From positions 1 through 44,206 of IMG/VR virus record IMGVR_UViG_3300022750_000023: a stretch of 44,206 bases of DNA; one strand, 5' to 3'. A program made the position numbers and the translations under genes. Positions 1-44,206 of the stretch are shown piece after piece. This stretch comes from a virus. Each line of letters opens with the position of its first letter. The stretch's first letter is position 1. The notes beneath the pieces were generated by a model. It was not told the DNA's origin and made no database searches. It saw only the letters and a list, made by a program, of their open reading frames with translations.

Positions 1-3
1 TAT

Positions 4-129
4 TTTTTTTAACGAATAAACCAAGTGCTGATATGGCAATTATTGCAGGGATTAGTAGGATTAGCATTTTAAATCCTCCTTAATTGCACTAACGATGTAG
101 TTGTTTAGCGATCTATTTTGACTTTCAGC
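4..129. repeat. Left copy of terminal redundancy
   Basis: These 126 bases are identical to 44081-44206. Just outside the match the left end has a run of 8 T (3-10) and the right end 7 T (44081-44087). The repeat shows that the ends join. Inferred: a circular or circularly permuted genome opened by the assembler, with a one-base homopolymer error at the contig edge. Confidence 0.95.
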
Positions 130-210
130 TTTTTTCTTTGCCTTAGCTTTGGTATCTGGATCTAACCTAATTAAAAAAGGCTTGTTTTCTGTTTTTGTTT
201 TTTCTGACAT
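61..210 (-). CDS. Ribbon-helix-helix (Arc/CopG-like) DNA-binding protein
   Basis: This 49-aa protein was read by hand. It starts MSEKTKTENKPFLIRLDP and continues with a basic helix and a LNNYIVSAIKEDL helix, the usual order of an Arc/CopG fold (strand FLIRL, then two helixes). Such proteins bind operators as dimers. It lies second after the minus-strand promoter, 4 nt from the upstream gene. Its last codons overlap the start of a 26-aa membrane peptide (right-end coordinates 44064-44144). It is a good candidate regulator of the divergent control region around 380-530. The 3' part is repeated at 44138-44206 because of the terminal redundancy. Confidence 0.85.
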   Translation of the reverse strand: MSEKTKTENKPFLIRLDPDTKAKAKKKAESQNRSLNNYIVSAIKEDLKC

Positions 211-214
211 ATTA

Positions 215-364
215 TTAATGTTTAACTATGATTAAACTATCCATAACGGCCAAGAAAAAATCTTGATCGTTCATGTTTTTTAATTCGAAATCCAAAATTA
301 GTTTTGAATTGGATTTATTGATTATTAACTGTTTTGCGTTTTCTGATAATTGGTAAGTTTTCAT
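215..364 (-). CDS. Hypothetical 49-aa protein, first gene of the minus-strand operon
   Basis: The reading frame starts MKTYQLSENAKQLIINKS and ends in a hydrophobic FFLAVMDSLIIVKH tail. I do not recognise a family. It is the first gene after the promoter at 386-415 (leader about 18 nt) and sits 4 nt before the ribbon-helix-helix gene, so it is probably cotranscribed with it. The ATG follows an A/T-rich leader without a Shine-Dalgarno, as usual in Bacteroidota. Confidence 0.7.
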   Translation of the reverse strand: MKTYQLSENAKQLIINKSNSKLILDFELKNMNDQDFFLAVMDSLIIVKH

Positions 365-385
365 AATTTATAGTTTTTGTATATG

Positions 386-415
386 CAAATATAGTTATAT
401 TAATTATATATCAAA
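386..415 (-). promoter_or_regulatory. Minus-strand promoter (TTTG-N18-TATATTTG)
   Basis: On the minus strand TTTG (412-415) is followed after 18 nt by TATATTTG (386-393), close to the Bacteroidota primary sigma consensus. It should transcribe the operon 364 to 61 and, across the contig joint, 44144 to 42169. A weaker plus-strand element, TATATTTC at 427-434, may be the divergent partner for the 528-1849 genes. Confidence 0.75.
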
Positions 416-527
416 GCATAATTAAATATATTTCATTGTGATATTACAAATGACATTAACATGACAATTAATTAAATACAACTCCGTACTATTGTACTGT
501 CAACAACGGCAAACAAAATTAAACAAC

Positions 528-647
528 ATGAAAAACCTAACTATCCACCGCATCATAAACTCAAAACCTGCAAGTATTAAATTGCATGGTAGCTACATAG
601 CTGAGGCGATCAAATTAAATGCTGTTAAACTTAAAACATCTAAATAG
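528..647 (+). CDS. Hypothetical basic 39-aa protein
   Basis: The frame starts MKNLTIHRIINSKPASIK and is rich in Lys and Ile. It ends 2 nt before the ATG at 650, a spacing that suggests coupled translation. No family was recognised. Support is context only: first plus-strand frame after the divergent control region. Confidence 0.5.
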   Translation: MKNLTIHRIINSKPASIKLHGSYIAEAIKLNAVKLKTSK

Positions 648-649
648 CC

Positions 650-883
650 ATGAAAGTAAATTACTTTGTAAACGCAAACAGTCTTGATATCGTTCCTACT
701 CACTATGTTAAGATAAAATCTGTTGAGTATTTGAACCTGCAGACTTTGGGATCTAAAATGCCAGCTGTTCAAAAAGATGCCGGATATATGGTTCTATGTG
801 ATGATGGAGTTTACCGTTATATGAGTGTAATGCGACAAGATATTGAAGTGGTAGGCAAGTTTGTTAAAGTAAAAGTTTCATAA
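650..883 (+). CDS. Hypothetical 77-aa protein
   Basis: A soluble protein starting MKVNYFVNANSLDIVP, with alternating hydrophobic stretches suggesting a small beta-rich fold (KIKSVEYLNL, GYMVLCDDGVYRYM). No known motif was seen. It follows the 39-aa gene at 2 nt and is followed by a terminator at 942-970, so the two form a short early unit. Confidence 0.75.
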   Translation: MKVNYFVNANSLDIVPTHYVKIKSVEYLNLQTLGSKMPAVQKDAGYMVLCDDGVYRYMSVMRQDIEVVGKFVKVKVS

Positions 884-941
884 AAATTGTTTTAATGGAA
901 CTATTTGGCCACCAAAATAATAACTCATTAAAATTAATCAG

Positions 942-970
942 CCCTGCTAGTTTACACTAGCGGGGTTTTT
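942..970 (+). terminator. Rho-independent terminator
   Basis: CCCTGCTAG (942-950), loop TTTACA, CTAGCGGGG (957-965), then five T. The 9-bp stem (one G-T pair) plus T-tract ends the 528-883 unit. The stretch 884-941 before it holds no credible gene. Confidence 0.9.
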
Positions 971-990
971 AGGTGCAAAAACTAATCAAA

Positions 991-1161
991 ATGAACACAG
1001 AAAACAAAATTTCAATAAAAAAGGTAATAGCAGACTTTCCTTTATTGGCTAAAGGGCTGCTTAGAAAAGACGAACATGCTATTGAAGAGTTCGCAAATGA
1101 ATGTAAGCTAAGCTCTACCTTCATCAAACAGAATTTACAATTAATATCAAATTGGATTTAA
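991..1161 (+). CDS. Hypothetical 56-aa helical protein
   Basis: The ATG at 991 is preferred to an in-frame GTG at 973 that lies right behind the terminator T-tract. The protein (MNTENKISIKKVIADF...) is mostly predicted helix and could be a small regulator, but no family is recognised. It is first in a chain of tightly packed genes (991-1849). Confidence 0.7.
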   Translation: MNTENKISIKKVIADFPLLAKGLLRKDEHAIEEFANECKLSSTFIKQNLQLISNWI

Positions 1162-1162
1162 T

Positions 1163-1456
1163 ATGAGTGAATTTAAAGGAACAAAAGGAAAATGGAGATT
1201 TGATGATTTAGAACTAGTAATAAAATCATGCGACGATTCTAATCCAAAATTTCAAACTATAATTGCTCATGTAAATTCTAAATTTAACTATTCACCTGGA
1301 AAGCAAACTCAATTCTATAATGCGTTATTAATTGCTGCATCTCCTGAACTACTAGAAGGGATTAGAGTTTTAGTAGAAAGAATGGAAGAAAATGGATTAG
1401 GTAATTTCCCATCAGTAGTTAAATATCGTCAACTTTATAAACAACTTACATTATGA
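1163..1456 (+). CDS. Phage protein of the GTKGKW / ALLIAASPELLE family
   Basis: The 97-aa protein begins MSEFKGTKGKWRFDD and contains NALLIAASPELLEGI near residues 53-67. This pattern recurs in small early proteins of many phages and has no assigned function as far as I know. It starts 1 nt after the previous stop, and its own stop overlaps the next ATG (ATGA at 1453-1456). Confidence 0.8.
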   Translation: MSEFKGTKGKWRFDDLELVIKSCDDSNPKFQTIIAHVNSKFNYSPGKQTQFYNALLIAASPELLEGIRVLVERMEENGLGNFPSVVKYRQLYKQLTL

Positions 1457-1620
1457 CATTAATAGTAACTTATCCCAACAGACTTGAAAACGGTCAGCCA
1501 ATGGTTAGAATACGTTTCGTTCAATCATCAGTAGGCAAGAGAGATCTAACCCTAAATCAATGGTACAAGTTCATATCTAGCAAACAGGTTCGTAAACTTT
1601 TTTTAAACAAAATCAAGTAA
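1453..1620 (+). CDS. Hypothetical 55-aa protein
   Basis: The frame starts MTLIVTYPNRLENGQPMVRI and ends in a basic tail (KQVRKLFLNKIK). It has ATGA overlap with the upstream gene and its stop shares a base with the next ATG (TAATG at 1618-1622). These couplings are the main support. Function unknown. Confidence 0.65.
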   Translation: MTLIVTYPNRLENGQPMVRIRFVQSSVGKRDLTLNQWYKFISSKQVRKLFLNKIK

Positions 1621-1709
1621 TGAATATACACAACAACATACGTTATGATCGGATAGTAATTGCATGGCTATTTGTTATAGCAGCTATTTTGGCAACGGTA
1701 TGGGCGTAA
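1620..1709 (+). CDS. 29-aa single-pass membrane peptide
   Basis: The peptide is MNIHNNIRYDRIVIAW followed by a hydrophobic segment (residues about 12-29, IVIAWLFVIAAILATVWA). It is coupled by TAATG to the preceding gene. Micro-membrane proteins recur in this genome (22443-22603, 41841-41930, 43105-43230). Role unknown. Confidence 0.5.
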   Translation: MNIHNNIRYDRIVIAWLFVIAAILATVWA

Positions 1710-1849
1710 TAGGAGCAACATACATGTACTACGGATCTGATAAAAAATTTGTACTAAAGGAAATCGGATCATTTACATTTCTTTTTGAGTGCGGTCATTG
1801 GTGTACTGATTGCGTATTCGAAGATTTAATCCAGACAACGCTATTCTAG
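1700..1849 (+). CDS. Hypothetical 49-aa Cys-rich protein
   Basis: I chose the ATG at 1700, which overlaps the membrane peptide by 10 nt, rather than the upstream in-frame ATG at 1664, which would overlap it by 46 nt. The protein starts MGVIGATYMYYGSD and contains ECGHWCTDCVF, a possible small metal site. It ends 8 nt before the phage-type promoter at 1857. Confidence 0.55.
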   Translation: MGVIGATYMYYGSDKKFVLKEIGSFTFLFECGHWCTDCVFEDLIQTTLF

Positions 1850-1856
1850 CAAACTT

Positions 1857-1891
1857 GTTACAAAACTGTATAATCATTAACCTTATATTCG
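1857..1891 (+). promoter_or_regulatory. Phage-class promoter (GTTACAAAACTGTAT-N12-TATATTCG)
   Basis: GTTACAAAACTGTAT (1857-1871), 12 nt, then TATATTCG (1884-1891). The same box-N12-box layout occurs at 12070, 21557, 29232, 38183 and 41566. Inferred start of transcription about 1896, producing the structured RNA below and probably reading on into the recombination genes. Confidence 0.75.
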
Positions 1892-1895
1892 TGTT

Positions 1896-1991
1896 ATAAA
1901 ATCGGTAGCGTCTGACCTTGATACCGACTAAAGAAATTTGAGCCATTCATTGGCGCTTAAGTCAGACGAAGCGCTTTTGTTTGGCTTTTTT
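1896..1991 (+). ncRNA. Predicted structured small RNA with a kissing loop
   Basis: No gene fits 1850-2007. Two hairpins were found by eye: TCGGTA (1902-1907) with TACCGA (1922-1927), and GCGCTT (1953-1958) with AAGCGC (1969-1974). Their loops carry CGTCTGAC (1909-1916) and GTCAGACG (1961-1968), which are perfectly complementary over 8 bases. An outer AGCCA (1941-1945)/TGGCT (1982-1986) pair followed by T6 resembles a terminator. The RNA starts at a phage-class promoter. It could be a free small RNA of about 95 nt or an attenuating leader for the gene at 2008. Confidence 0.6.
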
Positions 1992-2007
1992 ATTAAAACA
2001 TTAAATT

Positions 2008-2247
2008 ATGGAATTACAAGTAAAATCAGCTTCAACATTTTGTGAAGTAACCATTAAATCTGGAAATGCTTTGATTATTGAAGATGTAGCCAATATTAAC
2101 ATTTATAAGGCAGATCAAGATATAGTAGAAAACTTTCTTGATGTGTATTGCCAATTGCAAGCGCATAACAAATTATCAGAAATTGAAATTGTAAAGCACG
2201 TTGCATTTTTCTTAGATGTTAATTTAAAAGACTTAAGCAAACTATAG
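2008..2247 (+). CDS. Hypothetical 79-aa acidic protein
   Basis: Starts MELQVKSASTFCEVTIKSG and looks like a short beta-rich N-terminus followed by helices (NFLDVYCQLQAHNKL). No family recognised. It is the first gene after the structured RNA and lies 3 nt before the Rad52-like gene, so it may be an accessory factor of the recombination module. Confidence 0.7.
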   Translation: MELQVKSASTFCEVTIKSGNALIIEDVANINIYKADQDIVENFLDVYCQLQAHNKLSEIEIVKHVAFFLDVNLKDLSKL

Positions 2248-2250
2248 ATT

Positions 2251-2889
2251 ATGTCAAATCAAGATTTTCTAAAACAAGTAATCTCCAACTTAAAGAAGCC
2301 AATCCGCAGCCAGTGGAGGGTTCAAAGTTATTCAAAAACAAGAGCTAGCGCTACCGTAATGACATATATAGATGCTCGTGATGCAATGGATTTACTAGAT
2401 GAGTACGCTATATATGGATGGAATAGAGAACATTATGAAATAGATGGAAAGGTTTATTGTAGGGTAGGTATTTATATGCCTGATGGATCTATACAGGTAA
2501 GGAGCGATTGTGGTACTGAAAGCAATACCGAAAAAGAAAAGGGACAATCTTCTGATAGCTTTAAAAGGGCTTGCGTTAATTTTGGAATAGGAAGGTTCCT
2601 TTATGATCTACCTATAATGTACATAGATACTGATGTGGTAAAAATAAATGGTAATTACCCTAAGCTTTTAGATAAAAACAAACAGCCAATTAAAAACCTT
2701 AACGATTACTGCAATGATTTAGTTAAGGGCAAAATATCTGTTGATAATAGACCAGAACTTTTGCCAAATACTATTCAATGGAATGAGGCAATTAAATATC
2801 TTTCTGGTGATGGATCATTAGAAAATATTAAAAAGAAATACAAATTAACCGGAACTAACGAAACACTTTTACAACAAGAAATTTTATGA
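2251..2889 (+). CDS. Rad52/22-like single-strand annealing protein
   Basis: The 212-aa protein carries KGQSSDSFKRACVNFGIG followed by RFLYDLP (residues 97-121), the signature segment of Rad52-type phage annealing proteins (Sak group). The preceding MTYIDARDAMDLLDEY and GWNREH region also fits that fold. Such proteins anneal complementary single strands during recombination-dependent replication and repair. A PD-(D/E)XK nuclease gene lies two genes downstream, the usual partner. The stop overlaps the next start (ATGA at 2886-2889). Confidence 0.8.
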   Translation: MSNQDFLKQVISNLKKPIRSQWRVQSYSKTRASATVMTYIDARDAMDLLDEYAIYGWNREHYEIDGKVYCRVGIYMPDGSIQVRSDCGTESNTEKEKGQSSDSFKRACVNFGIGRFLYDLPIMYIDTDVVKINGNYPKLLDKNKQPIKNLNDYCNDLVKGKISVDNRPELLPNTIQWNEAIKYLSGDGSLENIKKKYKLTGTNETLLQQEIL

Positions 2890-3392
2890 AAAAAGAATTA
2901 AACTTATTCTTAGAGCCATTATCAGAAAAGGAGGCTTTGCCAATTGAAAAAAGAACATTATTGAACCTTAAAAAAGGTGAAATACTTGAACTTGCTACTG
3001 AAATACTTCAACAAGTAAATGATGGTATTTTAGATGATGTAGACGTAAAGGTTTTTGCCAAAAAAGGAGAAACATTTTTTAAGGCACTTAACGAAGGGCT
3101 GAGCGGTAAGGTAGAACTGCCACAAGATAAGGACTACAAAAAGCATGGTTGTACAATGAGAATGCAAGATACTGGAGTTAGGTACGATTATTCTGTTTGT
3201 GGACACCCTGTAATTGATGAACTAACCGAATTTATCAACAGCCGTAAACCTATTGTAGAAAAGGTTCAAAAGGAATTGAAATCTTTAAAAACGGAAACGG
3301 AAATAACGGACGAAGAAACAGGCGAAACATTCACCGTTAAACCTCCTGTAAAAACCGCTGGACGCTCGGTAATCATAACATTTGATAAGTAA
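2886..3392 (+). CDS. Recombination-operon protein of unknown function (168 aa)
   Basis: Lies between the annealing protein and the nuclease and is coupled to both (ATGA at 2886; TAATG at 3390-3394). The N-terminal half is acidic and helical. A middle segment, QDTGVRYDYSVCGHP (about residues 98-112), recalls small proteins found in recombination operons of other phages, without a known activity. The C-terminal part is rich in Thr/Glu/Lys. An accessory factor for the SSAP-nuclease pair is a guess from position. Confidence 0.7.
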   Translation: MKKELNLFLEPLSEKEALPIEKRTLLNLKKGEILELATEILQQVNDGILDDVDVKVFAKKGETFFKALNEGLSGKVELPQDKDYKKHGCTMRMQDTGVRYDYSVCGHPVIDELTEFINSRKPIVEKVQKELKSLKTETEITDEETGETFTVKPPVKTAGRSVIITFDK

Positions 3393-4030
3393 TGCTTTAC
3401 GATTATTCTTTCTATCCTACGCTATTAGATAGCTATTTTAGATACAAGAAAAGTGAAGATGAACTTTCATTCATTCAATTGTTCGACAAGATAAACCAAG
3501 TTGCACAAGAAGCAGATGAAGCGAGATTAAAAGGTATTGCTTTTGAAAAATTGATAAATGAAATGATTACTGTTGGGGATGTAAACTGTATAGATGGTAA
3601 TTTTATATCAAATGACCATTCATTCAATTCTGATTTAGTTTTAAGGATTTACGAGAAACTTAAACGATGTTCAGAAATTCAGTCACATCAACAAAAAGTA
3701 ATAGATACTCCAAAAGGTATGGTTAAAATTTACGGTGTTTTCGATTATAAGTTTCCCCAAATGACAGCTGATCTTAAAACTACTGCTAGCTATCGGTATG
3801 GTAAATACGAAGATAATATGCAACACAAGTTTATTTCATTGCTGACAGATGACAAGGAGTTCAATTATATTGCTACCGACTTTGAATATCTATTCTTTGA
3901 AAATTATTGGTTAACAGATAAGGTACGTAAACAGGCAATTGAAGATATTTGTGAGTTTATTGATTTCATTAACCACTTTAAAAAATACATTACTAATACT
4001 AAAATATTCGGCAATGGAAATTTGGGTTAA
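3392..4030 (+). CDS. PD-(D/E)XK (RecB/Cas4-like) exonuclease
   Basis: The 212-aa protein shows the ordered motifs of this superfamily: GIAFEKL (E52), IYGVFDYKFP (D118), ADLKTT (D127-x-K129) and a following Q144 in DNMQHKF. Those residues normally bind metal and cleave DNA. It is probably the 5'-3' exonuclease that prepares single strands for the Rad52-like protein, a role inferred from context. The next gene overlaps its end by 17 nt. Confidence 0.8.
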   Translation: MLYDYSFYPTLLDSYFRYKKSEDELSFIQLFDKINQVAQEADEARLKGIAFEKLINEMITVGDVNCIDGNFISNDHSFNSDLVLRIYEKLKRCSEIQSHQQKVIDTPKGMVKIYGVFDYKFPQMTADLKTTASYRYGKYEDNMQHKFISLLTDDKEFNYIATDFEYLFFENYWLTDKVRKQAIEDICEFIDFINHFKKYITNTKIFGNGNLG

Positions 4031-4424
4031 GAATACATTTAGGGGTTTAGTCCCAATGTACGATACAGACTTGGATAATAAAAAGAAATTGAAAATAGAT
4101 CAGGAATATCTTGTTAAAATTTCAATGCCCAGAAATATAAAGTTCCATCGGAAAATGTTTGCTCTTTATAATCTAGTATTTCAAAATCAAGAACGATATA
4201 GGGTATTAGATGACCTTAGAAGGGATATAACTATTGAAGCTGGATTTTATAGGGAAAGAACTAATATCTATGGAGAGATAATTAAAGAAGCTGAGAGCAT
4301 TAGTTTTGCCAATATGGATGAAGATGTTTTCTCACAATTGTATAATAGATCCTTGGATGTAATAGTGAAGTACTTTCATTTTGATAGACAGTCAATGATT
4401 GATGAAATAGAACAATATTTTTAA
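4014..4424 (+). CDS. DUF1367-family phage protein
   Basis: I start it at ATG 4014 (MEIWVKNTFRGLVP) because an earlier in-frame ATG (3939) lies deep inside the nuclease gene. The 136-aa protein has KLKIDQEYLVKISMPRNIKFHRKMFAL in pieces typical of DUF1367 (residues about 25-50) and the later ESISFANMDEDVFSQLYN segment. DUF1367 genes sit near recombination or replication genes in many phages, and their activity is not known to me. Confidence 0.85.
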   Translation: MEIWVKNTFRGLVPMYDTDLDNKKKLKIDQEYLVKISMPRNIKFHRKMFALYNLVFQNQERYRVLDDLRRDITIEAGFYRERTNIYGEIIKEAESISFANMDEDVFSQLYNRSLDVIVKYFHFDRQSMIDEIEQYF

Positions 4425-4428
4425 AGAA

Positions 4429-4689
4429 ATGAGAAAAGTATCAAAAAAAATGGCTTCAAATCTAAGGGAATATAAAAAGCTTAGGGACAAATTCATTATT
4501 GAAAATCCAAATTGTGAAAGATGCGGTAATGAGGCGACCGATGTACATCATAAAAAAGGGCGAATTGGCAATGATTTAATTGATGTAAGCAACTTTCTAT
4601 CCGTTTGCCGTAATTGTCATCACTGGATAGAAAATAATGTATCAGAGGCAAAGAAATTAGGTTATTCACTAAATAGATTAGACAAATGA
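4429..4689 (+). CDS. HNH-type nuclease, small
   Basis: The 86-aa protein has C29-x2-C32, VHHKKGR (H40, H41), N48 and C60-x2-C63 with HH following, the arrangement of zinc-binding HNH endonucleases. In phages such proteins act in recombination, packaging or as homing enzymes. Its position in the recombination operon fits a Holliday-junction or NinG-like role, but the sequence does not decide this. The stop overlaps the next ATG. Confidence 0.8.
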   Translation: MRKVSKKMASNLREYKKLRDKFIIENPNCERCGNEATDVHHKKGRIGNDLIDVSNFLSVCRNCHHWIENNVSEAKKLGYSLNRLDK

Positions 4690-4895
4690 CAACAATAGAA
4701 AAAGCAAAGGAGTTTATTAGATTAAATCCGATACTTAAAGGTTTCGTAACCGACCGTTTTGATGAACAGATTGATGTTGAAAAAACACTTATTGATCACT
4801 CCAAATTCACTCTTCAACAGTTTATCGACTTCATTGAGATCAACCAGGATAAATCTGTAAAGGGTATTATTCAAGAACTAAAGGCTAAGTTATGA
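4686..4895 (+). CDS. Hypothetical 69-aa helical protein
   Basis: Starts MTTIEKAKEFIRLNPILK; mostly charged helices. No family recognised. It shares ATGA overlaps with both neighbours (4686-4689 and 4892-4895), so translation is likely coupled along this stretch. Confidence 0.65.
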   Translation: MTTIEKAKEFIRLNPILKGFVTDRFDEQIDVEKTLIDHSKFTLQQFIDFIEINQDKSVKGIIQELKAKL

Positions 4896-4969
4896 TTGAG
4901 ATAACCAACGAAGATAACATGGATAAGCATGTAAAGATGATAATTGAATATTTGGATGCAATGGTATGA
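4892..4969 (+). CDS. 25-aa micro-protein
   Basis: The frame reads MIEITNEDNMDKHVKMII and ends EYLDAMV. It overlaps the upstream stop and the downstream start by ATGA on both sides (4892-4895, 4966-4969). The double coupling is the reason to believe it is translated. It may simply carry ribosomes to the next gene. Confidence 0.45.
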   Translation: MIEITNEDNMDKHVKMIIEYLDAMV

Positions 4970-5262
4970 GTTTAAAACCTGGTGAAATAGTATACTGTAA
5001 TATTACAGCAAGTGGTAAAAAATTATACAAAGCAGAAAAGGTAACATTATCCGCTCCTTATAGTGGATATGAGCCTAAACTTTATATATCTAATGTAGAG
5101 CATTCTTTAATACTAAAGAAAATGAGTTGTATTGAAAAAACAGTAAATATAACACATTTAGAAATATTACATAGGTGCGGATTTAAGACAAACAGTAAAG
5201 AATTTACTGAAGTCAAAGCAAGTGATGAAAAACGTAATAAAATAACAGGGGCTTACGAATAA
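4966..5262 (+). CDS. Hypothetical 98-aa basic protein
   Basis: Starts MSLKPGEIVYCNITASGKKL. Lys-rich, apparently a beta-rich N-terminal half. No known motif. Its TAATG junction with the methyltransferase at 5262 suggests a functional or at least translational link. Confidence 0.65.
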   Translation: MSLKPGEIVYCNITASGKKLYKAEKVTLSAPYSGYEPKLYISNVEHSLILKKMSCIEKTVNITHLEILHRCGFKTNSKEFTEVKASDEKRNKITGAYE

Positions 5263-5984
5263 TGGAAATAAACAAGATTTATTGCGAAAGCAATTTGGAA
5301 ACAATGGCTAGAATGGAAGATAAATCAATTGATTATGTGCTTACAAGTCCCCCTTATAATATTGGATATAACAATATGAATGGGAATAGCTCGAAAAAGT
5401 ACAAAGAATTTGATGATAACTTTTCTGACGATGATTATTTTGAACAGCAGGTTTATTTGATTGAAGAACTGTTACGAGTAACTAAAAATCATGTATTTTA
5501 TAATATTCAGATGTTAGGGGGTAACAAGCTAAGTTTTTTGAAACTTATCGGTAATTTCAGTTCAAGAATAAAAGACATTATGATATGGGAGAAAAAAATG
5601 ATACCCCATATTGAATCAGGAGTTTTGTCTAGTAATTTTGAATTTATCATAATTTTTTCAGATAATTTACCTGATAAAAAGAAGTTCTATGACGGTAATT
5701 TTAAAGGTAATTTTTCAAACCTAATAAAGACATCTAACAAACATCATAATGAATTTTCAGAAAAGCATAAAGCAATTATGCCTTTAGATATACCTAGAAT
5801 GTTTATGGTTAAATTTGGTAAACCAAATGACATTTGGTATGACCCATACAGTGGAACTGGAACAACAGCTGTAGCAGCTATTTTAGAACAACGCCAATAT
5901 TTAGGGTCTGAAATATCAAATGAATATTATGATTTATCTTTAAAGCGCATATCACAACATCAATCACAAACAAGACTATTTTAA
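5262..5984 (+). CDS. Orphan DNA methyltransferase, beta class (TSPPY)
   Basis: The catalytic motif TSPPYN (residues 28-33) comes before the AdoMet-binding motif DPYSGTG (194-200), the beta-class order. TSPPY occurs in both N6-adenine and N4-cytosine enzymes, so the target base is open. There is no restriction partner nearby, which suggests protection of phage DNA from host nucleases or a regulatory mark. A second, unrelated methyltransferase is at 40396. Confidence 0.9.
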   Translation: MEINKIYCESNLETMARMEDKSIDYVLTSPPYNIGYNNMNGNSSKKYKEFDDNFSDDDYFEQQVYLIEELLRVTKNHVFYNIQMLGGNKLSFLKLIGNFSSRIKDIMIWEKKMIPHIESGVLSSNFEFIIIFSDNLPDKKKFYDGNFKGNFSNLIKTSNKHHNEFSEKHKAIMPLDIPRMFMVKFGKPNDIWYDPYSGTGTTAVAAILEQRQYLGSEISNEYYDLSLKRISQHQSQTRLF

Positions 5985-6139
5985 TGCAACTACCTTTATT
6001 CACCAACTCAATTAAGTTTGGGAACATCATCATACACAACTTTACTGATTGCGATCTGATGAGGCTTAAAGGCTGCGGTATTGAATATGAATACGTAAAT
6101 ACCATTGGAGACAAAAGGCAGTGGACTATTAATAATTAA
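5984..6139 (+). CDS. Hypothetical 51-aa protein
   Basis: Frame starting MQLPLFTNSIKFGNIIIHNF with two Cys (C23, C31) and an aromatic, beta-like composition. Its ATG overlaps the methyltransferase stop (TAATG), which supports expression. No function recognised. Confidence 0.6.
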   Translation: MQLPLFTNSIKFGNIIIHNFTDCDLMRLKGCGIEYEYVNTIGDKRQWTINN

Positions 6140-6144
6140 ATATT

Positions 6145-6489
6145 ATGGATTTTAGAACAAAAATTGCCTTATCTACAGGCAAGATAAAACCTGAGTTTGG
6201 GAATTTAGAACATATAAACTTCCTTAAAGAAGCTGAATTTGTTGAAGATAGGCTTAAAAAAGGTATTCAACCAACTTTTGAACAATCAGAAGTTAATGAT
6301 GAATTTGCTAATTACCTTTTAGTGATGAGGATTACGTGTGTTTGTGGCGCTACTGTTGTAGCAGATGATTATACACTATTTGATCAAGAACATGAAGTTT
6401 TTGATGATTGTGATTTTTGGTGCAATCACTGCAATAGAGATTATCATGCAGAATTGGTAGATGAAAATATAGTTGTTAAATTATCTTAA
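6145..6489 (+). CDS. Putative zinc-ribbon protein (114 aa)
   Basis: C-terminal half has CVCG and CNHCNRDYH separated by about 27 residues, a plausible four-Cys zinc ribbon. The N-terminal half (MDFRTKIALSTGKIKPEFGN) is helical. No family name was recognised. It is the last gene before the structured stretch 6497-6562. Confidence 0.7.
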   Translation: MDFRTKIALSTGKIKPEFGNLEHINFLKEAEFVEDRLKKGIQPTFEQSEVNDEFANYLLVMRITCVCGATVVADDYTLFDQEHEVFDDCDFWCNHCNRDYHAELVDENIVVKLS

Positions 6490-6496
6490 AGCTAAT

Positions 6497-6562
6497 CGCA
6501 TATAGCTTGGTGTTATGCGGGACAAACAAAAGGGCGGTGATAATGTCTGTTAAGCCGCCCTT
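6497..6562 (+). promoter_or_regulatory. Two tandem hairpins in the leader of the 6576 gene
   Basis: CGCATA (6497-6502)/TATGCG (6514-6519) and AAGGGCGG (6530-6537)/CCGCCCTT (6555-6562). The second stem is strong but lacks a T-tract (AAACTAAA follows), so it is not a standard terminator. It could be an attenuator, an RNA-processing site or a structured 5' leader. Confidence 0.5.
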
Positions 6563-6575
6563 AAACTAAATCATT

Positions 6576-6926
6576 ATGAGGAATGCAGTTAGAAAAAAAT
6601 ATGAAAGGTGTCTAATCAATAAGGTTAGCAAAAAACAATCGGAATACATAAAATTAAATTCAAAGTTTCATACTGATGATGAGATTGCAATAAAGCTAAG
6701 GATGAAAAAAAATCTTGTCATTAGCTATCGTCATAAAATATTGGGTCTGTTTAAGAATAGATCGATTAGGCTTAGGTCGGGGTGTATTATCTCAGATATA
6801 AATCAACTCAACCAAGAATTATTTGCATTGAAATCATTTAATTACCAAGGATCAATGTTTGAAAGCTATAAATCAAGAATTTCATTCATTGAAGAACAAA
6901 TAAAATTGCATCATGGAATCAACTAA
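6576..6926 (+). CDS. Possible HTH regulator, hypothetical (116 aa)
   Basis: Very basic N-terminus (MRNAVRKKYERCLINK) followed by HTDDEIAIKLRMKKNLVISYRH, which has the spacing of a helix-turn-helix with the second helix about residues 45-55. The C-terminal third is a likely coiled coil. It could be an activator of the phage promoter class, but nothing in the sequence proves it. Overlaps the next gene by 14 nt. Confidence 0.6.
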   Translation: MRNAVRKKYERCLINKVSKKQSEYIKLNSKFHTDDEIAIKLRMKKNLVISYRHKILGLFKNRSIRLRSGCIISDINQLNQELFALKSFNYQGSMFESYKSRISFIEEQIKLHHGIN

Positions 6927-7116
6927 AAACGACAACCTGACAAAGATCAGGACTTTGCTAAACGGAGGCGCTAGGCTTACCGTTTTATGCACACTAAAGA
7001 GAATTGGCACATCAGAGCTAAGACATTATGTTTCCATTCTTAGGAAGGAAGGTTTGAGTATTAAATCAGAATGGAGACAAAATGATCTTAAAAGATGGAA
7101 ATGTTATTGGATTTAA
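6913..7116 (+). CDS. Small winged-helix DNA-binding protein
   Basis: 67 aa with KIRTLLNGGARLTVLCTLKR then TSELRHYVSILRKEGLSIKS and a terminal KRWKCYWI strand. This order of helices followed by a wing is common in small phage and mobile-element regulators of Bacteroidota. Target unknown. Confidence 0.75.
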   Translation: MESTKNDNLTKIRTLLNGGARLTVLCTLKRIGTSELRHYVSILRKEGLSIKSEWRQNDLKRWKCYWI

Positions 7117-7127
7117 TTGTAAATAAG

Positions 7128-7159
7128 TTTGTGTAAATTAAAGTAAAGCATTATATTTG
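7128..7159 (+). promoter_or_regulatory. Host-type promoter (TTTG-N20-TATATTTG)
   Basis: TTTG 7128-7131, 20 nt, TATATTTG 7152-7159. The ATG of the Cro-like gene begins only 4 nt after the last G (7163). In Bacteroidota this box is centred near -7, so transcription should begin at or beside the start codon, predicting a leaderless mRNA. Confidence 0.8.
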
Positions 7160-7162
7160 AAT

Positions 7163-7327
7163 ATGGAAGCGAAAACGCTAGGAAATCTTATTAAGGATAA
7201 AGGCATAAAGCAGTCATTTATTGCCGATAAATTGAAGGTGTCAAAAGCATTGGTTACTCAATGGGTCAAAGGGACAAGACCTATAGCTGAAAAGCATATT
7301 GTTGATTTGAGAAGGATTTTATCCTAA
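7163..7327 (+). CDS. Cro/XRE-like repressor, 54 aa
   Basis: Short protein consisting almost only of a helix-turn-helix: KQSFIADKLKVSKALVTQWV (residues 16-35), followed by KGTRPIAEKHIVDLRRIL. This matches small Cro-type proteins. It has its own promoter and sits just before the replication genes, as cro-like genes often do. No CI-like partner or integrase was found, so control of early transcription is more likely than lysogeny. Confidence 0.85.
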   Translation: MEAKTLGNLIKDKGIKQSFIADKLKVSKALVTQWVKGTRPIAEKHIVDLRRILS

Positions 7328-7362
7328 TATTTTTATGTCAAAAAAATTAAAAATTGTAAAGC

Positions 7363-8100
7363 ATGGCAGATAATAAAGATACCTTTCTTTTCTATACAAA
7401 ATGGTTATCCACATTTAAATCTCTACCTAAGGATAAGGGGTATGACTTGTTAATGCATATTCTTGCCTACGTTAACGATGAAAATCCACAAACTGATGAC
7501 GTTCTGATTAATGCTGTTTTTCAAAATATACAGATAGATCTTAAGTCTGACTTAAAAAAATGGGAGCTTAGCATCGAAGAAAAGAGCAGGGGCGGTAGTG
7601 TTGGTAATTTAAAAAGATGGCACCCAGATGTATATAAACGCTATATCAAAGGTAAAATATCATTGCAAGAAGCTATAAATATCACTACCGATCGCAAAGC
7701 ATCGCATACCGATAACATCCCATCACTACCGATCGCAGAAATCGCTGTTTATGTTAATGATAATGTATTAGATAATAAAGATAATTCTAAAACCCAAGTT
7801 GTACCAACTTCGGATGTTGATGTCAATAAATTTATTAGTTATTTCAACTCAAAAGCTAACAGAAACTTTAAGGCCACCGATAAGGTTAAAGCAGCTCTTA
7901 AGGCTAGGGTTAAAAATTATTCTAAATTGGAAATTCAAAAAGCCATCGACAATGCACATCTAGATCAATATCACTTGGAAACCAATTTTAAATATCTAAC
8001 TCCAGAATTTATTTTACGAATAGACAAATTGGAAAAGTTTATAAACCAAAATTCAAATAATAACACTTCACAAGGGATAACCATTCAAACAACCAACTAA
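7363..8100 (+). CDS. Replication initiation protein (phage O-like)
   Basis: 245 aa. The N-terminal ~90 residues (FLFYTKWLSTFKSLP ... SRGGSVGNLKRWHP) look like the DNA-binding part of DUF6291-type phage initiators. The C-terminal 155-228 (FISYFNSKANRNFKATDKV ... FILRIDKLEKFIN) fits the phage conserved C-terminal domain Phg_2220_C. Between them is a linker whose DNA carries an iteron-like array. The protein probably binds that array and loads the helicase encoded immediately downstream (TAATG overlap at 8100). Confidence 0.8.
   Translation: MADNKDTFLFYTKWLSTFKSLPKDKGYDLLMHILAYVNDENPQTDDVLINAVFQNIQIDLKSDLKKWELSIEEKSRGGSVGNLKRWHPDVYKRYIKGKISLQEAINITTDRKASHTDNIPSLPIAEIAVYVNDNVLDNKDNSKTQVVPTSDVDVNKFISYFNSKANRNFKATDKVKAALKARVKNYSKLEIQKAIDNAHLDQYHLETNFKYLTPEFILRIDKLEKFINQNSNNNTSQGITIQTTN
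7681..7793 (+). other. Candidate replication origin: iteron-like repeats plus AT-rich tract
   Basis: ATCACTACCGATCGCA occurs at 7681-7696 and exactly again at 7722-7737, and related units begin at 7701 (ATCGCATACCGAT) and 7741 (ATCGCTG), giving about 20-bp spacing. The two perfect copies lie in different reading frames of the initiator gene, so the conservation is at DNA level. A strongly A/T-rich stretch follows (about 7747-7793). Iterons plus a melting region inside the initiator gene is the lambda O/ori layout. Confidence 0.7.
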
Positions 8101-9107
8101 TGATTAAATCAATTTACGATATTAAGAATGCTGTTACTGAACTGAGGGAGAAAGGAGTTCAAAGAGGCAACAATACTGGATTTAAGTCAATAGATGAGCT
8201 TTATTCCATAAAACCAGGCACCTTTACCATTGTTCAGGGTTCGCCAACTCATGGAAAGTCTGAGGTTATCTTTGAATTTATGATGAACCAAGCGCATAGA
8301 TACAACATAAAAGGAATTATTTTAAGTCCTGAAAGCGGTAATGCAGAAGAAATCACAATGGAACTAATCCACAAGTTTTTGTCTAAAAACCCATATAAAA
8401 CATCTTTTTCTACATGTACAGATAGGGAATTTGAAACTGCATTAAATTGGGTTGACCATAACTTTGCAATTGCCGATGACGAAGAAAAGAGTTATTCCTT
8501 CAAAGATCTTACCGATGAAGTTGAAGCGCATGAGAAGCTTAAAGGCGTTAAGTACGGCAACATAATGGCAGAGCCTTGGAATGAATTGGATCACAAGTTG
8601 GTTTTAGCGGATAATTCGGGCAGGCAGGATCTGGCAATTGAAGATGAGCTAACCCAGCTAAGGAGATATTGCAAAACGAAGAACAAACATACTTTTCTTA
8701 GTTTCCATCCATCTAGTCAGTCACTGATTAAAGATAGCCAAACAGGTATAACCTATTATGAAATGCCAAAGGCTAGGGAAGCCGCAGGAGGACAGGCAAC
8801 GCTTCGTAAAGCATTTAGTTGGATAAACATTTGGAGGCCGCCTGTGGGCTTAATTGATGGCTCTACGGGGATGCCATTTGAAGATAACGAACTTTTCTTT
8901 CAAGTTGAGAAGTCAAAGCCTAAGGGCGTGGGTAAAAAAGGAATAACGAAGCTTAAATTCGATTGGCAAAAGAACAGATATTACGAAGAGGTTAACGGGA
9001 TAAAGATGTATGCTTTTGAACATGAGAATACTTTGATAAGCGATTATGTAGCGCCCCTACAACCAAGTACAATGTTTAATGAACCTGATCAACAAGCACC
9101 TTTCTAA
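8100..9107 (+). CDS. DnaB-like replicative helicase (RecA-type ATPase)
   Basis: 335 aa. GSPTHGKSE (residues 47-55) is the Walker A motif, followed by the GIILSPES strand. A later TFLSFHPSSQS and the EAAGGQATLRKAFSW region resemble the L2/H4 part of DnaB-family domains. The usual DnaB N-terminal domain is missing, as in several phage helicases, which fits loading by the initiator upstream. Probably forms a hexamer at the fork. No primase or polymerase was recognised, so these likely come from the host. Confidence 0.8.
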   Translation: MIKSIYDIKNAVTELREKGVQRGNNTGFKSIDELYSIKPGTFTIVQGSPTHGKSEVIFEFMMNQAHRYNIKGIILSPESGNAEEITMELIHKFLSKNPYKTSFSTCTDREFETALNWVDHNFAIADDEEKSYSFKDLTDEVEAHEKLKGVKYGNIMAEPWNELDHKLVLADNSGRQDLAIEDELTQLRRYCKTKNKHTFLSFHPSSQSLIKDSQTGITYYEMPKAREAAGGQATLRKAFSWINIWRPPVGLIDGSTGMPFEDNELFFQVEKSKPKGVGKKGITKLKFDWQKNRYYEEVNGIKMYAFEHENTLISDYVAPLQPSTMFNEPDQQAPF

Positions 9108-9457
9108 TGGACTATAAAGAACTAAAAAAAGAGAACGAACGACTTAAGGTAGAAATTGATACCTATCATGCTTTTTATGAAAGTTTCAACATGTACGATA
9201 TTGCAATTAGTGATGGATATGGGTATCTTTCTGAAATGTATTCAGAACTTTTAAAGGCAAAGAAAAAGAACCCAAATAACCAAGCGGTAATTAACCAAGA
9301 GTATAGGATAATCAAACTACTTAACATATTTGCCGGAATGACTGGATTGAACAATAAGTGTCATTCATTATCATTGAGATTTAAACATCTCAATCAAGAG
9401 CTATTCAATGTAAAACATGAATTGGATGCAATTAAACAAGCTATTAACGAACAATAA
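9107..9457 (+). CDS. Coiled-coil protein, hypothetical
   Basis: 116 aa, highly charged. ELKKENERLKVEIDTYHAF at the start and LNQELFNVKHELDAIKQAI at the end look like coiled coils. ATG overlaps the helicase stop. A role with the helicase is suggested only by position. Confidence 0.7.
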   Translation: MDYKELKKENERLKVEIDTYHAFYESFNMYDIAISDGYGYLSEMYSELLKAKKKNPNNQAVINQEYRIIKLLNIFAGMTGLNNKCHSLSLRFKHLNQELFNVKHELDAIKQAINEQ

Positions 9458-9485
9458 TCAACCAACAAGCTAAACAGTACTTGAA

Positions 9486-9830
9486 ATGATAAAAGAGATA
9501 AAAACAACATACAAATGTGACTTTTGCAAAAAGCACATGTTTCGTTCTGATGCAATGTTGAGGCATGAAAGTATTTGCCCTAAAAATCCAGAAAATTTTG
9601 TAATGTGTAATGGATGCAATCATCTTGAAGAATATGAAAAAGATTATCAATGTGCTCATGGGGAGTATTCGTATGGTAGACATTCAAAATCTTTTTATTG
9701 TAAAAAATATGAGAAAGGACTTTATCCTCCGAAAGCAAAACATTTAGTAGAACAATATCCAGATACTTTTGAAGATGAAGAGCAAATGCCAAAGGAATGC
9801 GAACATTATAATTCAGACTTACCATTTTAA
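9486..9830 (+). CDS. Putative zinc-finger protein, hypothetical
   Basis: 114 aa. CDFCKKHMFRSDAMLRHESIC (split here for length: C11, C14, H27, C32) looks like a C2H2/C2HC finger. CNGC, a CAH and a later CEH add further possible metal ligands. No family name. Located between replication genes and small unknown genes. Confidence 0.7.
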   Translation: MIKEIKTTYKCDFCKKHMFRSDAMLRHESICPKNPENFVMCNGCNHLEEYEKDYQCAHGEYSYGRHSKSFYCKKYEKGLYPPKAKHLVEQYPDTFEDEEQMPKECEHYNSDLPF

Positions 9831-9850
9831 ACAACAATAACAAATAGATT

Positions 9851-10105
9851 ATGAAAACTTGGGGCAAATACAAAAGGGTTTCTATTAATAACATTATAGT
9901 TGGCGATATGGTTGCAATATGTTCGACTGATGAAGGAATTTTTAAGCCAAATAAAGAAACACTAATTAAAATAGACAAAGAACGCTTGAATTTATTAAAG
10001 GCGCATAAAAGGCTTAATTTCGTGTTTAAATCTATTGCTGATATGGTAAGATTTATAAATGATGAAAATGTGCTTAGGCATCGTATTAAGAAATATATGC
10101 TATGA
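9851..10105 (+). CDS. Hypothetical 84-aa basic protein
   Basis: Starts MKTWGKYKRVSINNIIVGDM. High Lys/Arg content; a helical C-terminal half. No motif recognised. Its stop overlaps the ATG at 10102. Confidence 0.65.
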   Translation: MKTWGKYKRVSINNIIVGDMVAICSTDEGIFKPNKETLIKIDKERLNLLKAHKRLNFVFKSIADMVRFINDENVLRHRIKKYML

Positions 10106-10200
10106 CCACCTACACAGTTAACGGACTAAAAGTAACTTCCTATTCTTGGAAGGAATATCAACAAGTTAAAAAAGAGAAATATGAAAAAGGAAAGAATTGA
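10102..10200 (+). CDS. 32-aa micro-protein
   Basis: MTTYTVNGLKVTSYSWKE followed by a Lys/Glu-rich end. ATGA overlap at 10102 with the gene before, and a 20-nt overlap with the gene at 10181. Support is coupling only. Confidence 0.4.
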   Translation: MTTYTVNGLKVTSYSWKEYQQVKKEKYEKGKN

Positions 10201-10375
10201 TTTAGAAAAAATAAAAGATTTAAAATGTAAATTTAGAATGTATGGAGATGTAGAAAAATTATGTATAAAATGCGGTTACATCATATGGTTTAATGGGAAA
10301 GATACAGATTTAACAGTTTTGAATAATATGGTTAATTCAGGATATCCCATACCTAATTGCAACATAAAATCATGA
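10181..10375 (+). CDS. Hypothetical 64-aa protein with CxxC
   Basis: Starts MKKERIDLEKIKDLKCKF and contains CIKCGYIIWF, a half zinc knuckle with further Cys at C16 and C60. Stop overlaps the next ATG (10372-10375). Function unknown. Confidence 0.6.
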   Translation: MKKERIDLEKIKDLKCKFRMYGDVEKLCIKCGYIIWFNGKDTDLTVLNNMVNSGYPIPNCNIKS

Positions 10376-10482
10376 CCGAAACAATCACTTCAGCTGAATT
10401 GAAATTTCAGATACCAAAACGAATGAAGTACCGTAACGTTAAAACAGTTATAGATGGGATTAAATTTTACCATTTTGTATAA
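10372..10482 (+). pseudogene. Truncated N-terminus of a DUF1064-type nuclease
   Basis: The 36-aa frame ends KYRNVKTVIDGIKF-YHFV. The KYRNVKTVIDGIKF segment is the characteristic start of DUF1064 proteins, but here a stop follows where the SKKEA motif should come. A full DUF1064 gene with an equivalent start (KYKNVITTVDNIRFSSKKEA) is at 11086, with an HNH gene in between. Read as a remnant left when the HNH gene arrived, though a functional micro-protein cannot be excluded. Confidence 0.55.
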
Positions 10483-10496
10483 TTTTATTATATTTG
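10466..10496 (+). promoter_or_regulatory. Promoter of the HNH gene (TTTA-N19-TATATTTG)
   Basis: TTTA 10466-10469, 19 nt, TATATTTG 10489-10496, then three bases and the ATG at 10500. The spacing is the same as at the Cro-like gene and the small terminase, so this mRNA is also predicted to be leaderless. Its own promoter fits a mobile gene that moves as a unit. Confidence 0.65.
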
Positions 10497-10499
10497 TAT

Positions 10500-11096
10500 A
10501 TGGGAAAATATATTGATTTGTCTGGAAGAAGATTTGGTAAGATAAAAGTACTATTTAGATCAGGAACTTCAATTAACAAAAAACCTATTTTTAAGGTTGT
10601 TTGTGATTGTGGCGTATCAAAGGATGTTGTTGGTTCTGGATTATTAATTGGTCATATAGTTAGTTGCGGGTGCTCAAAAGGATTTAAACATGGTTTATCT
10701 AAAACCAAAGAATATCGAGTATGGGCGGGAATGCTAAGCAGGTGCAGGGATAAAAATTTAAAAATTTATCCATTATATGGAGGTCGTGGAATTAAAGTCT
10801 GCGACAGATGGTTAGAATTTTCAAATTTTATGTTAGACATGGGTGAAAGACCTTCAGACAAACATTCGATAGATAGGGTTGATGTAAATGGTAATTATGA
10901 GCCAAATAATTGTAGGTGGGCAGATAGGGAAACTCAGGACAACAATAAAAGAAGCAATGTTTATTTAACAATGAATGGCGTTACTAAAACAATGAAACAA
11001 TGGTGCATTTTATTGGGTGTAAAACAACCTACTATGCGCTGTTATTTAAAGAGACATTCTTTTAATGAGGCTTATAACAGGTATAATGGCAAGTAA
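10500..11096 (+). CDS. HNH homing-endonuclease-like protein
   Basis: 198 aa. N-terminal zinc ribbon (C35, C37, C56, C58), then GLSKTKEYRVWAGMLSRCRD, YGGRGIKVCDRW, and SIDRVDVNGNYEPNNCRW (123-140), the pattern of a very common family of free-standing phage endonucleases. A DNA-binding tail follows. It splits a DUF1064 region (remnant upstream, intact gene downstream), as expected of a selfish insertion. The ATG at 10500 is chosen over an in-frame TTG at 10494 that lies inside the promoter box. Confidence 0.85.
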   Translation: MGKYIDLSGRRFGKIKVLFRSGTSINKKPIFKVVCDCGVSKDVVGSGLLIGHIVSCGCSKGFKHGLSKTKEYRVWAGMLSRCRDKNLKIYPLYGGRGIKVCDRWLEFSNFMLDMGERPSDKHSIDRVDVNGNYEPNNCRWADRETQDNNKRSNVYLTMNGVTKTMKQWCILLGVKQPTMRCYLKRHSFNEAYNRYNGK

Positions 11097-11397
11097 GTAT
11101 AAAAACGTAATAACTACAGTAGATAATATCCGTTTCTCTTCAAAAAAGGAGGCAACATATTATGGCAAGTTGAAACTTCTTATTAAATCAGGACACGTCC
11201 TCAGTTTTGAAAGACAAGTGAGATATAAGCTGATTGTTAACGGGCAATTGATTTGTACATACGTTAGCGACTTCGATGTAATTTGGAGAGATAGCGGACT
11301 TAAAGTAACCGATGTAAAAGGAGTTCAAACTCCAATTTTCAAGATTAAGGCGAAGTTGATGAAAGCCATACACGGTATCGACATATTCATCGTGTAA
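11086..11397 (+). CDS. DUF1064 nuclease (PD-(D/E)XK fold, resolvase-like)
   Basis: 103 aa from ATG 11086 (an in-frame ATG at 11065 overlaps the HNH gene more). Key parts: SSKKEATYYGKL (first Glu), FERQVRYKL, YVSDFDVIW (Asp) and LKVTDVKGVQTPIFKIK (D-x-K), the order of a PD-(D/E)XK nuclease. DUF1064 proteins are proposed to act like Holliday-junction resolvases in phages. Probably resolves recombination or replication intermediates made with the Rad52-like system. Confidence 0.85.
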   Translation: MASKYKNVITTVDNIRFSSKKEATYYGKLKLLIKSGHVLSFERQVRYKLIVNGQLICTYVSDFDVIWRDSGLKVTDVKGVQTPIFKIKAKLMKAIHGIDIFIV

Positions 11398-11425
11398 AAA
11401 AGAATTTAAATTTAGCTCATTATTA

Positions 11426-11456
11426 TTTGGTATTACAATATATAGTCGTATATTTG
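11426..11456 (+). promoter_or_regulatory. Host-type promoter (TTTG-N19-TATATTTG)
   Basis: TTTG 11426-11429, exactly 19 nt, TATATTTG 11449-11456: a perfect Bacteroidota primary promoter. Leader of about 18 nt to ATG 11478. Confidence 0.85.
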
Positions 11457-11477
11457 AATAAGCAAAACGAAACAATT

Positions 11478-11693
11478 ATGAAACTTACATCAGCAGAAAT
11501 CTACCAATTGGCATCTGAAATAACTGAAAAAGAATTTACAAACCTTTACAATAGATTAACAGACAAAGAAGAAACGCTTTTTAACTCTCTTGTAAAGTTA
11601 GGCGATAGAAAAGAAGTTGCTTTGTGGACTGTTGTTTCTGAACGTTACGAAGATAAAAATACTGAGTTTTACCAAAGTGCATTTAACTTATAA
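11478..11693 (+). CDS. Hypothetical 71-aa protein
   Basis: ATG 11478 is chosen because the promoter lies just before it; a longer frame from TTG 11427 would cover that promoter. MKLTSAEIYQLASEITEKEF is helical and acidic. No family. Own strong promoter suggests early, high expression. Confidence 0.75.
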   Translation: MKLTSAEIYQLASEITEKEFTNLYNRLTDKEETLFNSLVKLGDRKEVALWTVVSERYEDKNTEFYQSAFNL

Positions 11694-11696
11694 AAC

Positions 11697-11942
11697 ATGT
11701 TACAAGAAAAAGAGCTATTAGAAATTTTCCCTTTAGTATTTTCATCTTCTCATTCAATTGGATTCAAAAGGGATGAAATAAAATCATTACTATTTGATCC
11801 ATCATACACATTTTTAGAGATACCAAAATTAATGTGGTTAGATTGTATTTACAATTATTTTGGCGAAAATGGGATAGATAAATCTATACTTAATATTAAT
11901 TCTGTTTTAATTTCTTGGTATGAAAGACAAAATGCGAGGTAG
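11697..11942 (+). CDS. Hypothetical 81-aa protein
   Basis: Starts MLQEKELLEIFPLVFSSSHS; aromatic and helical, no motif recognised. Follows the 71-aa gene by 3 nt and overlaps the next start by 11 nt. Confidence 0.65.
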   Translation: MLQEKELLEIFPLVFSSSHSIGFKRDEIKSLLFDPSYTFLEIPKLMWLDCIYNYFGENGIDKSILNINSVLISWYERQNAR

Positions 11943-12099
11943 GCCAAAAAAAGAGCAAACAAAGAAGCATTTCAATCTACGCCTTTCCGATGACGTAATA
12001 TCCTTTATCAAATCAAACCCTAACCAAGTAGCCTATATCGAGTCTCTTGTTAGGTCAGATAACAACATCGTTACAAAAACAAAGGAGGGGAATGCTTAA
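11932..12099 (+). CDS. Ribbon-helix-helix-like protein, 55 aa
   Basis: MRGRPKKEQTKKHFNLRLSD, then DVISFIKSNPNQVAYIESLV: a basic arm, a FNLRL strand and two helices, as in Arc/CopG-type regulators with a GRPKK start. A candidate DNA-binding regulator. Its last codons contain the upstream box of the promoter at 12070, and its stop codon is part of the TAAATTTG box. Confidence 0.7.
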   Translation: MRGRPKKEQTKKHFNLRLSDDVISFIKSNPNQVAYIESLVRSDNNIVTKTKEGNA

Positions 12100-12104
12100 A
12101 TTTG
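12070..12104 (+). promoter_or_regulatory. Phage-class promoter for the tRNA-like gene
   Basis: GTTACAAAAACAAAG (12070-12084), 12 nt, TAAATTTG (12097-12104). Spacing is identical to the other members. The tRNA-like 5' end (12109) is 5 nt after the last G, where transcription should start, so the RNA may need no 5' trimming. Confidence 0.75.
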
Positions 12105-12108
12105 GAAT

Positions 12109-12198
12109 GTTGATGTGGCGGAATTGGTAGACGCTAACGACTGAGATTGTGACTACAGCGGGCACAGCATTTTACAGGTTCGAATCCTGTCATCAACA
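12109..12198 (+). tRNA. Class II tRNA-like RNA, Leu(GAG)-like, with irregular anticodon arm
   Basis: Acceptor stem GTTGATG (12109-12115)/CATCAAC (12191-12197) and T arm ACAGG-TTCGAAT-CCTGT are perfect; D arm GCG-GAATTGGTAGA-CGC fits; length 90 nt is that of Leu/Ser tRNAs. CTGAGAT (12141-12147) reads as a Leu loop with anticodon GAG, but a 5-bp stem cannot be formed around it. ACGA (12137-12140)/TTGT (12147-12150) would leave a 6-nt loop. CCA is not encoded. Either a diverged tRNA or a tRNA mimic. Confidence 0.65.
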
Positions 12199-12216
12199 CA
12201 AACTAACCTAACCGAT

Positions 12217-12486
12217 ATGGAAAAGAAAATGATAGTACATTCATTAGATAGGACAAGCAAAGAACTTTTAAACGTCCCTAATTACGTGCCTTTTGATTTG
12301 TTAAGTGAAGAATGGGCAAAAATAAACCATAGCCAAACTTTAACAAGATTAAATGAAAGAGGTGGTTTAGGTGTTATTGAAATATTAAATAACATAGATA
12401 AAAAACACTTAGAATTTCGGGGAGCTACACAACAAGAAGTAGATAGACTGAATGAAATAATCGAACATCATCATAACCCAAACTAA
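12217..12486 (+). CDS. Hypothetical 89-aa protein
   Basis: MEKKMIVHSLDRTSKELLNV..., soluble, helical C-terminus ending in EIIEHHHNPN. No family recognised. Starts 18 nt after the tRNA-like RNA and may share its transcript. Confidence 0.65.
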   Translation: MEKKMIVHSLDRTSKELLNVPNYVPFDLLSEEWAKINHSQTLTRLNERGGLGVIEILNNIDKKHLEFRGATQQEVDRLNEIIEHHHNPN

Positions 12487-12487
12487 C

Positions 12488-13057
12488 ATGGAAAAGAAAA
12501 TTGAAGCGAAGAAGCAACCTGAAATTAAGGTTAGCCAATATTGCGATGGTGAAAAATGCAATCAATGTGGTAACCCGGCAACCCAAAAAGTAGAGCAGAC
12601 CAAATTTGATGATGTTCCAATCGGTCATGGTTATGTTGCTTATTTATGCCAGAAGCATTTTGAAAGATTAGTAATGCCGTATAAGTTTAAGAAGCAACCT
12701 GCAATGAGTTTGGAGGAGTGTAAAGATGAGATATGCAGAAGGTATGAACTTGCGGATTTCAAAGCATTAATAGGCAAGGTTAGCGCATTCCCTAGTCAGT
12801 ATGCTAACGTTGCCCTACACGTTATTAACGAAGTAGCTGAACTATACGCCAATCAGTTTAGGGAATTGGATAAGTGGATTAGTGTTGAGGATAGGTTGCC
12901 TGAAAATATGAAAGATGTTATTGTTTGCCTTAAAAATGGAATGATATTGATATGTACTTATAGAGAGATGTTTAAATCATTCCAAATTCTTACAACTGTT
13001 GATGACATCCCAGAAGTTAATCCAGTAATTAAGTGGCAGCCATTACCTAAACCTTAA
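12488..13057 (+). CDS. Zinc-ribbon plus DUF551-like protein
   Basis: 189 aa. The N-terminus has CDGEKCNQCGNPA and a later CQKH, a probable metal site. The C-terminus WISVEDRLPENMKDVIVC ... VIKWQPLPKP (residues about 133-189) is the pattern of DUF551, frequent in phage genomes with no known activity. Same MEKK start as the gene before. Confidence 0.8.
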   Translation: MEKKIEAKKQPEIKVSQYCDGEKCNQCGNPATQKVEQTKFDDVPIGHGYVAYLCQKHFERLVMPYKFKKQPAMSLEECKDEICRRYELADFKALIGKVSAFPSQYANVALHVINEVAELYANQFRELDKWISVEDRLPENMKDVIVCLKNGMILICTYREMFKSFQILTTVDDIPEVNPVIKWQPLPKP

Positions 13058-13059
13058 TT

Positions 13060-13302
13060 ATGAAAATTGAATGTGTATCATTAAAAGTATTTGAATTTGT
13101 AGACCATTGTTTGGGTTGCGATAATATTGTACCTTTTGATAGTAATGGTCATTGTTGGATATGTGGTTGTGATATGCCTTTTGGCGGTATTGATGATGAT
13201 ACATTATCACAAGAAATGTTCGAAGCAGAAAACAAGTTGTCTCTATTCGAAATAAAGGCAGATGATCGACCCACATTCAATAGTTTGATATTTGGTAATT
13301 AA
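13060..13302 (+). CDS. Small zinc-binding protein, hypothetical
   Basis: 80 aa with CLGC (17-20) and CWICGC (32-37), a compact four-Cys site in the first half; acidic second half. The promoter of the packaging genes lies in its 3' end. Confidence 0.65.
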   Translation: MKIECVSLKVFEFVDHCLGCDNIVPFDSNGHCWICGCDMPFGGIDDDTLSQEMFEAENKLSLFEIKADDRPTFNSLIFGN

Positions 13303-13314
13303 TTCGTAGGTTTG
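13284..13314 (+). promoter_or_regulatory. Promoter of the packaging genes (TTTG-N19-TAGGTTTG)
   Basis: TTTG 13284-13287, 19 nt, TAGGTTTG 13307-13314, three bases, ATG 13318. It overlaps the end of the upstream gene. Predicts leaderless translation of the small terminase mRNA. Confidence 0.75.
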
Positions 13315-13317
13315 GGT

Positions 13318-13770
13318 ATGGCAGGAGGCAGACCAGCGCATTTTGAAAATGCAGAAGAATTGGCAAAGAAGGTAGATGAATATTTCGTTTATCTTGAAGG
13401 TGAATATACTGACGTAACACTTCGTGATGATGAAGGAAAACCATATCAAGAACGGAAATATACAAGAAAGCCAGAGCCACCAACCGTAACGGGATTAGCT
13501 ATTTATCTTGGATTTGAAAGCAGACAATCGGTTTACGACTATGAAAAACAAGGCGAGTTTTCTTACATTATAAAAAGGGCAAGGTTATATGTTGAACATG
13601 GTTATGAAAAAGACCTTAGATCCGAAAAACCAACAGGCGCTATTTTTGCATTGAAAAATATGGGATGGGTTGATAAGCAAGAGGTATCTAATATGAACTA
13701 TAATGTAAATATCGAGCCAACTGCAGAAGAAGCCAAATCAATAAAAGAGGCATTCGATAAAGATATTTGA
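13318..13770 (+). CDS. terS: Terminase small subunit
   Basis: 150 aa from ATG 13318 (an in-frame TTG at 13312 is inside the promoter box). MAGGRPAHFENAEELAKKVDEYF and TVTGLAIYLGFESRQSVYDY are typical of the gp3-like small terminase family: a GRP start, then an HTH region. AIFALKNMGWVDKQE is the usual C-terminal segment. It recognises phage DNA and delivers it to the large subunit encoded downstream. Confidence 0.85.
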   Translation: MAGGRPAHFENAEELAKKVDEYFVYLEGEYTDVTLRDDEGKPYQERKYTRKPEPPTVTGLAIYLGFESRQSVYDYEKQGEFSYIIKRARLYVEHGYEKDLRSEKPTGAIFALKNMGWVDKQEVSNMNYNVNIEPTAEEAKSIKEAFDKDI

Positions 13771-13772
13771 TC

Positions 13773-13937
13773 ATGATTATAATAGACGATATTAAAGAAG
13801 AGGATTTAAAAAATGATTTCAATCTTTGGGTTCAAACAATGTTCTCTAAAAGATTAAAATCAGGCAAAATAAAAATAAAAATTTTACGCTCACGTTTTCA
13901 TGAGGAACAATTAAAACGTTTGTTTAAACAAACCTAG
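13773..13937 (+). CDS. Hypothetical 54-aa basic protein
   Basis: MIIIDDIKEEDLKNDFNLWV, then a strongly basic C-terminus (KRLKSGKIKIKILRSR, FHEEQLKRLFKQT). Lies between the two terminase genes; its stop abuts the TerL ATG. Possible packaging accessory factor, from position only. Confidence 0.6.
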   Translation: MIIIDDIKEEDLKNDFNLWVQTMFSKRLKSGKIKIKILRSRFHEEQLKRLFKQT

Positions 13938-15470
13938 ATGACTGAACAGGAAATAAAAGAATTAAAAGTCGCCCATGTAGCATGCAAGGACGACTTTATT
14001 TTTTTTGTGAGATATTTCTTCAAAGCACAATACAAACGCAAGTGGGCTAAATGGGATCATCTATACCTTATTGCCGAACAGCTTAACAGAGTTGTTAACG
14101 GAGAAATAACACGTCTGATCATAAACATTGCGCCACGTTATGGCAAAACAGAGTTGGCGGTTAAAGCATTTATAGCTTACGGACTATGTTTAAACCCATC
14201 AGCTAAATTCATTCATCTTTCCTATTCTGATGATCTTGCTTTAGATAATTCAGAAGCGGTTAAGGATCTTGTTACCTCTGATGAATATCAAACTTTATTT
14301 CCATCTGTGAGGCTTAAGCAATCAAGCAAGGCAAAAAAGAAATGGTATACCGATCTTACTGGCGGTGTTTACGCTACATCTACAGGTGGTCAAATTACTG
14401 GATTTGGTGCGGGTTTGGTAGATGAGTATGAAGAAATCATTGATCCTGAATTTGAGGAAACATTAGAGCAGCTTTTAGAGATTAGTGGTATAAGTTGGTT
14501 GGGAAACAAAGCTAAATTCGGAGGGGCTATAATCATCGATGACCCTAACAAGCCCGATGATGCAGATAGCGAAACTTTACGTACAAGGGTAAATGAAAGA
14601 TATGATAGTACTATTAGCAATCGTGTCAATTCTCGTAATACGCCCATTATCATCATCCAACAGAGAACCCATGAAGATGATCTAAGTGGATACCTAATTA
14701 GAAAACAAGGTAATGCTGATGATGGCGGTTTATGGACTGTTCTAAGCTTACCTTCAATAAAGGAAGATGGTACAGCACTTTGTCCTCAAAAACACACAAT
14801 AGAAGAGTTAAAGGCATTAGAAAAACATAACGATGTTGTTTTTCAGAGGCAACACATGCAAAACCCTAAGCCAAAGGCTGGACTATTATTTCCTATACAA
14901 GATTTGTTCTTTGCTAACATGGATGAAATAAAGGGGCTTAATGATCCCGACTTCACCTATACGTGTGCCGATCCTGCCAACCTTGGCGGTGATGATTTTG
15001 CCGGCGCTCCGTTCAAACTTATCGGGGATAGGATTTATGTAACTGAAATGCTTTACAATACGGAGGGAGCAGACCATAACGAATTGGAAATGGTTAATCT
15101 TATCAGACGGAATAAATCTAAATCTGTGGGTATAGAAGGAGTATTGGGATGGATGGAGACTGCAAAAAGGATTAGGGAAGATTTGGATAGGAATAACTTT
15201 GACGGAGAATTTAGGGTATTGAGACCAAGAACTAGTAAACCATCTAGGATATTGAACAGGGCTTCATTTATTAGGAATAACTTTGTTTTTCGGCACGATT
15301 GGGAAGATTTCCCTCAATATGCTAAGTTCATGAGAAACCTAACATCTTATCTAAAAATACAGGAAGCGGGCAAAGGAAATAAACATGATGATGCGCCAGA
15401 TTTGTGTGAAATGGCAGCCACATATTTCGAACAAAATTTTCCTCATCTTTGGGGTATGAATAAAACTTAA
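13938..15470 (+). CDS. terL: Terminase large subunit (packaging ATPase/nuclease)
   Basis: 510 aa. Walker A APRYGKTE (65-72), Walker B AIIIDDP (197-203), IIQQRTHEDD (239-248) as the coupling segment, and nuclease motifs TCADPA (342-347) and KHDDAPD (482-488). This domain order is that of phage packaging motors. An acidic stretch of about 30 residues (162-192) separates the GFGAG segment from Walker B and may be specific to this group. Pumps DNA into the prohead through the portal. Confidence 0.95.
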   Translation: MTEQEIKELKVAHVACKDDFIFFVRYFFKAQYKRKWAKWDHLYLIAEQLNRVVNGEITRLIINIAPRYGKTELAVKAFIAYGLCLNPSAKFIHLSYSDDLALDNSEAVKDLVTSDEYQTLFPSVRLKQSSKAKKKWYTDLTGGVYATSTGGQITGFGAGLVDEYEEIIDPEFEETLEQLLEISGISWLGNKAKFGGAIIIDDPNKPDDADSETLRTRVNERYDSTISNRVNSRNTPIIIIQQRTHEDDLSGYLIRKQGNADDGGLWTVLSLPSIKEDGTALCPQKHTIEELKALEKHNDVVFQRQHMQNPKPKAGLLFPIQDLFFANMDEIKGLNDPDFTYTCADPANLGGDDFAGAPFKLIGDRIYVTEMLYNTEGADHNELEMVNLIRRNKSKSVGIEGVLGWMETAKRIREDLDRNNFDGEFRVLRPRTSKPSRILNRASFIRNNFVFRHDWEDFPQYAKFMRNLTSYLKIQEAGKGNKHDDAPDLCEMAATYFEQNFPHLWGMNKT

Positions 15471-15508
15471 ATATTTTTTTATACATTTACTAAAATAATG
15501 ATTTTTGA

Positions 15509-16969
15509 ATGAGCTGGTATAATCCTTCAACCTGGGGCAAAGACATCGTTTCTCGTAGTGCATCAATAGAAGTTCCTGAAAAGGTTTTTATTGAAAGGGA
15601 ATTTAGCCAAAATAATATTGTTGGCGATACCTATGAATATTCAGAGATAGAACCTTCGCAGTTTAGGGGCGGGTACGACATAGAGGATATTCTTTATGGT
15701 GCTTATGGTAGACAGAATTTTATAACCCTATTCTATTGCCTACCCGAAATATTTGCACCCGTTAACGAGATCGCATCTCGGGTAGCAGAAGCAACATGGC
15801 AACTATGTTCAACACAGAACGACTCAGTTGATTACAAGAACAAGGATTTCAATAGGCTTTTCGAAAAGCCAAACCCATTGATGACAATGAAGCAGTTTGT
15901 TTGGCAATCTGTTTGCTATGACATTCTAACGGGTGCTAACTTTCAATACCTTAACAAGCCATCTACATTGCCAGATGAGTTAGGATCCGTTCTATCATGG
16001 TGGAATGCACCAACGCATCAGGTTAAAATTGACAAGAAAAAGAATGTCGATATCTACTCTGCAACTTCATTAGAAGATTTCGTAACAAAGTTCACGGTTT
16101 GTGAAGCAGGAAACAAAAGGGATATGGATATTAGGAATGTTATCCCTTTTATAAAGTTCGACCTTCAGCAGGGCAATCAGATTGATAAATTTAAATCAGA
16201 CCTTAAAGGGGCTGAAATCGCAATTAAAAACCTTTTGCCCGTCTATGAGGCTAGAGGAGTTATCTATATTAAGCGTGGAGCTTTGGGCTTCCTGGTATCT
16301 AAGAAATCAGATGCAAGCGGACTGGTTAGCCTTACCAAAGGCGAAAAGGAAGAGACTCAAAGGGAATATCAGGGTACTTACGGATTAGTTAGGGGCAAAA
16401 ATCAAGTGGGCGTATCTTCGGCACCGGTTGAATACATCTCTACTTCAATGAATATCCAAGAGCTTCAACCATTTGATGAGACTTTGGCAGATGCAAACGT
16501 AATCTATAAAACTCTCAGGGTTCCAAAGCACTTTGTCCCATCAAAGGATAATTCAACCTTCAACAATGCGGAAAGTGATACGAGGGCTTTTTATGATGAT
16601 GTTATACTACCTTATGCGAACAAGTACGCTCAAGGATGGAATGAAAAATTTGCAATCCCTAATCGTTACATAAAGGCAGATTTTAGCCATATTGCAGTGC
16701 TTAAATCAAACAAGAAAGATGATGCATTAGTGAATAGAACCAATGGCGCTACAATGTTGGAAAGATGGACTAATGGCGTTATTTCACTTAACGATTGGAT
16801 TATGTCTTTTGATGGCGAAAAAGGATCTGGTGATATTTATGAAAAGAAAATATTCGATTTGTTGCCCGATCAAGTGGAATTAGTAAAAAATATTATAAAT
16901 TTGAAATCAAATGGCACTACATCCCAAAATAAAGGAACTGAAACGCAGAGCAGCACCGATCAACTATAG
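15509..16969 (+). CDS. Portal protein (HK97-type)
   Basis: 486 aa. Context (between TerL and the prohead protease) and segments such as VNEIASRVAEATWQL, DFNRLFEKPNPLMTMKQF and LRVPKHFVPSKDNSTFNNAE are typical of HK97-like portals. Forms the 12-fold ring through which DNA passes. Its 3' end overlaps the protease gene by 59 nt in another frame. The ATG at 15509 follows a 38-nt A/T-rich gap. Confidence 0.9.
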   Translation: MSWYNPSTWGKDIVSRSASIEVPEKVFIEREFSQNNIVGDTYEYSEIEPSQFRGGYDIEDILYGAYGRQNFITLFYCLPEIFAPVNEIASRVAEATWQLCSTQNDSVDYKNKDFNRLFEKPNPLMTMKQFVWQSVCYDILTGANFQYLNKPSTLPDELGSVLSWWNAPTHQVKIDKKKNVDIYSATSLEDFVTKFTVCEAGNKRDMDIRNVIPFIKFDLQQGNQIDKFKSDLKGAEIAIKNLLPVYEARGVIYIKRGALGFLVSKKSDASGLVSLTKGEKEETQREYQGTYGLVRGKNQVGVSSAPVEYISTSMNIQELQPFDETLADANVIYKTLRVPKHFVPSKDNSTFNNAESDTRAFYDDVILPYANKYAQGWNEKFAIPNRYIKADFSHIAVLKSNKKDDALVNRTNGATMLERWTNGVISLNDWIMSFDGEKGSGDIYEKKIFDLLPDQVELVKNIINLKSNGTTSQNKGTETQSSTDQL

Positions 16970-17660
16970 CACCGTATCGGTTAACGAACGTGGCATACTT
17001 GAAGGCGATTTCCTAAGTGATCTTGACAATCGCATTGTTTCTGGATATCTATTGGTATGGAGATCAATCAATATGCATGGTGAAATGTTCCTTAAAGGGT
17101 GTGCTGCCAAATCTATAAATGATCGTGGGCCAAATAGTCAGGCAAACTATAAGATAACATTCCTTAACCAACACAGACAGGGAGAGCCATTATGTGTTTT
17201 TGCCGAACTTTATGAAGACGACTACGGGTTAAGGTTCAAATCTAAGCCATTGGACAATGTGCCTTGGGCTGATCATGTACTAACACAATTGAGAAGTGGT
17301 ACGTTAAACCAGTTTAGTGCTGGGTTTGATTACGTATGGACACAAACTGAATGGGATGAAGCCCATGATTGCATCGTTTGTAAGCAGATTGACCTTTTTG
17401 AGGGTAGTGTAGTAACCATTGGAAGCGAAATGAATACCTACGTTATCCGTTCTAAGGAGGAAGCAGATGGGCTATTCGATGAGATAGAAACATTTATTAA
17501 AACATTGCCTCGTAAAGATCAACTACAGGCAAGACAATATTTTACGCAACTGAAATCACTTACCGATTTAGAGCCGCTTAATCAAGGTGAGGCACTCGAA
17601 GAAAGGACAAAGCCGCCTAAGGATGCGATTGATTACAATTATTTAATTAATAACATTTAA
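16911..17660 (+). CDS. HK97-type prohead maturation protease
   Basis: 249 aa. Core: RIVSGYLLVWRSINMHGE, FLNQHRQGEP with the catalytic His (H88), LRSGTLNQFSAGFDYV with the catalytic Ser (S136), and LFEGSVVTIGSE, the usual C-terminal edge of the U35 protease fold. Cleaves scaffold and the capsid Delta domain during maturation. The C-terminal ~70 residues are charged and could be scaffold-like. Starts inside the portal gene. Confidence 0.9.
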   Translation: MALHPKIKELKRRAAPINYSTVSVNERGILEGDFLSDLDNRIVSGYLLVWRSINMHGEMFLKGCAAKSINDRGPNSQANYKITFLNQHRQGEPLCVFAELYEDDYGLRFKSKPLDNVPWADHVLTQLRSGTLNQFSAGFDYVWTQTEWDEAHDCIVCKQIDLFEGSVVTIGSEMNTYVIRSKEEADGLFDEIETFIKTLPRKDQLQARQYFTQLKSLTDLEPLNQGEALEERTKPPKDAIDYNYLINNI

Positions 17661-17670
17661 ACACCAAGAA

Positions 17671-19029
17671 ATGGTAAAAAGATTTATTTACCGTGATGCG
17701 GGAGCAGGCGGTCAAGGTGGAGACACCAAAACAGAGCAAGAGGCTTTGTTGAAAAAAATCAATGAAAACGTTAATACCGAAATCGAGAAAAGAGGTTATC
17801 AGAATAAAGATAACATTGAAAAGCTTATTGGATTAGCGTTAGAAGGAATGCCTGTAGAGGCTTTGAGAAGTTTTGACCCAACAAAGGTTGAGCAATCTTT
17901 AAAGAACATTGCTGGAGAACTTGAAAAAGTTAAGAATATCCGTGCTGGAGAATTGGAGAACAATGAAAAAGAACTGATCCAAAGATCGATCAACACTTTA
18001 TTGTTCCCAGAAGAAGGTAAAACTTCCGATGTTGAAATGATCATGCAGACTAGAGGTCAAGGGGCTAAGAAAGAAGTTGTTTTAAACATCCGTGCTGCAG
18101 CAAACATGCAAACCGATAACACCATTAACGAAAACAACTATCCTCTACCGATGATAGAAAGTTTCAATGTTATCGATGGTGTTGTTAAAAAACGTAGGGG
18201 AACTCAATATATCTTTGATATTGCCGATGTGACCACCGTAGCAGAATTGGAAGAATATACAACCTGGCTAGAAGAAGGTAACAGCGAGGGTGCTTTTGCA
18301 ATTGTTGCAGAGGGAGCGGTTAAACCGTTAGTTTCTTACGCATTGGTTCGTAACTTCGCTAAAGCTAAAAAGGTAGCTGCTAAGTATGTAATTACAGAAG
18401 AGTTTCCCAAATTCCGTAAGAAAGCCTTAACAATCATCCAGAACCTTATCAATGATAAGATTTTGCGTGACTATGCGGCAATCCTTACTACCGATTTGCA
18501 GACACAAGCTGCGGGATATGTAGGTACATCATTGGATGATACCTTTACAGCTCCAAATGATTACGATGCTATCGGTGCCGTTGCTGCTCAGATCGAAACG
18601 CTTAACTTTTTTCCTGATCTATTGATTATCCACCCACAAGATAAATGGAGATTGTCACTTGAAAAAGATAGTCAAGGACGTTATTACATGATGATACCTA
18701 TGTACAACCCACAAGGATTGGTTACAATGATGGGCTTCCGTGTTCTAACATCTACCTATCAAACAATTGGTACTTTCACATTGGGAGAAAGTGGATTGTT
18801 CAAAATCGAACAGGAAGCTCTTACAATCCGTTTGGGCTATGGTATCGACTTTACTACTGCTACCGTGTCAGGCACTAGCGTTGTTACTTCGGTATCAAGC
18901 GATTTTGACAACAACCGTATGCGTATCATCGTGGAGAACTTCTTTAAAGATTATATCGCAACAAACAATATTGGTTCATTTGTTACCGCTTCTTTTGCTA
19001 CGGTAAAAGCAGCATTATTAAAACCTTAA
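17671..19029 (+). CDS. Major capsid protein (HK97-like fold)
   Basis: 452 aa, directly after the protease. Residues about 20-135 are charged and helical (Delta domain-like, probably the internal scaffold removed by the protease). The rest is compatible with the HK97 fold (LNFFPDLLIIHPQDKWRL; the E-loop/A-domain order is not resolvable by eye). Size and position both match. No separate scaffold gene is present. Confidence 0.85.
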   Translation: MVKRFIYRDAGAGGQGGDTKTEQEALLKKINENVNTEIEKRGYQNKDNIEKLIGLALEGMPVEALRSFDPTKVEQSLKNIAGELEKVKNIRAGELENNEKELIQRSINTLLFPEEGKTSDVEMIMQTRGQGAKKEVVLNIRAAANMQTDNTINENNYPLPMIESFNVIDGVVKKRRGTQYIFDIADVTTVAELEEYTTWLEEGNSEGAFAIVAEGAVKPLVSYALVRNFAKAKKVAAKYVITEEFPKFRKKALTIIQNLINDKILRDYAAILTTDLQTQAAGYVGTSLDDTFTAPNDYDAIGAVAAQIETLNFFPDLLIIHPQDKWRLSLEKDSQGRYYMMIPMYNPQGLVTMMGFRVLTSTYQTIGTFTLGESGLFKIEQEALTIRLGYGIDFTTATVSGTSVVTSVSSDFDNNRMRIIVENFFKDYIATNNIGSFVTASFATVKAALLKP

Positions 19030-19032
19030 AAC

Positions 19033-19281
19033 ATGGCTCAGAAACCACAATCAGAGGAAGTAATTCCAGCAGGTCAAGAAGATGTTAAAGCCTTGACCAC
19101 GGCTAATTCAGTAGTTGATGGCGGTACTTTGGTTAGACCAAAGGAAGATACCTTAATCTATGGCACAAAAGATAGCTTCTTAGGCTTTGGCGTAGAACAT
19201 ACGGTTCATCGTGTATTGGCTGAAAAGCTTATCAAAAAAGGTCAGGCAACGAAAGATAAGCCAAAGGATAAAGCAGAATAA
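19033..19281 (+). CDS. Hypothetical head-region protein (82 aa)
   Basis: MAQKPQSEEVIPAGQEDVKA... with a Lys/Asp-rich tail. A soluble protein, 3 nt after the capsid gene. Might be a decoration or capsid-joining protein by location; no sequence motif supports either. Confidence 0.6.
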   Translation: MAQKPQSEEVIPAGQEDVKALTTANSVVDGGTLVRPKEDTLIYGTKDSFLGFGVEHTVHRVLAEKLIKKGQATKDKPKDKAE

Positions 19282-19292
19282 ATCTATTTCAA

Positions 19293-19799
19293 ATGTCAAT
19301 CATAACTATTAGCGACTTTAAGGGCGAACAATCAATAGCACAGACTTCAAACGCTGGCGTTATTGAGAGTACTCAAATCTTTATAGATAAGTACGAGAAA
19401 AAGTTCTTAAAGTCGCTTTTGGGAAATGCTCTTTACATTGATTTTGTTAACGGATTGTTGCAGGATCCAATTGATCAGAAATGGATTGAACTTAGGGATG
19501 AAACCGACTTAAAGGATATGTTGGTTAACTACATTTATTATTGGTACGATAGAAATAAGACTACCACAACGAATGGGGTTAGCGAAACCAAGGGCAAAAC
19601 AGAGAATAGCGTAGTTGTAAACAACATTGATAAACAGGTTAGATCATGGAATGAAATGGTTGATATGGCTCGTTTATTTGATCTGTCTACCGCTACTTAT
19701 CCTAATTTTGTTAGGCAGCATTGGAGGAATTATTCTTATTGGTATTTTGGATGTCGTGTTGATGAAATATTCTATAAGATAACACGTAGCAATATATGA
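19293..19799 (+). CDS. Head-tail connector/adaptor candidate
   Basis: 168 aa. FIDKYEKKFLKSLLGNALYI and the following helices resemble the DUF6712-type proteins that lie at this position in Bacteroidota phages. Probably the adaptor under the portal; assignment by position and helical character. ATGA overlap with the next gene (19796). Confidence 0.65.
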   Translation: MSIITISDFKGEQSIAQTSNAGVIESTQIFIDKYEKKFLKSLLGNALYIDFVNGLLQDPIDQKWIELRDETDLKDMLVNYIYYWYDRNKTTTTNGVSETKGKTENSVVVNNIDKQVRSWNEMVDMARLFDLSTATYPNFVRQHWRNYSYWYFGCRVDEIFYKITRSNI

Positions 19800-20383
19800 G
19801 TTCAGCACCCGAAATATACCTGCATAGAGAGTTTACCTCAATAGTTGAGGCAGTTAGTCTAAAGCTAACTCCAACGCTTCAAATGTTCGATACAAATATT
19901 ACAGGTGTTCATTATCAGTTCGGTCATCCGTTGGAGATCATCAATACGTTAAGCCAATTTGAAAATGGTAAAACAACCAAGTTCAATAAGTATCCGATAG
20001 TCTGTTTCTTTCTGGATAGCAAGAAAACCAAGAATAACCCATTAAATGCAGGGATGCAACGTGTACACCTCGCAATAGTTCGTGAAAGTGCTGATGCAAA
20101 TGGCAATGATACCGCAAACGATAGGGATATCAAGAACTTTATACCAGTGTTAACGCCTATATACTTGGAATTGTTGACACAGATAAAGTTAAGAGCTGAT
20201 TTGTTTACAGGTATTTTCAATGAGCAGTCATTGAGCCATGAGGTGACCTATCGGTATTATTGGGGAAAGTCTGGACTGTTCGGCAATGAAGCAAACATTT
20301 TCAATGATCGGGTTGATGCAATTGAAATAGAGAACCTAGAATTAACAATTAATTTAAACTATTGCCCTAAAACTTACGTATAG
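19796..20383 (+). CDS. Tail completion/terminator candidate
   Basis: 195 aa, mixed alpha/beta (KYPIVCFFLDSKKT, RVHLAIVRESADANG, ELTINLNYCPKTYV). No known motif. Lies between the adaptor and the putative tube protein, where neck or tail-terminator proteins are usually encoded. Confidence 0.55.
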   Translation: MSSAPEIYLHREFTSIVEAVSLKLTPTLQMFDTNITGVHYQFGHPLEIINTLSQFENGKTTKFNKYPIVCFFLDSKKTKNNPLNAGMQRVHLAIVRESADANGNDTANDRDIKNFIPVLTPIYLELLTQIKLRADLFTGIFNEQSLSHEVTYRYYWGKSGLFGNEANIFNDRVDAIEIENLELTINLNYCPKTYV

Positions 20384-20404
20384 GGCAATTAAAATTTAAA
20401 AGAT

Positions 20405-21352
20405 ATGACTATTTTAAACACAGCCGTTTGTGCCTTAAACGGAGGAAATACAGGTATTAGCAACTGTTCAGTTGATTTTAATACTTTAAACAAGGGATTT
20501 TTGGTGCCAACTGATTTTGTGCTTACCGAAGCTCAATTGGTTAGCCCTGCCACCGTAATGGCTGCACTGATTGCCGCAGCATCAGCTAACATCGCATCAC
20601 AAAGAATTTATCCATTACCAGAAACATTAACGGTAACTGATAACTCTGAGGCAGCAGTTCAACAAACCTACGGTTATGGCGCTGTTGTTACCGTTCGTGA
20701 TGGTATGGCAAACATTGCTGTTAACTGGAAAAAAGGGGGGTTATGCCTACGTAACCAATTGGCAAAATTCAATGGTAACTCATGGGCATGGTTAGCTATT
20801 GATGCGGAAGGTAGATTAATAGGTACTAAAGTTGGCAAAACAATGAAAGGTATTCCATTGAACGAGTTTTACCAAGATCCATTTAAATGGGCTGATGGAG
20901 CTAATCAAACTGCTTACATCTATAAGTTATCTTACAACACAAGATATATTAATAGTGATGTAGCTTTTGTTCCTTTGAACTATGGCGAAGTATCTGCAAT
21001 TAGCGGACTGATCAACATTGTGCCGGAACTTGTTACCTACCCAGGCGCAAACATTTTCACCGTTCGTCTATTGGCTGGATGCGCTAAGGATAATCTTTAT
21101 GATCTTTACTCAACTGCTTTGGCAAACGTTGCTAATTTTAGCGTTGTTAATGCAACTACTGGCAATGCGATTACCATTACTTCGGTTACGGTTGACGCTA
21201 ACTCAAAAGGCTTTATTTTCACTTTAAACTCTAGTGATCCAGATTATGTTGCAGGAGGGCCATTTGTAGTAAGCGGTTCGACCGTATCGGCTTTAGCTAC
21301 TAACTTGGTAGTTGGGTTTGAGATTTTACCGTTAACCATAGTAACTCCATAA
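20405..21352 (+). CDS. Major tail tube protein candidate
   Basis: 315 aa, Ala/Thr/Val-rich, few charged residues, long beta-type stretches. The C-terminal part (VVNATTGNAITITSVTVDAN, SSDPDYVAGGPFVVSGS) looks like an added Ig-like or beta-sandwich domain. The size, composition and location after the head-tail connectors fit a tube protein with a C-terminal decoration domain. Not proven by motif. Confidence 0.65.
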   Translation: MTILNTAVCALNGGNTGISNCSVDFNTLNKGFLVPTDFVLTEAQLVSPATVMAALIAAASANIASQRIYPLPETLTVTDNSEAAVQQTYGYGAVVTVRDGMANIAVNWKKGGLCLRNQLAKFNGNSWAWLAIDAEGRLIGTKVGKTMKGIPLNEFYQDPFKWADGANQTAYIYKLSYNTRYINSDVAFVPLNYGEVSAISGLINIVPELVTYPGANIFTVRLLAGCAKDNLYDLYSTALANVANFSVVNATTGNAITITSVTVDANSKGFIFTLNSSDPDYVAGGPFVVSGSTVSALATNLVVGFEILPLTIVTP

Positions 21353-21513
21353 TGTTCGCAGAACCTTTAAAGCCGAATTGGAATGTAAAGTACATTAAGT
21401 CGGCAAAGAAGGGTGATTTTGTTAAGAACCATTCTGGATTATTTGAGGGAATAACAGATAAGGACTTGGAAGAGGTTTGGGACAAGCATAACCCTAAGAA
21501 GGAAAGTAAATAA
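21352..21513 (+). CDS. Hypothetical 53-aa protein
   Basis: MFAEPLKPNWNVKYIKSAKK ... charged. It is coupled by TAATG to the tube candidate and directly precedes the terminator, so it is the last gene of the head/tube transcript. Confidence 0.65.
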   Translation: MFAEPLKPNWNVKYIKSAKKGDFVKNHSGLFEGITDKDLEEVWDKHNPKKESK

Positions 21514-21518
21514 TAGAA

Positions 21519-21545
21519 AGGCTAGCAGAGATGTTAGCCTTTTTT
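21519..21545 (+). terminator. Rho-independent terminator
   Basis: AGGCTAGCA (21519-21527), GAGA tetraloop, TGTTAGCCT (21532-21540), then T5. Nine base pairs with a GNRA loop. Followed only 11 nt later by a phage-class promoter. Confidence 0.9.
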
Positions 21546-21556
21546 GTTATAAAGAT

Positions 21557-21591
21557 GTTACAAAACGGTATCGATGTAATGGTTAGATTTG
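21557..21591 (+). promoter_or_regulatory. Phage-class promoter (GTTACAAAACGGTAT-N12-TAGATTTG)
   Basis: GTTACAAAACGGTAT (21557-21571), 12 nt, TAGATTTG (21584-21591). ATG 21596 starts 5 nt after the last G, so this transcript may be leaderless or nearly so. Confidence 0.8.
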
Positions 21592-21595
21592 GTGT

Positions 21596-21760
21596 ATGTT
21601 AATTTATATATTATTATCAGTAACCAATTATAATGGATTTAAGGTTACAAGAATAGAAAGTGTATTTGATAGCTATGAAAAGGCTAAATTTAAAGCTGAC
21701 TGTATGTCTGAAAATATTGATAATATGGAATTAGAGATTATGGAGGATCTGTTAAGATGA
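21596..21760 (+). CDS. Hypothetical 54-aa protein
   Basis: MLIYILLSVTNYNGFKVTRI then acidic helices ending MELEIMEDLLR. First gene of a cluster of small genes inserted between tube and tail genes and served by its own promoter. Function unknown. ATGA overlap at 21757. Confidence 0.6.
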   Translation: MLIYILLSVTNYNGFKVTRIESVFDSYEKAKFKADCMSENIDNMELEIMEDLLR

Positions 21761-21951
21761 TAAAGGTAATTTTTAAAGAACCTCAATTGATAGGAAATAA
21801 ACAAGGAGATGCAATTGCTTTATTTTGTTTGTGCACTTCTTATGTAACATTGTCTAACGGTTATTTCTTTTATGAATTTGGTGAAATAATAGGAATGGTT
21901 ATTAAAAACCAAGTACAATCAATCGAACACGTTAAACCAACTGATTTATGA
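21757..21951 (+). CDS. Hypothetical 64-aa protein
   Basis: MIKVIFKEPQLIGNKQGDAI..., with a hydrophobic middle (ALFCLCTSYVTLS). ATGA overlaps on both sides. Not recognised. Confidence 0.6.
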   Translation: MIKVIFKEPQLIGNKQGDAIALFCLCTSYVTLSNGYFFYEFGEIIGMVIKNQVQSIEHVKPTDL

Positions 21952-22265
21952 AACAGCCATTCCCATTAATATTAGGTAATCTAATATTTGACCATAGTAG
22001 AAATTTTAAGGCGAGATTGACGTATAAAAACAAATTTAACCATCTAAATAATTTTTTTATTACTCAAGTACCAGCAACCATACATCATGGTATTCAATGG
22101 AAGGATTATGAAAAAATATTTAAAGAAATGGAAAAAGAATCTACTCCAATACGGCCAAAAGCATCTCCGATAAGTAATGGAGGGTTTAGTAAAGATTATT
22201 CTATACTTTGGATGTTCTTATGCTTTATATTAGGTTTAGTTTTTGGAATTTTATTCAAATCATAA
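21948..22265 (+). CDS. Tail-anchored membrane protein, hypothetical
   Basis: 105 aa; a soluble, basic N-terminal 80 residues and one C-terminal membrane segment (ILWMFLCFILGLVFGILF, about 86-103). Could be an accessory infection protein (for example superinfection exclusion), but this is a guess from topology and from its place in the accessory cluster. Confidence 0.6.
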   Translation: MKQPFPLILGNLIFDHSRNFKARLTYKNKFNHLNNFFITQVPATIHHGIQWKDYEKIFKEMEKESTPIRPKASPISNGGFSKDYSILWMFLCFILGLVFGILFKS

Positions 22266-22270
22266 CACTT

Positions 22271-22438
22271 ATGAACGCACGCCAACTACACGCTGAAATC
22301 AAGAGATTGAAAGCGGAAAACGAAAAATTAACTACATTAAATGATGTTCTTAAAAGAGTTATCTTTGAAAGGGATAATTTTAAACATAGTGTGTTTATTA
22401 CTCTTGCATCAGGAGATATTATCAAAGTTAGAGATTAA
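22271..22438 (+). CDS. Coiled-coil 55-aa protein
   Basis: ATG 22271 (MNARQLHAEIKRLKAENEKL) is chosen; the longer frame from 22208 overlaps the membrane segment of the gene before. A leucine-zipper-like first half, beta-like second half. Function unknown. Confidence 0.6.
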   Translation: MNARQLHAEIKRLKAENEKLTTLNDVLKRVIFERDNFKHSVFITLASGDIIKVRD

Positions 22439-22442
22439 AATT

Positions 22443-22523
22443 ATGAAAAACTTAATTTACAAACTAGCAATCGCATTCGCCTTTTTAGTAGGCATCGGAG
22501 TAGGCGCTTTAATTCTAAACTAA
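22443..22523 (+). CDS. 26-aa membrane peptide
   Basis: MKNLIYKLAIAFAFLVGIGV followed by GALILN: a single hydrophobic helix with a basic start. TAATG junction with a second micro membrane peptide. The paired arrangement makes chance less likely. Confidence 0.5.
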   Translation: MKNLIYKLAIAFAFLVGIGVGALILN

Positions 22524-22603
22524 TGAAAGCATTAATATTATGCCATTCAATAGTTGTTCTTATTTACTATTTGTACATTAGAAATTATCCAAAAAAGCCA
22601 TGA
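22523..22603 (+). CDS. 26-aa membrane peptide
   Basis: MKALILCHSIVVLIYYLYIR then NYPKKP: one membrane helix and a basic end. Coupled upstream (TAATG) and downstream (ATGA at 22600). Confidence 0.5.
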   Translation: MKALILCHSIVVLIYYLYIRNYPKKP

Positions 22604-23049
22604 CTACAATAAGAGGAATGCTTGAAAAGGTTCAATCTGTCAATGTTAGGGATGAGGCTATTAATATCATTCGTTCAACCGAGAAACAGAATATTGACCT
22701 TAACAGAAAACAGCTTTACCAAAAGTCGATTGACAGCGAAGGAAATAACCTTAGGCTTTACTCATCGGCATTGTATGCGCTTGAAAAGGAAAGGCGTAAC
22801 CCTTTGCCTGGATTTATGCGCCCCGATTTGTACAATACTGGTGCATTCCAACTTAAATTCTTTGCGACGGTTACATCAAAGGATATTGTTTATGGCTCAT
22901 CAGACGTTAAATCATCAGCCTTGGAAGCTAAGTATGGCGGTAAAATATTCGGACTTACAAAAGAGAATAAGGCTATCTATTCACTAGATGTGGTTTATCC
23001 ATTACTTCAAAATGTTATCACTCAAAAAACAGGATTAAAATTTAAATGA
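22600..23049 (+). CDS. Tail-region phage protein (149 aa)
   Basis: Contains NRKQLYQKSIDSEGNNLRLY and NPLPGFMRPDLYNTGAF, a pattern I associate with conserved proteins near the tail genes of Bacteroidota phages. Its exact role (tail assembly or minor tail) is not known to me. The stop is 1 nt before the next small gene. Confidence 0.7.
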   Translation: MTTIRGMLEKVQSVNVRDEAINIIRSTEKQNIDLNRKQLYQKSIDSEGNNLRLYSSALYALEKERRNPLPGFMRPDLYNTGAFQLKFFATVTSKDIVYGSSDVKSSALEAKYGGKIFGLTKENKAIYSLDVVYPLLQNVITQKTGLKFK

Positions 23050-23050
23050 T

Positions 23051-23161
23051 ATGGAATTAAAACAACAACGTATTTATTTTAAAGGGATAAATTGTAGGGT
23101 AAATAAATATAAAGTTCCATTGTTCTATTTATATAAATTCATTTTCATAAATATGAATTAA
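23051..23161 (+). CDS. Hypothetical 36-aa basic protein
   Basis: MELKQQRIYFKGINCRVNKY, ending in an aromatic stretch (VPLFYLYKFIFINMN). Fills the gap between two coupled genes and has a TAATG junction with the next. Weakly supported. Confidence 0.4.
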   Translation: MELKQQRIYFKGINCRVNKYKVPLFYLYKFIFINMN

Positions 23162-23787
23162 TGAATTTAATAAGAACCCGTAAAACCTATTCATCCTGCA
23201 ACGAGCTGCCATTACACAACTTCATAATGATAGTTGTTAAGAACGACTTATCCATGCTTTATTCAGAGCCTAACAGGTTTATATATAAGGAAGCTGATTT
23301 GAATGAAATATGGCATATCATATTTACCGAATACAACGAACTAACCAAGAACGAAAGTGCATTCCATGTGCTAAGCTTGGTTAAGGACATCACAGTAATT
23401 AATTTTAAGCTTCAGCAGATACAATCGGCTGTTGATATACTATTCAAATACAGATCAGCCCACCATTTTCCAGAACTAATTGATATGCTAAAATCGATGG
23501 GATTTATAAGATATTCCTACTCTGATGAAACTATTGAAAATGACCTTAGGTCAATTATCATGGAGGCTAAGAAGATGGTTTTCGACCTTCAACAACATGA
23601 AAGGGAATATAAAGAAGCTACCGAAGATAATGGCAAATCTGCCACAATACAAGACTATATCGACCTCATAGCTCAACTTTCAAAATACATGGGATTTCCC
23701 ATCGACAAATTTAGGACTACTGTTTCAGAGTTTATTTCGTACCTTAACGACTTTAAACGAGCAAACACTCCTAAAGATGGCAAATAG
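23161..23787 (+). CDS. Tail assembly chaperone candidate
   Basis: 208 aa, helical, acidic, no motif. It lies immediately upstream of the tape measure gene and overlaps it by 11 nt, the standard place for tail assembly chaperones. I saw no slippery site or second overlapping frame, so the usual frameshifted G/GT pair is absent or replaced. Confidence 0.5.
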   Translation: MNLIRTRKTYSSCNELPLHNFIMIVVKNDLSMLYSEPNRFIYKEADLNEIWHIIFTEYNELTKNESAFHVLSLVKDITVINFKLQQIQSAVDILFKYRSAHHFPELIDMLKSMGFIRYSYSDETIENDLRSIIMEAKKMVFDLQQHEREYKEATEDNGKSATIQDYIDLIAQLSKYMGFPIDKFRTTVSEFISYLNDFKRANTPKDGK

Positions 23788-26743
23788 TCAAAGTATAGAT
23801 GAAATTGTAAGCCCTAAGGCCATTCAAGGGCTTATAGATTTAGAACAAAGATTATTAACTGCAGATAAGGCTATGGCAACCGCCATTGTTAATGCTAAAA
23901 AATATACTGAGGTTTTGGCTTCTGCAAAAGGTTTTGGCGCTGTTGAAAAAGCCGCAGCAAATGCGGAACTTTATCAGCAGAAAGTTATAAAGGCTACGGC
24001 TCAGGCTCAAGCGGCAGAAGAGAGATTATCAGCAGCAAGGCAAAAGGCACAGGATAAAATAGATGCAATAGAAGCCAAGAGGGCGGCTAATGAAGCTAAA
24101 CAAGTTGAACGTGATAATGAAAAACTAAAAAGAATAGAGCAGATTGAAGCTAGGGAAACAGAAAGATTACAAAAACAACAATTAGCAGAACAACAGGAAA
24201 TAAGCTCATCACAATTAATAACTGCTCAACAGGCAAATGAAGCTACTGCAAGAGGATTAGCAAACAGAGAGAGAGAGGTAACTGCAGATACGGCTAAACA
24301 AACAGCATTAGAAATAGAACAAGAAAGACAAGCTATAATCGCAAATACTAGGGAGCTAAGAAATAATGCTAGAGAACAAAATGCGGCTAAAGGTAGCTTA
24401 GAGCAAAGAAGATTAGCCTTAATTCGTTTAAGAAACACATTTGACAATCTTAATGAAGCCGAAAGAAATTCACCTTTTGGACAAAGGCTTATTAGGGTAA
24501 TTCCTCAACTTAATGAACAGGTATTACAACTAGAAAGGTCTACAGGAAGGGCGCAAAGAAATGTCGGCAACTATGGGGGTGCTTTTGGTAGAATACAGCA
24601 AGGTGCAGAGCGTGCTTTTGGTGTGCTAAAAAATATAGCTAACTTTTTGCCCGGCTTAGGTCTTGCCGGACTTATAGGATTATTAGTTGATCCTATTGTT
24701 GATGCTATTTCTAAAATGGACATCTTCAAAACAAAAATATCAGAAACAGCAGAGGTAACTGCATTAGCTTCGTCTGAATACAAAAAGGCTACATCAGATG
24801 TTACAGCCCTTGGAACGTCAATAAGTGAATTTCAGAATGGCACTATTTCCAAAAAGGAATTGGTAGATAGATATAATTCAAGTATTGGTGAAACAGTAGG
24901 TAAATTACAGACTGCTACAGAGGTAGAAGATTTCTACAATAAAAAATCAGCTGCATTTGTTCAGGCTACCCTATTAAGGGCTGAAGCTCAGGCGGCATTA
25001 AATGTAGCCACTGATAAAAGTTCAGAAGCCCTAACTAAACAGATTGAAGGACCAGGAGTAGTTGAATATATCAAAGGTATTGGACTTGCCATCGTGGAGG
25101 GTAAAGCATTAAATTTAGAGTCGGTAAAACTAAATGCAAACTTAGCAAACTTGACAGGTGTAGGGGAATTGAAGCAGGAAGCTAGAGAGGCGGGAAAGCT
25201 TTATGACGATTTACAAAAGAGAGCTGATATTTATGCTAAAAGAAATGGGCTTGATTTCAGTAAGCATACTAATGGTGTTGATCCAGCTATCCAAGCTAGA
25301 AAGAATGCGGCTGCTTTGGTTCAGGTTCAGATCAACACCGTAAAAGAACAGCAATCTCTTTATAAAGAACAATTAGATAATGAGAATTTTAGCCTTGATA
25401 CTAGGCTTACCGCTCAACAAAGATTTGAAGAAAGATCTATAAGAATTTCAATGCTGGAAGCTGAAAAATCAAAAGCCGAAAAGAAAAACAGTTATGAGGA
25501 AATATTAGCCATTGAGAGTAAACAACAAAGCGATCAGAATACGATTATATCAGAAGGATTTAAGCAAAGAAATAGCATTATACTATTCTATTCAAGTCAA
25601 GAAGAAAAACAAAGGATTTATGAAAATCAAAAAGTTATTACTGATATTCAAAAGCAACGGGATGATGAATTAGCCAATTTAATTTTAGCTTATCAGAATA
25701 AAGGTGATTACAGTTTAAAAGCTCAGGAAAAATTAGAAGCCGATCGGCTTGCGCTTATAAACAAATATAATATAAAGGAAGTATATGAGCAGATTGCACA
25801 AGCTCAAAAACTTATTGATATAAGAAAAGCCCTTGGTTATGATACCGCCAAAGAGGAAGCAGAACTATCAGCTTTGAATGTAAGGAGTAAAGAGCTTGAG
25901 GTTAATGCTTATAAAAAATTAGGTAAAGAAATATTAAACGATGAAAAGGAAAGATTTTTAAGATTAAAGGATATTGGGCAGGAATTATTTAATTTCAGCA
26001 GATCTATTGTAAGTGGTATTTATGATAAGAGGGTTGATGCGTTAAATAAAGAAGCTGATATAATTTCTAAAAATACTGAGATACAAATAGACAATGTAAA
26101 CAATAGTACTCTTTCAGAGCAAGAAAAGGCCGATAAAATAGCAGTAATCCAGGCTAATGCGGCAAATAAACAATTGCAGATTGAGGAAAGAGTGCGACAA
26201 GAGAAAAGAAGAGCGGCCATAGCTGATAAGGCGTTTGCAATAAGTCAAGCTATTATAAATGGTGCTTTAGCGCAAACCAAAGTTGCTGCTCAAACAGGGG
26301 TTGCTACTTTTGTTTTCAGTCCTCTTGTTGCGGCACTTACCGCTATTCAAATAGCCTCTATAATCGCCCAACCAATACCCAAATTTGAAAAAGGCGGTAC
26401 TGTTAAAAAAGATGGTATTATCATGACAGGTGAAAAGGGACACGAATTAAGGATCAATCCTGATGGATCTAAAGAATTGACCGATAACAAGGCTAACCTA
26501 TCATTTGCGAAAGCGGGTACCAGGATCATTTCTAATCCTGAAACTGTTAGAATGATGGCTAAGCCTGATAAAATCGATTACGAGGGCAAATCATGGGATG
26601 TAGCGCCATTGATAGCTGAAAGCAAACGATCAACCAAGGAATTGAAATCAACAGTTAAGAAACTGGTTAGCAAGAATAGGCATGCTGAAAATACTGCTAA
26701 CATCAGCAAAACACAGGCATGGATTAAAAGAAACTTTTCGTAA
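23777..26743 (+). CDS. Tape measure protein
   Basis: 988 aa, the longest gene. Long Ala/Glu/Lys/Gln-rich coiled-coil stretches (about 60-260 and 560-840), a hydrophobic segment near 285-310 (FLPGLGLAGLIGLLVDPIV), and a C-terminal hydrophobic region followed by KFEKGGTVKKDGIIMTGEKG, common in tape measures of this group. By the usual ~0.15 nm per residue the tail would be about 150 nm. It sets tail length and helps DNA entry. Confidence 0.9.
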   Translation: MANSQSIDEIVSPKAIQGLIDLEQRLLTADKAMATAIVNAKKYTEVLASAKGFGAVEKAAANAELYQQKVIKATAQAQAAEERLSAARQKAQDKIDAIEAKRAANEAKQVERDNEKLKRIEQIEARETERLQKQQLAEQQEISSSQLITAQQANEATARGLANREREVTADTAKQTALEIEQERQAIIANTRELRNNAREQNAAKGSLEQRRLALIRLRNTFDNLNEAERNSPFGQRLIRVIPQLNEQVLQLERSTGRAQRNVGNYGGAFGRIQQGAERAFGVLKNIANFLPGLGLAGLIGLLVDPIVDAISKMDIFKTKISETAEVTALASSEYKKATSDVTALGTSISEFQNGTISKKELVDRYNSSIGETVGKLQTATEVEDFYNKKSAAFVQATLLRAEAQAALNVATDKSSEALTKQIEGPGVVEYIKGIGLAIVEGKALNLESVKLNANLANLTGVGELKQEAREAGKLYDDLQKRADIYAKRNGLDFSKHTNGVDPAIQARKNAAALVQVQINTVKEQQSLYKEQLDNENFSLDTRLTAQQRFEERSIRISMLEAEKSKAEKKNSYEEILAIESKQQSDQNTIISEGFKQRNSIILFYSSQEEKQRIYENQKVITDIQKQRDDELANLILAYQNKGDYSLKAQEKLEADRLALINKYNIKEVYEQIAQAQKLIDIRKALGYDTAKEEAELSALNVRSKELEVNAYKKLGKEILNDEKERFLRLKDIGQELFNFSRSIVSGIYDKRVDALNKEADIISKNTEIQIDNVNNSTLSEQEKADKIAVIQANAANKQLQIEERVRQEKRRAAIADKAFAISQAIINGALAQTKVAAQTGVATFVFSPLVAALTAIQIASIIAQPIPKFEKGGTVKKDGIIMTGEKGHELRINPDGSKELTDNKANLSFAKAGTRIISNPETVRMMAKPDKIDYEGKSWDVAPLIAESKRSTKELKSTVKKLVSKNRHAENTANISKTQAWIKRNFS

Positions 26744-26750
26744 CTAAATT

Positions 26751-26786
26751 GTTGCATACAGGCAATTGTTATTACTTGTATATTTG
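26751..26786 (+). promoter_or_regulatory. Possible promoter of the RNA locus (TATATTTG)
   Basis: TATATTTG at 26779-26786 is a perfect -7 box. Upstream, GTTGCATACAGGCAA at 26751 resembles the phage-class box, but with 13 nt instead of 12 between them. Likely drives the RNAs up to the terminator at 27204. Confidence 0.5.
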
Positions 26787-26834
26787 GTCATTGGTTTTAA
26801 GATTTGTTTGATTTAAGTTGAAAGTGAAACAATA

Positions 26835-26865
26835 GCCTCGCACTGAAATAAATGCGGGGCTTTGT
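26835..26865 (+). terminator. Hairpin, probable terminator after the tape measure gene
   Basis: GCCTCGCA (26835-26842)/TGCGGGGC (26853-26860), 8 bp with one G-T pair, followed by TTTGTT. The T-tract is imperfect, so partial read-through into the RNA locus is possible. Confidence 0.6.
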
Positions 26866-26890
26866 TGGCGAGAGCGGTTAATTTAGATGA

Positions 26891-26940
26891 TGGGCGGTTA
26901 TAGATATGCAATAGTTGTCATTCCCGCCCACTTCTTTAAA
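26891..26940 (+). ncRNA. Structured RNA element upstream of the tRNA
   Basis: TGGGCGG (26891-26897)/CCGCCCA (26934-26940) is a perfect 7-bp stem. Its interior can fold again (ATGCAA with TTGTCAT, one bulge). No T-tract, no reading frame. It ends 9 nt before the tRNA 5' end and may guide processing. Confidence 0.4.
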
Positions 26941-26949
26941 ATCTTAAAT

Positions 26950-27022
26950 GTTCCTTAAGGCAAAGTGGTTGCGCCGTTGGTTTTTCGAACCAAAGAAGCG
27001 GGTTCGATCCCCGCAGGGAATA
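26950..27022 (+). tRNA. tRNA-Glu (anticodon TTC)
   Basis: 73 nt with acceptor GTTCCTT/AGGGAAT (two G-T pairs), D arm GGC/GCC with an 11-nt loop containing GTGG, anticodon arm TTGGT-TTTTCGA-ACCAA (anticodon TTC at 34-36, tRNA-Glu), 4-nt variable loop, T arm GCGGG-TTCGATC-CCCGC and discriminator A at 27022. CCA is not encoded, as in Bacteroidota. Serves GAA codons, which are abundant in this A/T-rich genome. Confidence 0.85.
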
Positions 27023-27042
27023 CAACAATTTAGAGCGAGAAA

Positions 27043-27156
27043 GTCGTGAAGCAATCGATTAGCGAAGAACGACAACAGAACAAGTTAATTATTTGCCCGT
27101 TTGTTCGGGGCGTATGACCTCATACACAAAATAATTGAACATGAGCCGAGGTCGGC
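27043..27156 (+). ncRNA. Predicted RNA with a three-way junction
   Basis: GTCGT (27043-27047)/ACGAC (27069-27073). Then a 10-bp stem TTAATTATTT (27085-27094)/AAATAATTGA (27129-27138) encloses two hairpins, GCCC/GGGC (27095-27098, 27108-27111) and GTATG-ACCT-CATAC (27112-27125). A last hairpin GCCG-AGGT-CGGC lies at 27145-27156. No reading frame competes. Ends in the terminator at 27173-27204. Function unknown. Confidence 0.5.
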
Positions 27157-27172
27157 AGTGAAGATTGATTTA

Positions 27173-27204
27173 AAACCACATTATTAATTTAGTGTGGTTT
27201 TTTT
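27173..27204 (+). terminator. Rho-independent terminator of the RNA locus
   Basis: AAACCACA (27173-27180)/TGTGGTTT (27193-27200) plus T-tract to 27204. The next promoter box begins 2 nt later. Confidence 0.85.
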
Positions 27205-27205
27205 A

Positions 27206-27213
27206 TATCTTTA
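27206..27213 (+). promoter_or_regulatory. Promoter box TATCTTTA before the baseplate gene
   Basis: TATCTTTA fits TAnnTTTG except for the last base. The same T-tract/TATCTTTA arrangement follows the terminators at 30281 and 37916. ATG 27218 is 5 nt after the box. No clear upstream box was seen. Confidence 0.5.
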
Positions 27214-27217
27214 CTTT

Positions 27218-29224
27218 ATGGGCGCAATGGGCAATAAATTCAGATACTATCTAACCTATCAAGGTATTCGACAAGAAATAGTATTTGCACCCCAATCATG
27301 GGACACTGAAACAATAGGGCAATATAAGCGTGATTTAGGCGGTTACTTTGGACTAATCAGATCATTAAGCTTACCATTGTCATTTGTTAAAGATGCTTAC
27401 CAAAGGCTTAGAAATGCTTTCCTTAACGATGGAATAGAAGCAGGTGTAAGACTTGAAGTTGATGAGAGGCAAAACGATTGGTCATACCTTAACATATTTT
27501 ATGGAGACTTAGACTTTTCACAGTTCAAACCCAATGGCATAACCTACGAAGTCCCATTGATGGAGGCGGGAATTGGTAAGCAGGTAAAGGCTAAGGAAGG
27601 TATTAAGTACGAATACCTATTGGAAGGTGATGATGTGGTAAACATTGTTCTTCCTGGAATACAGTTTGAGGAAAAGGCAATATTTGTACCGAACTATGTT
27701 GATACGACGTCATTAAATTCTGCAAAAAGGTTTACCATTGGAATAAACCTAACAAATAGTGGTTTTAAGTCTGGATTTGTTATATCACAAAGTACATTGC
27801 AAAGAAATGCAGCTGATACTGATGATTTCACGGGTGACTTTTTTGTTAGGGGTAATAGGGTTTCTGGAGTGCTAATAAATATTAAGGGCAACTTAAAGGG
27901 GTATATTAGACATAACCCGATAGAAAATGAACTATCAGAGCTCTACCTGATGAATACTGTTACTAAGGAAAGGGTTTATACGTTCGTTTCAAAAGATGGC
28001 ACTGGATCTATAGAAAGCTTTGATGTAGATTTTGATTTTAATTATACACTGCCATTTTCTCAAGGACTGTGCATTTATTCAAGAGTAAATAACGGAGGTG
28101 GCAACGTTAGCTATGTCGCCACAAATGAAGGTGAAATTAATGTTAGTTACGCTACTGTTTCGGATCCATCAAATTGCAAGGGAATAAAAGCGTATGACCT
28201 TTTCAAAAGGATTTCACAAAGGATATTGCCTGATGTACCCATCAATTCGGTGCTTATCAACTCGCAATGGAAAAACCTGATATTTACATGTGGAACAGCC
28301 ATAAGGGAGCTTGACAAACCAAAGATAAAGATAACGTTTAAGGAGTTCTTCGATACTTTCAATGCAATTACTGATGCTGCTTTTGGGCTTGATAACGGAG
28401 TTGCTAGACTAGAGGAAGGTTATTACTTCGCTAGAAACACGATGATAATGGATATCGGCAATGTAAATTCATGTGAAGCCTCATTCTGTGAAGAACTTGC
28501 CGGCAACCTTGTAAAGATAGGCTATAATGATGGTAATACCGAAGATGAAAATGGACTAGAAGAATACAACAGCGGTCAAGAATATGAACTACCATTGAGC
28601 AGGGTTCAAAAGGAGATACCTTGGATATCCCCAACTAGAGCAGATCAGTACGGAATTGAAAGACTTAGGGTATTGTTCAATATAACCAAGCAATCAACTT
28701 CTGATACCTCAAGCGATAACGATACGTTTATGATCGATTGCTATCAGGATGGGGTAAACTATAAACCTATACTAGGCTCAACATACGATAGCATAACAGG
28801 GCTTTCATTCCCCTTATCAGCTTATAACCTAAGGTTGACACCAAAGCAGAATTTACTTAGGCATTCGGGCTATTTGGCTTCTATATTGGATAGGCAAAAC
28901 GGAAGGACAATCGAGTTTGGAAGCGGAACTAAGAATACTGATTTGGTAACGATTAAAGATGGGGTTAGGGTTGCAGAAGGAGAAGGAGTCGCCGTTTCAT
29001 CATTGGATGGAAAATACTTCCAACCATATATCTTCAATTTAAAAGGTAAAATTCCAGTTAATGCAATGCGGTTAATGGATAGTACACCTTTCGGCTATGT
29101 AAGGTTTAACTTTAACGATATCGTTGCGGAGGGATTTATAATTATGGTTTCTCAATCACTTGGTGATAACTCAGAAAGGGAATTACAACTTTTAGCAACG
29201 GCAACAAGTAATATTCCAGTGTAG
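27218..29224 (+). CDS. Tail hub/baseplate protein
   Basis: 668 aa from ATG 27218 (a GTG at 27194 lies in the terminator). Position after the tape measure gene and features such as SWDTETIGQYKRDLGGYFG and LKGKIPVNAMRLMDSTPF fit the large distal tail/baseplate proteins of Bacteroidota siphophages. Domain boundaries cannot be drawn by eye. Likely links tail tip and receptor-binding proteins. Confidence 0.65.
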   Translation: MGAMGNKFRYYLTYQGIRQEIVFAPQSWDTETIGQYKRDLGGYFGLIRSLSLPLSFVKDAYQRLRNAFLNDGIEAGVRLEVDERQNDWSYLNIFYGDLDFSQFKPNGITYEVPLMEAGIGKQVKAKEGIKYEYLLEGDDVVNIVLPGIQFEEKAIFVPNYVDTTSLNSAKRFTIGINLTNSGFKSGFVISQSTLQRNAADTDDFTGDFFVRGNRVSGVLINIKGNLKGYIRHNPIENELSELYLMNTVTKERVYTFVSKDGTGSIESFDVDFDFNYTLPFSQGLCIYSRVNNGGGNVSYVATNEGEINVSYATVSDPSNCKGIKAYDLFKRISQRILPDVPINSVLINSQWKNLIFTCGTAIRELDKPKIKITFKEFFDTFNAITDAAFGLDNGVARLEEGYYFARNTMIMDIGNVNSCEASFCEELAGNLVKIGYNDGNTEDENGLEEYNSGQEYELPLSRVQKEIPWISPTRADQYGIERLRVLFNITKQSTSDTSSDNDTFMIDCYQDGVNYKPILGSTYDSITGLSFPLSAYNLRLTPKQNLLRHSGYLASILDRQNGRTIEFGSGTKNTDLVTIKDGVRVAEGEGVAVSSLDGKYFQPYIFNLKGKIPVNAMRLMDSTPFGYVRFNFNDIVAEGFIIMVSQSLGDNSERELQLLATATSNIPV

Positions 29225-29231
29225 CACACTT

Positions 29232-29266
29232 GTTACATTTTTGTGTTTGTTTTTGATATATATTGC
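29232..29266 (+). promoter_or_regulatory. Phage-class promoter of cassette A
   Basis: GTTACATTTTTGTGT (29232-29246), 12 nt, TATATTGC (29259-29266). The upstream box is diverged after GTTACA, but spacing is exact. Starts a self-contained unit in the tail region. Confidence 0.65.
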
Positions 29267-29289
29267 ACTCAATTAAAAATAACGAAAAA

Positions 29290-29679
29290 ATGGCAATACC
29301 CTACATTCATTGCTTGGCATCGGCTAAGCGTTTCGGTGGAATACCAGAAGATTACTTAGACATTCACGAATTAATGGACAGTTCAAAAGCAGCGTTTCCT
29401 AATAACGGTCACCGTGTTTTAACACATAATTCATGGTTTGTGGTGACTATTCTACCTAAAGTATTTGGACACCAAAGGAAAAACTCAGACGGTAAAACTT
29501 ATAATGTTAAAGACATTGGGGAATACCACATCTTAGAAGATTTTAGAATGAGGTTTATCCCTAGCGTTCAAGATTACCTAGAGCATTTAGACATACAGAC
29601 TTGGATGAATAATGGCGGTGGAGTGCCTAACCGATTAAGGAACAAATCAAAAGAAACAATTGAAAAATTAAACGATTAA
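29290..29679 (+). CDS. DUF6915-like protein (cassette A)
   Basis: 129 aa from ATG 29290 (the TTG at 29263 is inside the promoter). IPYIHCLASAKRFGGIPEDY, LDIHELMDSSKAAFPNNGHR, and a DIGEYHILEDFRMRFIP segment match what I recall of DUF6915, with conserved His residues and a GG-x2-EDY motif. Function unknown. The leader ATTAAAAATAACGAAAA is nearly the same as at the AAA+ gene (38235). It is inserted between two tail genes and is read from its own promoter. Confidence 0.7.
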   Translation: MAIPYIHCLASAKRFGGIPEDYLDIHELMDSSKAAFPNNGHRVLTHNSWFVVTILPKVFGHQRKNSDGKTYNVKDIGEYHILEDFRMRFIPSVQDYLEHLDIQTWMNNGGGVPNRLRNKSKETIEKLND

Positions 29680-29684
29680 TTATT

Positions 29685-30203
29685 ATGTCAACATTAGAAA
29701 CTATTAAAGAAAAATTAGCGATCATAGCTAAACAAAAAAAAGAAATGGTAGAAGCGTTAAGAAAAGATTTTGCTCCCATGTTCAAAGAATTTTTCGATAA
29801 ATCAAATGGACTTATTAAGTCTATTGGTTGGACTCAGTACACGCCTTATTTTAATGATGGAGATGAATGTGTTTTTAGGGTTAATTCTGATTTAGATTAC
29901 GGATTAAGGTTTAATGACGAAACCGTGGACGAAACTGATTTAATCACAATCAGCGAATACGTTGCCGTTAAATATTTAAAAAACGATGGCTCTTATGAAA
30001 AGTGGTTAGATAAATATCCAGAAGATAAAATTGATCCTATCAAACACAAAAACCAACTTGATTTAATCAAAATTCTAAATGAAGTAAGCGAGGTTTTAAA
30101 ATCAATACCCGAGGATTTCATGAAAGATTTGTTTGGTGACCATGTTGAAGTTACTGTAAAATCTGACGGTACAATTGAAACAGAAGAATACAAACACGAT
30201 TAA
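29685..30203 (+). CDS. Cassette A second protein, hypothetical (172 aa)
   Basis: MSTLETIKEKLAIIAKQKKE then SIGWTQYTPYFNDGDECVF and FRVNSDLDYGLRF, a block I have the impression of seeing in other large-phage and Bacteroidota-phage proteins, without known activity. Acidic C-terminus. Follows the DUF6915 gene by 5 nt and ends before the conserved 3' stem-loop. Accessory protein by context. Confidence 0.7.
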   Translation: MSTLETIKEKLAIIAKQKKEMVEALRKDFAPMFKEFFDKSNGLIKSIGWTQYTPYFNDGDECVFRVNSDLDYGLRFNDETVDETDLITISEYVAVKYLKNDGSYEKWLDKYPEDKIDPIKHKNQLDLIKILNEVSEVLKSIPEDFMKDLFGDHVEVTVKSDGTIETEEYKHD

Positions 30204-30213
30204 AAAGGTACTT

Positions 30214-30239
30214 CGTTAAGTTTGTCGTTATTCTTAACG
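30214..30239 (+). promoter_or_regulatory. Conserved 3' stem-loop, copy A
   Basis: CGTTAAG (30214-30220), loop TTTGTCGTTATT, CTTAACG (30233-30239). The copy at 39145-39170 has the same loop (one change) and a stem where pair T-A is replaced by C-G. Both lie between a gene end and a terminator. Confidence 0.7.
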
Positions 30240-30246
30240 ATGATAA

Positions 30247-30281
30247 GCCGTTTACAATTAATTTTTGTAAGCGGTTTTTTT
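30247..30281 (+). terminator. Rho-independent terminator of cassette A
   Basis: GCCGTTTACA (30247-30256)/TGTAAGCGGT (30266-30275), 10 bp with two G-T pairs, then a T-tract to 30281. Closes the DUF6915 unit. Confidence 0.9.
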
Positions 30282-30286
30282 ATTTA

Positions 30287-30294
30287 TATCTTTA
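30287..30294 (+). promoter_or_regulatory. Promoter box TATCTTTA before the tail fibre gene
   Basis: TATCTTTA, 5 nt, then ATG 30300. Third-party support is the same arrangement at 27206. It restarts tail-gene transcription after cassette A. Confidence 0.5.
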
Positions 30295-30299
30295 ACACG

Positions 30300-31961
30300 A
30301 TGATACTAAAGCCAAGTTTGCTAAATCCTTTAAGGTTCATTGACACTGATAATCTAAACTCAGGGTTCGACGGTGATTTCTTTCAGCAGCAATTGGAATG
30401 GTATCAAAATCCTAAATGCTATTTTCAACCTTTTAATATTTCAGATAGTTTAGTATTACAAGTTTTAGCTGATGAATTTCCAGAGGATTTTCAGATAGTT
30501 GATGCGCTTACAAACTTTGTAGTTAAAAATGTTCCGTGGTCATTGTCAACATTCGTAATTAACAATCCAGACTATTTGGGATTTAACATTTACGAGATTG
30601 AATACTCTTTGGATGATCTTGGACAGGGCAAGTTTTACGGTTCATTGGGTGTTTACACAACCGAAGCTTTTGAGGTCAAATCAAAGCACCTTAATACGGT
30701 ACTCATAAAATACAAGAACTCTATAAATGACTATGACACCGTATTTTCTACGGGGATTGAATTTAGTTTTAGATGTCAGGCAAAGGTAGATTATGACAGT
30801 CCAAAAAATGATAGGGACGTTTATTTTGATCAAATCCATAATGCAACGCAATTAAGATCAGTCGGATTTAGGGTTTTCAAATTGTATCTAGGCTATTCTT
30901 ATGGGCTTCCTGAATGGGTTATAGATAAGGTTAATCTTATTCAGCAATGCGATCAGGTAACATATGACAATATTGCCTATCAGGTTTCACCAGAAGCAGA
31001 ATTTGATGTAGACAAGAATTTTGATAACAATTGGATGGGTGCAAACATAGAACTGCAACCTATTTCAAATAATTTTATTAGATTTACAACAAGTAACGAT
31101 CCAGAAGGACAAACATTCACTCCCGTGCAAAAGACAACGCCATATTACAACGTATCTTCAAACTTTAGCGTTTCGAGCTTGTTCAAGGACTATTCATTGC
31201 TTGAAAAGGTAATGGTTAAAAAACGTTCTGTTGGCAGCTTCATATTAAAGTTAGGCACATCAACAGGAAATAATGATATTGGAGAATTTACGATTAGTGA
31301 TGCTGGTAGCGTTAAAACGGTTGAATGGACTTTCACAGGTACTTCAAATGTTTACTTGACAATAGTATCAGCTACACCTATTGACATTGATGTTTTCCTA
31401 GTTTGGAAGCAATTGGATGAGCTACCTGTACCTATAAACCAGGATAATACACCAACAGATAATTTAGGTAAAAATGCTTTAATGTACTGGAGTGGTTCAG
31501 AAAGTGATTTTAATGATACTTGGGACATCGCAACAGGATTGGGTAAGGCAAATACAAAGTGGTCAAAATGGTGCATAGCTGGAACTAATGGGACTCAAGT
31601 TCTTGACGGAAAGGTGTTGATAGGTATTGATGTTACTAATCCTAGTGTGGACTATACTACATTAGGCGATAATGTTGGGAATACAGATAACGAGGTTACC
31701 ATTGCCAAGACAAACCTACCTGCAACGCCATTGAACGTATTGTCATCAACAGTAGCTGGAAATGGTTCTTCTATACCTACTTCAAGTAGTCCAATAGCGA
31801 GAGCTAGGGCGCAAAGTCCTGCTAATCCTTTGAACTATGAAGCAGTTCAGGGCAGTGGATCTGTTAACTTGGGTATTACATCTAACTTAGGCGAAGGGGT
31901 TAAATTGAATATCACTCCTGATGGGGTTATCGCCTTACCTATTATTAAATTGGTTGACTAA
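30300..31961 (+). CDS. Tail protein with collar-like C-terminus
   Basis: 553 aa from ATG 30300 (a TTG at 30222 lies in the upstream hairpins). The C-terminal ~130 residues (WSKWCIAGTNGTQVLDGKVL, EVTIAKTNLPATPL) resemble tail-collar/fibre domains with a TLT-xx-NLPA type motif. The N-terminal part (SGFDGDFFQQQLEWYQNPKC) is probably a baseplate-binding region. A receptor-binding or fibre protein. Confidence 0.65.
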   Translation: MILKPSLLNPLRFIDTDNLNSGFDGDFFQQQLEWYQNPKCYFQPFNISDSLVLQVLADEFPEDFQIVDALTNFVVKNVPWSLSTFVINNPDYLGFNIYEIEYSLDDLGQGKFYGSLGVYTTEAFEVKSKHLNTVLIKYKNSINDYDTVFSTGIEFSFRCQAKVDYDSPKNDRDVYFDQIHNATQLRSVGFRVFKLYLGYSYGLPEWVIDKVNLIQQCDQVTYDNIAYQVSPEAEFDVDKNFDNNWMGANIELQPISNNFIRFTTSNDPEGQTFTPVQKTTPYYNVSSNFSVSSLFKDYSLLEKVMVKKRSVGSFILKLGTSTGNNDIGEFTISDAGSVKTVEWTFTGTSNVYLTIVSATPIDIDVFLVWKQLDELPVPINQDNTPTDNLGKNALMYWSGSESDFNDTWDIATGLGKANTKWSKWCIAGTNGTQVLDGKVLIGIDVTNPSVDYTTLGDNVGNTDNEVTIAKTNLPATPLNVLSSTVAGNGSSIPTSSSPIARARAQSPANPLNYEAVQGSGSVNLGITSNLGEGVKLNITPDGVIALPIIKLVD

Positions 31962-32932
31962 TGGGAAAGAGAGACTTTAGGATAAACGAGGCAATTATTG
32001 ATACAATCAAATCTGCATTGTTAACCGATCCTGTTTTTGTACAATCTGTTTTAAGATATACAGGTGATTTTACATTTGATAACCCTAGGGATATTCCAGA
32101 TTTACAGACGATACAATCATTTGTAGGTGATGGCAGTTTTTCATACCAGCAGTTTGATGCTTCTGATATAGAAGTTGATGTAAACGGAAATTATATTGTT
32201 GCTTTTGATGTGGTAGGTGAAAATGTACCATTTGCAATCAGGATTGAGACCCCATCGAAAACAAAGAATATGCTCCCAAATTGGGAAAATGGGGTATTAT
32301 ATGGCTTCGATGATACCAGTGTTGAGCCTACGCAGACAATAACAGTGTTTTATACTACCGTTAATGTTACGCCACCTCCAGCACCTTCCATTCCTGTGTT
32401 TACTATTTCACCACCTTCATCGGCAAATGTAATTACTGGCAATTCACTAACGATAACGGTATCGGCAACCAATTCGCCAATATATCAATGGAACTTTAAC
32501 GGATCTCCTATTCCTGGTGAAAATTCACCTACCTTAACCATTAATGGTTTTTCATCAGTAAACAACGGGGCTTACACGTGTACTGCTTATAACGGTGGAG
32601 GATCAGTTACATCTTCGGCATGCAATGCTTTGGCTATTGTTCCTGCAGCAGGGTCAATTATCATAAACAACAGGTCATCATATCTATCTAGATATAGTGA
32701 TGGTGGTGTGGCATACGTAGATTTATCTGCAGGTAATTTCATTACGGATAACTCATTCAGTTATTACAATGTAGATTTCCCACAGTTTACAACTATCAAG
32801 GTTGACAATTATAATTCGGCAGGTGATTTGGTAAGTACGTTTGAGCAATACAACCCTAGTTTTACATGGCTTACTCAATATGTTGGTTCTAGTCCATCAT
32901 TTGGTTATTTGGTAACAATTAGAAATACTTAA
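31961..32932 (+). CDS. Tail protein with an Ig-like domain
   Basis: 323 aa. Residues about 147-227 form an Ig-like domain: YQWNFNGSPIPGENSPTLTI and NNGAYTCTAYNGGGSVTS carry the usual Trp (W177) and Y-x-C (C207), but the first disulfide Cys is not present. Proline-rich linker before it (TPPPAPSIP). Ig domains on phage surfaces help weak binding to polysaccharides. The N-terminal part probably attaches to the baseplate. Confidence 0.75.
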   Translation: MGKRDFRINEAIIDTIKSALLTDPVFVQSVLRYTGDFTFDNPRDIPDLQTIQSFVGDGSFSYQQFDASDIEVDVNGNYIVAFDVVGENVPFAIRIETPSKTKNMLPNWENGVLYGFDDTSVEPTQTITVFYTTVNVTPPPAPSIPVFTISPPSSANVITGNSLTITVSATNSPIYQWNFNGSPIPGENSPTLTINGFSSVNNGAYTCTAYNGGGSVTSSACNALAIVPAAGSIIINNRSSYLSRYSDGGVAYVDLSAGNFITDNSFSYYNVDFPQFTTIKVDNYNSAGDLVSTFEQYNPSFTWLTQYVGSSPSFGYLVTIRNT

Positions 32933-32934
32933 AA

Positions 32935-33516
32935 ATGGCAGATAAATGGACATCATTCGGATCTAACGGCTATCAGAAAAATGATACTAATGAAGATGTA
33001 GGCCGTGTTAATGGTGGTGCTGATGGATTTTTTTATCTTTATTCAAAGGATAAAATAGACGGGCTATTAAATGAAAACCTAATTCTCAAATCAGAATATA
33101 CAGCTACGGGCGGAGAAACAACGTTTACTATTCCTGATTTAATAGGAAGGGAAATATTGTCAATTGCTCGTGGTGTTGAATTTAAAGTAGTTACTGGAAC
33201 TCCTATTGGAGGCGAGGTGCAATTTAACGATTCTACTGGAACATTTACATTTTCAGCTGACGATCCATTGAATGAATTACAATGGGTTAGGATATTGAGC
33301 CAACGAACAACTGCGACAACAGTTCCATCAACAGGGACTATTACACGAACAGTAGATAGCTATGCTGAAATGTTGGCAATGCTTGCGGGCGACAATCCAT
33401 TGTTTTTTGTAGAATACAATATAAAATCAGATGAAGAAAATGGCGGTGGTACACCTGCAAAATATCTTCACTGCAATAATTTTTTAAACAGACAAGTACC
33501 TCAAGAAGTAGAATAA
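32935..33516 (+). CDS. Tail fibre-associated protein, hypothetical
   Basis: 193 aa. MADKWTSFGSNGYQKNDTNE, Gly/Thr-rich; the middle (GREILSIARGVEFKVV, GEVQFNDSTGTFTFS) looks like a short beta domain repeated in phage fibre proteins. TAATG-type overlap with the esterase at 33516. Structural role by position. Confidence 0.6.
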   Translation: MADKWTSFGSNGYQKNDTNEDVGRVNGGADGFFYLYSKDKIDGLLNENLILKSEYTATGGETTFTIPDLIGREILSIARGVEFKVVTGTPIGGEVQFNDSTGTFTFSADDPLNELQWVRILSQRTTATTVPSTGTITRTVDSYAEMLAMLAGDNPLFFVEYNIKSDEENGGGTPAKYLHCNNFLNRQVPQEVE

Positions 33517-34616
33517 TGGCATTAAAACCTTTAGAAGTTATTCCCCCTTTAACTAGGGATGAGCTTTACGCAACGTACGGCGATTTTACAAGCATCAGCA
33601 GAAATATTACATCTAACAATAATGTAACTGTTGGCCAGTTAATTGATTTTACATCATCAGGTGTTCCTTATGGTTTTAGGTTCAGAACTAGATCAATTTC
33701 ATTTTATTGTTCATTTGGATGTAGGATATTGGGATATATATCGCAATCATATGCAGCTGGTGAAACAAGTAAGTTGATAGATAGACCAGAACTTACAATT
33801 CCAAATGGTGGAGGCACCATAACTATTCCTTGGGCTTTATCCGTAGAGTTTTTGGAAGGCGGTATGCTAAATCCTAGGATTGTATCTAACGAAGCTGTAA
33901 CTGGCGGTTATTCATTCAGAATGAACGTCATGGGGGAGATTATCAGTAGCGACATGGATACTGATGCGGATATGGTCGCAGAGATTTGGGGCGATAGCAT
34001 TACATGGACCGCAGGAGGTGACGAAGGAGGATTGACTATACCAAATCTTGGCGATAAACATTATTTTGCTAGGATATGCGAACAGCTTAAAAAAGACGGT
34101 CTATCAATTTGGAGGAGCAATAAAGGTTTCGGAGGCGCTACAGCTAAACAAGTTGTAACGGCCATAAGAAGCGGTTACTATGGTAGGACTAAATCACAAT
34201 GGAGCAGACTTAAATTATTGGTTATAGGTGTAGGTACAAACGACGCACTGACAGGTAATGCTACCTCTACTAATTATTCTGCTAACCTTAAATTCATTCT
34301 TGATTATGTATTTAGGAATGCTCCAGGTGTAGCGGTTTTATTGATGGGACAAACACCTACCGATACAGCTTCAAGGATTCCAAATCTTCCATCTTACCGA
34401 ACCGTAATGCAATCTATGCTAACTGATCCAGACTACACGGGCAAAGAAATAAGATATGTTGATACGACTGTCGGTTTTGATGTTATAACTGCAAACTTTA
34501 CGGAAACAGTTGCTGGTGAAAGATTGCACCCTAGATGGGACACTGGCGGTTTAATTATGTATAACCAAGCTTATCCAGTAGTACAACAGTTCAGCTTTTA
34601 TATTTACAATACTTAA
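33516..34616 (+). CDS. Tail SGNH/GDSL esterase
   Basis: 366 aa. The hydrolase domain starts near residue 150: EIWGDSITW (159-163 GDSIT, Ser161), SNKGFGGAT (Gly of block II), VIGVGTNDAL (Asn242) and AGERLHP (His338). The residue three before the His is Glu335 rather than the usual Asp. The N-terminal ~145 residues are beta-rich and may bind the tail. Likely deacylates capsular or O-antigen polysaccharide at the host surface. Confidence 0.85.
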   Translation: MALKPLEVIPPLTRDELYATYGDFTSISRNITSNNNVTVGQLIDFTSSGVPYGFRFRTRSISFYCSFGCRILGYISQSYAAGETSKLIDRPELTIPNGGGTITIPWALSVEFLEGGMLNPRIVSNEAVTGGYSFRMNVMGEIISSDMDTDADMVAEIWGDSITWTAGGDEGGLTIPNLGDKHYFARICEQLKKDGLSIWRSNKGFGGATAKQVVTAIRSGYYGRTKSQWSRLKLLVIGVGTNDALTGNATSTNYSANLKFILDYVFRNAPGVAVLLMGQTPTDTASRIPNLPSYRTVMQSMLTDPDYTGKEIRYVDTTVGFDVITANFTETVAGERLHPRWDTGGLIMYNQAYPVVQQFSFYIYNT

Positions 34617-34617
34617 A

Positions 34618-35922
34618 ATGAAAAAATTATTTTTTACTTTACTTATTATGACATCGTTCTTTAATGCGATGTCACAGTATAAGATTTACAATGGCACAAA
34701 GGTATACACATTTCCTAACAGATCGTTTACCGTAGCTGGATTGGATGATTTGACTGGACTTGTAGACACAAACCAGTTAGCTACAAAGGCAAATTCAAAT
34801 ACACTTTCACAACTGCAATCAAGATTTAACCTTAAACAGAATTTGGTAGTCCTGACAACTACAGGAACAGGTGCGGCAACATTCAATCAATCTACAGGTT
34901 CGCTTAATATACCTACCCCATCGGTTACAGGAACTAACACTGGAGATCAAACATTGGCACTAGGCGCATCGTCGGGCAGTTTTACAATTAGTGGGACAGG
35001 AGGCAATACTATTGTGCTTTCTTCATTGAATAAAACAACCGACGGTATATTCTCTAATGCTAATGTACCACCTGCTTTATCAGGACTATACCCATACAGT
35101 ATATCTAGCGGAGCTACTAACTATCCATTTGCCACGGGCGGCGGCTTTAAATCATTTAGAGGCAATAACACATTTGCTGGATATTTCGAGTTCATTAAAC
35201 AGAATAACAGCAATGATGATCTATATTTCAGAACTGGAATTGATGCTACTACAACTAATACATGGGATATTGTAGCGGGCAGAACATGGACTAATACACA
35301 ACTATCTTTAAAGGCTAGTTTAGCATCCCCCGCTTTTACTGGAAATCCAACAGCAACTACACAGGCGGCAGCAGACAATAGCACAAGATTGGCAACTACC
35401 GCATACGTTACCAGTGCTGTAGTTGCATTATCTTCGGTTTATCTGCCTTATACAGGAGGTTTATTTGATTTAGATCTTACAGGCAGGAATATAACTGCTA
35501 ATCAATCTTCTGGTATTGGAGGTATGGCAACATTCAATTATGGCACATACAACAGTGCTATTAGGCTATTAAATGGGACTTCTGATTATTCCAATACTGG
35601 ATATACAACGTTTTATTCAAAGAATAATAGGTTTACAATACTTACCCCATCATCTTTTTTTGGTTTGGGGATTGGCACATCATCTTTAACAGCTCATAGA
35701 ACTTTAGATGCTCCAAATACAGATGGAGTGATACAGGTCATGCCAATAGTGAATACGACAATAACAACAACACAAACAAGTTCATCATTAAATACGCTTT
35801 ATCCTAATGCAGTTGTCGGGCAACAAGTAACAGCGCCCAATGTGGGCACAGGAATGAAGTTTGAGAAGATAAATACAACTAGCGGGGGAACTTGGGTAGC
35901 TTGGGCGGTATCAACTATTTAA
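34618..35922 (+). CDS. Fibre-like protein with signal peptide
   Basis: 434 aa. The first 19-20 residues (MKKLFFTLLIMTSFFNAMSQ) form a signal peptide with a likely cut near AMSQ. The rest has phage fibre features: KASLASPAFTGNPTATTQAA, STRLATTAYVTSA, and Thr/Gly-rich spacers. A signal peptide on a virion fibre is unexpected, since tails assemble in the cytoplasm. It may instead be a secreted or displayed protein. Starts 2 nt after the esterase. Confidence 0.65.
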   Translation: MKKLFFTLLIMTSFFNAMSQYKIYNGTKVYTFPNRSFTVAGLDDLTGLVDTNQLATKANSNTLSQLQSRFNLKQNLVVLTTTGTGAATFNQSTGSLNIPTPSVTGTNTGDQTLALGASSGSFTISGTGGNTIVLSSLNKTTDGIFSNANVPPALSGLYPYSISSGATNYPFATGGGFKSFRGNNTFAGYFEFIKQNNSNDDLYFRTGIDATTTNTWDIVAGRTWTNTQLSLKASLASPAFTGNPTATTQAAADNSTRLATTAYVTSAVVALSSVYLPYTGGLFDLDLTGRNITANQSSGIGGMATFNYGTYNSAIRLLNGTSDYSNTGYTTFYSKNNRFTILTPSSFFGLGIGTSSLTAHRTLDAPNTDGVIQVMPIVNTTITTTQTSSSLNTLYPNAVVGQQVTAPNVGTGMKFEKINTTSGGTWVAWAVSTI

Positions 35923-35966
35923 AAACAAAAGGCGGGGTAATTTAGCCCCTTCACTATATAAAGCTT

Positions 35967-36350
35967 ATGAAAAAAATCTACTTATCAATTATTATGCTAT
36001 CATTAACTTACCTTGCAAAATCGCAAAGTGTTAGTTTAAAAATACCCTTTAACGTTGCTGCGGATCGGGCTTATATTTCAAATCTTCCTGCTGGAACTAT
36101 TGCGGATAGCGTACTGGTAAAAACAAATGGTTGGATTGGTCGTATTGCAAATCCAGATCCAGGATATACGATAAGTGCCACAACAATAGGGCTTAGCAAG
36201 TCCACATTAAATTCAACATATCCAAACGTTCCTATTAGGCACATGGTATTCTGTCCGTCTATTACATTGGGTGGCGCAATCTATATCAAGGTTACTGAAA
36301 ACGGAACTAATGATACATGGCAAACGATTAGCGCACCTCCCACACTTTAA
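35967..36350 (+). CDS. Small secreted or fibre-tip protein
   Basis: 127 aa, with a second signal peptide MKKIYLSIIMLSLTYLAKSQ followed by a compact beta-type domain (SVSLKIPFNV, GGAIYIKVTENGT). The AKSQS cut site is typical of Bacteroidota. Follows the preceding signal-peptide gene by 44 nt containing a weak GGGG/CCCC hairpin. Function unknown. Confidence 0.6.
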   Translation: MKKIYLSIIMLSLTYLAKSQSVSLKIPFNVAADRAYISNLPAGTIADSVLVKTNGWIGRIANPDPGYTISATTIGLSKSTLNSTYPNVPIRHMVFCPSITLGGAIYIKVTENGTNDTWQTISAPPTL

Positions 36351-36373
36351 TTTAACTTTAATTTATATTAATC

Positions 36374-36610
36374 ATGGAAAAAGAATTACAAAAACTAAGA
36401 GAGTCAGGCTATAAAGTTGTAAGCGGGCAAAACGGTAGGACTATGGTTGATTTGCCAGAAAAGGTAGTAAATCATCATAGAAATAAAAACAAAGGACTTA
36501 AAGAAGGATTGGCTTATTTGGCTGATTGTGCGCCAGCCTGTAAACCTGCAGATGAACACGGATATGAGCTTTGCATTGGTGGTAATTGTGTTTACTTTCC
36601 TATAGGTTAA
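36374..36610 (+). CDS. Hypothetical 78-aa Cys-containing protein
   Basis: Basic N-terminal half (KELQKLRESGYKVV, NHHRNKNKGLKEG), then DCAPACKP and CIGGNCVYFPIG with four Cys. It could bind metal. Overlaps the next start by TAATG at 36608-36612. Unknown function at the boundary of tail and lysis genes. Confidence 0.6.
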   Translation: MEKELQKLRESGYKVVSGQNGRTMVDLPEKVVNHHRNKNKGLKEGLAYLADCAPACKPADEHGYELCIGGNCVYFPIG

Positions 36611-36993
36611 TGAAAGTTGCTGTAGTATTTCATTGGACATTGTATATTGTTCTAACGATTATAAGCGAGACAATAACGATGTCCTTATTCTTTTCAAGGC
36701 TAACGTTAACAGCGCATGTGCTAAACTTGGCTATGATAACACTATCATGGCATAAATGGTCGGTGTCCGCAAAAAGGGCGACATATATTGATTTTATATT
36801 TGCCAGAGTAGCATTCTCAACAATATTAATTAGGTTTTTTGTTATTGCGGTATGTGTATGGGGATTTACTGATATTCATTTGATAATAATTTTTGATTTC
36901 ATGACCGTTATTGTCTACTACATTGTTAAAAAGCTAATGCACACATTTTCTGATAGCAGTTTATCTAAAGCATTTGGAGACAATAAATATTAA
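36610..36993 (+). CDS. Membrane protein, holin-like candidate 1
   Basis: 127 aa from ATG 36610, strongly hydrophobic: three or four membrane segments (about 3-22, 28-45, 58-82, 86-105). Basic C-terminal tail. Together with the next two genes it forms a block of unknown membrane proteins at the end of the tail genes. A lysis role is plausible but unproven. Confidence 0.65.
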   Translation: MKVAVVFHWTLYIVLTIISETITMSLFFSRLTLTAHVLNLAMITLSWHKWSVSAKRATYIDFIFARVAFSTILIRFFVIAVCVWGFTDIHLIIIFDFMTVIVYYIVKKLMHTFSDSSLSKAFGDNKY

Positions 36994-37001
36994 ACTTTTT
37001 A

Positions 37002-37018
37002 CCTACATTTAGGTTTTA
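37002..37018 (+). terminator. Weak terminator-like hairpin
   Basis: ACCTA (37002-37006)/TAGGT (37011-37015), 5 bp and three T. Too weak to be sure. Confidence 0.3.
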
Positions 37019-37040
37019 AAATAACACGAAAGCCTATAGC

Positions 37041-37511
37041 ATGAACTTTACTCTTAGCTTAATGATTATATTCATAGCTATACTTAAAAAATATAACGGC
37101 ATAGCTATGATCAACGCTTTTGTAAAATCGTGTTTAAGTTGGGTAATGATGGAGGGACTTATTCTAGGTATTTCTGCTAAGGATGTACAATCGAATGCGG
37201 GCGCTTTTGGCGCTGTGATACTTGCTTTCATGTTACGGGTTGCAATGGACAGTAAAAAGCACAAACCTACGTTTTGGGGAATAATATCACAGATAGTAAT
37301 TACAGGATCACTTTGTTTTATATCAGTGTATATCTGGCGTGACTATCTTAACTATAAGAAGGGATTTGAAATATACCTATTTGTAGTGTCTCTGTTCGCT
37401 GTTTTTATAGCTGGTCAATTAGACGGGCTTTTTGAATATGGGTTCAGGAAATGGGCGCAAAACTTTATTGGCAAGATTATGGCTAAGAATGAAACGGAGG
37501 ATATCAAATGA
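37041..37511 (+). CDS. Membrane protein, holin-like candidate 2
   Basis: 156 aa. Hydrophobic segments near 1-16, 25-45, 50-67, 80-98 and 108-128, with a charged C-terminus (FRKWAQNFIGKIMAKNE). ATGA overlap with the following membrane gene. No family recognised. Could be a holin, antiholin or an exclusion protein. Confidence 0.65.
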   Translation: MNFTLSLMIIFIAILKKYNGIAMINAFVKSCLSWVMMEGLILGISAKDVQSNAGAFGAVILAFMLRVAMDSKKHKPTFWGIISQIVITGSLCFISVYIWRDYLNYKKGFEIYLFVVSLFAVFIAGQLDGLFEYGFRKWAQNFIGKIMAKNETEDIK

Positions 37512-37861
37512 GTTTATTAGCCTTATTCTTGTTAACTACAATTGGTTGCATGTTTGCATTGATATTCATAGTTGCAAAATTCATTGGAGAGACAAAGGTA
37601 GGGCTATGGCATGCTTTCGTTAATGGCTATATCCGAAATGAGATAAAATATAGGGTATGGATAAGAGAATATAATGTGTATTACTGGTCATTACTAGTTC
37701 TTGTTACGCTAATTATAACGGCTTTGATGATGCTTGTATCATTCAGTAGTAATCGTATATTTAACAGACCTGAAATTGTAGTGGCTATAAGCCCTTTCAT
37801 GTGGTTAGCGATATATAAATGTTTTGTTTACTATCAGAACAAGATGAAAGAGTTTTCGTAA
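37508..37861 (+). CDS. Membrane protein, hypothetical
   Basis: 117 aa; membrane segments at about 3-25, 61-82 and 92-108 with a basic loop between. Last gene of the membrane block, followed by the terminator at 37885. Confidence 0.65.
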   Translation: MSLLALFLLTTIGCMFALIFIVAKFIGETKVGLWHAFVNGYIRNEIKYRVWIREYNVYYWSLLVLVTLIITALMMLVSFSSNRIFNRPEIVVAISPFMWLAIYKCFVYYQNKMKEFS

Positions 37862-37884
37862 TTTTTCATAATTTAGTTTAGTTT

Positions 37885-37917
37885 GCGGGACAGTCGGGAT
37901 GATTGACGCGTTTTTTT
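37885..37917 (+). terminator. Probable terminator
   Basis: GCG-gga-CAGTC (37885-37895), loop GGGAT, GATTG-a-CGC (37901-37909), then G and T7. Interrupted stem but long T-tract. The T-tract joins the TATCTTTA box. Confidence 0.65.
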
Positions 37918-37924
37918 ATCTTTA
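37917..37924 (+). promoter_or_regulatory. Promoter box TATCTTTA of a small RNA
   Basis: Same box directly after a terminator T-tract as at 27206 and 30287. Downstream there is no plus-strand gene until 38251, so it would make a short RNA. Confidence 0.45.
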
Positions 37925-37929
37925 CCTAA

Positions 37930-38011
37930 GTCGAATTGAATTAGAGTATTCTATGTAGATCCGCAACAAATCAAAATAATTTGAGCCTTAGTTTTTAACT
38001 AGGGCTTTTTT
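37930..38011 (+). ncRNA. Candidate small RNA, about 80 nt
   Basis: Lies between the TATCTTTA box and the terminator at 37984-38011 with no reading frame. Contains AATTTGAGCC like the RNA at 1896. Its 3' end is antisense to the last codons of the minus-strand peptide at 37988-38107. The rest of the gap (38012-38104) is a purine-rich plus strand without a plus-strand gene. Confidence 0.4.
37984..38011 (+). terminator. Rho-independent terminator
   Basis: AGCCTTAGT (37984-37992), loop TTTTA, ACTAGGGCT (37998-38006), then T5: nine pairs with one G-T. May also act on convergent minus-strand transcripts. Confidence 0.85.
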
Positions 38012-38107
38012 GTATTCACCCACAAAAGAAAAGAAAGAAGAAAACCGAACCAAAACAACTGTAAGAAAATAAAGGAAAAGAAGAAAAATACCCCTACAAT
38101 TTCTCAT
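37988..38107 (-). CDS. Possible 39-aa hydrophobic peptide
   Basis: Minus-strand frame MRNCRGIFLLFLYFLTVVLV followed by a Phe/Ser stretch and a basic end (EYKKALVKN). One membrane helix at about 7-20. A consensus minus-strand promoter precedes it with a 30-nt leader. The frame lies in a pyrimidine-rich strand that yields Phe/Leu/Ser by chance, so caution is needed. Convergent with the small RNA. Confidence 0.35.
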   Translation of the reverse strand: MRNCRGIFLLFLYFLTVVLVRFSSFFSFVGEYKKALVKN

Positions 38108-38140
38108 AGAGGCATTAGTAATTTCGATTATGTAGCATTA

Positions 38141-38171
38141 CAAATATAGATAAAATCTATTGAATTGCAAG
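38141..38171 (-). promoter_or_regulatory. Minus-strand promoter (CTTG-N19-TATATTTG)
   Basis: On the minus strand CTTG (38168-38171), 19 nt, TATATTTG (38141-38148). Well-formed. It is divergent from the phage-class promoter at 38183 and needs a product: the 39-aa peptide or an antisense RNA. Confidence 0.65.
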
Positions 38172-38182
38172 TTAACAACATC

Positions 38183-38217
38183 GTTACAAAACTGTATTGA
38201 TATAAATACTATTATTG
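38183..38217 (+). promoter_or_regulatory. Phage-class promoter of cassette B
   Basis: GTTACAAAACTGTAT (38183-38197), 12 nt, TATTATTG (38210-38217). The first box is identical to that at 1857. Leader of about 30 nt to ATG 38251. Confidence 0.75.
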
Positions 38218-38250
38218 TAAACCCAATGTCGGGTATTAAAAATAGCGAAA

Positions 38251-39150
38251 ATGGAAAGTTTAAGCGCAAATGACGCAGTAAAATTATTAATTCACTTTAC
38301 AAATGAAAATAACAAAGGTGAATTTTATAGGGTTGCGAACGAATATCTTCAATCCCTTTCTTTCAATGGCAGAAATTGGGGTCAAATAAAGTCGGTGTTA
38401 AACCGTAGACCTATGGAAATGTTGACATTAGACCAACTCCCCAAAAATATTAAAGCATTAATAAGCACTCAAGAACAATCTGAAGAATTCGTTTATCTAA
38501 ACCCATCAATAGAATCAATGATTGATGATATTATTTTTGAATGGAAAAATAAAGACGTTTACAAAAGCCATAATTTAGGAATTAGAAATAAAATACTTTT
38601 ACACGGTTTAACTGGCAACGGAAAAACAACAATAGCAAGAAACATAGCAAAGGTTTCTAAGATGCCTTTTGTTGAGGTTCGTTCTGAAATGATAATTGAT
38701 AGCAAATTAGGAAGTACGGGGCAAAATATTTCATCACTTTTAAACTCAATAAAAGAGCCATGTATTTTATTTTGGGATGAAATAGACACAATTGGTAAAA
38801 AACGATCATCTGTTTCTGATAATTCTGCATCACATGAAAATGATAGAATGGTAAACACTATTTTAGTATCATTGGATAAGATGGCTAATGATGTAATTTT
38901 TATTGGAGCTACAAATCGTTTAGATGTTCTAGACGATGCCTTTTTAAGAAGATTCGATATAAAATTTGAGGTTGGAAATCCAACTCACAAAGAAAAAGAA
39001 ATGTTTTTAGATGGATTGTTTAAATACTACAATGTGCCAAAGTCAGAAATAAACCTGACGTCCTTGGTTAACTTTTCAGAAATAAAAGACAAGGTTATTC
39101 AAATATGTAGAAATTACGTTATAAATTTAATAAAAAAGAATATCCACTAA
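38251..39150 (+). CDS. AAA+ ATPase (cassette B)
   Basis: 299 aa. N-terminal ~100 residues are specific and helical; then Walker A GLTGNGKT (119-126), Walker B ILFWDEID (172-179), sensor 1 GATN (219-222) and arginine finger RRFD (233-236), as in FtsH/Vps4-type AAA domains. Usually a hexameric remodeller of proteins. No protease domain and no obvious partner. Own promoter, 5' leader like the DUF6915 gene, 3' stem-loop and terminator: a moron-like unit inside the lysis region. Confidence 0.85.
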   Translation: MESLSANDAVKLLIHFTNENNKGEFYRVANEYLQSLSFNGRNWGQIKSVLNRRPMEMLTLDQLPKNIKALISTQEQSEEFVYLNPSIESMIDDIIFEWKNKDVYKSHNLGIRNKILLHGLTGNGKTTIARNIAKVSKMPFVEVRSEMIIDSKLGSTGQNISSLLNSIKEPCILFWDEIDTIGKKRSSVSDNSASHENDRMVNTILVSLDKMANDVIFIGATNRLDVLDDAFLRRFDIKFEVGNPTHKEKEMFLDGLFKYYNVPKSEINLTSLVNFSEIKDKVIQICRNYVINLIKKNIH

Positions 39151-39170
39151 GTTTGTCGCTATTCTTAGCG
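39145..39170 (+). promoter_or_regulatory. Conserved 3' stem-loop, copy B
   Basis: CACTAAG (39145-39151), loop TTTGTCGCTATT, CTTAGCG (39164-39170). It overlaps the AAA+ stop codon. One A-C mismatch, otherwise paired. See copy A at 30214. Confidence 0.7.
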
Positions 39171-39175
39171 GTATT

Positions 39176-39206
39176 AGCCATGTTATTAACTTAGCATGGC
39201 TTTTTT
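39176..39206 (+). terminator. Rho-independent terminator of cassette B
   Basis: AGCCATG (39176-39182)/CATGGCT (39195-39201), followed by T's to 39206. Loop TTATTAACTTAG. Confidence 0.9.
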
Positions 39207-39227
39207 ATGTCACATCCATTTTACACA

Positions 39228-39257
39228 CCAGCTTTGATTTAATACGTAAATTGCTGG
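39228..39257 (+). promoter_or_regulatory. Hairpin in the leader of the 39275 gene
   Basis: CCAGC (39228-39232)/GCTGG (39253-39257), with an inner ATTTA/TAAAT. No T-tract. Possibly a leader structure or operator. Confidence 0.35.
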
Positions 39258-39274
39258 AAACTAATTAAAAGATT

Positions 39275-39643
39275 ATGATTGACGGAAACAAACTAATGCT
39301 AGGTAACTTGTTCAAGGAAAAGTTTACAGGCCAAACAATCGAGGTGATAGGAATTGAGGGTAATAAAATTACTTTCAGTGGTACGTTTAAAGACAAATGG
39401 CAAGCTAAACCAATATTATTGACTGAGGAAATACTTTTGAAGTTTGGATTTAATAAAACATCAATGTATAAAAACACCTACAATTATCACATAAAAACAT
39501 TAAATGGCTTTCATGATATTTTTATAGATATATCTGCAAATGTATTGCTAATTGGAGCAATTGAATTAGGTTCATTTTTTTATCTACATCAGTTACAAAA
39601 CCTACTAACATCCCTAGGCCACCACCTCACAATCACAATCTAA
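39275..39643 (+). CDS. Conserved Bacteroidota-phage protein, hypothetical
   Basis: 122 aa. LMLGNLFKEKFTGQTIEVIG, PILLTEEILLKFGFNKTSMY and FFYLHQLQNLLTSLGHHL form a pattern common in phages and mobile elements of this phylum (LTEEIL-LKFGF, then H-x-LQNL). No activity known to me. Confidence 0.75.
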   Translation: MIDGNKLMLGNLFKEKFTGQTIEVIGIEGNKITFSGTFKDKWQAKPILLTEEILLKFGFNKTSMYKNTYNYHIKTLNGFHDIFIDISANVLLIGAIELGSFFYLHQLQNLLTSLGHHLTITI

Positions 39644-39648
39644 ATAAT

Positions 39649-40203
39649 ATGAAACTAGAGCAATGGAAAGACATTATTAATTATGAAGGTTTTTATAAAA
39701 TATCGAACTTTGGAAATGTAAAGTCAGTTGATAGATACGTTAATTCTAAAAATGGATCTAAATCTCTTAAAATAGGTAGAATAAAAAAAGCTGGCGTAAC
39801 TAACGGATATAGGGTTGTTTTGCTGTCTAAATTCAATAAAGAGAAAGGATTTGGTGTACATAGATTAGTTGCGATGCATTTTATTGAAAACATAAAAAAC
39901 AAACCAGAGGTAAACCATAAAGATGGGAATAGATTAAATAATCATGTAGACAATTTAGAGTGGTGTACTTCATCTGAAAATTCAAAACATAGTTATGAGA
40001 ATAAGTTGCAAATATCTAGAAAAGGAAGTGACCATCATAATGCTAAAATTTCAGAAAAAGATGTTTTAGAAATATTAAAAATATCTAGCTCTGGATTCTG
40101 TAAAAAGGAATTGGCAAAAAGGTATAATTTAAGTTACGGGTCAATAGTAAGAATATCAAATAGATCAACATGGAAGCACGTTGACATTAACACAATTAAA
40201 TAA
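39649..40203 (+). CDS. NUMOD4-HNH homing endonuclease
   Basis: 184 aa. EQWKDIINYEGFYKISNFGN (5-24) is NUMOD4. GVHRLVAMHFIEN and VNHKDGNRLNNHVDNLEWCT (88-107) are the HNH core with H71, H90 and N98-type residues. The C-terminal HTH (SGFCKKELAKRYNLSYGSIV) binds DNA. A free-standing selfish gene. Adjacent genes (39275, 40206) appear intact. Confidence 0.9.
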   Translation: MKLEQWKDIINYEGFYKISNFGNVKSVDRYVNSKNGSKSLKIGRIKKAGVTNGYRVVLLSKFNKEKGFGVHRLVAMHFIENIKNKPEVNHKDGNRLNNHVDNLEWCTSSENSKHSYENKLQISRKGSDHHNAKISEKDVLEILKISSSGFCKKELAKRYNLSYGSIVRISNRSTWKHVDINTIK

Positions 40204-40205
40204 GC

Positions 40206-40394
40206 ATGAAGCTACTAACTAAATTATTTTATGCCTTTATAATAGTATTTATAATTGGTTACTTGCTTTTCTCATTCATACTGCTTTCTTTTAATCCATA
40301 TGATTGGGGTTTTGGTGGTAGGCAGGTTTATAGTTTATTATGCGTTGCAACTTTTGGTGCGTTATCTGTAATTATTGGATTTGATCATAAATAA
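40206..40394 (+). CDS. Small membrane protein, two segments
   Basis: 62 aa. Hydrophobic 8-28 (FYAFIIVFIIGYLLFSFILL) and about 41-58 (VYSLLCVATFGALSVIIGF). Basic N-terminus. Possibly a lysis or exclusion protein. 1 nt before the methyltransferase. Confidence 0.55.
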   Translation: MKLLTKLFYAFIIVFIIGYLLFSFILLSFNPYDWGFGGRQVYSLLCVATFGALSVIIGFDHK

Positions 40395-40395
40395 T

Positions 40396-40959
40396 ATGAA
40401 ATATAATATCATTTATGCAGATCCTCCTTGGAAATACTCCAAGGGTGTGCATCAAGAAACTTTCCCTAAAAGAAAGCAAACTAGAACAGAAAGGATTTTG
40501 CCATATCAAACTATGGCACTAAATGATATGAAGCAATTAAATGTCAATGATTTAGCTGATGATGATTGTGCTTTATTCATGTGGGTTACCGATAGTCATT
40601 TAAAACAGGGTTTAGAATTAATTGAGGCTTGGGGTTTCAAATATTCTACTATTGCATTTATATGGCACAAGGTTACTAACAAAGGCAATACATGTGCAAC
40701 AGTAGGGGCATGGACAATGAAGAATTGTGAAATATGTCTTTTGGCATTTAAAGGAAAAATGTTGAAGCATAAAAAATGTAACAACATTTTTCAATTGATA
40801 AATGCAGAAAGAACTATAAACTCAAAGAAACCACATGAAGCAAGGATAAGGATAGAAATGATCTTTCCTAACCTTTCAAAAATAGAGCTATTTGCAAGGG
40901 ATAAAACTGAAGGATGGGATGTATTTGGTGATCAAGTAGAAAATTCAATAATTATTTAA
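40396..40959 (+). CDS. MT-A70-like N6-adenine methyltransferase
   Basis: 187 aa from ATG 40396. YADPPWKYS (DPPW at 9-12) is the MT-A70/Ime4 signature. PYQTMALNDMKQL, ALFMWVTDSHLKQGLELIEAWGF in parts, KPHEARIRIEMIFPN and IELFARDKTEGWDVFGDQ follow the family order. Probably modifies adenines in phage DNA and may protect it in combination with the methyltransferase at 5262. Confidence 0.9.
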   Translation: MKYNIIYADPPWKYSKGVHQETFPKRKQTRTERILPYQTMALNDMKQLNVNDLADDDCALFMWVTDSHLKQGLELIEAWGFKYSTIAFIWHKVTNKGNTCATVGAWTMKNCEICLLAFKGKMLKHKKCNNIFQLINAERTINSKKPHEARIRIEMIFPNLSKIELFARDKTEGWDVFGDQVENSIII

Positions 40960-40970
40960 CTAACTTTAAT

Positions 40971-41129
40971 ATGAAAAAGAAATTACTAACATCATTCATC
41001 ATTAACAGTGTTATATTCCTTGTCGCTGCGGCTTTTATTTGGCGCATAGCATACAGTGAAAACAGGGCTAGAACGGTGGATGAATTTGAAAACCACAGCA
41101 AAATAATTAACAATGGATATAACAATTAA
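40971..41129 (+). CDS. 52-aa membrane-anchored protein, spanin-like candidate
   Basis: MKKKLLTSFIINSVIFLVAA, one membrane helix (8-26) followed by a polar tail (SENRARTVDEFENHS). It lies just upstream of the endolysin, where inner spanin subunits can lie, but it is short and no lipoprotein partner was seen. Confidence 0.5.
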   Translation: MKKKLLTSFIINSVIFLVAAAFIWRIAYSENRARTVDEFENHSKIINNGYNN

Positions 41130-41158
41130 CGGCTGCTTAGGTGGCACAGGAATGTAAA

Positions 41159-41575
41159 ATGGCAGTATTAGGAAAGACATCATTACAAAACCTTAAAGGA
41201 GTTCATCCTAATTTGGTTAAGGTTATTACAGAGGCTATTAAAGATACGCCTATAGATTTCACCGTAACTAGTGGGGTTAGAACTACTGCAGAGCAAAAGG
41301 CTTTATATGCGCAAGGTAGGACGTCTAAGGGGTCAATAGTAACAAATGCTGATGGAGTTAAGAATAAATCTAACCACCAAGCTAAAAACGACGGCTATGG
41401 ACACGCTATTGATCTATGTCCTTATGTTAATGGAAAGTTGGATTGGAATACTACATCTAACTTTAAAATCATATCGGCTCACATTATTGCAACAGCAAAA
41501 TGTTTAGGTATTAAAGTTACATGGGGCGGTAATTTTAAAAGCATAGTAGATTTACCACATTTTGAGTTATCATAA
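41159..41575 (+). CDS. Endolysin: M15 peptidase (L-Ala-D-Glu type)
   Basis: 138 aa from ATG 41159. VTSGVRTTAEQKALYAQGR (36-54), SNHQ...GHAIDL with zinc ligands H73 and D85, and LPHFEL with H134: the VanY/M15 metallopeptidase pattern of T5-like endolysins. Cuts cell-wall peptide at the end of infection. No signal peptide, so it depends on a holin. An in-frame start at 41141 is less likely. Confidence 0.9.
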   Translation: MAVLGKTSLQNLKGVHPNLVKVITEAIKDTPIDFTVTSGVRTTAEQKALYAQGRTSKGSIVTNADGVKNKSNHQAKNDGYGHAIDLCPYVNGKLDWNTTSNFKIISAHIIATAKCLGIKVTWGGNFKSIVDLPHFELS

Positions 41576-41600
41576 AAACTAACTTATTTCGTTAACTTTG
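41566..41600 (+). promoter_or_regulatory. Phage-class promoter before the holin candidate
   Basis: GTTATCATAAAAACT (41566-41580), 12 nt, TAACTTTG (41593-41600). The first box is diverged, but the 27-nt distance is exact. It lies across the end of the endolysin gene and would give the holin extra late transcription. Confidence 0.55.
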
Positions 41601-41617
41601 GTATAAACCCAAACATC

Positions 41618-41854
41618 ATGAAATTTTTAACGGATTATATTAAACCTATTATAGGGCTATTTGTAGTAGTCCTATCTTTTGCTTATTTTTTCTTTACTTA
41701 CTTTATTGGTAAGTCTCAGGCTGATCCACAGGTGATCATTGCTATCATTGCGGCTTTAACTCAGGTTCTAAGTTATTATTATGGCAATTCACAAGGTTCG
41801 GCAAAAAAGGATGAAGTGATAAGCGGGCTAACAAAGCAAAATGAAAATAAGTAA
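41618..41854 (+). CDS. Holin candidate
   Basis: 78 aa: two membrane segments (11-31 IIGLFVVVLSFAYFFFTYFIG; about 38-54 VIIAIIAALTQVLSYYY), then GNSQGSAKKDEVISGL, a charged tail seen in small phage holin-like proteins with a YFG-x-SxGS motif. Directly after the endolysin. The best holin candidate of the genome. Confidence 0.7.
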   Translation: MKFLTDYIKPIIGLFVVVLSFAYFFFTYFIGKSQADPQVIIAIIAALTQVLSYYYGNSQGSAKKDEVISGLTKQNENK

Positions 41855-41930
41855 CACACAGTCAATCTATTTAATTTACATCATAGCACTGCTACTATTC
41901 TTTAGCGGTGTTTACTTTTTTACGAAATGA
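41841..41930 (+). CDS. 29-aa membrane peptide
   Basis: MKISNTQSIYLIYIIALLLF then FSGVYFFTK: one membrane helix. Overlaps the holin candidate by 14 nt and the next gene by ATGA (41927). Possible antiholin-like modulator, by position only. Confidence 0.5.
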   Translation: MKISNTQSIYLIYIIALLLFFSGVYFFTK

Positions 41931-42133
41931 GAGCAGAGTATATCCAACAACAATTTGAAAAGGCTGATATAGTGTCTGATTTAGATCCTAAAGAACTAGC
42001 AAAAGAAGCGAAATTAACGCTTATCTATCGACTGATGTTCATTATAGTATGGCCAAAGGTAAAGCCCTTTATACAGGCTAGATTAGGCGCTAAATTTGCA
42101 GAGGTAATAGAAGATTTGTTATCAGGCATTTAA
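41927..42133 (+). CDS. Hypothetical 68-aa protein
   Basis: MRAEYIQQQFEKADIVSDLD, then an amphipathic helix with a short hydrophobic part (YRLMFIIVWPKVKPFI). Last plus-strand gene before the convergent terminator. Unknown; could be part of the lysis set. Confidence 0.65.
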   Translation: MRAEYIQQQFEKADIVSDLDPKELAKEAKLTLIYRLMFIIVWPKVKPFIQARLGAKFAEVIEDLLSGI

Positions 42134-42140
42134 AATAATA

Positions 42141-42167
42141 AAACCCAGTTTTTAGGCTGGGTTTTTA
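42141..42167. terminator. Bidirectional terminator between convergent operons
   Basis: AAACCCAG (42141-42148)/CTGGGTTT (42157-42164) with T's after and A's before it, so it works in both directions. It ends the late plus-strand genes and the minus-strand operon (stop at 42169). Confidence 0.9.
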
Positions 42168-42168
42168 A

Positions 42169-42327
42169 TTAATCTGAATATTTAAATTTATATTGAAAAA
42201 TATGACCACAGTTTTTACAAGTTAATTCAGTTCCACTTGCATAGGTATTACCATAAGAAAAATATTTATATTCTCCGCAATGAACACAATGAGGGTCATT
42301 AATGCCGTCTTCTTTATCTTGTTTCAT
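42169..42327 (-). CDS. Zinc-ribbon protein, 52 aa
   Basis: Starts MKQDKEDGINDPHCVHCGEY; two CxxC pairs (CVHC, CKNC) about 25 residues apart form a zinc ribbon. The internal ATG is chosen because it overlaps the upstream gene by only 14 nt. Last gene of the minus operon. Confidence 0.65.
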   Translation of the reverse strand: MKQDKEDGINDPHCVHCGEYKYFSYGNTYASGTELTCKNCGHIFQYKFKYSD

Positions 42328-42484
42328 TTTGAGCCAGATTATTTTCACACCATAATTTAAAACTATCTTCACCACCTTGATTTTTATATTCCTTAAAATC
42401 AACCATAGCATCTTGTTTAGTTCCTATGAACTCTTTATTATCTAATTTAAAGACTTCGTTTGTTGTTAAGTCAATTGGTTTCAT
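42314..42484 (-). CDS. Hypothetical 56-aa protein
   Basis: MKPIDLTTNEVFKLDNKEFI..., polar, with NLAQNETR at the end. The leader upstream (42485-42542) contains a GCGCT/AGCGC hairpin. Overlaps the zinc-ribbon start. No family recognised. Confidence 0.55.
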   Translation of the reverse strand: MKPIDLTTNEVFKLDNKEFIGTKQDAMVDFKEYKNQGGEDSFKLWCENNLAQNETR

Positions 42485-42542
42485 AATCTTTATGCGCTTA
42501 ACCTTACAGCGCTAGGTTTAGTTGTTTTAAATTTCTTTCTGT

Positions 42543-42725
42543 TTAAGGGTTAGTATTGTCGTTTTCCTTCAATGCGTTTATGACTTCTAAAGCCCGTTTA
42601 GCATCACCTTGGATAAATAACTGTTCGTGTTCCATACGTCCAACATTTTCTTTATCAGACCTACGCAAAATGCTACGTACATGACTTTCTAAATCTTCAA
42701 TTGCCATTCTTTCGAGTTTGTTCAT
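42543..42725 (-). CDS. Hypothetical 60-aa charged protein
   Basis: MNKLERMAIEDLESHVRSIL ... with helical heptads. ATGA overlap with the upstream gene (42722-42725). Unknown. Confidence 0.6.
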   Translation of the reverse strand: MNKLERMAIEDLESHVRSILRRSDKENVGRMEHEQLFIQGDAKRALEVINALKENDNTNP

Positions 42726-43108
42726 GATTTCTTAATAAGTATCACTGTGTTATCGTTTGGTTCTATTCCTTGTGAGCGGATAAGGGAGGCGAGAACATCC
42801 TTAGATTGTATTTCCTTAACCGTTGGTAAATCTGTATTAGCTTTCCAATCTAAAACACTAACTTCTGACTCTATAAATTGACTTATAGTTTTTTCGCTCA
42901 ACTCCCGGAACTTTCCTAGTAGTTGCCAATCGCCTTGTGGTAGGATGTGAAGCCGTTGATTTGTTACATATAAGCCAAATAAATTAACATGATAATACAA
43001 TTGATTAGGTTTGTCTTTTGATGTCTCCTTAATAGCTAGTTCTCCTGCATTTGGTTCAATATCCAAAGCCAAGATCGTTAGGTTGTTTGGTAGTTTAATT
43101 TCTTTCAT
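42722..43108 (-). CDS. Hypothetical 128-aa protein
   Basis: MKEIKLPNNLTILALDIEPN; mixed fold. YYHVNLFGLYVTNQRLHILPQ, then a helical part with SEVSVLDWK and a C-terminal TVILIKKS. I do not recognise a family. Overlaps both neighbours by ATGA. Confidence 0.65.
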   Translation of the reverse strand: MKEIKLPNNLTILALDIEPNAGELAIKETSKDKPNQLYYHVNLFGLYVTNQRLHILPQGDWQLLGKFRELSEKTISQFIESEVSVLDWKANTDLPTVKEIQSKDVLASLIRSQGIEPNDNTVILIKKS

Positions 43109-43230
43109 CTCTTTTCTTTTTTATTAAAACTACTTAAACAGTCTAATAACAGTACGATAATAGCAATTGATAAGTATACAATCGCAATAATTATCATAAT
43201 AAATAATAATATTTTTAAAGTATTTTCCAT
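43105..43230 (-). CDS. 41-aa membrane peptide
   Basis: MENTLKILLFIMIIIAIVYL followed by more hydrophobic residues and a basic end (SFNKKEKR). One long membrane helix. ATGA overlap with the next gene. Its MENTL start and upstream bases resemble those of the 43653 gene. Confidence 0.55.
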   Translation of the reverse strand: MENTLKILLFIMIIIAIVYLSIAIIVLLLDCLSSFNKKEKR

Positions 43231-43239
43231 TTTATTTAA

Positions 43240-43482
43240 TTAATGTTTTTTACAGTTACATTTTACATCGATTACCTTGGGATCAACAGTTATGAAGCAG
43301 TATATCTTAGTTATTTCTTCTAAACTTTCCGTAATACACCGTACCTCAAATCCATATTCATTTTCGTCATAAAATAACTTTTTATGATAATTATATAAAC
43401 TTAAGTATGAAGTAAAAAAAAATGACTTCTTTCTTATGGCATATTTACCATCTGCAAACTGAACTATTTTTAATTTTGACAT
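43240..43482 (-). CDS. Hypothetical 80-aa protein
   Basis: MSKLKIVQFADGKYAIRKKS..., aromatic and basic, ending VDVKCNCKKH. Seems a small beta-rich protein. No family recognised. Confidence 0.6.
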   Translation of the reverse strand: MSKLKIVQFADGKYAIRKKSFFFTSYLSLYNYHKKLFYDENEYGFEVRCITESLEEITKIYCFITVDPKVIDVKCNCKKH

Positions 43483-43491
43483 AATATTTTG

Positions 43492-43656
43492 TTAATTGAT
43501 TTGTATTCCTCTGTTTGTTCTTTTTCCTCTGAGAGAATAGAAAGTACCTTCGATAGTACATGTATAGTACCAATCTTGAATACCTCTGTTAGCAGCATCA
43601 CGCACACGTCTCATCCCTCGTGTTACGTTTGTTAGTTGGGTTAAGGTAGGTTTCAT
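43492..43656 (-). CDS. Hypothetical 54-aa basic protein
   Basis: Start at 43656 (MKPTLTQLTNVTRGMRRV) overlaps the upstream stop by ATGA-like TCAT; the longer start would overlap more. Arg-rich; might bind nucleic acid. Unknown. Confidence 0.55.
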   Translation of the reverse strand: MKPTLTQLTNVTRGMRRVRDAANRGIQDWYYTCTIEGTFYSLRGKRTNRGIQIN

Positions 43657-44063
43657 GATGATAGCTTTATCCAACCGTATTCGATTAATTGCTCAACTGA
43701 CAATCCCATCCAAGGCAAAGCGTAGCCTTTTGAACGTAGATAGTCACAAACTCCTATTCCTAAAGTCTCATAAACATCAGAAGTTGCAGAAAAGAAACAA
43801 CATTGTATAGAATTGATATCTGTTTTAATGTCAAAACTCAAAACCATGTGTTTAAAACTTTCTTGTTTATATCCCTCAAATTTAGCCACCTCAATAGCAT
43901 CTTCATAAGATATTGAATAAATTGATTTGAGATATAGGCTTCCAATGTATTGCCTGCCAAAAAAATCAACTTTTATCGGATCAGTACAATCCCATACTTT
44001 TAATACCTCTTGTCCCCAATATTGAGCAAAGAATTTTGATTTGTTTTCCAAAGTATTTTCCAT
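43653..44063 (-). CDS. Conserved hypothetical protein (136 aa)
   Basis: MENTLENKSKFFAQYWGQEV..., and C-terminal LRSKGYALPWMGLSVEQLIE + YGWIKL, a segment I associate with unnamed proteins in Bacteroidota phages and prophages. Function unknown. Follows the 26-aa membrane peptide by one codon. Confidence 0.7.
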   Translation of the reverse strand: MENTLENKSKFFAQYWGQEVLKVWDCTDPIKVDFFGRQYIGSLYLKSIYSISYEDAIEVAKFEGYKQESFKHMVLSFDIKTDINSIQCCFFSATSDVYETLGIGVCDYLRSKGYALPWMGLSVEQLIEYGWIKLSS

Positions 44064-44144
44064 CTAATCAATTTTAGATATTTTTTTAACGAATAAACCA
44101 AGTGCTGATATGGCAATTATTGCAGGGATTAGTAGGATTAGCAT
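44064..44144 (-). CDS. 26-aa membrane peptide
   Basis: MLILLIPAIIAISALGLFVK then KISKID. It starts inside the stop region of the ribbon-helix-helix gene (AAATGCTAA). At the left contig end the same gene is interrupted by an extra T, taken to be an assembly-edge error. Confidence 0.55.
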   Translation of the reverse strand: MLILLIPAIIAISALGLFVKKISKID

Positions 44145-44206
44145 TTTAAATCCTCCTTAATTGCACTAACGATGTAGTTGTTTAGCGATCTATTTTGACT
44201 TTCAGC
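44081..44206. repeat. Right copy of terminal redundancy
   Basis: Identical to 4-129. This copy carries the 7-T version that keeps the membrane peptide in frame. Confidence 0.95.
44138..44206 (-). CDS. Partial second copy of the ribbon-helix-helix gene
   Basis: The last 23 codons (stop at 44138-44140) of the gene annotated at 61-210, repeated by the terminal redundancy and cut by the contig end. Not a separate gene. Confidence 0.9.
   Translation of the reverse strand, partial: AESQNRSLNNYIVSAIKEDLKC

Follow-up and report, generated by a model that had tools for sequence, protein, structure and literature searches.

A dyad operator at fixed distance from a TAnnTTTG box characterizes a putative promoter class of phage accessory genes

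Results

The window analysed, an IMG/VR virus record of 44,206 bases, carries recognizable terminase, head, tape-measure and tail genes. About 130 bases are repeated at its two ends (1-130 and 44077-44206), and it is therefore probably a complete circularized phage genome, the overlapping ends presumably reflecting a circular or terminally redundant molecule. Its terminase has relatives in Bacteroides phages, which together with the TAnnTTTG boxes described below point to a Bacteroidetes host.

Along the plus strand lie several copies of a two-box element, each named here by the first base of its GTTA box, followed by accessory genes, tRNAs or small RNAs (Table 1). An earlier note had described these as a six-member promoter class (1857, 12070, 21557, 29232, 38183 and 41566), and all six strings, with 27 nt between box starts, are indeed present in the window sequence. 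As judged from sequence the class is real, though its membership and anatomy differ from that description.

Table 1. Putative class promoters and downstream features in the window (scores from the full position matrix unless indicated)
Feature	Coordinates	Strand	Elements	Predicted start	Score or remark
Class promoter 1 (site 1857)	1846..1891	+	half-sites CTAGC/GTTAC 1846-1861; AAAACTGTAT; -7 box TATATTCG 1884-1891	1896	21.4 bits
Predicted small structured RNA	1896..1992	+	behind promoter 1857; terminator-like hairpin and T run at end		fold z-score -3.3
Class promoter 2 (site 12070)	12059..12104	+	dyad ATAACAACATCGTTAC 12059-12074; -7 box TAAATTTG 12097-12104		29.3 bits
tRNA gene	12109..12199	+			ARAGORN; Rfam tRNA 42.3 bits
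Class promoter 3 (site 21557)	21546..21591	+	GTTATAAAGATGTTAC, weak upstream half; AAAACGGTAT; -7 box TAGATTTG 21584-21591		38.8 bits
54-aa ORF	21596..21760	+	first gene of accessory cassette, between structural genes	ATG at +1	predicted leaderless
Additional class promoter (site 26751)	26740..26786	+	dyad GTAACTAAATTGTTGC 26740-26755; -7 box TATATTTG 26779-26786		31.4 bits at gap +1 (operator plus -7 matrix)
RNA element and tRNA-Glu	26870..27023	+	behind 26751; GAGAGCGGTTAATTTAGA and hairpin from 26870; tRNA-Glu 26950-27023		
Weak class promoter (site 29232)	29221..29266	+	dyad GTAGCACACTTGTTAC 29221-29236; -7 box TATATTGC 29259-29266		11.0 bits
Class promoter 4 (site 38183)	38172..38217	+	dyad TTAACAACATCGTTAC 38172-38187; AAAACTGTAT; -7 box TATTATTG 38210-38217		30.5 bits
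AAA ATPase gene	38251..39150	+	downstream of promoter 38183		Pfam AAA, E 7.6e-29
Probable weak site 39220	39209..39254	+	GTCACATCCATTTTAC; -7 box TAAATTGC 39247-39254		17.9 bits

The window sites were scored with a position matrix built from 15 sites, all from other phages, the window being left out. In 6 Mb of random sequence the matches to this matrix fell from 0.24 per window at 11 bits to 0.03 per window at 15 bits, and none scored 17.9 bits or above. Sites 1857, 12070, 21557 and 38183, at 21 to 39 bits, exceed anything found in random sequence and are therefore considered solid. The pattern GTTACAAAA-N18-TA occurs 4 times in the window against 0.06 times per dinucleotide shuffle, and its stricter form GTTACAAAA-N18-TAnnTTnG 3 times against 0.003. 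Site 29232 is retained as a weaker member, its good operator, GTAGCACACTTGTTAC with TATATTGC, yielding 19.2 bits on a matrix of operator plus -7 box versus 11.0 on the full matrix. Site 41566 (41566..41600, plus strand), in the holin region, has the TAACTTTG box alone, scores -27.7 bits and was rejected as a member. Two sites had been missed, 26751 and probably 39220. Matrix matches at 10201, 32042 and 41182 were at chance level and were also rejected.

Alignment of 21 sites revealed a second half-site 11 nt upstream of GTTAC, so that the previously described 15-nt box beginning GTTA is part of a larger element. Its GTTAC is the inner of two half-sites in the inverted repeat GTAAC-N6-GTTAC, whose centre lies at about -42.5. 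This upstream half-site was absent from every query with which the training sites were gathered. Allowing at most one mismatch, the repeat occurs 62 times at N6 versus 10-24 times at other spacings between 0 and 15. A third, weaker half-site, GTAT, lies another 11 nt downstream, and half-sites thus recur at about one helical turn. Site 21557, among the best scorers, has a weak upstream half-site (GTTAT).

The distance between operator and -7 box is fixed as well. Across 20 related phage contigs (424 kb), GTTACAAAA is followed by TAnnTTTG, with 0-1 mismatch allowed in the -7 box, 22 times at a gap of 18 and never at gaps of 12-17 or 19-24, and the operator plus -7 matrix gives 33 matches of at least 15 bits at gap 0 versus 3-15 at other gaps. 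The spacer of site 26751 equals the class spacer plus one base; sites with gap +1 are, taken together, no more frequent than expected, but the high scorers among them include this site and one in G015 (27036, 30.1 bits; contigs are cited by our own labels). Spacer sequence varies from site to site. The string AAAAC is conserved in most sites and missing at 26751, G014 33175 and G009 14385.

In Flavobacterium sigma-A promoters the -7 box, TAnnTTTG in SM1-3 and TAnnTTGY in SM5, occupies -12 to -5, as in F. psychrophilum (PMC9723704). The class keeps this -7 box of Bacteroidetes primary-sigma promoters, at the position given by that study. It does not have the -33 TTTG or TTG box about 23 nt upstream; CAAA within GTTACAAAAC stands there instead, and none of the class members listed has a TTG 21-25 nt upstream of the -7 box. 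The layout is thus distinct from that of the host, as had been proposed, and ordinary promoters with TTTG at -33 occur in the same window (7152, 13307).

Transcription is predicted to start about 4-5 nt downstream of the -7 box, which would be the A of the ATG at site 21557 and the first base of the tRNA at site 12070. In eight of these phages, 36 ORFs have their ATG 3-5 nt after a TAnnTTTG box and 2 have it at 0-2 nt, suggesting that leaderless starts are a general habit of these phages. They are not specific to the class, since they also occur at the ordinary promoters with a -33 box in these phages. Among mapped F. psychrophilum mRNAs just 5.5% are leaderless (PMC9723704).

The earlier proposal that the sites precede RNAs and accessory cassettes holds, its holin-region case excepted. 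Cargo consists of accessory genes, tRNAs and small RNAs; it differs from phage to phage, in some cases where the promoter itself is identical. The predicted RNA at 1896 matched no Rfam family above gathering score. Promoter 12070, which overlaps the 3' end of ORF 11920-12099, is followed by a tRNA and small ORFs; the tRNA is probably a tRNA-Leu(GAG) with a 7-nt loop, the loop having been read by eye, and its anticodon call by ARAGORN is odd (ga). Promoter 21557 directly follows a terminator-like hairpin and is predicted to drive small ORFs amid structural genes. Site 29232 lies upstream of an ORF with its ATG at 29290, and site 39220 precedes ORF 39275-39643, related to the M..ELRIGN accessory family. 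Small proteins of this family (in the window, 39275-39643; elsewhere, cargo of L004-L012) are found behind most promoter copies in several phages.

The RNA element GAGAGCGnTTAATTTAGA, with a terminator-like hairpin behind it, is conserved between the window (26870-26940) and in L162, L184 and, on the minus strand, L133, L006 and L183. It lies mostly behind a TAnnTTTG-type promoter, just ahead of a tRNA in four of the six cases, and had no match in Rfam. In the related phage contig L006, tRNA and element adjoin a permuted tmRNA (7993-7773, minus strand; Rfam RF04321, 52.4 bits, gathering score 47) that was not called by ARAGORN. After the tRNA-Glu of the window, positions 27024-27193 are non-coding, with a terminator at the end, possible structure and a sub-threshold match to an L10 leader.

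Contigs from sample 3300020045 and from samples related to it carry similar or identical boxes, with the same spacing, ahead of small accessory-gene starts. Since most carrier contigs were gathered by motif search, the strongest support comes from sites beyond query selection, namely 1857, 12070 and 38183 in the window, G002 6080, G001 6376, G005 14407, G010 2467, three sites in G030 (27986, 37067 and 37631) and those of G014 and G015, two contigs found through terminase similarity that bear dyad sites. A nearly identical 35-mer is present in at least eight copies, which may represent recent transfers rather than independent sites. G014, G009 and G003 have a promoter at the same position, after their homologue of gene 11920, with differing cargo, a tRNA in the window and an ORF in G014 and G009. 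At the position of 21557, G009 also has a dyad promoter, and G014 and G015 have a dyad upstream of a terminator plus a separate leaderless -7 box.

In IMG/VR at large, the broad pattern GTTACAAAAC-N17-TAnnTTTG occurred in 73 contigs versus 19 at a +1 gap, raw counts that were discarded as evidence because most of the excess stems from redundant coding families; the control gap gave no matches of the accessory-gene promoter kind. A dyad-pattern search returned 56 contigs, mostly chance coding matches, and matches in genome contigs of Calothrix, Cyclobacteriaceae and Nomurabacteria were rejected as not promoter-like. Among 395 Bacteroidota genomes the leaderless form of the motif has one match, without upstream half-site, and a search of 99 for the dyad form found no match; the true host may be unsampled. 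This near-absence implies that the element is not a general host promoter. A literature search for the motif found no report of it.

None of the candidate regulators previously suggested (61, 6576, 6913, 7163 and 11932) is common to all carriers, and no universal candidate emerged from a shared-gene comparison or from searches with phmmer, with Pfam and for HTH/sigma families. Candidate 61 is ribbon-helix-helix-like, 7163 has a weak HTH_3 match, and 6576 and 6913 have no confident family assignment. Candidate 11932, which is gene 11920, is ribbon-helix-helix-like with a weak BrnA-like match; in four phages its 3' end overlaps the promoter, which is evidence of position but not of function. The Myb/GcrA-like HTH protein at 6576 has possible relatives, of unproven similarity, in G001, G002, G005, G011 and G029, and none was found in G009, G014, G015 or G030. 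The putative activator may be encoded by the phages, in diverged form, or by the host. In 13 carrier records no sigma domain matched over the Pfam cut-off; weak, short, sub-threshold matches to a sigma region-4-like HTH occur in two of the 13 and in none of the near-full-length records, making a phage sigma factor an unlikely reader of the class.

Discussion

The motif with its fixed spacing, the dyad, the placement with respect to genes and the recurrence in phages are read directly from the sequence; we infer protein binding, activation, start sites and timing. The favoured reading, held at a probability of about 0.68, is that the sites form a family of activator-dependent (class II) promoters, served by a dyad-binding protein and host RNA polymerase with its primary sigma. 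A dimeric DNA-binding protein would occupy the inverted repeat and recruit host polymerase, whose primary Bacteroidetes sigma would read TAnnTTTG at -12 to -5; as the usual -33 TTTG is absent, the bound protein would stand in for that contact. Transcripts would often begin with the A of an ATG, making the mRNA leaderless, or with the first base of a tRNA. In several phages of the same samples this one arrangement would drive an interchangeable cargo of accessory genes, tRNAs and small RNAs. Class II activation is favoured because of the symmetric operator near -42.5, as such promoters need, the missing -33 box and the invariant phase.

The earlier note had left open whether the factor recognizing the GTTACA box was an activator or an alternative sigma. 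That some such factor reads the box is supported, and the dyad half-sites, the fixed phase and the retained sigma-A -7 box favour the activator. Were GTTACAAAAC (-39 to -30) instead read as a -35 element by an alternative sigma, host ECF-type or phage-encoded, its exact position, invariant spacing and mostly conserved AAAAC would be accounted for; yet the -7 box is that of the primary sigma and not the CGT-type ECF box of Flavobacterium (PMC9723704), a symmetric half-site lies upstream, some members do without AAAAC, and neither the sigma search among 13 carriers nor the single leaderless match in 395 Bacteroidota genomes agrees with it, so that this explanation appears quite improbable.

The dyad could also be the operator of a CI-like repressor that silences accessory genes until a signal arrives, which we regard as unlikely. 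The dyad does adjoin the core promoter, some dyads in G030 overlap the -7 region or adjoin an ATG (26707, 28019), and the SOS repressors of Bacteroidetes are CI-like proteins with short palindromes as their binding sites (PMC8565304). However, a core promoter missing its -33 TTTG looks too weak to need repression, repressors do not require an invariant phase to the -7 box, and the published SOS (LexA-like) operator, CTAA-N5-TTAG (PMC8565304), differs from GTAAC-N6-GTTAC in half-site and spacing. Finally, several contigs have the near-identical 35-mer with different genes ahead of it and behind it, as would suit a junction for recombination or cassette exchange that spread by copying from phage to phage and needs no special regulator; since spacers in the window, G002, G005, G010 and G030 are unrelated, yet the two boxes persist at an unchanged distance, there is very little to be expected of this account as the main one.

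Compared with Flavobacterium sigma-A promoters (PMC9723704), the class thus has a similar -7 box and, in place of the -33 TTTG, a dyad operator.

At the lambda PRM promoter bound by CI, and at CRP-type class II promoters, a dimer operator at about -42 stands beside a host -10 box with a weak or absent -35. The class resembles these in its putative dimer operator, host -7 box and weak or absent -33 element; it differs in operator sequence, in its Bacteroidetes sigma, in an activator that is putative and in its many dispersed accessory targets. Lambda CII binds TTGC-N6-TTGC direct repeats, and MotA acts with AsiA on the -30 box of T4 middle promoters. The class would share with both a phage activator site that replaces the -35 contact at fixed distance from a host -10 box, but it has an inverted repeat, and no CII or MotA homologue was recognized here. 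By position and cargo the cassettes also appear to qualify as phage morons, being accessory genes with their own predicted promoter, variable among related phages and lying between phage operons, after a terminator at 21557. They differ from these in having one promoter design across several phages, leaderless genes and tRNA or small RNA cargo.

Same-sample phages with little common sequence may use one promoter language, in which a single activator, possibly host-encoded, would switch on portable promoter-plus-gene cassettes in all of them, so that a cassette would function in whichever phage it moved into; this extension is offered tentatively. Little is known of transcription control in Bacteroidetes phages, and a grammar of operator and -7 box common to several of them gives predicted start sites and a testable missing activator. 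Within these phage genomes it can also guide the search for accessory genes, tRNAs and small RNAs, and it might be of use as a compact leaderless expression cassette for Bacteroidetes.
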